Assembly (NCBI GenBank): GCA_038503075.1
Contig: JBCAML010000006.1
Coordinates: forward strand, 1,922,001-1,986,000
Direction: 5' to 3'
From: Gyromitra esculenta
Lineage: Eukaryota; Ascomycota; Pezizomycetes; Pezizales; Discinaceae
Length of the DNA: 64,000 nucleotides
Shown here: positions 1-64,000 of the stretch, in pieces
How the letters are laid out: the number at the start of each line of letters is the position of its first letter
How positions within the stretch are numbered: the stretch's first letter is position 1
Translations under genes and position numbers: made by a program
The notes under the pieces: generated by a model
What the model saw: the letters and a program-made list of their open reading frames with translations, nothing else
The model's database searches: none
What the model was told of the DNA's origin: nothing

Positions 1-300
1 TTGGATGGTATTATATTTTTGTTTATTTCAAGACCGCAGTTTAGTATCCTATAGAGATAATATATCTAAGTTAAGATTTAAGAATAGGGAGATGTGAAGT
101 AACACTTTCTTATGCAATATTTGGTCTAAGCTGATTAATCATGTATTATCACTCGCATGGCTAAATTTACGTTTGGGTTGGAAAAGAGTTATTTAATATA
201 TATTGGCCAGTCTTCTATATTCTAAACAAAAAATTGAAATCGCTGAATGCCATCACTAGAGCTCCACGTTCTGCACCCACCCTCTAGGCTAACTATCCGC

Positions 301-795
301 CTAAAAGTTCTGCGCAATATTAACATTCGGATTCGGACTCGCTCTCCGTCTAGATCTTCCTGTCAACCGCCTTGCGAGCGAACGCAGTACACCGCCACTG
401 CTACCGCCACTGTTTGTACTATCAGAGTTCTTCCTATTCCTTCTCAGCGATCTTAACGTGTTCATAAACGCCCTTCCAATTTTCCTCAGCTTACGCCTTT
501 TTCCGTCTTCCGTCTCATCACTCGGGGGACACTCACAGGTCTCTACAGGCAAAGCACAAATGATACAAAGATCAACCTGAGGCTGACGATCTTCATAACA
601 GAAGACGCAATCAATATTGAGCGAGGCATAAGCTTCCCATCTATCCTCCGCGCGCAAATCCATCTGGACTGGGTCACAGGTGCAGACTTCGCAGTTATCA
701 CAGCCGGGTTCAAATCGAACGGAGAGAACGAGCAAGTCCCCTTCAATCACCTCGCTTCCGAGAGCTACACAGTCGCAAGTTGGAGGTTGAGCCAT
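301..795 (-). CDS. Small Cys-rich hypothetical protein
   Basis: A 164-residue ORF with no family I recognise. The first ~95 residues are acidic and carry paired cysteines: C32/C35/C38/C40, C63/C66, C77/C80 and C87/C89. This spacing resembles a metal-binding (probably zinc) fold, but no named finger pattern fits. The last ~65 residues are Arg/Lys/Ser-rich (RRKLRK, GRSRRRAS) and could bind nucleic acid or act as a nuclear signal. There is no signal peptide. The ATG at 795 is the first in frame, and a TATA-like box lies ~90 bp upstream, which supports a real intronless gene. Function is unknown. A chance ORF is unlikely given the ordered Cys pairs and promoter. Confidence 0.6.
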   Translation of the reverse strand: MAQPPTCDCVALGSEVIEGDLLVLSVRFEPGCDNCEVCTCDPVQMDLRAEDRWEAYASLNIDCVFCYEDRQPQVDLCIICALPVETCECPPSDETEDGKRRKLRKIGRAFMNTLRSLRRNRKNSDSTNSGGSSGGVLRSLARRLTGRSRRRASPNPNVNIAQNF

Positions 796-880
796 TTTGG
801 GTTATGGGTGGTGTCTTGGAGATGATTATTGTATGGTTTGAGGAGTAGTTGAGGGATCCGTGACTATGGAATAGTAGGGA

Positions 881-890
881 GTATTTATAC
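881..890 (-). promoter_or_regulatory. TATA-like box of the Cys-rich gene
   Basis: On the minus strand this reads TATAAATAC, about 90 bp upstream of the ATG at 795, a normal position for a fungal core promoter. It is assigned by sequence and position only. Confidence 0.4.
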
Positions 891-1181
891 TACGTGCGTT
901 TTTTTTACTTCGTACCCATCTTGAACATAGTTATATAGGTATCTAGTATGCTTAGAACTTATGTAGCAATTTAGATTCAGCCGCTAACTAGTTTTTTTGA
1001 ATGTAGTTATGTTTGGTCTAACTTGAAATCTAAATTGCTTGAGTGTTCGGATTCGTTGCATGAGAGGCGATCTACAGGAAGGCATCAGCTCGTGAAGTAG
1101 AGAAATGTTTCACTACATATGGGTATTGTACTGACCGAGATTCCTTTGCCAAGTGATAGAAGGGGAACTCTCTGTTAAAAT

Positions 1182-1787
1182 TTATATCGACGATCCCGAC
1201 AACCACCAAGTGACCAACTCTCTATTTTCTTGTTGCAACTGAAACAAAGTCCCCTTTGCGATTTCCTCCGCCTCCATTCTCTTTAAGGCCCTTGTAATAT
1301 GCTCGCCAGCGTCTTTGAAAAGCTGACTTTCCAACATCTTTTCAGACGTCACTAGAATCCGTTCCATTAATACGGCTCGACTCTTTCGCGCCGCTTCCCC
1401 TTGGGCAAAGTCTTGACATTGCGTATTTCTATCGACCAGATCGTAGTATATTGCGTCGCTGAAGGTTGCCCTCAGGATTTCCTTCGTAATATGGTTGTGC
1501 TTAGATCTTATATGATCTAAAATAGCCTTTATGGTCTCGGCAGCGTAGATTTTTTGCCTGATATTCTGCTCCCTGGATACTATTATGGTGATACGGGAGT
1601 CTAGTGCTGCTCTGGCGTAATCGATACCACCATATCTCTGCCATTTCCAGGCTACACCAAAGAAATCATCGTCTGCGCAAGACTCGAGAATATCTTGAAG
1701 GGTATTCTGAAATGACTCGAGTGTGTTATTGACGTTCAGAAGGACCCCAACCTTTCGGTCCATGAGTTGTTGATTTGGGTTTGCCAT
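1182..1787 (-). CDS. Hypothetical protein, mainly helical
   Basis: A 201-residue ORF that matches no family I know. Composition is mixed charged and aliphatic with long stretches of helical character. There is no signal peptide, membrane segment or catalytic motif. The C-terminus ends in WWLSGSSI. An AT-rich TTTAAATAG box lies ~110 bp upstream (1897-1905), and the 5' leader is free of long ORFs. The ORF is far longer than chance for this base composition and has an ordinary ATG start. It does not carry the module found upstream of the genes at 5533, 7193 and 16794, so it does not appear to belong to that array. Confidence 0.5.
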   Translation of the reverse strand: MANPNQQLMDRKVGVLLNVNNTLESFQNTLQDILESCADDDFFGVAWKWQRYGGIDYARAALDSRITIIVSREQNIRQKIYAAETIKAILDHIRSKHNHITKEILRATFSDAIYYDLVDRNTQCQDFAQGEAARKSRAVLMERILVTSEKMLESQLFKDAGEHITRALKRMEAEEIAKGTLFQLQQENRELVTWWLSGSSI

Positions 1788-2507
1788 TCGTAAGGGGTAG
1801 TGAGTTGTGGTGGAAGAAGAAGAAATAAATGGTGGGGGCGTGGTGCTGCAGGGCGAGCAGTTAAATTTTTGGGTTTTGTTGGTGAATGTGAGGTTTCTAT
1901 TTAAAGCTGGAAAATACCTACCCTACGTCATTAAATAGGAAAAATTACGGTCAGTTTTGTTTAGTTAGCTAGATTACACGCAGGGAAAGAATAACCCACC
2001 AAAAAATTAAGTACTAGATATGCTTTCGGTGTCTGATCCCCTGCCGATGCGTATTGTTGAAGGGTTAGTACTTGGGAACACCGTAAATGTTGAGGGGAAT
2101 ACTATCAGATAGTACATTAAGTTGTTGAGAGTGCCCAAGTATATATTGAGGAGCGAAGAGGATCAGTGATGAAGCACTGTGGTTGCTTGGTTTTACGTCT
2201 TTCCCGCAATTCGTAAGATAGATATGGAAACTCGGAACAGAAAAGTTTCACACTACACTTACGCTCACATTTACGCAGACCGTCACCTCGTGCTTAAAGG
2301 AATAGAAAGCGATAAATCATAAAAATATACCTATGATATCTACTTCTGGTATTTCTGCCATAAAACCTAAACTAACTGCATAAAATGACTACCCAGAAGG
2401 TTTCGTGATTGGCTGGTTAAGCAACTCAAGTTTATCATTTATCCTCCGTGCATTTTACAAAGCTGACCTTAACTCATGAACCTTGGCCTGGCTGGTACTG
2501 AGCTCTT
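1788..2507. other. Intergenic, no gene seen
   Basis: Leader of the 1182-1787 gene, then ~600 bp without a supported ORF, repeat or RNA gene. Confidence 0.5.
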
Positions 2508-3031
2508 TCAGCTAAGATAAATTTCGCACGGGTCTTTCCCATCGCCCCACCTGGTGTTAACCTTATGCATCAAATCGATTACAAACCCTCCTCCTTTATC
2601 AGTTAACACCATAATTTCTTCAGTTTGCAGAGCCGTGAAATTGAATGCCGCAAACTGGGAGGCGACAGTCCTAAGAAGACTTGTGCTTGTTGAGGTGTAC
2701 GCGTACCGCGCAAGCTCCACAAAATCCTTCTGAGCAGCTGCAGGTGAATCTAGTTGCACAGGACAAATTTCTATGAGGGTTTTTTCTAATCTTGCATGGC
2801 CAGAGCAGTGAGTACCTCATTCTCTAGTTTCGATGTCAGAACATAGAGTTTCGTGTGGGCGAGAAAAACCTCCTTAAACTCATGCTCGACGGGATTAAAG
2901 GTTTTCGTCATAAACTGCTCTACCGAGGAAAGCTTTCGTGGTGGGTCTAGAGGGACGAGGTTTGACATCGGTTTTAATTTTAAACGGCGCGTCTTAGACG
3001 GGGAGCTTTTTTTCATTACTAGCTCCTTCAA
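2508..3031 (-). pseudogene. Frameshifted hypothetical gene
   Basis: Two adjacent minus-strand ORFs look like one gene broken by a single-base shift. The first (81 aa, ATG at 3031) is basic at its N-terminus (KKSSPSKTRRLKLK) and ends in a helical stretch at ~2789. The second frame is open through the same place, continuing ARLEKTLIEICPV into an 83-aa ORF that ends at 2508. Adding one base near 2790-2800 would give a continuous protein of about 175 residues with a central heptad-like region. A real frameshift and a sequencing error cannot be told apart here. An intron is less likely because no pair of consensus splice sites of normal spacing joins the frames. Function unknown. Confidence 0.4.
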
Positions 3032-3736
3032 CCTATGGCTACTTAGGTGAATCTGGAACCCTAAACCCTCTAATATAGACTGAGATTCACTGCATGTATA
3101 GATGTACCCGATGAAGTGTTCGACTGTTTCTGTATTCTAAGACCTGATTTTGATCTGGTGCCGAGTACTATCATGCTCGTCCGATAGTGATAGTAAGACG
3201 TTTAAGATATTCCAACTGTGAAGCTAAGAGATCTTCGTGAACTGAGAAAGTTTTGTCCCCAGAATCTGTGATAACTTTTGAAGATTTAGAACTGACAAGT
3301 CTACTCATTGTAATTAGTGGACTTGGTTAGTGTATGATTTCACTTCGGGGGACAAATTTAGGAAATTTTAACGTCATTCTCGCCCTACTTATAAGAGCTT
3401 GAGTCTTAGGTATGATTGCTGTAAAAAGCTGGAAGCGTGGTATAATAAGCTGAGGAGATACTGTTTGGTGCATGATTCTCACTAAATACCCCGGGGCTAA
3501 AGATAAACTGCTGCAGTAGCTAGGGCTAGGTGTCTTTTATCCGTGGATGCCTTAAATACCACACAACACATCGGTTGCCTAAACTCGTTAGGGCCAATCA
3601 CTATCAAGTTGTTAATTATCAAAATACACTCATGAGTTTATGTCTCGTAGTACGTATACCCGAGTCAGGGATTCGGAGGCGGGATAGTGGCGTTTTCTGC
3701 TCTATTATGTCACCTTAGTAGGGGCCGAGACCTATT
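3032..3736. other. Intergenic, no gene seen
   Basis: No credible ORF, RNA gene or transposon match. Only short chance ORFs occur. Confidence 0.4.
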
Positions 3737-3877
3737 CTACTCGGATACCACGTGAAGAACCTGAAGATGCATGTTCTAGGTCGGGGTTTCTAGTTGACTG
3801 GATCCAGCTATATTCAACCTATTGATTGGTCAACCTAATACCCTTGTTTTCAGGTTCTTCATGATGTATCCGAGTAG
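3737..3877. mobile_element. Inverted-repeat (foldback/MITE-like) element
   Basis: The 29-bp arms at 3737-3765 and 3849-3877 are inverted copies. Both read CTACTCGGATAC at the outer end and differ at only two or three positions. The ~83-bp centre has no ORF. The shape is that of a short non-autonomous DNA transposon, but no clear target duplication is visible, so the superfamily is unassigned. Confidence 0.5.
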
Positions 3878-4207
3878 TCTACACAACCCTAGCTCAAACA
3901 TTCGAGCAGGCCTATATGTCCATAGCGTGGAAGGAAGAATTCAGTTACGCAGGGAAACGACTGTAGTTGTATTTGGGTCACGAAAACATAAGATTAGTGT
4001 TAATCGCCTGTGGACAAGCGTTTCTCAGGTTTGGATGTTGCTCTTTGGTATATCGGGAATGAGCGATGGTACATTTCGTTTCTCTAGTCAGTTAGATAGT
4101 TAGATAGTACCAGTTTATCTAAAATCTCGGAGGGGATCACAACGATTTAGAATTCCAATTCCACGTACATAGTAATGTTATGGTCGAGTTGATACTTCTG
4201 GTGTTTC

Positions 4208-4540
4208 TGGTGTCAGGCATTGGTGTCAAGGGTTAGGTTAAATCACGGTGGCTTTAACGTATAATGCAGACTAGGGTCAAAGATTGTACACCATAGAAAT
4301 GCAAACTACTGCGTATTTTACTTACTGGTTCCAGGTGTCAGGAAACAGAGAGGGAATCATAAAGGCGGTTGGCACCGCCTCTCTCTGTTTCCTCTGACCC
4401 CTTCCATACCGGAATGGCTCTCTGACTAATATACAAACGATCGCTTGCGCTCTCTCCTATACAGGGGCTGCGCCCCCGTACCCCCGATTCCATAATATAA
4501 TTAGGAGATCTGATGGATAAGATAAATATGTAGATAGATA
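4208..4540 (-). repeat. Cassette module, copy 1 (5'-truncated)
   Basis: Shares ordered blocks with the copies at 5545, 7295 and 16915: the GGTGTCAGGC..TGGTGTCA block, TGGCTTTAACGT, a long hairpin at 4334-4400, the block ACGATCGCTTGCGCTCTC, a GGGGCTGCGCCCC palindrome, and CCATAATATAATTAGGA. It lies immediately 3' of the HNH gene. The blocks that would border the next gene's ATG are missing, and no gene follows on the minus strand. Confidence 0.7.
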
Positions 4541-4604
4541 TCACTCCGTTAATAGACATTAAGAATTAATTATTAAAGTACAAAAGCCTTGTCCTCTAGC
4601 CCAC

Positions 4605-5533
4605 TCACGTGACTCCCGCCAAGCGACTGAAGAACTCGAATTCCAATCTCTCTCCCGCCCTAGGACCGCTGAGGATTTCACCAATCATGTCAGAACCGGG
4701 CGGAAAATCACACTCGAATATAGGCTCGCCAGCTCCCTTCATATTCGCCAAGACTGCCTGCCTGAAGTGCCAGCGAAACAGCTGATCCACTGGTCGACTC
4801 GGATCCTCAAGGAATTCCCGATCGAGATGCCTCCCAGCTATCCCTTCTCCATCACGTCTGAAGCACACGATCTTGTGATTATCGTCTGGGTTGATCGACA
4901 CAATGTAGCTGTCGAAGAGCGCGTGAATATCTTGCTTTAGTAACATTCCATTCTGAACCGAGTTGATAGATCCTGCAGACTCGGTAGCCGGCGGAATGGT
5001 GATCCAGCGACCGTAGTTATGCTGCTTCCAGTGCCCTTCGTGTGCCAAAGGAAAGATATGCGCAGCGTCGAAGCCCGTCCAGAATCCATATTCAGCATCG
5101 AGTACCACTTTGCCCGTTATAACGCATCGCCGGTCTCGCTCACGAACAGCATCACGGAACGCCGCAACACGAGTTCCGCTAGCCACCGAAATCGTACGGA
5201 CCAGCCAAGCCTCATTAGTGACCTCGATGGATCCTATTAAAGCTTCGAGTCAGCAGCAGATCATTTACAGCGTGGGAGCGACCTACCATCGGTGAGAATA
5301 TAGTAATTCCCTGGCTGAAGTGCCTGCTCATCCTTCGGGACATCCTTCGAATCATCCATGACATCCTCATGTCGCAAGACGTAGTTGCTGTCGAAAAGCA
5401 GGAAAACTTCTACCATCGAGTAGAGGTTGACATTTGTCACGCCGTTAGTAAGAACGAGGCCCCCGAGAACCGGGCCTGTGGGATCGCTTGCAGCGTAGAT
5501 GTTGACGTTGCGTCCTAGTGCTCGATTAGACAT
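4605..5533 (-). CDS. HNH endonuclease-domain protein (two exons)
   Basis: Spliced as complement(join(4605..5233,5287..5533)), giving 291 residues. The 53-nt intron starts GTAGGT, has a CTGAC branch-like site and ends TAG, and the frame joins exactly across it. Residues 1-100 form an N-terminal domain I do not recognise. Residues ~115-195 carry an HNH nuclease signature of the HNH_2 type common in fungi: C119-V-I-T-G, D138-A-A-H141, N177 and D-I-H186. H141, N177 and H186 are the expected catalytic and metal ligands. The predicted activity is metal-dependent DNA cleavage; the biological role is unknown. The ATG at 5533 lies just downstream of cassette module copy 2. The ORF alone would seem to start at GTG 5186, which is wrong because it omits exon 1. 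Confidence 0.82.
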
Positions 5534-5544
5534 GTTGACCTTTC

Positions 5545-5878
5545 GTCTCTAAGGGTTAGTGTAAGGGTGATGGAGCTTTCCTAGTTAAAGGTGGGGATGA
5601 TGCTACCTATATACCGTTTAATGATCACGGCCGGGTAAGTGGAATTACCGCATCGGGTTGAAACTGGTGTGTGGCGCTGGCTTCTGGTGTCAGGCGTTGG
5701 TGTCAAGGGTTAGGTTAAATCACGGTGGCTTTAACGTGCAATGCAGACTGGGGTCAAAGATTGTACACCATAGAAATGCAAACTACTGCGAATTTTACTT
5801 ACTAGTTCTAGGTGCCAGAAACAGAGAGGGAACCATAGAAGCGGGTTGATACCCGCTCTCTCTGTTTTCTCTGGCACC
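5545..5878 (-). repeat. Cassette module, copy 2
   Basis: A direct repeat of the copies at 4208, 7295 and 16915. It lies directly upstream of the HNH gene ATG. It contains the GTAAGGGTGATGGAG leader block, TATATACCGT, CGGCCGGGTAA..ATTACCGCAT, the GGTGTCAGGCGTTGGTGTCA block, TGGCTTTAACGTGCAAT and the hairpin at 5811-5878. The distal blocks are missing because a MITE and other sequence follow immediately. Confidence 0.8.
5811..5878 (-). other. Long hairpin of module copy 2
   Basis: Outer arms GGTGCCAGAAACAGAGAG / CTCTCTGTTTTCTCTGGCACC pair with a 2-3 nt bulge. The apical stem is AGCGGG / CCCGCT. The equivalent hairpins lie at 4334-4400, 7540-7609 and 29660-29725. Confidence 0.75.
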
Positions 5879-5882
5879 TTCG

Positions 5883-6029
5883 TATCCCTTACGCTGGTAA
5901 TGCTGCCAACTTCCTTCCGGACAGTTTCTCGAAGGGTCTTAGGTTTGTGGCTTGCGTGTGAGTCTTTCCTAATACGATTTAGTTTCTCGGATTAATGTTG
6001 GCAGCATCGGAGTACCTACGTAAGGGATA
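5883..6029. mobile_element. MITE with TA duplication (Tc1/mariner-like)
   Basis: The ends TATCCCTTACG (5883) and CGTAAGGGATA (ending 6029) are exact inverted repeats. Pairing continues inward to the ATGCTGCCAAC / GTTGGCAGCAT arms. The outermost TA on each side fits the TA target duplication of Tc1/mariner. There is no coding capacity. Confidence 0.7.
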
Positions 6030-6087
6030 CTAGGAAACAATGACATTCAATCCTAACCAGGGAACTCGAACGAAAACAATGAGTTAA

Positions 6088-6443
6088 GGGCCTGTTTGGA
6101 GAAACGGTATTTGGGGATTTTAATCCCCGCCACTTGTGATTGCCGAGGGTCAAATTGTGAGTGCCTAAAATTGTAGCCCTAGCAACCAAACAGCAAGTTA
6201 TCAATATTGGGGGGCATTGTAATGGTTTGATAGGAGGCGATGGCGGTTGGGATTGATGGCAACCGTGAGGGAAGATCACAGTTGAGGTGGTCAATTCCAC
6301 CTTTTCTAAATCGCCACAATCATGGTTGTGGTGATTACAAATGAGCTACTCCAAACGAAATTTTTTTTCATCGATCATGTTCGGATCCCGTATTGCAATC
6401 AGTAATCATTGAACTACAATCTGATTGCGACCCAAACAGGCCC
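6088..6443. mobile_element. Tourist-like MITE (PIF/Harbinger)
   Basis: A perfect 12-bp terminal inverted repeat, GGGCCTGTTTGG / CCAAACAGGCCC, is flanked on both sides by TAA (6085-6087 and 6444-6446), the 3-bp duplication typical of PIF/Harbinger. The 356-bp body has no transposase. The termini match the GGGCCTGTTTGG signature known from Tourist-type MITEs. Confidence 0.82.
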
Positions 6444-6690
6444 TAAAAGAATCAAATTAACTCTAATGCACACATTGCTGACTCATCCTTTAGTCAGACC
6501 CGTAAAGAACAGCCAACGTTATCTTGTCGTTGTCGTTCTCCTAATATCGCGACTCGCTTAAATGTTACCACAAGTATCTTTCACGGTCGGGCATATACTA
6601 AAAAAGAGAAGATATACATACCTCATTCAGCTCTCGTGATGCGTCTGGCAAATATTTTCCAGTGGCTATTCAGTTCAGGTCTTCTTGCCT

Positions 6691-7193
6691 TCACTTTTTG
6701 ATAACATCATTTTGAGCTTCCTTCATGTAAAAGTCGAATCCTCCTTTTAAGACGAGACCACCGAGGAAAAAGTAGACCAAACGGTCGATTTTGGTATCCA
6801 TTCTTTTTCCGAGATCCTTCAAGTCTGACTTAATTTCGTGAATCTCGCGACTCATCTCGGTCAGTTGGATCCTTATGACTGCGACGTCCTAAGAATGCCA
6901 TTATTAATACAATTTCATATCTCGAAAGACTAATTTCAACTCACCTTGTCTAGCTGAAAGAATCGTTCCCACAAAAGGTGTCCTGATGAAGAGTTCCTGG
7001 GAGTATCAGGTTCACCCGGGTCGGTGCCTTCGTCGTACTTCCGCTAAAGTAACTTTCTATGAGCACCTACAAACAAGTACTAGAAGACTTGAAGACTTAC
7101 TCCTGTAGTGGTGAAGCCCCGATGCGTCAGCGGGCCAGCGAGATTACGCAACGAACACCCGGTAAACCGACGTGAAACATGAAGAACTGACAT
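6691..7193 (-). CDS. Small coiled-coil, single-TM protein, probably mitochondrial (three exons)
   Basis: Found by splicing: complement(join(6691..6888,6945..7043,7101..7193)), 129 residues. The introns of 57 nt (GTAAGT...TTTAG) and 56 nt (GTGAGT...CTTAG) fall exactly between codons. Residues 1-31 (MSVLHVSRRF..., ending RGFTTTG) are basic, have no acidic residue and resemble a mitochondrial targeting peptide. Residues 65-100 form a charged coiled coil (VIRIQLTEMSREIHEIK...). Residues ~101-117 are hydrophobic (LVYFFLGGLVLKGG) and probably span a membrane, followed by a short charged tail. The order presequence, coiled coil, C-terminal TM recalls DUF1640/CCDC90-type inner-membrane proteins, but this protein is shorter and membership is unproven. 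It sits between MITEs and module copy 3 in the same-strand array. Confidence 0.78.
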
Positions 7194-7294
7194 CTAGATT
7201 GCAGTTAGTATCAAACCGATGGTCTCGTGTAGATCCGATGGCTCTGGGCTCAATTCGCTATCGCTGTCCTTGTCTGTGGTTCTTGGAGAGAGGT

Positions 7295-7775
7295 TGTAAC
7301 GGGGATGGAGAATCTTGTCAATTCTCGGGGGGATGCTCCATACCGTAAAGTGTTACGGCCGGGTAATAAAATATTACCGCATCCGGTTGACACTAGTGTC
7401 TAGCATAAAACGCTAGTGTCAGGCGTTGGTGTCATGAGTAAGGGTTCAATGCAGTGGCTTGAACGTGCAATTGGGTCCGGTGCTAGATCCCTTACATGCT
7501 AAAGATGCATTCTACTGCGTATATTGCTTACTGGTTCCAGGTGCCAGAAAACAGAGAGGGAATCATATAAGCTGGCGTCAACCAGCTACTCTCTGTTTTC
7601 TCTGGCACCTCCTCATACCGGGTGTGCTCTCTGACTAATATACAAACGATCGCTTGCGCTCTCTCTTATACAGGGGCGAGCCCCCGTATCCCCTTCACCA
7701 TAATATAATTAGGAAATGAATTGAATTAGATAATATACATAAGGCCGGGTAATCGCTCTTCCATCGCCCCATCTA
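7295..7775 (-). repeat. Cassette module, copy 3 (most complete)
   Basis: Contains all blocks in order. The leader block (TGGAGAATCTTGT..AATTCTCGGGGGG) comes first, then CCATACCGTAAAG, CGGCCGGGTAAT..ATTACCGCAT, GGCGTTGGTGTCA and TGGCTTGAACGTGCAATTG. These are followed by CTACTGCGTATATTGCTTACTGG, the hairpin (7540-7609), ACGATCGCTTGCGCTCTC, the GGGGCGAGCCCC palindrome and CCATAATATAATTAGGA. It lies upstream of the 7193 gene and 3' of the PD-(D/E)XK-like gene, so it separates two neighbouring minus-strand genes. Confidence 0.82.
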
Positions 7776-7906
7776 TCGTCTCCCATGTACTCTCCTTCGT
7801 CGCGTACCGGTCGCGTACCACTCGAACCCCTCGTTCTCCTTGTAAATTACCCTATGACTAACACATTAGTCACCGCTTACTCACAAACAAATCGCTTGGA
7901 AATAGG

Positions 7907-8167
7907 TATAGCGTGGCACGGGCGGATGGCGAACACGGTCGGATGACGAATGGGGTTAGGTCTTGGCAGGACTATTGAGAGGGTACAGGACTATAGAAAG
8001 GGTACTGGTTTTTATACTGTAAAAAATATCTAATAATATGGACTATCAAGAGGATACAGGACTATAATAAGGGTACAAAAAATCAGTACCCTTTCAATAG
8101 TCTTTGCCAAGCCTCGACCCCTGTTCGTAACTCGACTGTGTTCGCCATCCGCCCGTGCCACGCTATA
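7907..8167. mobile_element. MITE with ~80-bp inverted repeats, TA-flanked
   Basis: The arm TATAGCGTGGCACGGGCGG at 7907 is exactly inverted at the right end (CCGCCCGTGCCACGCTATA). Imperfect pairing runs ~80 bp inward to GAGAGGGTAC / GTACCCTTTC. TA dinucleotides at both ends fit a Tc1/mariner-type duplication. There is no ORF. It inserted only ~8 bp beyond the stop codon (8175) of the PD-(D/E)XK-like gene. Confidence 0.78.
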
Positions 8168-8272
8168 CTCACCTTCAATCATTTTGAACAATGCCTCCAT
8201 TGCTCAACGCGGCGTACTCTCGCGGTGAGGTTTTCATCAACCTCTCGAGAATCCCCGAGAGAAGCAGTTTAC

Positions 8273-8685
8273 TCTCACTCATTGAGCTTCGAGTTAAGCC
8301 CTTCGTATCCCCGCGCGAAGCAGCGCTACTTAATCAAAGCGTACAACAGGTTCAAAGAGTGCAGCGTTTCTACAAGTTCTACGGGCGTCTATCTACAGCG
8401 AGATAAGTTGCAGAAGTAGACAATGACAGCGATGATTCTGAGGTAGAACCGAAATAGTATTCGATAGTTACAGCAGAAGGTAACGAACGTCATGCGAAAA
8501 GAAGAAGTTAAACACAAGAACGACAGAAATCCTTCGCTTAAATACCCCGCTTTTCCCGTCGCACAAACAACAACCAAAAAATAACCAAAACACAACCGAA
8601 CAACAAAGCCCATTATATCCAAGAACCCTTCTTCGCTACTACCAACAACTTTATCTTAACCCATTACCCGGTCCTATCCGTGAAA
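8273..8685 (-). mobile_element. Family 2 solo LTR S1
   Basis: A 413-bp minus-oriented LTR ending CCGTGAAA. The right duplication is GCTAC (8686-8690); the left copy has decayed to TTTAC. The start reads TCTCACTC, a mutated TCTCACGG. The TATA-like CTTAAATACCCC is retained. Confidence 0.82.
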
Positions 8686-8907
8686 GCTACTTGACGAGAA
8701 ACTGACAACAAGAGTGTAAAGCAAAGATTCCACAGGCTCTACAAGCTCTTCGAATAAAAGGAAATTCGAAGACAATGACAGCGAAAGATTACGAGTGTAA
8801 TCGAGGTTTGTATTGTAAAATACAAGAGTGAGTATAGAACACATTGCTTAAAGAGAAAAGAGAGAAAAAGTACAAAGAGGGAAAAACCCCTTGCTTATAT
8901 ACCCACA

Positions 8908-9320
8908 TTTCACGGATTAAGCAGCGCATAGGGTTAGGTTTCGACTTGTGGGTTGTTATGGTTTTCAGGTTGTAATGAAGGATAATGCCATTGTATTTCG
9001 GTTCTTTTCGGTTATTGGGCTTTTGTTGGGAAAAGTGGGGTATTTAAGTGATGGATTTTCATCTTCTTGTATTCTTTTCTTTCTTTCTCTTTAAGAACGT
9101 TCTCGTTTTACTTCTACCTGTATTACTTTAATACTACCTCGATTCTATTTCGTAATCCTCGCTGTCGCTTGTTACCTTGCTACATTTATCTCACCTTGAG
9201 ATAGACCATACGTAGAACTTGTGGAAACATTGCACTCCTCGAACGTGTTAAGACTTTCGCTTAAGAAGACTGCTCACCTTCGGGATACTGAAGGGCTTAG
9301 CGAAGGACGAGACCGTGAGA
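8908..9320 (+). mobile_element. Family 2 solo LTR S2
   Basis: A 413-bp plus-oriented LTR, TTTCACGG...CCGTGAGA, with the perfect 5-bp duplication CCACA on both sides (8903-8907, 9321-9325). It is inserted in L0. Confidence 0.88.
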
Positions 9321-9409
9321 CCACATTCCATTTCTTCAATGACGCACACATGACTCATTGTACTGGAAACCAAAGAAACGTAACGAACAAGAAAAATAGA
9401 ATAGCCGAA

Positions 9410-9809
9410 TTTCACGGATGACTGTTTTCGTTGGTCGTTAATAGTGCAAGGCCGTTGTGTTACGTTGTTGTTCCTTATGTTTCTTTGAGTTTCCGTTGCA
9501 ATGAGTCAAGTCTTTGTCATCGAACGAGCTGGAAAGTAGTATATGTCGAAGGGATTTCCCCTCTTGTTGTGCTTTTCCTTCTTCTTTCTTTAAGAACGTC
9601 TTCTATTGTACACTCTTGTATTTTACAATACAACCTCGGTTATACCTCATAACCTTACGCTGTCGCCGTTCTCAAGTCCTCCATACTTGAACACTTCGTA
9701 GAGCCTGTGGAATCTCGTAAACACTCTCGTCGCTTAGTTTTCTCTTCAAGTAGCACTGCTTATCTCGGGGGATACCTGAGAGCTTGAAGAAAAACCTCGC
9801 CCCTTGAGA
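9410..9809 (+). repeat. 5' LTR of E1
   Basis: 400 bp, TTTCACGG...CTTGAGA. It contains the TATA-like GTATATGTCGAAGG (intact form GTATATAAGCG in the 3' copy) and a U5 hairpin whose loop contains GGATA. Confidence 0.88.
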
Positions 9810-9878
9810 TTACGTTGCTTCCTCATCCACACCCTCTACCCCGCTTTTCTACGCTGTCACATAAACCCCAACCCCGCC

Positions 9879-11122
9879 ATGAGCAACCCCGCCCCTGCCC
9901 CCTGGACCTTCCCGACCTTCGAGAACTTCCAAGCTGCCGCCAACGCTGACCTCGCCTCTGCCTACGAGGAAATCCGATCCCATTATCAACAACGGGTCGA
10001 CAACCTCACGTATGCAGACCTACAGCTGGAAGAAGCTATACAAGAACGAAACAATATGACGGCAAGGTTTAATACCTGCCAGTCCCAACTACAGGCAGCC
10101 GAAGCAGAAGTCGCCCGCCTCAACAACGCAGCCCCTCCACCACCCGCTCCATCGCCACCGCCCCCTCCCGCTCACACTCAAGGAGGCCGCTCGGATAAGA
10201 TGCCTGACCCGGATAAGTTCAACGGTTCTCGCGATAAACTCCTGGGTTTGTTCTACAACTCAGGTCAAAACTCTGCTAACGCCGACCGTTTCCAACAAAG
10301 AACAATATGATATTGTATGCTATCAGCCGTCTTGAGGGAGCTGCCCTCGAACAAATCCGCCACTCTGTCCTCCCTGACGGGACTACCACCTGGAACTCCA
10401 CCGCCGACCTGATCACCGCCTTGGAAACTGCCTTTGGCAACCCTGACCCCCTTGGTACTGCCCGCCGTGAGTTGCACCAACTACGACAAGGAAAGCGAGA
10501 TTTCTCCGCCTACCTTGCCGACTTCCAGCGCATCATGGGACGCCTTAACTATGACGAGTCCGCCAAGAATGATGCCCTGGAGTTCGGTATGTCGGACGAA
10601 CTGAAAGAAGCAGTTGTGGCGGTCGCTGATTTCCCCACCACCTTTTCTTCCCTCTGCTCCTTCCTTCTCCACTTGAATAACCGCATCCGAGCAAGAAGAG
10701 AAGAGGAAAAAATGCCGCCCGCAATACCATGAAGAATCACCGCCTCGCCTGCCGCCCCGCCGCCACATACACTCCCGCCTCCTCCTCCTTCGCCCCCGGA
10801 GGACTTGCCCCCATGGATCTTTCGTTTGGACGGACCTCCACCTCTCGCCCCGCCCCCGAACAACGGTATGTTCAAGTCAACGGAAGAAGAAAGCTGTCAC
10901 CTGAAAAAAAAACATGGAGACAAACCAACAATCGCTGCTTGTTCTGCGCAGGGGAAGGACATGTCTTCTCAAACTGTCCTTCCGCTTCCAAGCCCCGCCA
11001 TGAGGGGAGCTGTCACTAATGCCGCCGCCACACCCCCAGCCTCCCTCTCTGTTTTTCCACCGCCTTTGCCTCCTCGCTTTCCTGCCTTCGATGCAGCAGA
11101 CTCAGTTGAGTCTTTAAACTAA
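9879..11122 (+). pseudogene. gag: E1 gag, broken by frameshifts
   Basis: Starts MSNPAPAPWTF, followed by a coiled-coil-prone segment and a Pro-rich linker. The capsid-like region (FGNPDPLGTARRELHQLRQG...FSAYLADFQRIMG) lies in a second frame from ~10307, and a third frame holds PMDLSFGRT and the zinc knuckle C-LF-C-AGEG-H-VFSN-C (CX2CX4HX4C). At least three frameshifts (near 10250-10310, 10720 and 10890-11000) prevent a full Gag. The family-typical Gag is ~430 residues and is the structural protein of the virus-like particle. The gag stop TAA (11120) directly follows the frameshift heptamer. Confidence 0.85.
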
Positions 11123-11157
11123 TTCAACCAGAGTCGCCATGTGACCCTGCTCTGGTT
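11113..11157 (+). promoter_or_regulatory. E1 -1 frameshift signal
   Basis: Slippery T TTA AAC (11113-11119) sits just before the gag stop. After a 6-nt spacer comes a stem AACCAGAG (11126-11133) pairing with CTCTGGTT (11150-11157). Pol continues in the -1 frame without a stop. Confidence 0.8.
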
Positions 11158-14100
11158 CCTTTTTCTCCTTTGTCAGCGTTCTCTATTTCTGGGTTTTCAG
11201 TGTCGGATGTGTGTGTGGAGGATAATTTGGATGGGGAACATTTTGTAGTATCTTGTAGCCTTTCCCACCAAAATAAAATCATAAAAACACACGCACTTCT
11301 TGACACTGAAGCCTCAGGGTTCGCTTTCATTGATGAAAACTTCGTGCGTCACCATTCCCTTCCTTTATCTCCCTTGAAAACCCCTCGCCAATTGGAAGTC
11401 ATTGACGGCCGAACAATTGCCTCGGGAGATATTACAAATCTTTGCCACCTAGGGCTTTCTATCCAACAGCACACTGAGAAAGCCCCCTTCTTTGTCACCA
11501 AGCTAGGCCATTACCCCCTAGTACTCGGTATCCCTTGGATGAACCTCCATGACGTTCACCTACAATTTGCGAACAAAAGCATTGAATTCAATTCTGAATT
11601 CTGCACCACCCACTGTGCCCCCAGACAATCTATCGTCTCAGCCGCCGCCATTCCCCCTCCAGCAAGGTTAAACGCCGCCTTTATCGGCGCAGCTAGTTTC
11701 CGCATGCTCGCCAGAAAGAAGGGTATTCAAGTATATTCCATGTCCCTCTACGAAATCAATAGAGTACTTGATAGCAAGACTACTAAAGAAGAGTGGAGAC
11801 AAAGGATACCAGCTGAATACCATGAATACCTCGACATGTTTGACAAAGCTAAAGCTCAAGGACTTCCCCCTCGACGACCCTATGACCATAAGATCACCCT
11901 ACAAGAAGGCAAGGAACCACCGTTTGGCCCCCTCTACGGCATGTCTCGAGACGAACTCCTAGTCTTGAAAAAATATATCGAAGACAATCTAGAGAAAGGC
12001 TTTATTCGTGCAAGCTCCTCCTCCGCCGGTTCCCCAGTTCTTTTCGCTGCCAAACCTGATGGATCCCTTCGTCTATGCGTGGATTACCGTGGCCTTAACG
12101 CTCTTACTGTGAAAGATCGTTATACCTCCCCCCTGATCAAGGAAACATTGGACCGACTTGCGAAAGCTCAGTGGTACTCCAAACTCGACCTCCGTGACGG
12201 CTTCCACCAGATTCGTATCGCCGAAGGGGAAGAATGGAAAACAGCCTTTCGAACCCGATATGGCTTGTATGAATACATGGTAATGCCATTCGGCCTCACC
12301 AACGCCCCTGGAACCTTTCAACGTTTCGTCAACGACTCCCTTCGAGAATACCTGGATCTCTTCTGCACAGCATACCTCGATGACATCCTCATCTATAGCG
12401 ACACTCTCGCCGAACACAAAGTACATGTCAGACAAGTTCTAGACGCCCTCAAAGCCAATAATATCCTCCTTAAACCAGAGAAATGCGAATTCCACGTACA
12501 ATCAATTAAATACCTCGGTTTAATCCTTACCCCTGAAGGCATTAAAATGGACGAAGACAAACTCAAAGCCGTACGGGATTGGAACCGACCCAAATGTATC
12601 AAGGATGTCCAAGCATTCTTAGGTTTTGCGAATTTCTACCGAAGGTTTATTTTAGGATTCTCACGCCTCGCTGCCCCCTTACTCGCATTCACCAAGAAAG
12701 GCATTGTCTTCGAATGGACAGTTGAAGCGAATTAGCATTCGAAGCACTCAAGGATGCCTTTACCAAAGCACCAGTACTTATCCACTTCGACCCCGAAAGA
12801 AGATCTTTGTCGAATCCGATGCTTCTGACTTTGTCGTGTTCTTTCCCAACTCGACGATAATGGCGTACTCCACCCCGTGGCTTTCTTTTTCTAAAAACAT
12901 TCGCCAGCCGAATGTAATTATGAAATCTAAGATAAGGAACACCTAGCCATTATCTGCTGTTTCGAAGAATGGAGACCCGAACTTGAAGGCTCTGAATTGC
13001 CTATTTCCGTCATCACCGATCATAAGAACCTGTAATACTTCATGACGACAAAACAACTCAATAGGAGACAAGTCAGATGGGCAGAGTACCTCTCACGCTT
13101 TGACTTCGTAATTACCTATCGACCAGGAGTACAAGGGGGAAGCCGGATGCATTGACTCGAGATCAGGAGATCTCCCGAAGAAGGGGATGAAAGACTAAGA
13201 CACCAACACCAAGTAGTCTTGAAGGAGAAGAACGTTGATCCTAAGTTGAGTTTGTTTTCGGGTTCTTTATCAAACGAACCCGCTGAACTGGATGCCTCCT
13301 CGATACTTTAATGAATCTCGGATATAATGCTGACCTATTCCCACAAAAATCCTCCTAAGACTCAAAAATGGTGAACGACAATCCAAAGAGATCACCCTAG
13401 GAGATTGCACCGAAGTCAGCGGCCGCCTATTTTACCGACAAAAGCTCTATATCCCTGAATATGATCCTCTCCGCCTCCTCATCCTACAACGACACCATGA
13501 TGCCCCCTCAGCTGGCCACCCAGGACGTGAAAAATCCTTCGAACTCATCTCAAGGCACTTCTATTGGCCAAAGATGAGAGAATATATTGGCCGTTATACG
13601 CGGAACTGTCATACCTGTCGACGAGCAAAACCAAGTACCCTCGGTACCCAAGGTGTCCTGAAACCACTTCCAATTCCTAATCACCCCTGGGAAGAGCTAT
13701 CAATGGACTTCGTCACTGGTCTTCCAGAATCCAACGGCTTTGATGCCATTATGGTTGTGGTGGATCGACTCTCGAAGATGCGGCACCTTATCCCGTGCAA
13801 TACAACTGTCAACGCCGAGCAAACAGCCGAACTCTATCTCCAAAATGTTTGGAAACTCCACGGACTACCTTCCCATATCACTTCGGATAGAGGAACGCAG
13901 TTTACTGCTAAGTTTTGGAAACACCTTTGCCAACGTCTGAATATTTCCGCTCGAATGTCAACGTCTTTCCACCCAGAAACAGATGGTCAAACCGAACGTC
14001 TTAATGCCGTTATGGAGCAATACCTTCGGTGCTATGTTTCTTATCAACAAGATGACTGGACAAAATGGTTACCCATTGCAGAGTTCGCTGCTAATAACCA

Positions 14101-14785
14101 AGAGTCAGCCAGTACGAAAGCTACACCCTTCTTCGCCAATTATGGTTACCACCCTCGCTTTGATACCTCCATTGTCTCTAATGACCGCTCACCCCAGACC
14201 CTCGATGCCAATGATTTCGCCTCGAAGATGGAGGAACTTAGAGACTTCCTTCGAGTTCAAATGAGGACAGCACAAGATACTTTCGAGACCAGTGCTAATC
14301 GGCATCGTACCCCCGCCCCTTCATTCAAAGTCAATGACCTTGTCTTCATATCCATGAAGAACATGAGGACGACTAGGAATTCAAGGAAATTGGACTGGAA
14401 GTGGAGTGGCCCTTTCCCCGTAAAACGAATAATCTCTGCGCATGCCTATGAAGTAGACCTGCCATTGTCTATGAAATACCATCCAGTATTTCACGTTTCA
14501 CTAATTAAAGCTGCTCCTGTTGACCCACTCCCGGGTCAAATTATTCCACCACCCCCCCCAGTTCAAGTCAACGACCATGAGGAATATCTTGTCGAGAGTA
14601 TCCTAGATTCTCGTATTCGCCACGGGAAGCTACAATATCTAGTCGAATGGACGGGTTATGCCTTACCTACGTGGGAGCCAGCTGAGTATCATACGGAGAC
14701 TGAAGCAGTAGACATCTTCCACCAACAATACCCGAGTAAACCCAAGGAAGGTCTGGTTAGTGTTCGCAGGAGCTCACGGCTATGA
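11113..14785 (+). pseudogene. pol: E1 pol (PR-RT-RNase H-IN-chromodomain), degraded
   Basis: An open frame from the slippery site to 12735 carries the aspartic protease and RT. The protease triad reads DTEAS where other copies have DTGAS, replacing the conserved Gly with Glu, so it is probably inactive. The RT has the LDLRDGFHQIRI and YLDD motifs (~12380). The RNase H region (12735-13560) is riddled with frameshifts. Integrase is open again at 13574-14785 (403 aa) with a CHTC zinc half, catalytic D (MDFVTGLP), D (ITSDRGTQF) and E ([12 protein letters not shown]). A C-terminal chromodomain ends at LVEWTGYALPTWEPAEY, the feature that marks chromoviruses and directs integration to methylated-histone chromatin. 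Confidence 0.9.
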
Positions 14786-14797
14786 GGGAGGGGGTAC

Positions 14798-15208
14798 TTT
14801 CATGGATGACTGTTTTCGTTGGTTCGTTGGGCATAAGGGTGCAAGGCTATTGTGTTACGTTGTTGTTCCTTATGTTTCTTTAGGTTTCCGTCGTAATGAG
14901 TCAGGTCTTTGTCATCGAACGAGCTGGAAAGTAGTATATAAGCGAAGGGATTTCCCCTCTTGTTGTACTTTTCCTTCTTCTTTCTTTAAGCAACGTCTTC
15001 TATAGTACACTCTTGTATTTCACAATACAAACCTCGGTTATACCTCATAACCGTACGCTGTCGCCGTCCTCAAAGCCCTCTATACTTGAACACTTCGTAG
15101 AGCCTGTGGAATCTCGTAAACACTCTCGCCGCTTAGTTTTCCCTTCAAGTAGCACTGCTCATCTCGGGGGATACCTGAGAGCTTGAAGATAAACCTCGCT
15201 CCTTGAGA
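14798..15208 (+). repeat. 3' LTR of E1
   Basis: 411 bp, TTTCATGG...CTTGAGA, with intact TATA-like GTATATAAGCGAAGG and the self-primer motif AAGCAACGT. Confidence 0.88.
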
Positions 15209-15334
15209 CCGAACACTCATACAACCAACCTTGCGACACAACAACCATCCGTGAAACGTACATGCAGTCCACCAGAGCGGAATAGTCCTTCATCCACAAC
15301 TCTTTGTGTCTATCCATTCCTTCAAACAGTGCGT

Positions 15335-15745
15335 TTTCACGGATTAAGAATTAGGCATAGGGTTAGGTTTTGGTTTAATGGTTGGAACGGGTTTCAGGTG
15401 TTAGTATAATGTCTTTGTGTGTTTCGGTTGTTGTCGGGTATTAAGTTTTGGCTTGGAAATGCGGGGTATTTAAGTGATGGATTTCGGTCATTTTGTGTCT
15501 TCTTCTCTTTCTTTCCTTAAGCAACGTTCTCGTTTTACTTCTGCTGTATTCGTCAAATACTATCTCGGTTCTACCTTCGAACCTTCGCTGTCGCTGTGAA
15601 ACATTGTCGATACTTCACCTTGAAGTATACTCATCGTAGAACATGTAGAAACATTGCACTCTTCGAACGAGTTAGAATCTCGCTTAAGTAGCACTGCTTA
15701 CCTTCAGGGATACTGAAGGGCTTAACGAGAGACTGAACCGTGAGA
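15335..15745 (+). mobile_element. Family 2 solo LTR S3
   Basis: A 411-bp plus-oriented LTR, TTTCACGG...CCGTGAGA, with the exact duplication TGCGT (15330-15334, 15746-15750). It interrupts the coding sequence of the PD-(D/E)XK-like gene. Confidence 0.9.
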
Positions 15746-16037
15746 TGCGTGCATCTTGCGTGTCATGCGAAAAGATGCACAGTCGTAGCTCAGCATTCGC
15801 CAAGTTTCCCCAGTTGTAACGAAGCCATACACCTCGCCTGCTTTATTGTTGTCTCTTGCATCTTTCATCGAGAGCAAACACTGTTTCATCGCGTCTCCAA
15901 CAGAAGATCTCTTTGCCTCTATGACAAGGACCACTTTTTCTTTTCCCACAGAAATGCGATCAATCACAACAAATTCCTCCTTGTCACCTGTCTCTGAGTC
16001 CACAGAAATGATCTCTTTCTCCCTCCATAACCGTATG

Positions 16038-16439
16038 TCTCAAGGAGTGAGGTTTTAGTCAAGCTCTCAGGTATCTGAGATGAGCAGTGCTACTTGAACA
16101 GGAAACTAACAGTGAGAGTGTACGCCAAGATTCCACAGGCTCTACAAATACTTCGGCCAATGAGGATTCGGAGACAGCGACAGCAAAGGATTACAAGGTG
16201 TAACCGAAGTTTGTATTGTGAAATACAAGAGCGACTATAGAAGACGTTGCTTAGGGAGGAGAGAAAGAAAAGTACAACAAGAGGAAACCCTTCACTTATA
16301 TACCCGTATCACATCCTTCCGATAACAAACATATGACTCATTGTAAAAGAAACCAAAGGAAACCTAATGAGATAGCAATGAAATAAACCATCCAAACATC
16401 TATGCAACTGACTTTACAACATAACAATCATCCATGAAA
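16038..16439 (-). mobile_element. Family 1 solo LTR S4
   Basis: A 402-bp minus-oriented LTR, TCTCAAGG...CCATGAAA, with the exact duplication GTATG (16033-16037, 16440-16444). It interrupts codon 119 of the PD-(D/E)XK-like gene. Confidence 0.9.
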
Positions 16440-16914
16440 GTATGTTGCGTCCCGTCTTGTGCATGAAATCCAAAAGAATAGGATGGGCGATGATGTAGAC
16501 CAAGTCGTTGATGTTGGCTTCATTGAAGTCCGGGTCTGCCTCTGTAGGATAACCTTCGATCTCAAGATGCTCCACTATGTTGTCATAAACCCTCTTCTTG
16601 ATTTCATCCCTCCCGCTTTCAACAGTTGCCAGTGACTTGTGCTGCACCAACATGCTCTCAATTGAAACAGCATTATGGTTAAGTGAATCTAGCCAGATGC
16701 CTAGTCTCTTCTCTGTCTCTGGAATGGTCATATTGGAATAGGAGATAGCCCACTTCGGCTTTCGCTTCTTCTGGTTCGTATTATCGTCAGCCATCCTGTG
16801 TATATTAATGCGTCAGTATTACTTCTCGTCGACCGTAGGGAATAGAGACTCATCTTCTGTAATCTCACGATAGTTGTTGGTTAGGGTCAGTATCCTTAGT
16901 GTCGCCATGCTAGT

Positions 16915-17153
16915 TCCATCCTTGAGAGTGGTTGTAAGGGTGATGGAGAATCTTGTTAATTCTCGGGGGGGAACACTGCCAATATACCGTAAAGCGAGAC
17001 GGCCGGGTAATGAATTACTCCCTAATCGGGACTGGTTCTTGTGACACCTGGTGTCAGGCGTTGGTGTCAAGGGCTAGGGTTAAATGCTGTGGCTTTAACG
17101 TACAATTGAGTCTGGTGCTAGACATTGTCCTAGCATAGAGTGAAATCTACTGC
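16915..17153 (-). repeat. Cassette module copy 4, gene-proximal part
   Basis: Holds the leader block (GTAAGGGTGATGGAGAATCTTG), TATACCGTAAAG, ACGGCCGGGTAAT, GGCGTTGGTGTCAAGGG and TGGCTTTAACGTACAATTG, and stops at CTACTGC, where element P2 inserted. The module resumes after P2 and again after E3. It lies upstream of the PD-(D/E)XK-like gene. Confidence 0.82.
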
Positions 17154-17572
17154 TTTCACGGATGAAACTGGGTAACGGGTTAGGATGAAGTTGTTGGTAG
17201 TAACGAAAGGTCGCTGGGATACAATGGCTTTGTTGTTCGGTTGTATCTCGGTTGTTGTCGGGTTGTTGCTGGTGTTACAGGAGAGCGGGGTATTTAAGTG
17301 AAGGATTTCGGTCGTTATTGTTTCTCTTCTTCTTCTTTCCTTAAGCAATGTTCTCGTTTACCTTCTCCTGTACTCGTCGGAAATACTATTCGGTTCTACC
17401 TCAGAACCCTTGCTGTCGCTGTTCCCTCCGCTGCACTTATCTCTCCTTGAGATAGACCCCTCGTAGAACTTGTAGAAACGCTGGACTCTTTGAACGCGTT
17501 GTAACCTCGCTTAAGTAGTACTGTTTACCTTCAGGGATACTGAAGGGCTTAACTCGAGGCACAACCGTGAGA
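17154..17572 (+). repeat. 5' LTR of P2
   Basis: 419 bp, TTTCACGG...CCGTGAGA. TATTTAAG at 17291 is followed ~52 bp later by the mutated self-primer motif. A U5 hairpin CTTCAG / CTGAAG with loop GGATA lies near the 3' end. Confidence 0.88.
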
Positions 17573-17642
17573 TTACGTTGCTTCCAACATCCACACCTTC
17601 TACCACTCCATCATCACAGGCATACCTAGCCCTCTTCCCCTC

Positions 17643-18941
17643 ATGGAAGGAGTCGCCGTCGCCGCGAAACGCTTTCCCACTAGAGAAGCTTTCGCTCAAG
17701 CCTACCGAGACGACCCTGCAGAACTTTATAATGAACTCAGGGAGTTAAATCAAGCCCTGGAGGACCAAATTGATGTCCTCCAGGAAAGCGAACGGGAAAA
17801 TGAGGTAAAACTCAACACTGCCCGAATCCAAACCGACAATGCCCTCCGTCATGCTACAGAACAAGAACAAAGGGTCAATGAAGCTGCCAGCCTAATTGCC
17901 CGACTACGACAAGAACGGAATGAGGCTCGATCCGCCCCCCAAGCACCCCCTGCTCCACCCAACCTCACAGCAACCCCACCCCCGCCGTCAAACACTCACC
18001 GGTCAGAACGCATGCCGGATCCAGAGAAGTTCGATGGATCCCGAGCAAAACTCCCCGGCTTCATACTCCAATTACGCTCCAAGTTAACCGTCAATCGAGA
18101 CCGCTTCGCCAACGAGACTACAATGATACTTTACACTATTAATCGACTAGAGGGGGCAGCCCTGGAACAGGTCCACCACACGGTCCTCCCCTCAGGTCTC
18201 ACCACTTGGAACAGTGTAGAACAGCTCATCACCGCCTTAGAAACTGCTTTTGGAGACCCAGACCCAACTGGCACCGCTCGACGAGAACTCCACCAACTCC
18301 GCCAGGGAAAGCGCGATTTTTCAGCTTACCTGGCCGATTTCCAAAGGATCATGGGCCAGTTAAACTTCGATGAAAACTCAAAAATGGACGCCCTGGAACA
18401 TGGCATGTCGGAGGAACTGAAAGAAGCAATGGTCTTTGCCCCCATCGCCCCGGCCACACTACCCGAGATGATTCTCACCCTCACCCGATTGGATAATCGT
18501 ATCCGAGCCCGCAAAGCAGAGAAACGAGGAAACGCTCGCGATAATATGGGCCAATTCAGCGCTCCAGCCGCCTTCACTCCTGTCTCCTCCTTCACCCCGG
18601 GAGGACTAGCCCCCATGGACCTATCTTTTGGTCGCACCAGCAACAACTCTTGCCCCCCTCAGGACCAACGATACACGATGGTTAATGGGAGAAGGAAACT
18701 TTCGGAGGAAGAGAAACAGTGGCGCCGCTCCACTGGAAAATGCATGTTTTGCGCGGCCCCTGATCACTCCTACGCCAACTGCCCCTCCGCTCCCAAGAAA
18801 CCAACCATGAGAGGAGCTCTCACCGCGCCACCTGCCACCCGTACCCCCCCCGCCTCCTCTCTTCCACCGCCACCACTTCCCTCTCAGTTTTTTGCGCTAG
18901 AATCAGCAGACTCTTCCAATGAGTCTTTAAACAAGTCCAAC
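17643..18941 (+). CDS. gag: P2 Gag, stop codon lost
   Basis: The Gag frame starts at MEGVAVAAKRF. An acidic coiled-coil region (~residues 20-95) precedes a Pro-rich linker. The capsid-like domain carries ERMPDPEKFDGSRAKLPGF and FGDPDPTGTARRELHQLR...FSAYLADFQRIMGQLNF, then PMDLSFGRT and the CX2CX4HX4C knuckle C-MF-C-AAPD-H-SYAN-C. Gag packages the RNA into particles. The usual TAG after ..SLN has become AAG (18933), so this copy reads ~70 codons further (to 19148) before a stop. The slippery site itself is intact. Reading from 17643 matches the shorter Gag of element B. Confidence 0.85.
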
Positions 18942-18970
18942 CAAGGCCGAACAGTGACCCCACCTTGGTT
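18926..18970 (+). promoter_or_regulatory. P2 -1 frameshift signal
   Basis: TTTAAAC at 18926-18932, then a stem AACCAAGG (18939) with CCTTGGTT (18963-18970). Confidence 0.8.
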
Positions 18971-19300
18971 CCTATTTCTTTACCATTGTCGGCATTTTCT
19001 ATTTCGGGTTTTTCAGTTTCGGATATGTGCGTGGAGGATCAATTGGATGGGGAACATTTCGTTATTTCTTGTAACATTTCCCATAGCAATAAAGTCATTA
19101 AAACACACGCACTATTGGACACTGGCGCCTCAGGATTTGCTTTCATAGACAAAGAATTCGCGAGTCACCACTCTTTACCCCTTACTCCTTTAAAAACACC
19201 TCGACAGCTTGAAGTCATCGATGGTCGCCTTGTCGCTTCAGGAGACATCACCCACATCATTAACCTCAAGCTGTCCATTCAGGATCATCGAGAACAAGCC

Positions 19301-20021
19301 TGTTATACCTATTGGTAGCTTAGTTGGTTACGACTTGAGTTCGCTTATGATGCACACATATGGACTAGCGTTCAATCCCCGACCATGTCGGTTATTATTA
19401 ATCTTGGTTGATTATTAATAAGAGTTGGATTGGATGTTTGGTTTCCTTGTGTCATCAATGGCCGACTCTTTCGATCAATGCTTCCTTGATTTGCTTACAC
19501 GTTGCGTTGCCGGTTAATTCCGACAATCATGCCATATGATTATGAGAGGAGTAGGAGTGAAGGAAAGCGTTTCACGGTTTATGGGATTTTTTCATGTTAG
19601 TTCATGTTATTACATAGCCTTTGTATTCGACGCTTGACTACTATAAGTAGTCCAGTGTTCTACCGTTGAGAAGGGTCTTCTTCCTGATCATTAGCGACGA
19701 AGAACGAGCCTTATCAATATTATATTGTTTCTAGCAAAATTACTTCCGTGCAAATTTACTCTGTTACTTGTGAATTACTTTCATCTCGCTTAGCAAGGCT
19801 TAGGCCCTTCAGCGTTAGTTATTAAAAACCTTACTATTGGAAGTTCTTCACGGAACTTTGCTCGATCCCTACTTTGAACCCTATGGTTATCTTTTAAGCG
19901 GTTCATAAGAAGCAGTTAGGACTTGCGCCTGTGTATTGTGTTGCGGATAGATTATAGCGTCTAGATTGTTAACTAAAGCCACATGGAGATTTCCTGTGCG
20001 GTAAGAAGTAGCGGTCTTACA
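19301..20021. mobile_element. 721-bp solo LTR of an unrelated TG...CA family
   Basis: Starts TGTTATACC, ends GGTCTTACA, and is flanked by the perfect duplication AAGCC (19296-19300, 20022-20026). It contains a TATA-like ACTATAAGTAG. It shares nothing with the other LTRs of the window and has canonical TG/CA ends, so it belongs to a different LTR-retrotransposon group (copia or gypsy not decidable). Orientation is uncertain; the TATA suggests plus. Confidence 0.72.
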
Positions 20022-21129
20022 AAGCCTCTGCTTTGTGACCCAACTGGGCCACTACCCTCTAGTCTTAGGAATACCGTGGATGAATCATCACGACGTCCAG
20101 CTCCATTTCGACAAATGCATTGAGTTTAATTCTAAACTCTGCACTACCCATTGCGCCCTTATTCTGTATCCACCCCATCGATCCCCTCTCCTTCACGATT
20201 AAACCTGTCTTTTATCAATGCCGCCAGCTTCAGGACAATTACTCGAAAACGATCCCTGCAAGCTTACGCGATGTCCCTCTACGAAATTAATAAAATCCAG
20301 AGAAAAACTATGAAGGAAGAATGGAGAGCAAGGATCCCAGTTGAATATCATGACTTCTTGGATATGTTTGACAAAGAAAAAGCCCAAGGTCTGGCCCCAC
20401 GTCGACCCTATGACCATAAAATACAGCTTCAAGATGGAAAAGAAGCCCCATTTGGCCCTCTATACGGAATGTCTTGGGAAGAGCTAATCGTCCTAAAAAA
20501 TATATTGAGGACAATCTTGAGAAAGGCTTCATCTGAGCCAGCTCTTCGCCTGCCGGATCGCCTGTCCTTTGTGTCAAAAAGGCTGACGGCTCCCTCCGCT
20601 TTTGTGTAGACTATCGTGGCCTTAATGCGATTACAGTTAAGGACCGTTACACCTCTCCCCTCATCCGTGAAACACTCGATCGATTAGCAAAGGCACAATG
20701 GTATACCAAATTGGATCTCCGAGATGGATACCACCAAATCCGCATCGCTGAGGGGGATGAATGGAAGACTGCGTTCCGCACCCGATACGGCCTCTACGAA
20801 TACCAAGTTATGCCATTCGGCTTAACTAATGCACCCAGCACTTTCCAACGCTTCGTCAACGACTGCCTGAGAGAATACCTAGATATTTTCTGCACTGCCT
20901 ATCCCGATGACATCCTTATTTATAGTGATACCTTCGCAGAACATCAAGTCCAGGTTCGCAAGGTTCTCCAAACTCTCAAGTATAATAATATTTTGCTGAA
21001 ACCAGAGAAATGCGAGTTCGAGGTACAAACTACCAAGTACCTCGGTCTCATCCTTACCCCTGATGGTATCAAGATGGACGAGGAAAAACTCAAGGCCGTC
21101 CAGGAATGGGGAACGCCCAAAAGCGTAAA

Positions 21130-21537
21130 TCTCACGGATGGTCTCTCTCTAAGCCCTTCAGTATCCCTGAAGGTGAGCAGTGCTACTTAAGCGAGAAACC
21201 AACACGTTCAAGGAGTGCAGTATGGTCTACAGGTCCTACGGGGGGTGTACTTCAAGGCGAAGTATCGGTGATGTTTTCACAGCGACAGCGAGGATTCTAA
21301 GGCAGAATCGAAGTGGAATTATAACAGATACAGTAGAAGTGGAACGAGAACGTTGCTTAAGGAAAGAAGAAGAAGAGAACCAAACACGATCGAAATCCAT
21401 CGCTTAAATACCCCGCTTTCCTTAACAAAACTCATAGCCGAAAAATAACCGAAGAACAAAGAGATTGTACAATCCTCCAAATCACAATACAACCGACAAC
21501 CCAACCACGACTTACTATCCGAGATCAATCCATGAAA
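21130..21537 (-). repeat. 3' LTR of M1
   Basis: 408 bp, TCTCACGG...CCATGAAA as read on the plus strand. Confidence 0.88.
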
Positions 21538-24500
21538 GTAGCTCCCCTCTTCAAGCGTGAGCTCCTGCGAACACTAGGAGTAGCCAACGTCTGGGTACCC
21601 AAAAACTTTTCCAGTGCCGAAGTATCTACAAGGTCCTCCACAGGTTCCCAGGTAGGATGGGCATAGCCGGTCCATTCGACGAGGTATTGTTGTTTATTGC
21701 GATATATACGTTGATCCAAGATTTTCTCGATATAATACTCTTCTTGCTCGTTGACAACAATAGGCGCCGGTGGAGGGATAATTTGTCCTGGGAGAGCATC
21801 GTGAGCCGCGGGTTTTAACAGAGAAACATGAAATACCGGATGATATTTGACCGACGAAGGGAGGTCAATCTCATAGGCAAATGGGGAAACAATTTTCTTC
21901 ACTGTGTAGGGACCCATCCATTTCCAATCTAATTTCCTGGCGTTACGAGTAGTTCTAATATTCTTCATGGATACGAAGACTTGGTCGTTGATTTGATACG
22001 CCGGGGCTGGAGTTCGGTGTTTATTAACAGCGGTTTCTTGGATGTCTTGAGCGGTTCTAATCTGTATCCTAAGGTGATCGTACAGCTCCTGCATCTTATT
22101 GGCAAAAGTAGCGGCGTCTTGACTCTGAGGGGTGGTCGTCGGGGGAACGAGGGAAGTATCGAATCGAGGGTGGTATCCGTAATTAGCTAAAAAGGGGGAT
22201 ACTTTCGTACTCGATTCTTGGTTATTAGCCGAGAATTCCGCCATAGGTAGCCATCTGTTCCAATCTTCTTGTTGATAGGATACGTATGATCGGAGGTACT
22301 GTTCCATTACCGCGTTTAATCTCTCTGTTTGCCCGTCTGTTTCTGGGTGGAAAGCAGTGGACATCCGGGCTCGTATTCCTAAACGTTGGCATAATTCTTT
22401 CCAGAAATGGGCAGTGAATTGAGTGCCTCGGTCAGAAGTAATGTGCGTGGGTAAACCGTGTAGCTTCCAGACGTGTTGTAGATATAGATCAGCTACGTCT
22501 CTGGAATTGACGGTGGTATTACAAGGGATAAGGTGACGCATTTTAGACAGACGGTCAACCACTACCATAATAGCGTCATAGCCGTTTGATTCAGGTAGGC
22601 CGGTAACGAAATCCATAGAGATTTCTTGCCATGGTCGGTTAGGAATAGGTAGGGGGCGGAGAACTCCTTGCGTGCGTTGGGTGGCTGGTTTTGCTTTCTG
22701 GCAGATATGGCAATTTCGGACATATCTACTGATTGACTCCCTCATCTTGGGCCAATAGAATCCTCTGGTAAGGAGTTCGAAAGTCTTGTCCCGACCTGGG
22801 TGGCCAGCGGCGGGGACGTCATGGTGTCTTTTGATCAATTCAAGGCGGAGGGGAGCAAAGTCTGGAACGTAGATACAATCTCTGTAATAGAGTTTGTTGT
22901 TCTCTTCTTTGCACTCGCTTAAGGTGATCTCCTTGGATTGTTGGTCCTTATTTCGTAACGCTAGGAGGATTTTTTCAGGGAATTTATCAGCGGTATATCC
23001 TTCTTTAAAGAGTTTTAATAAGGGGGCGTCCAATTCAGCGGCTTCATTTGACAAAGAAGCCGACAACAAACTTAGCTTGGGATCTATATTTTCTTTCTTT
23101 AGCACCACCTGACTTTGGTGTGCTAGTCTTTCATCCCCTTCCTTGGGGAGATCTCCCGATCTCCGAGTTAAAGCGTCCGGTTTCCCTCCTTCTTTGCCTG
23201 GTCGGTATGTGATTACGAAATCGAAGCGGGATAGGTACTCAGCCCATCTGGCTTGACGGCGGTTGAGTTGTTTGGTGCTCATAAAATACTCGAGGTTCTT
23301 ATGGTCACTGATTACGTCAATAGGATGTTTCGAGCCTTCGAGTTCCGGGCGCCATTCTTCAAAGACCCGGATAATCGCCAGCAGTTCCTTGTCGTAAATT
23401 TCGTAATTACATTCCGCGGGGGAATGTTTCTTCGAAAAGAAGGCCACCGGGTGTAGAATGCCATTATCATCGTATTGCGATAGGACTCCTCCGGATACGA
23501 AATCTGAAGCATCCGTTTCCACGATAATTTTCTTATCAGGATCGAAATGGATAAGAATCGGGGCGGTAGTAAAGGCGTGTTTGAGGTTTTCGAAGGCTAC
23601 GTCGGCTTCGACCGACCATTCAAAAGTAATACCTTTCCTAGTGAGGGCAGTAAGAGGGGCAGCTAATTTAGAGAATCCTAGTATGAACCGGCGGTAAAAA
23701 TTGGCAAAACCCAAAAACGCTTGAACATCTTTTACACTCCTGGGAGTTCCCCATTCTCGAACAGCTTTGAGTTTTTCTTCATCCATTTTAATACCATCGG
23801 GGGTGAGGATAAGACCAAGGTACTTAGTAGTCTGTACCTCAAACTCGCATTTTTCGGGTTTTAGCAGGATGTCATTGTTCTTGAGAGTTTGAAGGACTTT
23901 GCGGACGTGAATCTGGTGCTCTTCGAAGGTATCACTGTAGATGAGGATATCATCTAGATAGGCGGTGCAGAAGATGTCTAGGTATTCCGTGAGACAGTCA
24001 TTTACGAATCGTTGGAACGTTCCGGGGGCATTGGTTAGACCGAATGGCATAACCTGGTATTCGTAAAGACCATACCGAGTGCGGAAGGCGGTTTTCCATT
24101 CATCTCCCTCCGCAATGCGCACTTGGTGATATCCGTCGCGAAGGTCTAATTTGGTGTACCATTGTGCCTTTGCAAGCCGGTCCAGCGTTTCTCGGATGAG
24201 GGGAGAGGTATAACGATCCTTGACGGTAATAGCATTAAGGCCTCGGTAATCCACGCAGAGTCGTAGGGAACCGTCAGCCTTTTTGACAAATAGCACAGGG
24301 GATCCGGCGGGGGAGGAGCTAGCACGAATGAATCCTTTCTCAAGATTGTCCTCGATATACTTTTTTAAGACAATCAGCTCTTCTCGGGACATCCCGTACA
24401 GTGGTCCGAAGGGAGCGTCTTGTCCTTCTATCAACTGTATCTTATGGTCATAGGAGCGGCGGGGGGGAAGTCCTTGGGCTTTCTTCTTGTCGAACATGTC

Positions 24501-25222
24501 CAAAAATTCATGGTATTCTGCCGGAATACGTGACCTCCACTCCTCTTTGGTTGTTTTGTCATCTATGATTTTGTTTATTTCATACAATGACATGGCGTAG
24601 GCTTGTAAATTTCGTTTTCTGGTGAGAGTTCTAAAACTGGCAGCGCCAATAAATGAAAGGTTTAGCCTAGGGGGAGATGGGATCGAGGAGGTGGAGACAA
24701 TTGGTGAACGAGGAGCGCAGTGGGTGGTGCAGAGTTTGGAATTAAATTCAATGCGTTTATCGGCAAAATGGAGACGGACATCATGGTAATTCATCCAAGG
24801 TATGCCTAGGACAAGGGGGTAATGACCAAGTTGTGTCACGAAACAGGGGCTTGTTCACAGTGGTTTTGTACCGAGAGATTGAGATTGGCGATGTGTGTGA
24901 TGTCTCCTGAGCTAACCGGACGACCATCGATGACTTCAAGTTGGCGGGGAGTTTTTAAGGGGGTAAGAGGCAGGGAGTGGTGACTCGCGAATTTCTGATC
25001 AATAAATGCAAATCCGGAGGCTCCAGTGTCTAGTAAGGCGTGTGTTTTTATGATTTTATTGCTATGGGAAATATTGCACGATATTACAAAATGTTCCCCA
25101 TCCAATTGATCCTCCACGCTTATACCGGAAACCGAAAACCCAGAAATCGAAAATGCAGATAGAGGTAAGAAATTTTGAACCAAGGTGGGGTCACTGATCG
25201 ACCTTGGTTGTACTAGTTTAAA
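21525..25222 (-). pseudogene. pol: M1 pol, full domain set with one 1-nt frameshift
   Basis: Enters from the slippery site at 25222. The first part carries the protease (LLDTGASGFAFID) and runs to ~24840, where one G of a G-run is missing. The remaining 1104 codons (24839-21525) are open. RT has [12 protein letters not shown] and YLDD (~residue 295 of that ORF). RNase H has D (ETDASDFVSGG), E (NYEIYDKELLAI) and D (DHKNLEYF). Integrase has HHDVPAAGH..CHIC, then [16 protein letters not shown] and [12 protein letters not shown]. The C-terminal chromodomain is YLVEWTGYAHPTWEPVEDL. All catalytic residues are present, so only the frameshift stands between this copy and a full Pol. Confidence 0.92.
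25178..25222 (-). promoter_or_regulatory. M1 -1 frameshift signal
   Basis: The slippery TTTAAAC (minus strand, 25216-25222) precedes TAG. The stem AACCAAGGT / ACCTTGGTT (25201-25209 with 25178-25186) is perfect over 9 bp. Confidence 0.85.
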
Positions 25223-26541
25223 GACTCGTTGGCTGAGTCTGCTGATTCTAAAGCGAAAAATTGAGGAGGAAGTGGTGGCGGTGGCAGGGAGGAGGCGGGG
25301 GGTGTACGGGTGGCAGGTGGGGCGGTGAGGGCTCCTCTCATTGTAGGTTTCTTGGGGGCGGAGGGGCAATTGGCGTATGAGTGATCTGGGGCGGCACAGA
25401 ACATGCACTTTCCGGTGGCACGGCGCCATTGCTTTTCTTCCTCTGAGAGTTTCCTTCGGCCGTTAACCATTGTGTATCGTTGGTCTGGGGGAGGACGAGA
25501 GAGATTGCTGGTGCGTCCGAAAGATAGGTCCATAGGGGCTAGTCCTCCTGGAGTAAAGGAGGAGGCAGAGGAGAAGGCGGCGGGGGCACTGAATTGACCC
25601 ATATTATCTCTGGCGTTTCCTCGTTTCTCAGCCTTGCGGGCTCGGATCCGGTTATCCAGTCGGGTAAGGGTGAGAATCATCTCAGGGAGGTTAGCGGGGG
25701 CAATCGGTGCGAACACCATGGCTTCTTTCAACTCCTCTGACATGCCGTGTTCCAATGCGTCCATCTTCGAGTTTTCGTCGAAATTCAACTGGCCCATGAT
25801 TCTTTGAAAGTCAGCCAAATAGGCTGAGAAATCACGCTTTCCTTGACGGAGCTGGTGAAGTTCTCGTCGAGCCGTGCCAGTTGGGTCTGGGTCTCCAAAA
25901 GCAGTTTCCAGGGCGGTTATGAGTTCTTCTGCGTTGCTCCAAGTGGTGAGGCCTGAGGGGAGAACCGTGTGACGAACCTGTTCTAGAGCGGCTCCCTCCA
26001 GTCGATTGATGGTATATAATATCATCGTGGTCTCGTTTGCAAAACGGTCTCGGTTGACCGTAAGTTTGGAGCGCAGCTGAAGTATGAAACCGGGGAGCTT
26101 AGCTCGGGACCCATCGAATTTCTCCGGGTCTGGCATGCGCTCGGAGCGGTGGGTAGAGGCTGTCGGCGGTGGGGGAGTGGCGGTAAGGTTTAATGGAGCC
26201 GGGGGGGCGGAGAGGTTTGCTCGGGCTTCATTTCGTTCCTGGCGGAGCCTGGCGATGAGGTTGACAGCTTCTACAACTCTTTGTTCTTGTTGCGTGGCGT
26301 GTCGGAGGGCATTGTCGATCTGGATTTGAGCAGTGCTGAGTTTTACCTCAGAGTCTTTCTCGTTATCCTGAAGGATGCTTATTTGGTCCTCTTGGCTCTG
26401 GTTTATTTCTCGAAGCTGATTGTAGAGTTCAGCCGGGTCGTCTCTGTATGCTTTGGCAAAGGCTTCCTTAGTGGGGAAGCCCTGGGTTGCTACGGGGGCT
26501 CCTTCTGTGTTGGAGGAGGAGGGATCAACGGAGGAACTCAT
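25213..26541 (-). CDS. gag: M1 Gag, intact
   Basis: 442 residues from MSSSVDPSSS to ..ESLN-stop. An N-terminal coiled-coil-prone region spans ~residues 45-105, with a Pro-rich linker at ~115-135. The capsid-like domain begins at ERMPDPEKFDGSRAKLPGF and contains FGDPDPTGTARRELHQLRQG. It is followed by LDNRIRARKAEKRG, PMDLSFGRT and the CX2CX4HX4C zinc knuckle (CMFCAAPDHSYANC) that binds element RNA. The length equals the family norm (~430). Pol overlaps it and is reached by -1 frameshifting at the last codons. Confidence 0.92.
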   Translation of the reverse strand: MSSSVDPSSSNTEGAPVATQGFPTKEAFAKAYRDDPAELYNQLREINQSQEDQISILQDNEKDSEVKLSTAQIQIDNALRHATQQEQRVVEAVNLIARLRQERNEARANLSAPPAPLNLTATPPPPTASTHRSERMPDPEKFDGSRAKLPGFILQLRSKLTVNRDRFANETTMILYTINRLEGAALEQVRHTVLPSGLTTWSNAEELITALETAFGDPDPTGTARRELHQLRQGKRDFSAYLADFQRIMGQLNFDENSKMDALEHGMSEELKEAMVFAPIAPANLPEMILTLTRLDNRIRARKAEKRGNARDNMGQFSAPAAFSSASSFTPGGLAPMDLSFGRTSNLSRPPPDQRYTMVNGRRKLSEEEKQWRRATGKCMFCAAPDHSYANCPSAPKKPTMRGALTAPPATRTPPASSLPPPPLPPQFFALESADSANESLN

Positions 26542-26583
26542 GATGAGTTAGCGGTAGAAGGTGTAGATAAGGAAGCAACGTAA

Positions 26584-27015
26584 TCTCACGGTTGGCTTCT
26601 TCTTAAGTCTCACGGTTGGCTTCTCGTTAAGCCCTTCAGTATCCCTGAAGGTGAGCAGTGCTACTTAAGCGGGAAACCAATACATTCGAAGAGTGCAGTA
26701 TGGTCTACAGGTCCTACGGGGGGTGTACTTCAAGGCGAAGTATCGGTGATGTTTTCACAGCGACAGCGAGGATTCTAAGGCAGAATCGAAGTGGAATTAT
26801 AACAGATACAGTAGAAGTGGAACGAGAACGTTGCTTAAGGAAAGAAGAAGAAGAAAACCAAACACGATCGAAATCCATCGCTTAAATACCCCGCTTTCCT
26901 TAACAAAACTCATAGCCGAAAAATAACCGAAGAACAAAGAGATTGTACAATCCTCCAAATCACAATACAACCGACAACCCAACCACGACTTACTATCCGA
27001 GATCAATCCATGAAA
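26584..27015 (-). repeat. 5' LTR of M1 with duplicated tip
   Basis: 432 bp. The first 24 bp (26584-26607) are repeated almost exactly at 26608-26631, so there are two LTR termini in tandem next to the primer site. Confidence 0.88.
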
Positions 27016-29633
27016 ATAAAAGATGTCCAAGCTTTCTTAGGCTTTGCTAATTTTTACCGTCGCTTTATCCTGGGATTCTCTAAACTCGCCGCCCCTCTCA
27101 CCGCCCTCACCAGGAAAGGTATCACCTTTGAATGGTCTGTCGAAGCCGATATAGCTTTCGAAAACCTCAAACATGCCTTCACCACCGCCCCGATCCTTAT
27201 CCACTTCGACTCCGATAAAAAGATCATCGTGGAAACAGATGCCTCAGATTTTGTGTCAGGAGGAGTCTTATCCCAGTACGATGATAACAGTATATTGCAC
27301 CCAGTGGCTTTCTTCTCGAAGAAACATTCCCCCGCGGAATGCAACTACGAAATTTATGATAAGGAACTATTGGCCATCATCCGTGTTTTCGAAGAATGGC
27401 GCCCTGAACTCGAAGGATCAAAGCACCCAATCGATGTGATTAGCGACCATAAAAACCTCGAGTACTTCATGAGTACCAAGCAATTGAATCGACACCAAGC
27501 AAGATGGGCCGAGTATTTGTCCCGCTTCGATTTTGTAATTACCTATCGCCCAGGTACCCAAGGAGGAAAACCCGATGCATTAACCAGAAGATCAGGAGAT
27601 CTTCCCAAGGAAGGGGATGAAAGATTGGCACACCAAAGCCAAGTGGTGTTAAAGAAAGAGAATATTGATCCTAAGCTAAGTTTGTTGTCGGCTTCTTTAC
27701 CAAATGAAGCCGCTGGACTGGAAGCCCCCCTTTCAAAACTCTTCCAAGAAGGATATAGTACTGATAAATTCCCAGAGAAAATACTCGCGGCGCTCAAAAA
27801 CAAGGAACAACGTTCAAAGGAGATTACCCTAAGCGAATGCAGCGAGAACAAAGGTCTCTTATACTATCGAGAATGCCTCTATGTCCCTGACTCTGATCCT
27901 CTTCGATTGGAACTTATCCGAAGGCATCATGATACCCCAGCAGCAGGCCACCCAGGACGAGATAAGACCTTCGAACTTATAGCAAGAAGTTTTTATTGGC
28001 CTAAAATGCGGGAATCGGTTAGTCGATATGTACGAAACTGCCACATCTGCCAGAAAGCCAAACCTACTACCCATCGTACTCCAGGTGTTCTCCGTCCCTT
28101 ACCCATTCCTCAACGACCCTGGCAAGAGATCTCGATGGACTTTGTTACAGGCCTCCCTGAATCCAATGGCTATGATGCGATCATGGTAGTTGTGGACCGA
28201 TTATTGAAAATGCGACACCTCATTCCATGTAATACTACCGTTAATTCCAGAGATGTCGCTGACCTTTACCTACAACATGTCTGGAAGTTACACGGCTTAC
28301 CTACACATATTACTTCTGACCGAGGCACTCAATTCACTGCCCATTTTTGGAAAGAATTATGCCAACGTCTAGGAATACAAGCTCGAATGTCCACTGCTTT
28401 CCACCCAGAAACAGATGGGCAAACAGAGAGACTGAACGTAGTAATGGAACAGTACCTTCGATCATACGTGTCCTACCAACAGGAAGACTGGAGTAGATGG
28501 TTACCTATGGCGGAATTCTCTGCTAATAACCAAGAATCGGCGAGTACGAAAGTATCCCCCTTCTTAGCTAATTACGGCTATCATCCTCGATTTGATACTT
28601 CTCTTGTTCCCCTGGCAAACACCCCTCAGAGTCAAGACGCTGCTATCTTTGCTAGTAGGATGCAGGAATTATACGATTATCTTAGGACACAGATTAGAAC
28701 CGCTCAAGATATTCAGGAGACCACTACCAATAAATACAGAACTCCAGCCCCGGCGTACCAAATCCATGACCAGGTCTTCGTATCAATGTAGAACGTTAGG
28801 ACTATTCGTAACGCTAGGAAACTGGACTGGAAATGGATGGGTCCTTACGCGGTAAAGAGAATTGTTTCCCCCTTCGCCTATGAAATAGACCTCCCCTTGT
28901 CGGTCAAATACCACCCTGTATTTCATGTTTCTCTCCTCAAGCCTGCCCCTAATGATGCTCTTCCGGGACAAATTATTCCCCCACCAGCCCCAATCGTGGT
29001 CAACGATCAAGAAGAATATTATATCGAAAAGATCCTGGACCAGTGTAACCATCGAGGACAACTTCAGTACCTTGTGGAATGGACTGGATATGCTCACCCT
29101 ACCTGGGAACCTGCCGAGGATCTCCAAGATACCTCAGCTCTCGACACGTTCCTCAACACGATGACTGCTATCATTCCTAAGGTTCGCAGGAGCTCATGCT
29201 TGAGACAAGGAGCTACTTTCACGGATAAAACTGGGTAATGGGTTAGGGTGAAGTTGTTGTTAGTAATGAAGGGTCGCTAGGATATAATGGCTTTGTTGTT
29301 CGGTTGTATCTCGGTTATTGTTAGGCGGTCGTCTGTGTTACGGGAAAGCGGGGTATTTAAGTGAAGGATTTTGGTCGTTGTGGTTTCTCTTCTTCTTTCT
29401 TTCCTTAAGCAACGTTCTCGTTTACCTTCTCCTGTATTTGTCGGAATACTATTTCGGTTCTATCTCAGAACCCTCGCTGTCGCTGTCCAATCCATTGCAC
29501 TTATCTTGCCTTGAGATAGACCCCTCGTAGAACCTGTAGAAAACGCACTTTTCGAACGTGTTGTAACCCGCTTAAGTAGCACTGCTCACCTTCAGGGATA
29601 CTGAAGGGCTTAACTCGAGGCTCAACCGTGAGA

Positions 29634-29802
29634 ACTGCGTATATTCGCTAACGGTTCTAGGTCTTAAAACAGAGAGGGAATCATAAAAGCGGTTGACACC
29701 GCTACTCTCTGTTTCCTCTGACCCCTTCCTCATACCGGAACGGCTCTCTTACTAATACATAAACGATCGCTTGCGCTCTCCTATACAGGGGCTGTACTCT
29801 TG
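29634..29802 (-). repeat. Cassette module copy 4, middle part
   Basis: Continues from 17153: ACTGCGTATATTCGC, the hairpin 29660-29725 (apical stem AGCGGT / ACCGCT), ACGATCGCTTGCGCTCTC, ACAGGGGCTGTACTCTTG. E3 inserted at TCTTG. Confidence 0.8.
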
Positions 29803-30214
29803 TCTCACGGTTGTGCTTCGAGTTAAGCCCTTCAGTATCCCTGAAGGTGAGCAGTGCTACTTAATCGAGGGACAACACGTTCAAAGAGTGCAGCGTCTCT
29901 ACAAGTTCTACTAAGGTCTATCTCAAGGCGAGATAAGTGCAGCGAGGTAGACAGCGACAGCGAGGGTTCTGAGGTAGAACCGAGATGATATTTGGTAGTT
30001 ACAGCAGAAGGTAACGAGAACGTTGCTTAAAGAAAGAAAAGGAGAAGACAAAGAGTGATCAGAAATCCGTCGCTTAAATACCCCGCTTTCTCAACCAAAA
30101 ACCCAATAGCCGATGACACCCAAAAATACAATAGCATTATGGCACAATAACCCCATAGCCTATATCCAACCTCGAACCGAAACCTAACCCTTATCCAATC
30201 CTTAATCCGTGAAA
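29803..30214 (-). repeat. 3' LTR of E3
   Basis: 412 bp, TCTCACGG...CCGTGAAA. Confidence 0.88.
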
Positions 30215-33200
30215 GTAGCCCCCCGTCTTAAGCGTGAGCTCCTGCGAACTTTAGAACTAGTAGCAGTCGTCATAGCTAAGAATTCATCGAGGGCAGTAGT
30301 ATCCTGAAGATCCTCCACGGGTTCCCAGGTAGGATGGGCGTAGCCAGTCCATTCGACAAGGTATTGTTGTCGTCCGCGATATGTTCGTTGCTCGAGGATT
30401 TTCTCAATGAAATATTCCTCCTGTTCATTAACAACAATCGGAGATGGGGGAGGAATAACTTGTCCTGGAAGAGGGTCATGGGCGACCGGCTTAAGAAGTG
30501 ATACATGAAAGACAGGATGATACTTGACGGAGGACGGTAAATCAATCTCATACGCAAAGGGTGATACTATCCTTTTTACCGGGTAGGGCCCCATCCACTT
30601 CCAATCGAGTTTCCGGGCATTACGAACGGTCCGAATGTTCTTCATTGATACGAACACTTGGTCATTCACTTGATAGGCCGGGGCAGGAGTTCGGTGTTTA
30701 TTGGTGGAGGTTTCCTGAATGTCCTGAGCTGTTCGAATCTGAGTTCGGAGGTGATCATACAAGTCTTGCATCTTAGTTGCAAAGGTCAAAGAATCCAGAC
30801 TTTGAGCCGTGGTTGTTAAAGGAATAATAGAGGTATCAAAGCGGGGGTGATATCCATAGTTGGCGAAAAACGGTGAGACCTTGGTACTGGCTGACTCCTG
30901 GTTATTAGCGGAGAATTTGGCCATGGGCAACCACTTGCTCCAGTCGTCTTGTTGGTAGGACACATAGGAGTGTAGGTATTGTTCCATAAAGGCATTGAGT
31001 CGTTCCGTTTGTCCGTCGGTTTCAGGGTGGAAGGCTGTTGACATCCTAGCTTGAATTCCTAAGTGCTGGCAGAGCTCTTTCCAGAAATGGGCGGTGAACT
31101 GCGTTCCCCGGTCGGAGGTGACATATGTTGGTAGGCCATGGAGTTTCCACACATGTTGAAGGTAGAGATCTGCAACGTCCCGTGAATTAACAGTAGTATT
31201 GCACGGGATAAGATGTCGCATTTTCGATAGGCGGTCTACTACTACCATAATAGCATCATAACCGTTCGACTCCGGGAGGCCTGTCACGAAATCCATCGAG
31301 ATTTCTTGCCAAGGGCGATTTGGGATAGGTAGAGGACGGAGAACACCTTGTGTACGTTGGGTGACCGGCTTAGCCTTCTGACAGATGTGGCAATTGCGTA
31401 CATAACGACTAATTGTTTCTCTCATCTTTGGCCAGTAAAATCTTCTACTTATAAGTTCAAAGGTTTTATCTCGTCCTGGGTGTCCTGCTGCGGGGATGTC
31501 ATGATGTCTTTTAATGAGTTCCAAGCGAAGGGGGTCGAAGTCTGGTACGTAAAGGTTTCCTCGGTAGTAGAGCCTGTCATTCTCATTGGTGCACTCGCTA
31601 AGGGTAATTTCCTTTGACTGTTGTTCCTTGTTCTTCAGTGCTAGAATTATTTTTTCAGGGAACTGGTCAGCGATATATCCTTCTAGAAAGAGTTTTTCTA
31701 GGGGAGCGTCCAATTCAGCGGCTTCATTTGACAAAGAAGCCGACAACAAACTTAGCTTGGGATTAATGTTCTCTTTCTTCAACACTATTTGGCTCTGGTG
31801 TGCCAGTCTTTCATCCCCTTCCTTGGGAAGATCTCCTGATCTCCTAGTGAGTGCATCTGGTTTTCCTCCTTGGCTTCCAGGTCGATACGTTATTACAAAG
31901 TTGAAACGGGATAAGTACTCGGCCCATCTAGCTTGACGTCGATTGAGTTGTTTAGTGCTCATGAAGTATTCGAGATTCTTATGATCACTAATTACATCGA
32001 TCGGGTGCTTTGATCCTTCAAGTTTTGGGCGCCATTCTTCGAAAACACGGATGATGGCCAACAGCTCTTTGTCGTAAATCTCATAGTTGCATTCCGCCGG
32101 GGAATGTTTCTTCGAGAAGAAGGCTACTGGGTGTAGGACACCGTTATCATCGTACTGGGATAGAACTCCTCCGGACACGAAGTCTGAAGCATCTGTCTCC
32201 ACAATGATTTTCTTGTCTGGGTCGAAATGGATGAGGATTGGGGCAGTGGTGAAGGCGTGCTTGAGATTTTCGAATGCTATATCAGCTTCAACGGTCCATT
32301 CGAAGACAAGACCTTTTTTGGTGAGGGCGGTGAGCGGGGCAGCGAGTTTGGAGAATCCTAGGATGAATCGACGGTAAAAATTGGCAAAACCCAAAAATGC
32401 TTGGACATCTTTTACACTCTTTGGTGTCCCCCATTCTCGGACGGCTTTAAGTTTCTCCTCGTCCATTTTGATACCATCAGGGGTGAGAATGAGACCAAGG
32501 TACTTAGTAGTCTGTACCTCAAACTCGCATTTCTCCGGTTTTAACAGGATATCGTTATTTTGGAGGGTTTGGAGGACCTTGCGGACATGAATCTGATGTT
32601 CTGCGAAGGTGTCGCTGTAGATGAGAATGTCGTCCAGATACGCGGTGCAGAATATATCTAGATATTCTTTCAGACAGTCGTTGACAAATCGTTGGAACGT
32701 TCCGGGTGCGTTAGTTAAGCCGAACGGCATAACTTGATATTCATATAGCCCATAACGGGTGCGGAAGGCGGTCTTCCACTCATCCCCTTCAGCAATACGG
32801 ATTTGATGGTAGCCATCTCGGAGGTCGAGTTTGGTGTACCATTGTGCTTTTGCTAATCGGTCAAGTGTTTCACGGATGAGGGGAGAGGTGTAACGATCCT
32901 TGACTGTAATTGCATTAAGGCCACGGTAGTCTACACATAACCGGAGGGAGCCGTCGGCCTTTTTGACAAAGAGGACAGGGGATCCGGCGGGTGAAGAACT
33001 GGCTCGGATAAACCCTTTCTCGAGATTGTCCTCAATGTATTTTTTTAAGACGATAAGCTCTTCTCGAGACATTCCGTACAGAGGGCCAAATGGTGCTTCC
33101 TTCCCATCTTGAAGTTGTATCTTGTGGTCATAGGGTCGGCGTGGGGATAGTCCTTGTGCTTTCGCTTTATCGAACATGTCCAAGAATTCGTGGTACTCGA

Positions 33201-33902
33201 TTGGGATCCTTGATTTCCATTCTTCCTTGGTTGTTTTTTTGTCTATGAGTTTGTTTATTTCATAGAGCGACATGGCGTAAGCTTGGTGGTTGCGTTTCCT
33301 AGTAAGGGTTCTAAAACTAGCAGCGCCAATAAACGACATGTTTAGTCGGGAGGAGTAGGGATCGATACGGAGGTGACAATGGGGGAGTTGGGGGCACAGT
33401 GCGTGGTGCAGAGTTCAGAATTGAACTCAATGCATTTATCGGCAAAGTGGAGGCGGACATCATGGTGGTTCATCCATGGGATTCCTAACACAAGGGGGTA
33501 ATGGCCTAGTTGGGTTACAAAACAGGGTGCTTGTTCTCGATGGTTTTGAATGGATAAATTGAGGTTGGTGATATGGGTGATGTCTCCTGATGAAACAGGG
33601 TGTCCATCTATTACTTTGAGTTGGCGGGAGGTTTTTAAAGGGGTAAGAGGTAAGGAATGGTGACTCGCGAATTTCTGATCAATAAATGCAAATCCGGAGG
33701 CTCCGGTGTCTAGTAAAGCGTGGGTTTTTATAATTTTATTGTTATGGGAAATATTGCACGATATTACAAAATGTTCTCCATCCAATTGATCCTCCACGCT
33801 TATACCAGAAACCGAAAACCCAGAAATCGAAAATGCAGATAAAGGTAAAAAATTTTGAACCAAGGTAGGGTCACTGATCGACCTTGGTTGTACTAGTTTA
33901 AA
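30202..33902 (-). pseudogene. pol: E3 pol with one 1-nt frameshift
   Basis: The protease part (LLDTGASGFAFID) is open from the slippery site to 33342, where one C of a CCCC run is lost and a stop follows. The next ORF (33339-30202, 1045 aa) starts MSFIGAASF and is complete. It carries RT with YLDD, RNase H (DASDFVSGG, YEIYDKE, DHKNLEYF) and integrase ([29 protein letters not shown]). The integrase D-x-E segment DGQTERLNAFME has V-to-F before the catalytic E. The chromodomain is LVEWTGYAHPTWEPVEDL. Damage is minimal and recent. Confidence 0.92.
33858..33902 (-). promoter_or_regulatory. E3 -1 frameshift signal
   Basis: TTTAAAC at 33896-33902 (minus), then a perfect 9-bp stem AACCAAGGT / ACCTTGGTT. 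Confidence 0.85.
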
Positions 33903-35197
33903 GACCCGTTGGCTGAGTCTGCTGATTCTAACGCAAAGAACTGAGGTGGAAGAGGTGGTGGCGGCAAAGAGGAAGCGGGGGGTGCAGTAAGGGCTCCCCT
34001 CATGGTGGGTTTTTTGGGGGCGGAGGGGCAATTGGCATAAGAGTGGTCCGGGGCGGCGCAAAACATGCATTTTCCAGTGGAGCGACGCCACTGTTTTTCT
34101 TCCTCCGACAGCTTTCTTCTCCCATTAACTATCGTGTACCATTGGTCCTGAGGTGGGCGAGAGTTATTACTAGTGCGACCGAATGATAGGTCCATGGGAG
34201 CTAGTCCTCCTGGGGTGAAGGAGGAAGCAGGGGTGAAGGCGGCGGGAGCATTGAATTGGCCCATGCTATCACGAGCATTTCCTCTCTTTTCTGCCTTGCG
34301 GGCTCGAATGCGATTGTCGAGCCGAGTGAGAGTGAGGATCATTTCCTGAAGATTGGCTGGGGCGATGGGTGCGAATACCATGGCTTCCTTTAGTTCCTCC
34401 GACATTCCATGTTCCAGTGCGTCCATCTTGGAGTTCTCATCAAAGTTTAACTGCCCCATGATCCTCTGAAAGTCGGCTAGGTAAGCAGAAAAGTCGCGCT
34501 TCCCTTGACGGAGCTGGTGAAGTTCTCGTCGAGCGGTACCGATTGGGTCTGGATCTCCGAAGGCAGTCTCTAGGGCGGTGATAAGTTGTTCCGCACTAGT
34601 CCAGGTAGTAAGGCCGGAGGGAAGGACAGTATGGCGGACCTGCTCCAGTGCTGCCCCTTCTAGCTGATTAATGGTGTAGAGGACCATTGTAGTTTCGTCT
34701 GCGAAGCGGTCTCGGTTAACTGTTAACTTGGAGCGCAGTTGAAGGATGAATCCGGGAAGTTTGGTCCTGGATCCGTCAAACTTCTCCGGGTCTGGCATAC
34801 GTTCTGACCGGTGAGAATTCATTGGCGGAGGTGGGGTAGCAGCGAGGTTGCGTGGAGCAGGAGAATCTTGAATAGTGGCCCGGGCTTCGTTTCGTTCTTG
34901 CCGTAATCGGGCAATCAGGTTTGCGGCCTCGGTGACTCGTTGATCCTGCTCGGTAGCATGGCGGAGGGCGTTATCGGTCTGGATCCGGGCGGTGTTGAGT
35001 TTCACTTCGTTTTCCCGTTCACTCTCCTGGAGGACATCGATTTGGTCCTCTAGCGCCTGGTAAAGATCTCGGAGTAAGTTGTAATGCTCTGAGGGATCTT
35101 CTCTGATGGCTTGGGCGAAGGCTTCTCGTGTGGGGAAGCGTGGGGAAGAGACAGCAATTCCTTCCATGGAAGGGGCAATGGGAGCGGATGAGCTCAT
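33893..35197 (-). CDS. gag: E3 Gag, intact
   Basis: 434 residues, MSSSAPIAPSMEG... to ..GSLN-stop. An acidic coiled-coil-prone segment spans ~residues 30-110, followed by a Pro-rich linker. The capsid-like region carries ERMPDPEKFDGSRTKLPGF and FGDPDPIGTARRELHQLRQG. PMDLSFGRT and the knuckle CMFCAAPDHSYANC (CX2CX4HX4C) are present. It lies ~200 nt inside the 5' LTR, the usual place. No stop or frameshift. Confidence 0.92.
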   Translation of the reverse strand: MSSSAPIAPSMEGIAVSSPRFPTREAFAQAIREDPSEHYNLLRDLYQALEDQIDVLQESERENEVKLNTARIQTDNALRHATEQDQRVTEAANLIARLRQERNEARATIQDSPAPRNLAATPPPPMNSHRSERMPDPEKFDGSRTKLPGFILQLRSKLTVNRDRFADETTMVLYTINQLEGAALEQVRHTVLPSGLTTWTSAEQLITALETAFGDPDPIGTARRELHQLRQGKRDFSAYLADFQRIMGQLNFDENSKMDALEHGMSEELKEAMVFAPIAPANLQEMILTLTRLDNRIRARKAEKRGNARDSMGQFNAPAAFTPASSFTPGGLAPMDLSFGRTSNNSRPPQDQWYTIVNGRRKLSEEEKQWRRSTGKCMFCAAPDHSYANCPSAPKKPTMRGALTAPPASSLPPPPLPPQFFALESADSANGSLN

Positions 35198-35393
35198 TAT
35201 GAGGTTGGTGGACGGGGTGAGGTGTTTGTTTGTAGGTATTCTTGATCAAGCCACTCAGGGGTGACTTCAGCGAGGGGCTTTCTCAGTGTCAAACAGGGGA
35301 AGATGTTTAGAATGGATTGGTGAATCCAAGCGATGATTCCCATGAGGGGGGAGCGCTTTGGGGTAGAAGGTGTAGATGGAGGAAGCAACGTAA

Positions 35394-35810
35394 TCTCACG
35401 GTTGAGCTTCAAGTTAAGCCCTTCAGTATCCCTGAAGGTGAGCAGTGCTACTTAATCAAAGGCACAACACGTTCAAAGAGTGCAGCGTCTCTACAAGTTC
35501 TACTAAGGTCTATCTCAAGGCGAGATAAGTGCAGCGAGGTAGACAGCGACAGCGAGGGTTCTGAGGTAGAACCGAGATAATATTCCGACAAATACAGAAG
35601 AAGGTAAACGAGAACGTTGCTTAAAGAAAGAAGAAGAAAAGACAAAGAATGATCAACAATCCGTCACTTAAATACCCCGCTTTCTCAACCAAAAAAACCC
35701 AATAGCCGATAACACCCGAAAATACAATAGCATTATAACACAAAAACCCCACATCCTGTATCCAACCTCGAACCGAAACCTAACCCTTATCCAATCCTTA
35801 ATCCGTGAAA
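35394..35810 (-). repeat. 5' LTR of E3
   Basis: 417 bp, TCTCACGG...CCGTGAAA; TATA-like CTTAAATACCCC and self-primer AACGTTGCTT (plus-strand reading). Confidence 0.88.
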
Positions 35811-35904
35811 TCTTGTACCCGCCGTTCCATAATCTTACTAGGAGATGAACTCGATTAGTACTATGGTACATTGTAAGCTGGGTAACTCGACTATCATCGC
35901 CTTG
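35811..35904 (-). repeat. Cassette module copy 4, distal part
   Basis: Resumes after E3 with TTCCATAATCTTACTAGGAGATGAA and GCTGGGTAACTCGACTATCATCGCC, matching the 3' blocks of copies 1 and 3. It ends where element Z begins (possible duplication CCTTG). Confidence 0.7.
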
Positions 35905-36064
35905 TCTCACGGTCTCGTCCTTTGTTAAGCCCTTCAGTATCCCTGAAGGTGAGCAGTGCTACTTAAGCGAAGTACTTAACACGTTCGAGGAGTGCAGTGT
36001 TTCTACAAGTTCTATGTAGGTTTTATCTCAAGGCGAGATAGATGCAGCGAGGTAACTAGCTCTC
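35905..36064 (-). repeat. Truncated family 2 LTR fragment
   Basis: The first ~155 bp of a minus-oriented LTR (TCTCACGG, hairpin, ..GATGCAGCGAGGTAA), abruptly followed by a plus-oriented LTR. Probably the outer end of element Z's terminal LTR. Confidence 0.65.
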
Positions 36065-36821
36065 TTTCACGGATGGAACCGGGTAATGGATTAGGACGAA
36101 GTGGTTGGTGTTTACGAAGAATTTCCTTTGGGTATAATGGCATTGTTGTTCGGTTATGTTTCGGTTGTTGTCGGATGGTTGGCTTGTGTTATGAGAAAGC
36201 GGGGTATTTAAGTAAAGGGTTTTAGTCGTCTTTGTACTCTTTTCTCTTCTTTCCTTAAGCAACGTTCTCGTTTACCTTCTCCTGTAATTGTTGGAATACT
36301 ACCTCAGTTCTACCTCAGAACTATCGCTGTCGCTGTTTACTCCGCTGCACTTATCTCGCCTTGAGATAGACCCCTTGTAGAACTTGTAGAAATCACTGCA
36401 CTCTTTGAACGTGTTGTTACCTCGCTTAAGTAGCACAGCTCACCTTCAGTATCCCTGAAGGTGAGCAGTGCTACTTAAGCGAGGTACCAACACGTTCAAG
36501 GAGTGCAGTGTTTCTACAAGTTCTACAGTGGGTATACTTCAAGGCGAAGTATCGGCGATGTTTCACAGCGACAGCGAAGGTTCTGAGGTAGAACCGAGAT
36601 AGTATTAAAGTAATACAGGTAGAAGTGAAATGAGAACGTTGCTTAAGGAAAGAAGAAGAATACAGAGAACGAGCAAAATCCCTCACTTAAATACCCCGCT
36701 TTCCATGCCAAGCCTAATACCCAATAACAACTGAAACACAAAGACATTATTCCATAAAACCACAATCCATAGCACCCTTCGAATCTAACTCTAACCTTAT
36801 ACCTAATCTTAATCCGTGAAA
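36065..36821. repeat. Inverted LTR pair fused at the U5 hairpin
   Basis: A plus-oriented LTR starts TTTCACGG at 36065 and runs only to its U5 hairpin (~36450). There it joins a minus-oriented LTR that continues from the same hairpin to CCGTGAAA at 36821. The two ~380-bp arms face each other across CACCTTCAG-TATCC-CTGAAGGTG. The right arm is the 3' LTR adjoining Z pol. Confidence 0.75.
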
Positions 36822-37841
36822 GTAGCCCCTCTTTAGACGTGAGCTCCTGCGAGCCTTAGGAATGGTAGGAATTGCGATAGCCAAAAAGTATCGAGTGCTG
36901 AAGTTTTTGAAGGTCCTCAGCGGGTTCCCAAGTGGGATGAGCATATCCGGTCCACTCAACGAGATATTGCAACTTCCCTCGATTGGCCCTTTGGTCGAGG
37001 ATCTTCTTGATGAAGTATTCCTCTTGTTCATTAACAAAGATCGGAGCGGAGGGAGGAATAACTTGTCCTGGAAAAGGATCTTTGGCAGTAGGTTTCAGCA
37101 GAGAAACGTGGAAGACAGGGTGGTACTTCACGGTAGCAGGGAGGTCGATTTCATAAGCAAAGGGAGAAACGACCTGTTTAATAGGATAAGGTCCCATCCA
37201 TTTCCAGTCTAGTTTTCTGGCATTGCGTATAGTGCGAATATTCTTTATCGAAACGAATACTTGATCATTGATTTGATACGCTTGGGCTGGTGTTCGGTGT
37301 TTATTCGTAGCAGTTTCTGGATGTCTTGAGCGGTTCAAATCTGTGTTCTGAGATGTCGTATAGTTCTTGCATCGTTACTGCGAAGATAGAAGAATCTAGG
37401 CTTTGGGGAACGATTGTTGAAGGGACTATGGAGCTATCAAAACGGGGGTGGTAGCCATAGTTAGCAAAGAACAGGGAAACCTTAGTACTTGGCTGATTCT
37501 TGGTTATTAGCTGAGAACTCTGCCATCAGTAGCCACTTGCTCCAGTCATCCTGTTGGTAAGATACATAGGAACGCAGGTATTTTTCCATGACTGCATTTA
37601 ATCGTTCCATTTGCCCGTCTGTTTCCGGATGAAAGGCAGTGGACATCCGGGCTTAGATGCCTAGGTGTTGACAGAGTTCTTTCCAGAAATGCACTGTGAA
37701 CTGTGTACCCCTGTCAGAAGTGACTCTTACGGTTCAGTCTCTCGTTAAGCCCTTCAGTATCCCTGAAGGTGAGCAGTGCTACTTAAACAAGATACTAACT
37801 CGTGCGAAGAGTGCGGTATTTCTACAAGTTCTACAGGGGGT

Positions 37842-38289
37842 TCTCACGGTTCAGTCCCTTGTTAAGCCCTTCAGTATCCCTGAAGGTGAGCAGTGCTACT
37901 TAAGCGAGGTTCTAACACGTTCGAAGAGTGCGTTGTTTCTACAAGTTCTACAATGGGTTTATCTCCAGGCGAGATAAATGCATCGAAGTGGACAGCGACA
38001 GCAAGGGTTCTGAGGTAGAACCGAGATAGTATTGTAGCGATTACAGAAGAAGGTAAACAAGAACGTTGCTTAAGGAAAGAAGAGAAAGCAAAACATGAGC
38101 GACCAAAATCCTTCCTTAAATACCCCGCTTTTTGGTAACACCAGCAACAATCCGACAACAACCGAAACACAAAGACATTATTCCGACAACCCTAAACATA
38201 CTCTAACAACAAAGGAATTATACAACCATCCAAGCAACGATACAATCGCTAGTCAAACCACGATTCATACTCTAAGTCAATCCATGAAA
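37842..38289 (-). repeat. 3' LTR of B
   Basis: 448 bp; ends CCATGAAA, directly abutting the B chromodomain end. Confidence 0.86.
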
Positions 38290-38947
38290 GTAGCTCCTCC
38301 TTCAAGCGTGAGCTCCTGCGAATACTAGGAGTAACCAAGGTCGGGACAGTTAAGAACTTTTCTAGTGCCGAAGTATCGGCAAGATCTTCAGCGAGTTCCC
38401 AGGTAGGATGCGCATAACCGGTCCACTCAACGAGGTATTGTTGTTTCTTTCGATAAGTTCGTTGGTCCAAGATTTTCTCAATGTAGTATTCCTCTTGGTC
38501 ATTGACAATGACAGGTACTGGTGGAGGAATAATTTGTCCTGGGAGAGCGTCCTGGGCCGCAGGTTTCAATAAAGAAACGTGGAAGACAGGGTGATACTTA
38601 ACGGAGGTCGGAAGGTCAACTTCGTAGGCAAAGGGGGAAACTATTTTTCTGATCGGATAGGGTCCCATCCACTTCCAATCCAGTTTCCTCGCATTACGGT
38701 TTGTTCGGATGTTCTTCATCGACACGAAGACTTGGTCATTGACTTGATAATTCGGGCGGGCATACGGTGTTTATTCGTTGCTTTTTCCTGAATATCTTGG
38801 GCTGTTCTAATCTGCGTTTGTAGGTAGTCATGGAGTTCCTGCATGGTTTGGCTAAAAGAGGCTGCATCCAGACTTTGAGGGCTAGCTTTAATTGGAACAA
38901 ACGTAGTATCGAAACGGGGATGGTATCCGTAATTGGCGAAAAAGGGG

Positions 38948-39348
38948 TCTCACGGTTGAGTCCCTCGTTAAGCCCTTCAGTATCCCTGAAGGTGAGCAGT
39001 GCTACTCAAGCGAGGTAAACAACACGTTCAAAGTACGCGACGTTTTCTACAAGTTCTACGAGGGGTCTATCTCAAAGCGAGATAAGTGTGGCGAGATAGA
39101 CAGCGACAGCGAGGGTTCTGAGGTAGAACCGAGATAGTATTTTAATGACGACAGCAGAAGGTAAACGAGAACGTTGCTTAAGGAAAGAAGAGGAAAAGAG
39201 ACAAGAACAACCAAAATCCAACGCTTAAATACCCCGCTTTCCTTAACAAAACCTATAACCGAAAATAACCGAACAACAAAGAGATTGTACAACTACCATA
39301 CGACCAACAACCCAACCACAACTCATTATCCGAAATTAATCCATGAAA
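38948..39348 (-). repeat. 3' LTR of C
   Basis: 401 bp, TCTCACGG...CCATGAAA; identical to the matching part of 50620-50997 as far as I can compare. Confidence 0.88.
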
Positions 39349-40533
39349 ATAGCTCCCCCCTTCAAGCGTGAGCTCCTGCGAACACTAGGAGTAACCAACG
39401 TCGGGATAGCCAAAAACTTTTCCAGTGCCGAGGTATCTACAAGGTCCTCAGCGGGTTCCCAGGTAGGATGGGCATAACCCGTCCATTCAACAAGGTATTG
39501 TTGTTTTTTACGGTATATTCGTTGGTCCAAGATTTTCTCGATGTAATATTCTTCTTGGTCATTGACAATAACGGGCGCCGGTGGAGGAATGATTTGTCCT
39601 GGGAGAGCGTCATGGGCCGCAGGTTTCAATAAAGAAACATGGAAGACAGGGTGGTACTTAACCGAGGACGGAAGGTCAACTTCATAGGCAAAAGGGGAAA
39701 TTAGTCTCTTGATCGGATAGGGCCCCATCCATTTCCAGTCCAATTTCCTCGCATTACGGGTTGTTCGAATGTTCTTCATCGACACGAAGACTTGATCATT
39801 GATTTGGTACGCCGGGGCTGGTATCCGATGTTTATTCGTAGCTATCTCTTGAATGTCCTGCGCCGTTCTGATTTGAGTACGGAGGTAGTCGTTTAATTCT
39901 TCCATCTTGCCAGCAAAAGATGCAGCATCTAAGCTCTGGGAGGCCGTTTTGATCGGAACGACGGAGGTATCGAAACGTGGGTGATAGCCATAATTGGCAA
40001 AGAATGGGGAGACTTTAGTGCTGGCCGATTCTTGGTTGTTAGCAGAGAACTCAGCCATCGGTAACGATTTACTCCAATCTTCCTGTTGATAGGACACATA
40101 AGAACGAAGATACTGTTCCATCACAGCATTAAGTCTTTCGGTCTGTCCATCTGTTTCTGGATGAAAGGCTGTGGACATTCGAGGTTGAATCCCGAGGCGT
40201 TGGCAAAGTTCTTTCCAAAAATGGGCTGTAAATTGAGTCCCGCGGTCAGAGGTAACGTGCGAGGGTAACCCGTGGAGTTTCCATATATGTTGGAGATATA
40301 AATCAGCAACATCTCTGGAGTTGACCGTTGTATTACAGGGAATAAGATGTCGCATTTTTGATAAGCGGTCAACCACTACCATGATTGCATCGTACCCGTC
40401 TGATTCTGGAAGACCTGTTACGAAATCCATCGATATTTCCTGCCAGGGGCGGTTTGGAATAGGGAGAGGGCGAAGGACGCCTTGAGTTCGCTGAGTCAAT
40501 GGCTTCGCTTTTTGGCAGATATGACAGTTCCTG

Positions 40534-40951
40534 TCTCACGGTTCAGTCCCTCGTTAAGCCCTTCAGTATCCCTGAAGGTGAGCAGTGCTACTTAAGCGAG
40601 ATCCTAACTCGTTCGAAGAGTGCGATGTTTCTACAAGTTCTACAGTGGGTATACTTCCAGGCGAAGTATCGGCGATGTTTCACAGCGACAGCGAAGGTTC
40701 TGAGGTAGAACCGAGATAGTATTTAAAATAATACAGGTAGAAGTGGAACGAGAACGTTGCTTAAGGAAGAAAAGAGAAAGAGAACACAAGCGACCAAAAT
40801 CCTCCGTTTAAATACCCCGCTTTCTCGTAATACAAACAGCCGCCTGACAACAACCGAAACATAACCGAAGAACAAAGCCATTGTACTCAAAGAAACTCCT
40901 TCGTAACTTCCACAACCATCCTAACCCATTACCCGATTCTTATCCGTGAAA
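40534..40951 (-). repeat. 3' LTR of D
   Basis: 418 bp, TCTCACGG...CCGTGAAA. Confidence 0.88.
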
Positions 40952-43900
40952 GTAGCTCCCCCCTTCAAGCGTGAGCTCCTGCGAACCTTAGAAGGAGCGA
41001 TAGTCGTTTCAGTGAGAAATGTATCAACGGCAGACGTATCCTGCAGATCTTCAGCCGGTTCCCATGTCGGGTGAGCATATCCAGTCCACTCTACGAGGTA
41101 TTGGAGTTGTCCTCGATGGTTGCGTTGGTCGAGGATTTTTTCAATATAATATTCCTCTTGCTCGTTAACGATAATGGGGGCTGGAGGAGGAATAATTTGT
41201 CCCGGAAGGGCATCATTTGGAGCGGGCTTAACGAGGGAGACGTGAAAGACAGGATGATATTTGACCGATGAGGGAAGATCTATTTCGTAAGCGAAAGGGG
41301 AAATAATTCTTTTTACTGCATAAGGGCCCATCCATTTCCAGTCCAGTTTTCGAGCGTTACGATTTGTCCTAATATTCTTCATCGATATGAAGACTTGGTC
41401 TTGGATTTGGTATGCTGGGGCTGGTGTTCGATGTTTATTGGTGGCAGTCTCTTGGATGTCTTGGGTGACTCTGATCTGTGTCTTAAGATAATCATACAGC
41501 TCCTGCATTCTGCTTGCGAAGGCAGTAGCATCTGGACTCTGAGGGGTACTTGTCGGGCGTAAGAGCGGTGTCGAAACGAGGGTGATAGCCGTAATTCGCT
41601 AAGAAGGGAGATACTTTTGTACTGGCTGCTTCTTGGTTATTGGCAGAGAATTCTGCCATTGGTAGCCACTTACTCCAGTCCTCTTGCTGGTACGACACGT
41701 AACAGCGCAGGTATTGTTCCATTACTGCATTCAGTCTTTCTGTCTGCCTGTCTGTTTCTGGATGGAAGGCGGTAGATATCTGGGCTTGTATCCCTAGACG
41801 TTGGCATAGTTCTTTCCAGAGATGGGCAGTGGATTGGGTGCTGCGATCGGAGGTGATATGTGTAGGTAGACCATGTAATTTCCAGACATGTTGCAGGTAA
41901 AGATCAGCGACATCCCGTGAATTAACAGTAGTATTGCATGGAATAAGATGTCGCATTTTCGATAACCTGTCGACAATTACCATGATCGCATCGTAACCAT
42001 TAGACTCGGGAAGGCCTGTAACAAAGTCCATCGAGATCTCCTGCCAGGGTCGTTGCGGGATAGGTAACGGGCGAAGTACTCCTAAGGTACGCTGAGTGAC
42101 TGGTTTAGCTTTCTGACAGATATGACAGTTCCGTACGTAGCGAGCGACTGATTCTCTCATCTTGGGCCAATAGAAGTTTCTATCCAGGAGTTCGAATGTT
42201 TTGTCTCTTCCTGGATGACCTGCGGCTGGTACATCATGGTGCCTTTTGATGAGTTCTAGGCGTAGAGGGTCGAAGTCTGGAACGTAAATACGTCCTCGGT
42301 AGCATAGTCTTCCGTTTTCATTGGTACATTCGCTTAAGGTGATCTCCTTTGATTGTTGATCTTTATTCCTTAACGCTAAAAGTATTCTCCCCGAGAATTT
42401 ATCAGTAACCAATCCATTTTGAAAGAGTTTTTGTAGGGGAGCGTCCAGTTCAGCGGCTTCATTTGACAAAGAAGCCGACAACAAACTTAGCTTAGGGTCC
42501 ACATTTTCCTTCTTCAATACCACTTGGCTTTGGTGTGCCAACCGTTCATCCCCTTCCTTGGGAAGATCTCCTGATCTTCTGGTCAATGCGTCTGGTTTTC
42601 CTCCTTGACTGCCTGGGCGATAGGTAATTACAAAGTCAAAGCGGGAAAGATATTCGGCCCATCGTGCTTGACGTCGATTCAGCTGTTTCGTACTCATAAA
42701 ATATTCGAGATTTTTATGGTCACTGATTACGTCGATGGGGTGTTTGGAACCTTCGAGTTCCGGGCGCCATTCTTCGAATACTCGGATGATCGCTAGCAGT
42801 TCTTTGTCGTAAATTTCATAATTGCATTCGGCAGGTGAATGCTTTTTTGAGAAGAATGCGACTGGGTGTAGAACTCCAGCGTCATCGTATTGAGACAGCA
42901 CTCCTCCGGATACGAAGTCGGAGGCGTCGGTTTCCACAATGATTTTCTTGTCAGGATCAAAGTGGATGAGGATTGGAGCGGTGGTGAAGGCATGTTTTAG
43001 GTTCTCGAAGGCAATATCCGCTTCTACTGTCCATTCGAAAATAATACCTTTTTTTGTTAGGGCCGTGAGAGGGGAGGCCAGCTTGGAAAAACCGAGAATA
43101 AAACGACGGTAAAAATTAGCAAAGCCTAGAAAAGCTTGTACGTCTTTGACGCTCTTAGGGGTACCCCATTCCCGTACTGCTTTTAGTTTCTCTTCGTCCA
43201 TCTTGATGCCGTCGGGGGTAAGAATGAGACCTAGGTACTTGGTTGTCTGTACCTCGAATTCGCATTTTTCCGGTTTGAGCAAGATATGGTTGTTCTTGAG
43301 TGTCTGAAGTACCTTCCGTACATGGATTTGATGCTCCGCGAAGGTATCACTGTAGATTAGGATATCATCGAGGTAGGCTGTACAAAAAATATCCAGGTAC
43401 TCGGTGAGACAATCATTAACGAATCGTTGGAAAGTTCCCGGGGCGTTGGTCAAGCCGAACGGCATGACTTGGTATTCATATAAACCGTAGCGGGTGCGAA
43501 AGGCTGTCTTCCACTCATCTCCCTCGGCAATGCGTACTTGGTGGTAACCGTCACGGAGGTCTAATTTGGTATACCATTGTGCTTTTGCAAGTCGGTCCAG
43601 GGTTTCGCGGATGAGGGGAGAGGTATAGCGGTCCTTAACGGTAATAGCATTAAGGCCTCGGTAGTCCACACAGAGTCGTAGGGAGCCGTCAGCTTTTTTG
43701 ACGAAGAGGACGGGGGATCCCGCTGGAGAGGAACTAGCCCGGATGAATCCCTTCTCAAGATTGTCTTCAATATATTTTTTCAAGACAACAAGCTCTTCTC
43801 GGGACATTCCATAGAGGGGTCCGAAAGGGGCATCTTTTCCTTCCATCAGCTGTATCTTGTGGTCGTAGGAACGGCGAGGTGGTAATCCTTGGGCTTTCTT

Positions 43901-44638
43901 TTTGTCGAACATATCTAGAAAAATGTGGTATTCTATAGGAATACGTGACTTCCACTCTTCCTTGGTTGTTTTGTCATCTATGATTTTGTTGATCTCATAG
44001 AGTGACATGGCATAGGCTTGTGAGTTTCGTTTTCTAGTGAGAGTTCTAAAGCTGGCAGCGCCAATAAATGAAAGGTTTAGTCTAGGGGGAGCCGGGATCG
44101 AGGAGGTGGATACAATTGGTGAGTGAGGGGCGCAGTGAGTGGTGCAGAGCTTAGAATAAAACTCAATGCGTTTGTCGGCAAAGTAGAGGCGGACATCGTG
44201 ATGATTCATCCATGGTATGCCCAGAACGAGGGGATAATGACCAAGTTGTGTTACGAAGCAGGGGGCTTGTTCACAATGGTTTTGTATAGAGAGGTTGAGG
44301 TTGGCGATGTGGGTGATGTCTCCTGAACTAACAGGACGACCATCTATTACCTCAAGTTGTCGGTGATTTTTTAGAGGGAGAAGGGGTAGGAAGTGGTGAC
44401 TCGCAAAATCTTTGTCAATGAAAGCGAATCCTGAGGCTCCAGTGTCCAATAGTGCATGGGTTTTGATGATTTTATTATTATGGGAAATGCTACAAGAAAT
44501 AACAAAGTGTTCCCCATCTAACTGATCCTCCACGCACATATCCGACACTGAAAAACCTGAAATGGAAAACGCAGACAAAGGTAAAGAAAATGGAACCGAA
44601 GCAGGGTCACTGGTCGACTTCGGTGAAACTAGTTTAAA
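40952..44638 (-). pseudogene. pol: D pol with one frameshift
   Basis: Open from the slippery site through 44578-41492 (1028 aa): protease [27 protein letters not shown] and YLDD, RNase H, and integrase zinc region and core. A 1-nt shift near 41550 separates the last ~195 codons with the chromodomain (41508-40952). The integrase has unusual changes around the second catalytic Asp: TSDRSTQSTAHLW where others read [13 protein letters not shown], and [12 protein letters not shown] instead of [12 protein letters not shown]. These conserved-site changes probably weaken it. Confidence 0.9.
44595..44638 (-). promoter_or_regulatory. D -1 frameshift signal
   Basis: TTTAAAC at 44632-44638 (minus). The stem ACCGAAG / CTTCGGT differs in sequence from M1 but still pairs. 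Confidence 0.83.
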
Positions 44639-45935
44639 GCCTCATTGGAGGCGCTTGCAGCTTCCAGGGCGAAAAATTGAGGTGGGAGTGGAGGTGGTGG
44701 TAAGGAGGAGGCTGGGGGCGTGCGGGTCGCAGGAGGGGCAGTGAGAGCTCCTCTCATTGTTGGTTTCTTGGGAGCGGAAGGGCAATTGGCGTAGGAGTGA
44801 TCGGGGGCGGCGCAAAACATACATTTTCCGGTGGAACGACGCCACTGCTTTTCCTCCTCTGACAGCTTCCTTCTTCCGTTGACCATTGTATATCGTTGAT
44901 CCTGAGGGGGGCGAGAGATGTTACTGGTACGGCCGAAGGACAGATCCATAGGGGCTAGTCCTCCAGGAGTGAAAGAAGAGGCAGGAGTGAAGGCGACAGG
45001 GGCGCTGAATTGTCCCATGGTATCACGGGTATTCCCTCGCTTTTCTGCCTTGCGAGCACGGATGCGGTTATCCATTCGGGTGAGGGTCGTGATTGTATCG
45101 TTGAGATTGGTGGGGGCGATGGGGGCGAATACCATAGCTTCCTTTAGCTCTTCAGACATGCCGTGTTCGAGTGCGTCCATTTTCGAATTTTCATCGAAGT
45201 TGAGTTGTCCCTAAAATAAGCGGAGAATTCTCGCTTTCCCTGGCGGAGTTGGTGAAGTTCTCTTCGAGCGGTGCCGGTTGGATCTGGGTCTCCAAAAGCG
45301 GTCTCCAGAGCGGCAATGAGTTGTTCCGCACTGGTCCAAGTGGTAAGGCCGGAAGGGAGAACTGTGTGGCGGACCTGTTCTAGAGCTGCTCCTTCTAACC
45401 GATTGATGGTATAAAGGATCATCGTGGTCTCGTTGGCGAAGCGGTCCCGGTTGACAGTTAGCTTGGAGCGTAGCTGGAGTATAAAACCTGGGAGCTTGGC
45501 TCGGGATCCGTCAAACTTTTTGGGGTCCGGCATGCGTTCTGAGCGGTGGGTGTTTGATGGCGGGGGTGGGGTAGCAGCGAGGTTGGGTGGAGCAGGGGGT
45601 GCTTGAATGGTGGCCCGGGCTTCGTTTCGTTCTTGTCGTAACCGGGCAATCAGATTTGCGGCCTCGGTGACCCTTTGATCCTGCTCGGTAGCATGGCGGA
45701 GGGCATTATCGGTCTGGATCCGAGCGGTGTTGAGTTTTACCTCGTTTTCCCGTTCACTTTCCTGGAGGACATCGATTTGATCCTCTAGCGCCTGGTAAAG
45801 ATCTCGGAGTAAGTTGTAATGTTCCGAAGGGTCTTCTCTGATGGCTTGGGTGAAGGCTTCTCGTGTGGGGAAGCGTGGGGAAGAGACAGCAATTCCTTCC
45901 ATGGAAGGGGCAGCGGGAGCGGATGAGCTCATGAT
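44629..45935 (-). pseudogene. gag: D gag with a small frameshifting deletion
   Basis: Starts MSSSAPAAPSMEG (about 45932) and matches E3 Gag through the coiled-coil segment and the first capsid motifs. At ~45213 about 22 nt are missing after FSAY, exactly within the conserved FSAYLADFQRIMGQL segment. The reading frame shifts there. The rest (MDALEHGMSEELKEA, PMDLSFGRT and the CX2CX4HX4C knuckle) continues in another frame to the normal stop. Confidence 0.87.
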
Positions 45936-46115
45936 GAGGTTGGTGGACGGGGTGAGGTGTTTTTTTGTAGGTATTCTTGGTCCAACCACTCAGGGGTGAT
46001 TTCGGCAAGGGGTTTTCTCAGTGTCAAACAAGGGAAGATGTTTGAAATGGATTGATGAATCCAGGCGATGATTCCCATGAGGGGGTAGAAGGTGTAGATG
46101 GAGGAAGCAACGTAA

Positions 46116-46529
46116 TCTCACGGTTCAGTCCCTCAATAAGCCCTTCAGTATCCCTGAAGGTGAACAGTGCTACTTAAGCGAGGTACTAACACGTTCAAAG
46201 AGTGCAGTGTTTCTACAAGTTCTACAGAGGATATACTTCCAGGCGAAGTATCGGCGATGTTTCAAAGCGACAGCGAAGGTTCTGAGGTAGAACCGAGATA
46301 GTATTTGAAGTAAATACAGGTAGAAGTAGAACGAGAACGTTGCTTAAGGAAAGAAAGAAGAAGAGAAACGACCAAAATCCTCCGTTTAAATACCCCGCTT
46401 TCTCGTAACACAAACAGCCATCAGGCAACAGCCGAAACCTAACCGAAAGACAAAGCCATTATACTCCAAGAAAACCCTTCGTAACTTCCACAACCATCTT
46501 AGCCCATTACCCGATTCTTATCCGTGAAA
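46116..46529 (-). repeat. 5' LTR of D
   Basis: 414 bp, TCTCACGG...CCGTGAAA. Confidence 0.88.
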
Positions 46530-48977
46530 TCCTGACATATTGACCAATCGATTCTCTCATTTTGGGCCAATAAAAACTTCTAGACAGGAGTTCGAAAGTC
46601 TTATCCCGTCCAGGGTGTCCTGCCGCAGGGGTATCGTGATGTCTTCTGATTAGTTCCAATCGGAGGGGATCATAGTTTGGAACGTAAAGGTTTCCTCGGT
46701 AATAGAGTTTGCTGTCTCTTTTAGTGCATTCGCTGAGGGTGATTTCCTTCGATTGCTGCTCCTTGTTCTCTAGTGCTAAAAGTATTTTTTTAGGAAACTT
46801 ATCAGCAATGTATCCTTCTTGAAACGTCCAATTCAGCGACTTCATTTGACAAAGAAGCCGACAACAAACTTAGCTGAGGGTCAATATTCTCCTTTTTCAA
46901 CACCACTTGACTTTGGTGTGCTAATCTTTCATCCCCTTCCTTGGTGAGATCTCCTGATCTCCTGGTCAACGCATCGGGTTTTCCTCCTTGGCTCCCTGGT
47001 CGGTATGTGATCACGAAGTCGAAGTGTGATAGGTATTCAGCCCATCTAGCTTGTCGACGGTTGAGTTGCTTGGTACTCATGAAGTACTCAAGGTTCTTAT
47101 GGTCGCTAATGACATCGATGGGGTGCTTTGAGCCTTCCAGTTCCGGCCGCCATTCTTCAAACACTCGGATTATAGCCAATAACTCCTTATCGTAAATCTC
47201 ATAGTTACACTCGGCAGGGGAGTGTTTCTTTGAGAAAAATGCTACCGGGTGTAATACTCCTGCATCATCGTATTGAGATAGTACTCCTCCGGATACGAAG
47301 TCGGAGGCGTCGGTTTCCACAATGATTTTTTTATCAGGATCAAAGTGGATGAGGATGGGAGCAGTGGTGAAGGCATGTTTTAAATTTTCGAAGGCGATGT
47401 CGGCTTCGACAGTCCATTCGAAGGCAATGCCTTTCTTGGTAAGAGCGGTGAGCGGGGCAGCGAGTTTGGAGAATCCTAGGATGAATCGACGGTAGAAATT
47501 GGCAAAACCTAGAAATGCTTGGACATCCTTTACACTCTTTGGTGTCCCCCATTCTCGGACGGCTTTAAGTTTCTCCTCGTCCATTTTGATGCCATCAGGG
47601 GTGAGAATGAGACCAAGGTACTTCGTAGTCTGTACCTCAAACTCGCATTTCTCCGGTTTTAGCAGGATATCATTATCTTGGAGGCTTTGGAGGACCTTGC
47701 GGACATGAACCTGGTGCTCTGCGAAGGTATCGCTATAGATGAGAATGTCATCCAGATAGGCGGTGCAGAATATATCTAGATATTCTTTTAGGCAGTCGTT
47801 GACAAACCGTTGAAACGTCCCGGGTGCGTTGGTTAGGCCGAATGGCATAACTTGATACTCATAGAGCCCATAACGGGTGCGGAAGGCGGTCTTCCACTCA
47901 TCCCCTTCAGCAATACGGATTTGATGGTAGCCATCTCGGAGGTCGAGTTTGGTGTACCATTGTGCTTTTGCTAGTCGGTCAAGTGTTTCACGGATAAGGG
48001 GAGAGGTGTAACGATCCTTGACTGTAATCGCATTAAGACCACGGTAGTCTACACATAACCGGAGGGAGCCGTCGGCCTTTTTGACAAAGAGGACAGGAGA
48101 TCCGGCAGGTGAAGAGCTGGCTCGGATAAACCCTTTTTCGAGATTGTCCTCAATATATTTTTTTAGGACGATAAGTTCTTCTCGAGACATTCCGTACAGA
48201 GGACCAAATGGTGCTTCCTTCCCGTCTTGAAGTTGTATCTTATGGTCATAGGGTCGGCGTGGGGATAGACCTTGAGCTTTCTTCTTATCAAACATATCTA
48301 AGAAGTCGTGATATTCCGCGGGGATCCTGGCTTTCCATTCCTCCTTTGTGGTTTTTTCCTCTAGAATTCTGTTAATCTCGTAGAGGGACATTGCGTAAGC
48401 TTGTAGGGATCGTTTTCGAGTAAGGGTTCTGAAGCTGGCGGCGTTGATGAAAGAAACGTCAAGCTTAGTTGGGGCAGGGATCGAGGGGGCGAAAACGATA
48501 GCGGCGTCAGAGGAACAATGGGTGGTGCAGAGTTTAGAATTAAACTCAATGCGCTTGTCGGCAAAGTGGAGGCGTACATCATGGTAATTCATCCACGGAA
48601 TTCCTAACACCAAGGGGTAATGGCCCAACTGGGTTACAAAGCATGGGGCTTGTTCTTGATGTTGTTGGATGGATAGATTGAGATTTACGATATGTGTGAT
48701 GGCTCCTGAGGCGACAGGACGGCCATCTATGACTTCTAGTTGTCTGGGGGTTTTAAGAGGGGAGAGAGGTAAAGAGTGGTGACTCGCAAATTCCTTATCA
48801 ATGAAGGCGAATCCAGAGGCGCCAGTGTCCAATAGTGCGTGTGTTTTAATAGTTTTATTGCTATGGGAAATGCTACATGAAATAACAAAATGTTCCCCAT
48901 CCAATTGATCCTCCACGCACATATCCGACACTGAAAAACCCGAAATGGAAAACACAGACAAAGGTGAAGAAAAAGGA

Positions 48978-49021
48978 ACCGAAGCAGGGTCACTGGTCGA
49001 CTTCGGCGAAACTAGTTTAAA
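48978..49021 (-). promoter_or_regulatory. C -1 frameshift signal
   Basis: TTTAAAC at 49015-49021 (minus), then a stem of the D type, CCGAAG / CTTCGG, plus a G-T wobble. Confidence 0.8.
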
Positions 49022-50309
49022 GCCTCCTCAGAGGCGCTTGGTTCAAGAGCAAAAACTGGGGAGGTAACGGTGGTGGTGGGAGAGACGAGGCGGGGGAGTA
49101 CGGTTAGCAGGAGGTGCAGTAAGGGCTCCTCTCATTGCTGGTTTTTTGGGGCGGAAGGACAGTTGGCGTCGGGGCGGAACATACACTTGCCCGTGAGCCG
49201 CGCCATTGTTTCTCTTCTTCCGAAAGCTTTCTTCGTCCGTTGACCATTGTGTACCGTTGGTCTTGAGGAGGCGAGAAGATTGCTAGTACGCCCGAAAGAC
49301 AGGTCCATAGGGCTAGTCCTCCTGGGGTAAAGGAGGAAGCAGGGGTGAAGGCGGCGGGGGCACTGAATTGTCCCATATTATCTCTGGCGTTTCGCCGTTT
49401 CTCTGCCTTGCGAGCTCGGATTCGGTTGTCCAATCGGGTGAGGGTAAGAATCATCTCCGGGAGGTTAGCAGGAGCGATAGGTGCGAACACCATTGCTTCC
49501 TTGAGTTCTTCCGACATGCCATGTTCCAGGGCATCCATCTTGGAGTTCTCGTCGAAGTTTAACTGACCCATGATCCTTTGAAAGTCGGCTAGATAAGCCG
49601 AAAAATCACGTTTTCCTTGACGGAGTTGGTGGAGTTCCCGTCGAGCGGTGCCAGTTGGGTCTGGATCGCCAAAGGCAGTTTCCAGGGCGGCGATAAGTTG
49701 CTCTGCGCTGGTCCAGGTGGTGAGGCCCGAGGGGAGAACGGTGTGCCGAACTTGTTCCAACGCTGCCCCTTCTAGACGATTGATAGTATAGAGGATCATC
49801 GTGGTCTCGTTGGCAAAGCGATCCCGGTTGACGGTGAGTTTGGAGCGTAGTTGTAGGATGAAGCCAGGGAGTTTGGTTCGAGATCCGTCGAATTTCTCGG
49901 GATCTGGCATTCGCTCTGAACGATGGGAGTTGGGTGGCGGCGGTGGGGTAGCGGTGAGGTTAGGTGGAGCTGGGGGCGCTTGGATGGCGGATCGAGCTTC
50001 ATTTCGCTCTTGTCGTAACCGGGCGATTAGACTAGCGGCCTCGTTGACCCGTTCATCTTGCTTTGCAGCATGGCGAAGGGCGTTGTCAGTCTGGATTTGT
50101 GCTGTGCCGAGTTTTACCTCGGTTTCTCTTTCGTTCTCTTGGAGGACGTCGATTTGGTCCTCCAAGGCTTGATAGAGGTCCCTGAGATGATTATACAACT
50201 CAGCGGTGTCTTCTCTCAGTGCTTGGGCAAAGGCTTCTCTGGTAGGGAAGCGTGGGGTGGCGACAGCGGCTCCTTCGGTGGAGGGGCCAGCGGGAGCGGG
50301 TGAGCTCAT
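49022..50309 (-). pseudogene. gag: C gag, frameshifted in its 3' third
   Basis: Starts MSSPAPAGPSTEG (about 50309). The coiled-coil, linker and capsid-like domain (FGDPDPTGTARRELHQLR, FSAYLADFQRIMGQLNF) are intact. One base lost in PMDLSFGRT (~49310) and further small deletions around 49150-49200 disrupt the zinc-knuckle region, where the CX2CX4HX4C array cannot be read in one frame. The reading frame then ends early at 49104. Confidence 0.85.
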
Positions 50310-50512
50310 GATGTGGGTGTTGGGCGAGGAAAGGAGTTCTGGCGTAGGTATTCCTGGTCCAGCCACTCAGGAATGACTTCAACCAAGGTTTGTGGTTTTC
50401 GCAGTGTTAAGCAAGGGAAGATGCTTAGGATGGATTGGCGAAGTCGGGAGAGGATTTCCATGCAACGCGTTGTTTTCTGCAGTAGAAGGTGTAGATGATG
50501 GAAGCAACGTAA

Positions 50513-50997
50513 TCTCACGGTTGAGTCCCTCGTTAAGCCCTTCAGTATCCCTGAAGGTGAAAGAAGTGCTGTATCCTGTAGAGTCGCGCTTGAACGTGTT
50601 GCTGCTTGAGCAGCACTGCTCACCTTCAGTATCCCTGAAGGTGAGCAGTGCTACTCAAGCGAGGTAAACAACACGTTCAAAGTACGCGACGTTTTCTACA
50701 AGTTCTACGAGGGGTCTATCTCAAAGCGAGATAAGTGTGGCGAGATAGACAGCGACAGCGAGGGTTCTGAGGTAGAACCGAGATAGTATTTTAATGACGA
50801 CAGCAGAAGGTAAACGAGAACGTTGCTTAAGGAAAGAAGAGGAAAAGAGACAAGAACAACCAAAATCCAACGCTTAAATACCCCGCTTTCCTTAACAAAA
50901 CCTATAACCGAAAATAACCGAACAACAAAGAGATTGTACAACTACCATACGACCAACAACCCAACCACAACTCATTATCCGAAATTAATCCATGAAA
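50513..50997 (-). repeat. 5' LTR of C with inverted hairpin duplication
   Basis: 485 bp. At 50550-50635 the hairpin CTTCAGTATCCCTGAAG occurs twice. The DNA between the copies (GAACGTGTTG...GAGCAGCACTGCTCAC) is an inverted copy of the sequence that normally follows the hairpin. Confidence 0.85.
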
Positions 50998-53981
50998 GGG
51001 GACACTTTGGTACTTGCAGACTCCTGGTTATTTGCTGAGAATTCGGCCATAGGTAGCCATCTGCTCCAGTCTTCCTGTTGATAGGATACATAAGAGCGTA
51101 GGTATTGTTCCATGACCGCGTTAAATCTCTCCGTTTGTCCGTCAGTTTCAGGGTGAAAGGCAGTAGACATCCTGGCTTGGATTCCTAGGCGTTGACAAAG
51201 TTCTTTCCAGAAATGGGCAGTGAATTGTGTTCCTCGATCGGACGTGACGTGCGTAGGCAAACCATGAAGTTTCCAGATGTGCTGTAAATAAAGATCTGCA
51301 ACTTCTCGAGAGTTGACCGTGGTATTGCAGGGGATTAAATGTCGCATCTTTGATAAACGATCAACGACTACCATAACAGCATCATAACCATTCGATTCGG
51401 GGAGGCCAGTAACAAAGTCCATCGAGATCTCTTGCCAGGGTTGTTGAGGGATTGGTAGGGGTCGAAGGACACCTTGGGTACGTTGGGTGACTGGCTTTGC
51501 TTTTTGGCAAATATGGCAATTACGTATGTAGCGTCTCACTATTTCCCTCATTTTCGGCCAATAAAAGGTTCTCGCCAGGAGTTCAAAGGTTTTATCTCGT
51601 CCTGGATGTCCTGCTGCCGGGTATCGTGATGTCTTCTTATGAGTTGTAGGCGGAGAGGGTCGGAGTCGGGAACGTAGATGCAATGTCGGTAATGGAGCAT
51701 TCCATCTTTTTCCTTGCCTTCGCTTAGGGTAATTTCCTTTGATCTTTGGTCCTTATTTTTCAGTGCCAGGAGTATCTTTTCCGAACTTATCAGCAATATA
51801 TCCTTCTTGGAAGAGTTTATTTAGGGGGGCGTCCAGTTCAGCGGCTTCATTTGACAAAGAAGCCGACAACAAACTTAGCTTAGGATCAACGTTTTCTTTC
51901 TTCAACACTACTTGGCTCTGGTGTGCCAGTCTTTCATCCCCTTCCTTGGGGAGATCTCCTGATCTCCTAGTAAGTGCATCGGGTTTTCCTCCTTGGTTCC
52001 CTGGTCGGTATGTGATCACGAAGTCGAAGCGTGATAGGTATTCAGCCCATCTGGCTTGTCGACGGTTCAATTGCTTAGTACTCATGAAGTACTCAAGGTT
52101 CTTATGATCGCTAATGACGTCGATGGGGTGCTTTGAGCCTTCTAGCTCCGGTCGCCATTCCTCAAACACTCGGATTATGGCTAATAACTCCTTGTCGTAG
52201 ATCTCGTAGTTGCACTCGGCGGGGGAGTGTTTCTTTGAGAAAAAGGCTACCGGGTGTAATACTCCTGCATCATCGTATTGAGATAGTACTCCTCCGGATA
52301 CGAAGTCGGAGGCGTCGGTTTCCACAATGATTTTTTTATCAGGGTCGAAGTGGATAAGGACCGGAGCAGTGGTGAAGGCATGTTTGAGGTTTTCGAAGGC
52401 TATATCAGCTTCGATAGTCCATTCAAAAACAATGCCTTTCTTGGTGAGGGCGGTGAGCGGGGCAGCAAGTTTGGAGAAACCTAGGATGAATCGACGGTAG
52501 AAATTGGCAAAACCCAAAAATGCTTGGACATCCTTTACGCTTTTTGGTGTCCCCCATTCTCGGACGGCTTTGAGTTTCTCCTCGTCCATTTTGATACCAT
52601 CAGGGGTGAGGATAAGACCAAGGTATTTAGTAGTTTGTACCTCAAACTCGCATTTCTCCGGTTTTAACAGGATGTTGTTTTCCTTGAGGGTTTGGAGTAT
52701 CTTTCTGACGTGGACTTGGTGTTCCGCGAAGGTATCGCTATAGATAAGGATATCATCGAGGTAGGCGGTGCAGAAAATATCTAGATACTCTCTCAGGCAG
52801 TCGTTGACAAAGCGTTGAAAGGTGCCGGGTGCATTGGTTAGGCCGAATGGCATTACTTGATATTCATAGAGACCATATCGGGTACAGAAGGCGGTTTTCC
52901 ATTCATCCCCCTCGGCAATGCGTATTTGGTGATAACCATCGCGGAGATCGAGTTTGGTATACCACTGTGCTTTTGCTAGTCTATCGAGGGTCTCTCGGAT
53001 AAGGGGAGAGGTATAGCGGTCCTTGACTGTAATCGCATTAAGGCCTCGATAGTCTACACATAAGCGGAGTGAGCCGTCAGCCTTTTTGACAAAAAGAACG
53101 GGGGATCCGGCAGGAGAGGAGCTAGCCCGAATGAAACCCTTTTCGAGGTTATCTTCAATGTATTTTTTCAGCACTATTAGCTCCTCCCGAGACATTCCAT
53201 ACAGAGGGCCGAATGGGGCTTCTTTCCCATCTTGGAGTTGTATCTTATGGTCATAGGATCGACGTGGGGATAGGCCTTGAGCTTTCTTTTTGTCAAACAT
53301 ATCCAAGAAGTCATGATATTCAGCGGGGATCCTCGCTCTCCATTCCTCTTTCGTTGTTTTCTCCTCTAGAATTTTATTTATTTCATAGAGGGACATCGCA
53401 TAAGCTTGCAGAGAGCGTTTTCGAGTAAGGGTTCTGAAGCTGGCGGCGTTGATGAAAGACATGTTTAACCTTGGAGGAGCGGTAATCGATGGAGTAGATA
53501 CCACGGGGGAATGAGGGGCGCAGTGGGTAGTGCAGAGTTTAGAGTTAAACTCAATGCGTTTTTTGGCAAAATGAAGCTGAACATCGTGATGATTCATCCA
53601 GGGTATCCCTAAGATTAAAGGATAGTGGCCTAGTTGGGTCACGAAGCACGGGGCTTGTTCTCGATGATTCTGAATGGACAGGTTGAGGTTAATAATATGG
53701 GTAATGTCTCCTGAAGTGACAGGGCGACCATCGATGACTTCAAGCTGTCGAGGTGTTTTTAAAGGAGTGAGGGGTAAGGAGTGGTGACTCGCGAATTCTT
53801 TATCTATGAAAGCAAATCCTGAGGCTCCGGTATCCAATAGTGCGTGGGTTTTAATGATTTTATTGTTATGGGAAATGCTACATGATATAACAAAATGTTC
53901 CCCGTCCAACTGATCCTCTACACACATATCCGATACTGAAAAACCCGAAATAGAAAATGCTGACAAGGGTAAAGAAATGGG

Positions 53982-54026
53982 AACCAAGGCGGGGTCACTT
54001 TTCGGCCTTGGTTGAACTAGTTTAAA
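53982..54026 (-). promoter_or_regulatory. B -1 frameshift signal
   Basis: TTTAAAC at 54020-54026 (minus); 9-bp stem AACCAAGGC / GCCTTGGTT. Confidence 0.83.
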
Positions 54027-55309
54027 GACTCGTTGGAGGAGTCTGCTGATTCTAACGCGAAAAACTGAGGAGGGAGAGGTGGCGGTGGTAGAGAGGAGGC
54101 GTGCGGTGTACGGGTAGCGGGTGGTGCAGTGAGGGCTCCCCTCATTGTAGGTTTCTTGGGGGCGGAGGGGCAGTTGGCGTACGAGTGGTCAGGGGCGGCG
54201 CAAAACATGCACTTTCCAGTAGAGCGGCGCCACTGCTTTTCTTCCTCTGAGAGCTTTCTTCGTCCGTTAACCATCGTATAACGTTGGTCTTGAGGGGGGC
54301 GAGAAAGATTGCTGGTACGTCCGAAAGATAAATCCATAGGGGCTAGTCCTCCCGGGGTAAAGGAGGAAGCAGGGGTGAAGGCGGCGGGAGCACTGAATTG
54401 ACCTATGTTGTCTCGAGCGTTTCCCCGTTTCTCTGCCTTGCGGGCTCGGATACGGTTGTCTAGTCGAGTGAGGGTAAGAATCATTTCCGGGAGGTTGGCG
54501 GGGGCGATTGGTGCAAACACCATAGCCTCTTTTAGTTCTTCCGACATGCCATGTTCCAGTGCGTCCATTTTTGAGTTCTCGTCGAAATTCAGTTGGCCCA
54601 TGATCCTTTGAAAGTCGGCTAGATAGGCCGAGAAGTCGCGCTTTCCCTGACGGAGTTGGTGAAGTTCTCGCCGAGCAGTGCCAGTTGGATCTGGGTCTCC
54701 GAAGGCAGTTTCCAAGGCGGCGATAAGTTGTTCCGCGCTGTTCCAAGTGGTGAGGCCTGAGGGGAGAACTGTGTGGCGAACCTGTTTCAAGGCTGCTCCT
54801 TCCAGTCGATTGATAGTGTAAAGTATCATTGTGGTTTCGTTGGCGAAGCGATCTCGGTTGACGGTTAACTTGGAGCGTAGTTGGAGTATAAAACCAGGGA
54901 GCTTTGCTCGGGATCCATCGAACTTCTCTGGGTCCGGCATGCGTTCTGATCGGTGGGTGTTTGACGGCGGAGGTGGAGTAGCTGTAAGGTTGGGTGGAGC
55001 GGGGGGCACTTGGGTGGCGGATCGAGCCTCGTTCCGTTCTTGTCGAAGTCGAGCAATGAGGCTAGCGGCTTCCGTGACCCGTTGGTCTTGTTCTGTAGCG
55101 TGACGGAGAGCATTGTCGGTCTGGATCCGGGCGGTGTTGAGTTTTACCTCATTTTCCCGTTCGCTTTCCTGGAGGACATCAATCTGGTCTTCCAGGGCTT
55201 GGTTTAACTCCCTGAGTTCATTGTATAGTTCTGCAGGGTCGTCTCGGTAGGCTTGGGCGAAGGCTTCTCTAGTCGGGAAGCGTTTTGTGGCGACGGCGGC
55301 TCCTTCCAT
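54017..55309 (-). CDS. gag: B Gag, intact
   Basis: 430 residues, MEGAAVATKRF... to ..ESLN-stop. Order: coiled-coil-prone N-terminus (~residues 20-95), Pro-rich linker, capsid-like domain (ERMPDPEKFDGSRAKLPGF; FGDPDPTGTARRELHQLR; FSAYLADFQRIMGQLNF), LDNRIRARKAEKRG, PMDLSFGRT, and knuckle C-MF-C-AAPD-H-SYAN-C. It lacks the ~10-residue Ser/Ala-rich N-terminal extension of M1, E3 and D, starting instead at the internal MEG shared with P2. No disabling change is seen although its pol is broken. Confidence 0.92.
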   Translation of the reverse strand: MEGAAVATKRFPTREAFAQAYRDDPAELYNELRELNQALEDQIDVLQESERENEVKLNTARIQTDNALRHATEQDQRVTEAASLIARLRQERNEARSATQVPPAPPNLTATPPPPSNTHRSERMPDPEKFDGSRAKLPGFILQLRSKLTVNRDRFANETTMILYTINRLEGAALKQVRHTVLPSGLTTWNSAEQLIAALETAFGDPDPTGTARRELHQLRQGKRDFSAYLADFQRIMGQLNFDENSKMDALEHGMSEELKEAMVFAPIAPANLPEMILTLTRLDNRIRARKAEKRGNARDNIGQFSAPAAFTPASSFTPGGLAPMDLSFGRTSNLSRPPQDQRYTMVNGRRKLSEEEKQWRRSTGKCMFCAAPDHSYANCPSAPKKPTMRGALTAPPATRTPHASSLPPPPLPPQFFALESADSSNESLN

Positions 55310-55383
55310 GGTGGAGTCGATGGGGGTAGGTGTGCTTTGTGTGGATTAGGTGGTAGAAGGTGTAGATGATGGAAGCAACGTAA

Positions 55384-55826
55384 TCTCACGGTTCAGTCCC
55401 TCGTTAAGCCCTTCAGTATCCCTGAAGGTGAGCAGTGCTACTTAAGCGAGGTTCTAACACGTTCGAAGAGTGCGGTGTTTCTACAAGTTCTACAAGGGGT
55501 TTATCTCCAGACGAGATAAATGCAGCGAAGTAGACAACGACAGCAAGGGTTCTGAGGTAGAACCGAAGTAGTATTATAGCAATGACAGAAGAAGGTAACG
55601 AGAACGTTGCTTAAGGAAGAGAAAGCAAAACATGAGCGACCAAAATCCTTCCTTAAATACCCCGCTTTTTGGTAACACCAGCAACAATCCGACAACAACC
55701 GAAACACAAAGACATTATTCCGACAACCCTAAACATACTCGAACAACAAAGGAATTATACAACCATCCAAGCAACGATACAATCGCTAGTCAAACCACGA
55801 TTCATACTCTAAGTCAATCCATGAAA
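55384..55826 (-). repeat. 5' LTR of B
   Basis: 443 bp, TCTCACGG...CCATGAAA. Confidence 0.88.
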
Positions 55827-56146
55827 GGGGTATTCTTCAAGGTGAAGTCTCGGTGATGTTTCGCAGCGATAGCGAAGGTTCGAGGTAGAACCGAGATAGT
55901 ATTGAGATAATACAAGTAGAAGTAAACGAGAACGTTGCTTAAGAGAAGAAGAAAAGAGACAAAAATGACCGAAATCCGTCGCTTAAATACCCCGCTTTCC
56001 CGTAACACAATGAACAACCTGACAACGACTGAAACGCAACCGAACTACAATAGAATTGTAATACAAGGACCAAAACCCATAACTACTGTCGCACCAAGTC
56101 CTAACTCTATCCCTAATCCGTGAAAGTGACATGCGTGGGAGTCCAA

Positions 56147-56555
56147 TTTCATGGATTAAGTTTGGGTAATGGATCGTAGTTTGATTACTGGTTGTAGCGT
56201 TGTTTGGATGATTGTACAATCTCTTTGTTGTTCGGTTATTTTTCGGTTATGAGTTTTGTTAAGGAAAGCAAGGTATTTAAGCGATGGATTTCAGTCGTTT
56301 GTGTTCTTCTTCTTTTCTTTCCTTAAGCAACGTTCTCGTTATACTTCTCTTGTATCAAGTTTTAACACCACTTCGATTCTTCCTCAGAATCCTCGCTGTC
56401 ACCGTGAACCCTTACCGATACTTCGCCTTGAAGTATACTCCCTGTAGGACCTGTAAAAACCTTGCACTCATCGAAACAAGTTGATACCTCACTTAAGTAG
56501 CACTGCTCACCTTCGGGGATACCGAAGGGCTTAACTGAGAGACTCAACCGTGAGA
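56147..56555 (+). mobile_element. Family 2 solo LTR S5
   Basis: A 409-bp plus-oriented LTR, TTTCATGG...CCGTGAGA. Flanks TCCAA / TCCAT are a duplication with one change. It is inserted in Z integrase. Its U5 hairpin stem is CCTTCGG / CCGAAGG, a covariant of the usual CCTTCAG / CTGAAGG. Confidence 0.83.
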
Positions 56556-56826
56556 TCCATGAAGTTTCCAGACATGTTGGAGGTATAGATCAGCGACGTT
56601 TCAGGAATTAACTGTGGTATTGCAGGGGATTAAATGACACATCTTTGACAGGCAGTCTACGATAACTAAAATAGCATCATAACCATTGGATTCTGGGAGA
56701 CCCGTAACGAAATCCATCGAGATCTCTTGCCAGGGACGTTGTGGAATGGGTGGAGGTCGGAGGACACCTTGAGTGCACTGGGTAAGTGGTTTGGCTTTTT
56801 GGCAGACATGGCAGTTGCGTACATAT

Positions 56827-57251
56827 TCTCACGGTTGTGTTTCGCGTTAAGCCCTTCAGTATCCCTGAAGGTGAGCAGTGCTACTTTAAGCGAGGATACA
56901 ACACGTTTAAAGAGTGCAACGTTTTTCTACAAGTTCTACGAGGGGTTTATCTCAAGGCGAAATAAATGCAGCGGATAGAGCAGCGACAGCGAGAGTTCTG
57001 AGGTAGAACCGAAGTAGTATTTCCAACGTAGACAGGAGAAGGTAAACGAGAACGTTGCTTAAGGAAAGAAGAAGAAGAGAAACAGAGACGACTAAAATCC
57101 TTCTCTTAAATACCCCGCTTTCACGTAACACAAAACAACAAGTCAACGACAACCGAAACGTAACCGAGCAACAGAGCCATTATACCGAAGGAAATCCTCC
57201 GAAAATACCAACAACTTTACCCTAACCCATTATCTGGTTCCATCCGTGAAA
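56827..57251 (-). mobile_element. Hybrid-junction LTR without target duplication
   Basis: A 425-bp minus-oriented family 2 LTR, TCTCACGG...CCGTGAAA. The left flank is family 2 element Z (minus); the right flank is family 1 element W (plus). Flanks CATAT and GAGAA do not match. It therefore looks like the product of recombination between LTRs at two different insertion sites. Confidence 0.8.
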
Positions 57252-59062
57252 GAGAACGACAATCTAAGGAAATCACTTTAGGCGATTGTACTGAAGTTAA
57301 CGGCCGTCTCATCTACCGACAAAGGCTCTACATCCCCGACCATGATCCTCTTCGCCTTCTCATCCTACAACGACATCATGACGCCCCCTCTGCTGGTCAC
57401 CCAGGACGTGAAAAATCCTTCGAACTCATCTCGAGACACTTTTATTGGCCAAAGATGAGAGAATATATTGGACGATATACCTGGAATTGTCATGTTTGTT
57501 GACGAGCCAAACCAAACACCCTCGGTACCCATGGCGTCCTGAAACCACTCCCGATTCCTAATCACCCTTGGGAAGAGTTATCGATAGACTTTGTCACTGG
57601 CCTTCCAAAATCCAATGGCTTTGATGCCATTATGGTCATTGTAGATCGACTCTCGAAGATGCGGCATCTTATCCCGTGCAATACTACCGTTAACGCCGAA
57701 CAAACTGCCGAGCTATACCTCCAAAATGTTTGGAAATCTCACGGTTCAGTCTCTCGTTAAGCCCTTCAGTATCCCTGAAGGTGAGCAGTGCTACTTAAGC
57801 GAGATACTAACACGTTCGAGGAGTGCAGTGTTTCTACAGGTTCTACAGTGGGTATACTTCAAGGCGAAGTATCAGCGATGTTTCACAGCGACAGCGAAAG
57901 TTCTGAGATAGAACCGTGGTAGTATTAGAGTAATACAGGTAGAAGTGAACGAGAACGTTGCTTAAGGAAAGAAGAACATAAACGACCAAAATCCAGCACT
58001 TAAATACCCCGCTTTCTTCGACAACAAACCCATAACCGAAAATAACCGAAGAACAAAAGGATTGTACAACCATCCGAACAACAATACAACTAGCGACCGA
58101 ACCACAACTTATTACCTAAGTTAATCCATGAAATCCATGGACTTCCCTCCCATATTACTTCTGATAGAGGAACACAGTTCACCGCGAAGTTCTGGAAGCA
58201 TCTCTGCCAGCGTTTGAATATTGCCGCCCGAATGTCCACCTCCTTCCATCCAGAGACTGATGGACAAACTGAGCGTCTCAATGCCGTGATGGAGCAATAC
58301 CTCCGTTGTTATGTGTCTTATCAACAAGACGACTGGTCTAAATGGCTACCTATTGCCGAATTTGCTGCCAATAACCAGGAATCTGCATGTACTAAGGCTA
58401 CACCCTTCTTCGCCAATTATGGTTATCACCCCCGGTTTGATACTTCTGTCGTCCCCAATGATCGTTCCCCACAGACCCTCGATGCCAATAACTTCGCCCT
58501 AAAAATGGAAGAGTTAAGAGACTTCCTCCGAACGCAGATGAAAACGGCTCAGGATGTCTTCGAAAACAGTACCAATAAACATCGTACCCCTGCGCCTTCG
58601 TTTAAGGTTAAAGACAAAGTTTTTGTGTCCATGAAGAACATGAGGACAACCAGGAACTCGAGAAAACTGGACTGGAAATGGAGTGGCCCTTTTCCTATAA
58701 AACGGGTAATTTCTGCTCATGCCTATGAAGTTAAATTACCAGTTTCAATGAAGTATCATCCTGTATTCCATGTCTCGTTCATAAGGGCTGCCCCTATTGA
58801 TCCCCTCCCGGGCCAAATCATCGCTCCACCGCCCCCAGTACAAGTTAACGATCATGAAGAGTATCTTGTCGAAAGTATTTTAGATTCTCGCCTTCGTCAA
58901 GGAAAACTCCAATACTTGGTCGAGTGGACTGGTTATGCGCTACCCACTTGGGAACCCGCCGAGTATCATGAGGAAACGGAAGCAATAGATGTCTTCCATC
59001 AGAGATATCCGCATAAACCCAAGAGGGACTTGGTTAGTGTTCGCAGGAGCTCACGGCTATGA
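57252..59062 (+). pseudogene. pol: W integrase and chromodomain
   Basis: The first part (57252-57736) has stops (e.g. the CHVC zinc motif is followed by TGA) and SIDFVTGLPKSNG in place of [13 protein letters not shown]. After solo LTR S6 the frame is open (58214-59062, 282 aa). It carries the catalytic E segment [12 protein letters not shown], the integrase C-terminal domain and the chromodomain LVEWTGYALPTWEPAEYHEE, ending VRRSSRL-stop as in E1. This copy contributes no functional integrase. Confidence 0.85.
57737..58133 (-). mobile_element. Family 2 solo LTR S6
   Basis: A 397-bp minus-oriented LTR, TCTCACGG...CCATGAAA. Flanking W coding sequence is collinear (VWK / HGLP), but no clean 5-bp duplication remains. 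An AAATC repeat overlaps both ends. Confidence 0.8.
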
Positions 59063-59323
59063 GGGAGGGCTACTTTCATGGATGGATGTTTCATTGGTTG
59101 GTTAGGCGCATGGGTCTGTGGTTGTTGTGTTTAACTGGTGTTCCCTTTGTTTCTTTGGGTTTATGTTATCATGAGTCAGGTCTTTGTCATCGAAAGAGCT
59201 GGAATGCGGTATATAAGCGAAGGGAATTCCCCTCTTGTTGCGCTTTTTCTTCTTCTTTCCTTAAGCAACGTCTTCTATTGTCCACTCTTGTATTTCACAA
59301 TACAAACCTCGGTTACACCTCTT

Positions 59324-59746
59324 TCTCACGGTTGGGTCCCTCGTTAAGCCCTTCAGTATCCCTGAAGGTGAGCAGTGCTACTTAATGAGGTATCAACGCG
59401 TTCAAAGAGTACAGCGTTTCTACAGGTTCTACGACGGGTCTATCTCAAGGCGAGATAAGTGCAGCGAGGTGGACAGTGACAGCGAGGATTCTGAGATAGA
59501 ATCGAGATAGTATTCCGACAAGTACAGGAGAAGGTAAACGAGAACGTTGCTTAAGGAAAGAAGAAGAAGAACAACGAAAGCAACCAAAATCCTTCCTTAA
59601 ATACCCCGCTTTTCAGTGACACTAACAACAACCCGGCAACAACCGAAACACAAAGACATTATCCTAATAACCCAAAACCTAACCGAACAACAAGAAAATT
59701 ATACAACCACCCGAAACACGACGCATTCCTGAATCAATCCATGAAA
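59324..59746 (-). mobile_element. Family 2 solo LTR S7
   Basis: 423 bp, TCTCACGG...CCATGAAA, perfect duplication CTCTT (59319-59323, 59747-59751). It is inserted in the 3' LTR of W. Confidence 0.88.
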
Positions 59747-60015
59747 CTCTTAACCTTTCGCTGTTGCTGTTTTCAAGTTATCATAACTTGACCCACCCGT
59801 AGAGCCTGTAGAATCTTCGCACATATTCTCGTCGTTGGATTCTTATTCAAGTAGCACTACTCATCTCGAGGGATACTCGAGAGCTTGACAAGAATCCCAC
59901 TCCTTGAGAGGACGCCATTATCATCGAGTTGAGAAAGGACACCTCCAGAAATGAAAATGGATGCATCGGACTCCACAAAGATCTTTCTTTTATGATCAAA
60001 GTGGATAAGTACAGG

Positions 60016-60461
60016 TCTCACGGTTGAGCTTGAGTTAAGCCCTTCAGTATCCCTGAAGGTGAGCAGTGCTACTTAATCAAAGCTACAACACGTTCAAAGA
60101 GTGCTGCGCTTCTACAAGTTCTACGAAGGTCTATCTCCAGGCGAGATAAGTGCAGCGAAGTAGACAGCGACAGTGAGGGTTCTGAGGTAGAACCGAGATG
60201 GTAATTAATAGTTACAGCAGAAGGTAATGAGAACGTTGCTTGAAGAGAAGAAAGAAAAGAAGGCACAAGAATGACCGAAATCCATCGCTTAAATACCCCA
60301 CTTTCCTGTAACACTAACAACAACCCAACAACAACCGAACTACAAAGACATTATTCTAATAGCTTAAATATCACTGAACAACAAGGAGATTGTCCAACCA
60401 TTAAAACAACAATATAGCTAGCAACCAGACCACGAATCATTCCCTAAGTCAATCCATGAGT
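60016..60461 (-). mobile_element. Family 2 solo LTR S8
   Basis: 446 bp starting TCTCACGG. The end reads CCATGAGT instead of CCATGAAA if the duplication is ACAGG (60011-60015, 60462-60466). It is inserted in V. Confidence 0.8.
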
Positions 60462-62682
60462 ACAGGGGCCTTGGTGAAAGCGTCTTTGAGGGCCTTGAAG
60501 GTGAGTTCGGCTTCCACGGTCCATTCGAAGATGGTGCCTTTCTTTGTGAAGGCAGTGAGAGGGGCAGCGAGGCGAGAAAATCCCAAGATAAACCTGCAGT
60601 AGAAGTTTGCGAAGCCAAGGAATGCTTGTACATCCTTGATTGACTTTGGGCGGTTCCAGTCTCGGACTGCTATGAGTTTATCCTCGTCCATCTTAATCCC
60701 TTCAGGGGTAAGGATTAGACCGAGGTATTTTATAGACTGTACGTGGAACTCGCATTTCTCAGGTTTCAAGAGGATGTTATTGGCTTTAAGGGCATCGAGG
60801 ACCTGTCTAACATGTACCTTGTGTTCAGCAAGAGTATCGCTATAGATGAGAATATCATCGAGATAAGCGGTGCAGAAAAGGTCTAGATACTCTCGGAGGG
60901 AATCGTTCACGAATCGTTGAAATGTACCGGGGGCGTTGGTAAGGCCGAATGGCATTACCATATACTCGTATAGTCCATACCGTGTCCGAAAAGCTGTTTT
61001 CCATTCTTCTCCTTCGGCAATGCGAATTTGATGAAAACCGTCACGAAGATCAAGCTTTGAGTACCACTGGGCTTTCGCAAGTCGGTCTAGTGTTTCTTTG
61101 ATCAGGGGGGAGGTATAGCGATCCTTTACGGTAAGGGCATTAAGGCCACGGTAGTCTACACATAGTCGGAGAGAACCGTCGGGTTTGGCTGCAAAGAGGA
61201 CTGGGGAGCCGGCAGAAGAAGAACTAGCGCGGATAAAGCCTTTCTCTAGGTTGTCCTCGATGTATTTCTTCAAAACTAGGAGTTCGTCCCGAGACATGCC
61301 ATAAAGGGGTCCAAATGGTGGTTCCTTGCCTTCTTTTAGGGTGATTTTGTGGTCATATGGACGGCGAAGGGGGAGTCCTTGGGCTTTAGCTTTGTCGAAC
61401 ATGTCTAGATACTCGTGGTATTCGGCAGGTATCCGTTGTCTCTACTCTTCTTTCGTTGTCTTGCTATCAAGAACAGTATTGATTTCGTAGAGGGACATAG
61501 AATACACCTGGATACCCTTTTTCTAGTGAGCATGTGGAAACTGGCGTCGCCGATAAAGGCGGCGTTAAGTCTGGCTGGAGCGGGAATAGCGGTGGCTGAA
61601 ACGATGGGCTGTTTAGGAGCGCAGTGGGTGGTGCAGAATTCAGAGTTGAATTCAATGCTCTTGTTTGCAAACTGTAGATGAACATCATGGAGGTTCATCC
61701 AAGGGATGCAGAGTACCAGGGGGTAATGGCCTAGTTTGGTTACGAAAAATGGGGCTTTTTCAGCGTGTTGTTGGATGGAAAGCTCTCGGTGGCAGAGGTT
61801 TGTGATATCTCCCGAGGCAATTGTTTGGCCGTCAATGACTTCTAATTGACGAGGGATTTAAGGGAGATAAGGGCAGGGAATGGTGACGCACAAAGTTTTC
61901 GTCAATGAAAGCGAATCCTGAGGCTCCAGTGTCAAGAAGTGTGTGTTTTTAAAATTTTATTTTGATGGGAAAGGCTACAAGAGACTACGAAATGTTCCCC
62001 ATCTAAATTATCCTCCACACACATATCTGACACTGAGAACCCAGAAATAGAGAACGCTGACAAAGGAGAAAAATGAACAGAGCAGGGTCACAAGGCGACT
62101 CTGGTTGAACTAGTTAAAAGACTCAACTTAATCTGCTGCGTCGAAGGCAGGAAAGTGGGGCGGCAAAGGTGGGGGAAACACGGAGGGAGCGAGCGGCGGC
62201 GGCGTTGGTGACGACTCCTCTCATCGCTGGGCGTTTTGAGGTGGAGGGGCAATTTGAGAAGATATGTCCTTCCCGGCGCAAAATAGGCAACGGTTATTGG
62301 TTTGTCTCCAAGTTTTTCTTCGGGGGACAACTTTCTTCTTCCGTTAACTTGAATATAGCGCTGTTCGGGGGCGGGACGAGAGGTGGAGGTTCGTCAAAGG
62401 ACAGGTCCATGGGAACAAGCCCTCCAGGGGCAAAGAAGAGGAAGTGGGGACAAAGGCGGAGGGGGCAGCGGCAGGGGCGGTGAATTGTCCCATGGTGTTG
62501 CGGGCAGCATTTTTCGTTTTCTCTTCTTGCTCGGATGCGATTGTTCAAGTGGAGAAGAAAGGCGCAGAAGGAAGTGAAGGTGGTGGGGAAGTCGGCAACG
62601 GTTACCACCGCTTCTTTCAACATGTCTGACATACCGAATTCCAAAGCGTCATTCTTGGCAGATTCGTCGTAGTTGAGGTGCC

Positions 62683-63093
62683 TTTCATGGATGTATGTTT
62701 CGTTGATGGGTCGGGTACAGGGGTACATGGTTGTTACGTTTGATGTCCGTTCTTTGTTTTTCCATGGGTTTCCTGTTACAATGAGTCATGTCTTTGTCAT
62801 CGAAAGAGTTGGAACGTGGTATATAAGCGAAGGGTTTTCCCCTCTTGTTGTACTTTTTCTTCTTCTTTCCCTAAGCAACGTCTTCTATTGTACACTCACT
62901 GTATCTTACGAATACAACCTCGGATTACACCTCGTAATCTTTCGCCGTCGCCGTCTTCAAGTCATCATAACTTGAACCACTAGTAGAGCCTGTAGAATCT
63001 TCGTACACTCTCTTGTCGTTGGTTTCTCGTTCAAGTAGCACTGCTTATCTCGGGGGATACCTGAGAGCTTGACGAGAATCTCGCTCCTTGAGA
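62683..63093 (+). mobile_element. Family 1 solo LTR S9
   Basis: 411 bp, TTTCATGG...CTTGAGA, perfect duplication GTGCC (62678-62682, 63094-63098). It is inserted in V gag. Confidence 0.88.
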
Positions 63094-63252
63094 GTGCCCC
63101 ATGATACCCTGAAAGTCGGCAAGGTAGGCAGAGAAATCTCGCTTTCCTTGTCGGAGTTGATGTAGCTCGCGGAGGGCAGTGCCGAGGGGGTCAGGGTCGG
63201 AGAAGGCTGTTTCAGAGCGCTGATCAGGTCGGCAGCGGAGCTCAGGTGGTAC

Positions 63253-64000
63253 TTTCATGGATAACTGCTTTCGTTGGTTCGTTGGTTATAAGGGTATGAG
63301 GCTATTGTGTTACGTTGTTGTTCCTTGTGTTTCTTTGGGTTTCCGTTGCAATGAGTCAAGTCTTTGTCATCGAACAAGTTGGAATGTGGTATATAAGCGA
63401 AGGGATTTCCCCTCTTATTGTACTTTTTCTTCTTCTTTCTTTAAGCAACGTCTTCTATTGTTCACTCGTGTATTTTACAATACAATTCTCGGTTACACCT
63501 CGTAACCCATCGCTGTCGCCGTCCTCAAGTCATCAGAACTTGACCACCTCGTAGAGCCTGTAGAATCTCCGCACATACTCTCGCTGTTGGTTTCCTACTC
63601 AAGTAGCACTGCTCATCTCGAGGGATACTCGAGAGCTTGACAAGAAACCCGCTCCTTGAGATTACGTTGCTTCCGCATCTACACTCTCTACCACTGCTCA
63701 CCCTCAATCAACACTACCATGAGCAATCCCGCCCCCGCCCCCTGGACCTTCCCTACTTTTGAAAACTTCCAAGCCGCTGCCAATGCTGACCTCGCTTCGG
63801 CATACGAGGAGATCCGCTCACATTACCAACAACGAGTAGATAACCTGACTTATTCAGATTTGCAACTCGAAGAGGCCACCCAAGAAAGAAATAATATGAC
63901 GGCGAGATTTAACACTTGCCAATCCCAACTCCAAGCGGCCGAAGCAGAAGTTGCCCGCCTCCTCAACGCCGCCCCCCCACCGCCTGCACCACCGCCACCA
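63253..64000 (+). mobile_element. Family 1 element U, 5' end (runs off window)
   Basis: 5' LTR 63253-63661 (TTTCATGG...CTTGAGA), with TATA-like GTATATAAGCGAAGG and AAGCAACGT. The primer complement ACGTTGCTT is at 63664-63672, followed by gag. It inserted into V; the right end lies outside the window. Confidence 0.9.
63719..64000 (+). CDS. gag: U Gag N-terminus (partial)
   Basis: 94 codons to the window end, MSNPAPAPWTFPTFENFQAAANADLASAYEE.., collinear with E1 Gag and uninterrupted so far. It holds the acidic N-terminus, a coiled-coil-prone stretch (~residues 25-80) and the start of the Pro-rich linker. The intact frame contrasts with the broken E1 copy, so U may be the better-preserved family 1 member. 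The ATG sits ~57 bp after the LTR, the usual place. Confidence 0.88.
   Translation, partial: MSNPAPAPWTFPTFENFQAAANADLASAYEEIRSHYQQRVDNLTYSDLQLEEATQERNNMTARFNTCQSQLQAAEAEVARLLNAAPPPPAPPPP

Follow-up and report, generated by a model that had tools for sequence, protein, structure and literature searches.

The locus raises the question of how genes with no resemblance to one another came to stand behind one and the same leader. In a preliminary description of the window (the whole stretch of 64,000 nucleotides that was analysed), three minus-strand genes had been reported to be parted and flanked by four copies of a module of about 0.5 kb, and a gene-cassette system had been suggested. The window belongs to a chromosome of a Pezizales ascomycete and is rich in nested Ty3-type elements. 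Its relevant features are given below.

2400..3350, minus strand: degenerate relative of a BTB-like gene, compared by eye with the BTB-like gene bordering the contig-6 array on its opposite side (L009 6665-7945)
4184..4540, minus strand: module copy A, 5' part, with hairpin 4334-4401 and GACACC core 4210-4229; homology stops before the TATA-like part and no gene follows
4605..5533, minus strand: HNH_B gene, exons 5287-5533 and 4605-5233 (splicing by eye), 291 aa, DUF7881 plus HNH_2
5540..5882, minus strand: module copy B, with hairpin 5811-5878, core 5687-5706 and TATA-like box 5608-5616, the ATG lying about 75 nt downstream
6691..7193, minus strand: CC_C, a small coiled-coil protein with a C-terminal hydrophobic segment, 129 aa, three exons by eye
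7270..7850, minus strand: module copy C, longest of the window's uninterrupted copies (extent above 7790 by eye), with hairpin 7540-7609, its tip inverted, and core 7416-7435
7337-7345, minus strand: TATA-like box of copy C, damaged, CGGTATGGA
15753..16861, minus strand: broken PD-(D/E)XK gene, with a 5'-UTR remnant and N-terminal part (start 16794), an insertion at about 16037-16442 and a C-terminal part to about 15753
16915..17153, minus strand: module copy D, 3' piece, with core 17051-17070 and TATA-like box 16981-16989
17154..29633, plus strand (from its ORFs): LTR retrotransposon that interrupts module D, flanked by the target duplication GCAGT and carrying a nested minus-strand element at 21126-27015
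29634..29802, minus strand: central piece of module copy D, bearing the hairpin
29803..35810, minus strand (from its ORFs): second LTR retrotransposon splitting module D, target duplication ACAAG
35811..35904, minus strand: module copy D, 5' piece, with LTR-like DNA at higher coordinates

The copies claimed at 4208-4540, 5545-5878 and 7295-7775 were real by sequence alignment. The fourth, described as continuing across 16915-17153, 29634-29802 and 35811-35904, was indeed one copy interrupted by two LTR elements, each bounded by a 5-bp target duplication (ACAAG in one case, GCAGT in the other). When its flanks were joined, copy D was 75% identical to copy C across 519 nt. The LTR pair 17154-17572/29217-29633 was 88% identical and the pair 29803-30214/35394-35810 was 93% identical. 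All four copies of the window were thus upheld, but they were not the full set, as 11 recognisable copies (A-K) were found in the 47.1-Mb genome. These lay at only three loci, two stretches on contig 6 with about 70 kb between them and one on contig 14 (C6:1926-1952k, C6:2028-2034k and C14:105-112k). The uniform orientation that had been reported was seen throughout each contig, with 8/8 copies on the minus strand of contig 6 and 3/3 on the plus strand of contig 14.

Copy pairs were about 67-94% identical across 108-519 nt, in alignments longer than 100 nt, and the ends of the module, judged by eye, were ragged. Six genome-wide DNA or pattern searches returned 12, 11, 9, 7, 7, and 2 matches, all of them within the three clusters. 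Another genome-wide search gave 8 perfect matches in the clusters and 5 two-mismatch matches elsewhere, with 9 for the reversed control. A 23-nt core pattern, with up to three mismatches allowed, matched the genome seven times, always in the clusters (7/7), and its reversed control matched nowhere (0), which excludes a chance origin of the repeats. Dispersed copies were not found in the genome-wide searches, whose matches were confined to the three gene clusters; these searches may overlook partial copies, and one of them did not return copy K. Furthermore, model R2 gave no match at E <= 1 in seven neighbouring loci (L011, L012, L074-L078), and among paralogs of the nuclease genes, scanned with about 1.5 kb of flank each, models R1 and R2 detected nothing credible at 12 HNH loci from 7 distinct places or at 6 PD-(D/E)XK loci; R1 produced two matches there (E 0.07 and 1.7). 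Two exact-pattern scans of viral contigs returned 0 matches, so that no viral source was seen at that sensitivity.

Three parts were distinguished in the module: a palindrome-rich upstream part, a GACACC-repeat core and a TATA-like box. When the gene beside each copy was listed, as had been proposed, every copy that keeps the 3' third was followed downstream by a co-oriented ORF (8/8). Behind these eight were three HNH_2 nucleases, the broken PD-(D/E)XK nuclease, three small coiled-coil/TM ORFs and one coil ORF. The flanking of genes by the copies held for those with the 3' third but not for the copy at 4208-4540, which has no following gene and whose homology does not reach the TATA-like part. 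Copies A, I and K, all without the 3' third, had no clear gene, the only weak candidate being the one behind I. The TATA-like box was read by eye in most of the 3'-third copies, and was located about 50-140 nt upstream of the putative start codon in copies B, E, F, and G and farther from the start in D and J (about 190 and 270 nt), while that of copy C was damaged. In ORF H no ATG was present where expected.

The nuclease identities of the earlier account were retained. HNH_B matched two Pfam domains above their curated cut-offs (PF25324, 92.7 bits, cut-off 27; PF13391, 57.2 bits, cut-off 21) and is an HNH_2 nuclease with DUF7881. It had 738 relatives at E <= 0.001, and among the 120 matches listed those with a species name were all fungal. 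Its Morchella snyderi relative P0001 gave just six weak ligase matches (E about 0.1) in a sequence search of solved structures and matched no PADLOC model, and no Crinkler Pfam domain was found for HNH_B at E <= 1. The PD-(D/E)XK gene behind copy D carries the conserved D...E-x-K motif and the restriction-endonuclease-like core of its superfamily, but it could not be kept as an intact gene, being disrupted by the insertion (~16037-16442) and cut at ~15753. Its start is probably at 16794, behind a 5'-UTR intron, as judged from the paralogs; for the same reason a 155-aa model that included one more N-terminal exon was abandoned. An unbroken relative in M. snyderi, P0130, was 93% identical over the N-terminal 118 residues, and the C-terminal piece was at least as close by eye. 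A solved-structure search with the PD-(D/E)XK profile found nothing at E <= 1, nor was any Crinkler Pfam domain found at that threshold for the N-terminal piece or for paralog L069.

The coiled-coil ORFs are short predictions, and the large-database search, which covered CC_C only, found two short relatives of it. The similarity of CC_C and CC_E was limited to the coil (0/500 shuffles as good), that of CC_E to CC_J (11/500) and to H (33/500) was weak, and CC_C and CC_J showed none (150/500); their treatment as one family was therefore rejected. No Crinkler domain was seen for CC_E among the best 25 of 56 Pfam matches. The ORF behind copy I (L010 6202-6786) matched HicA (PF07927) at 22.2 bits, below the cut-off of 27, and PADLOC had no model for it. 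At 12.7 bits against a cut-off of 20.5, the L009 gene was likewise a weak match to BTB. Near the contig-14 cluster, at a distance of about 3 kb, there is a HeLo-domain gene.

The dispersed PD-(D/E)XK paralogs share upstream DNA, L069 and L070 being 83% identical over 324 nt and L072 72-75% identical to both. The gene behind copy D matched them only downstream from ~16880 (by eye) or 16861 (blastn), and module D ends at ~16915, just above the point where the paralog homology stops. The upstream region shared by the paralogs is thus absent from copy D, in a comparison with four of the six paralog loci (L068, L069, L070, and L072; L071 lacked a start anchor and L073 was excluded). Judged by these alignments, the junction is chimeric, with its promoter swapped.

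Additionally, the module copies look mosaic. In a PHI-type test of eight copies, 0/2000 permutations reached the observed value with a window of 40 and p was 0.0035 with a window of 80; other copy sets gave weaker results (six copies, p 0.006 and 0.117; seven copies, p 0.035 and 0.108). The nearest neighbour of a copy shifts along the module, with switches at several places and not at one point. In the HNH units the closest pair also switches along the unit, and P0001 is 89-94% like F and/or G in the first ~100 aligned residues and then 92-100% like B. This pattern supports turnover, in which HNH paralogs and the M. snyderi relative have exchanged their first third. Support was likewise obtained for a promoter-like leader common to non-homologous genes, for breakpoints inside or adjoining the module and for mosaicism of the copies. 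The turnover that had been looked for appears in the PD-(D/E)XK upstream swap and the HNH exchange, but part of the PD-(D/E)XK-HNH linkage is probably old, since the M. snyderi relative of the PD-(D/E)XK gene and an HNH relative list the same longest contig (2,066,341 bases).

A hairpin of about 70 nt was present in eight copies (A-F, H, I). Its alignment contained 25 pairs, with 93.8% of cells paired (0/500 shuffles as high), six pairs changed on both sides (4/500 shuffles) and a covariation score of 0.167 (0/500 shuffles; slid controls lower), in an alignment fitted to the tested structure, a procedure that favours that structure. Such covariation is not required by a plain promoter. The fold z-scores of the eight hairpins were -3.1 to -7.3, and that of the whole copy C was -4.5. 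The gene-proximal half of seven copies (z +0.1, -4.3, -1.4, -2.4, -0.1, -2.3, and -1.9) showed no consistent excess over shuffles, and Rfam at gathering score gave 0 matches in the window, L009 and L010. The hairpin tip of copy C was inverted relative to copy E (2 versus 8 mismatches of 18; read by eye, edit distances computed), and this loop inversion was accompanied by a better-paired stem. An inverted tip with a repaired stem points to the signature of template switching at the DNA level. In PMC8794818, this combination is a rare class of template switch and the strongest possible support for the model proposed there. From this tip, template switching may be considered a source of the paired changes, and copy C is a warning against taking covariation as proof of a functional RNA.

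Taken together, the module is probably the composite promoter region of a small array of fungal genes. Local duplication would have multiplied module and genes together. Later exchanges within the module or just downstream of it, through ectopic recombination or gene conversion, would then have joined it to HNH_2, PD-(D/E)XK and coiled-coil/TM ORFs, leaving unrelated genes with the same promoter. Restriction to three loci (within what the searches could detect), constant orientation, position upstream of ORFs, the chimeric PD-(D/E)XK junction, mosaicism and the split of copy D are all read directly in the DNA. We infer that the module drives transcription and that its genes are co-expressed, and the hairpin may have aided recombination by rendering the DNA fragile. 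A more speculative and doubtful extension is a eukaryotic gene-cassette array in which palindromic promoter modules act as recombination hotspots, swapping nuclease and membrane-coil genes and bringing new effectors under one switch with no dedicated recombinase. Its genes would perhaps serve in conflict or allorecognition, a role suggested by the HeLo-domain gene near the contig-14 cluster.

Transcription of the module as a structured RNA, its hairpin serving as a regulatory leader in cis or as a small RNA of its own, would account for the covariation and the fold z-scores of the hairpins and of copy C, but is unlikely: Rfam has no match at gathering score, the gene-proximal half does not fold consistently beyond shuffles, copy G precedes its HNH gene with no hairpin, the hairpin is followed downstream by the TATA-like box, and the inverted tip suggests that DNA-level template switching, as presented in PMC8794818, can yield paired changes. 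We consider very unlikely a true cassette system whose hairpin-bearing direct repeats are recombination sites of mobile units, as in integrons. Unrelated ORFs in one orientation parted by repeats with a folded site, the mosaic copies and the exchanged first third of the HNH genes agree with it; against it, copies were found at three loci only, their similarity switches at several module positions, promoter-like parts move along with the units, and the tyrosine recombinase family PF00589 had 0 matches in the genome (control 14/14), in a six-frame search from which introns could hide one. Dedicated cassette machinery is unsupported because the module is not dispersed, has no Rfam match and is accompanied by no tyrosine recombinase that was found; duplication, gene conversion and ectopic recombination of the ordinary kind are enough to explain the pattern. 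The cassette proposal thus survives as mosaic copies, breakpoints in or adjoining the module and turnover, but not as dedicated machinery with genome-wide gain and loss of units. Most improbable is a transposable-element remnant that landed by chance upstream of genes, in spite of a region full of mobile elements, as the searches return three gene clusters with no dispersal and both orientation and placement relative to the ORFs are constant.

Under the composite-promoter reading, one genome displays a promoter-like region on unrelated genes, with the junction and the mosaic copies still readable. If the genes are co-expressed, the way in which fungi bring nuclease-type genes into one regulated group would become testable. 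In local gene clusters, promoters are captured and chimeric genes formed through gene conversion and ectopic recombination; a promoter is then usually common to members of one family. The local array, the mosaic copies and the junction just upstream of the coding region are alike here, whereas one palindrome-rich module of ~0.5 kb stands before at least three unrelated ORF types (HNH_2, PD-(D/E)XK, and coiled-coil), up to six. Integron gene cassettes carry attC hairpins and are moved by a site-specific tyrosine recombinase, the integrase. The module shares with them a folded repeat between unrelated ORFs of the same orientation; it differs in that the array is eukaryotic, no integrase was found, the units have their own promoter-like part and the switches are not at a fixed site. 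No description of the module was found in titles and abstracts, within the coverage of open-licence PMC. Crinkler (CRN/CR) effector repertoires, according to PMC5289972, also evolve in a modular way involving HNH and restriction-endonuclease-type nuclease domains, but the shared part there is a protein header and here non-coding DNA, and no Crinkler domain was found for HNH_B in Pfam. Finally, the loop inversion with improved stem between copies C and E resembles the template-switch mutations in hairpins set out in PMC8794818, which treats RNA genes, whereas the hairpin described here lies in promoter-like DNA.

Eleven copies (A-K) of a promoter-like module of about 0.5 kb, with a hairpin, a GACACC core and a TATA-like box, were recognised in the genome of Gyromitra esculenta (47,100,447 bases, 23 contigs searched). 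They lie in the window on contig C6 (C6:1922001-1986000), at a second place on C6 (L009, C6:2027001-2037000) and on contig C14 (L010, C14:105001-115000).

Copies of the module (location, contig strand)
Copy A, window 4184-4540, minus, without the 3' third
Copy B, window 5540-5882, minus
Copy C, window 7270-7850, minus
Copy D, window 35811-35904 + 29634-29802 + 16915-17153, minus
Copy E, L009 3175-3660, C6 minus
Copy F, L009 4640-5020, C6 minus
Copy G, L009 6250-6476, C6 minus, without the hairpin
Copy K, L009 1780-1900, C6 minus, 5' part only
Copy H, L010 4340-4890, C14 plus
Copy I, L010 5735-6110, C14 plus, without the 3' third
Copy J, L010 448-600, C14 plus, 3' part only

The single orientation claimed in the preliminary description held for all eight copies on C6, and the C14 copies were uniformly plus (3/3). 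Three DNA queries of the genome gave 12, 11 and 9 matches, exclusively at these clusters; such searches may overlook partial or decayed copies elsewhere, as the query with 12 matches missed copy K. The clusters also held all matches of two 5'-part queries (7 and 2) and of the core pattern (7; reversed control, 0). A shorter hairpin pattern gave 8 perfect matches in the clusters and 5 two-mismatch matches on other contigs, against 9 for its reversed control.

Copy D, described earlier as a fourth copy, proved to be a real, single module broken up twice, with 5-bp target duplications at the breaks (ACAAG and GCAGT). Once rejoined, it aligned with copy C (75% over 519 nt) and copy E (77% over 480 nt). 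The LTR pairs of the two inserted elements were 93% and 88% identical, and the older insertion (88%) contained a young nested LTR element (window 21126-27015; own LTRs 97% identical). Much of the window, as read from ORFs, was nested Ty3-type LTR retrotransposon DNA; gene models throughout were drawn by eye.

The broken PD-(D/E)XK gene after copy D has paralogs at six loci on C9, C12 and C18, including close pairs at C9:1160421-1162691 and C12:1154345-1160644, and blastn matches to the copy D gene were obtained at 6/6. Upstream regions were compared at four of them (L068, L069, L070 and L072; L071 had no start anchor and L073 was left out). Upstream DNA was common to L069, L070 and L072 (pairwise 83%, 72% and 75%), and part of it also occurred in L068. 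Since agreement of the copy D gene with the paralogs starts only at 16861 (blastn) or ~16880 (by eye), going downwards, and module homology stops at ~16915, the module stands here where the paralogs have a different upstream region. Two search models of the module, R1 and R2, revealed no credible module at these six loci or at 12 loci of HNH paralogs (7 distinct places), the two R1 matches there having E values of 0.07 and 1.7.

The nearest neighbour shifted along the module in an alignment of ten copies (K left out). Copy A was F-like at its 5' end (90%), D-like (92%) and E-like (89%) just before the hairpin, and B- and G-like (93-97%) beyond it; copy F, by eye, joined a C/D/E/J-type leader to a G-type HNH start. 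With 8 copies, a PHI-type test yielded 0/2000 permutations (window 40) and 0.0035 (window 80), with values of 0.006 and 0.117 for 6 copies and 0.035 and 0.108 for 7. Among the units with HNH_2 nuclease genes (B, F and G), the closest pair varied: B-G over a stretch of the module (94-96%), F-G over a stretch of exon 1 (81-86%) and B-F around the intron and at the start of exon 2 (84-89%); no pair stood out in the remaining blocks. The HNH protein was closest to Morchella snyderi (85%), then Maublancomyces gigas (81%), among the matches listed. The M. snyderi relative P0001 resembled F/G for the first ~100 aligned residues and B from there on, a switch which shows, judged from the aligned proteins, that exchange took place in the host lineage or in that of M. 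snyderi, without telling which.

A M. snyderi protein was 96% identical to one PD-(D/E)XK paralog of the host across 90% of its length. Together with the HNH matches, this puts the host in the Pezizales, close to Morchella. P0001 and P0130, the M. snyderi relative of the broken gene, both list a longest contig of 2,066,341 bases; from this one figure, the linkage of the HNH and PD-(D/E)XK genes is probably in part older than the two species.

The simplest account of the array is that a promoter region was multiplied through local duplication and then placed on unrelated genes via ectopic recombination or gene conversion. The hairpin may promote breakage and recombination. A dedicated cassette machinery found no support, a six-frame tyrosine-recombinase search of the genome (PF00589), which could miss a gene with introns, giving 0 matches. 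In favour of a promoter, the TATA-like box sits downstream of the hairpin and ahead of the start codon, and A and I, copies without a clear gene, lack it; speaking against one, C has a damaged box, and in D and J it is a long way from the start.

About 3 kb from the C14 cluster, an ORF (L074, C14:95001-105000, at 5616-7334) matched HeLo (34.1 bits, cut-off 23.2) and DUF7580 (29.4, cut-off 27), a type of gene associated with cell-death genes in fungi; one kinase ORF and one ankyrin-repeat ORF adjoin it. The second C6 cluster is adjoined by an AIG1-like GTPase ORF (L009 9256-9999; 20.5 bits, below the cut-off of 27) and a BTB-like ORF (L009 6665-7945; 12.7 bits, below 20.5), a degenerate relative of which was seen by eye at the opposite array end (window 2400-3350).

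A hairpin of ~70 nt was present in 8 copies (A-F, H and I), all with low folding energy, and covariation was strong in an alignment fitted to the structure; in the gene-proximal half (7 copies), excess structure was not consistent. Such covariation is by itself no proof of a functional RNA, because template switching is reported to yield, extremely rarely, loop inversion together with compensatory change (PMC8794818). In 6/7 comparisons, with 1 tie, taking the reverse complement of the tip of the copy C hairpin (window 7540-7609) improved its match to another copy; the margins were mostly small, the best being against the hairpin of copy E (L009 3449-3529), and the stem was perfect in copy C where it was imperfect in copy E. 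With its inverted tip and better-paired stem, copy C is a candidate for such a template-switch event.
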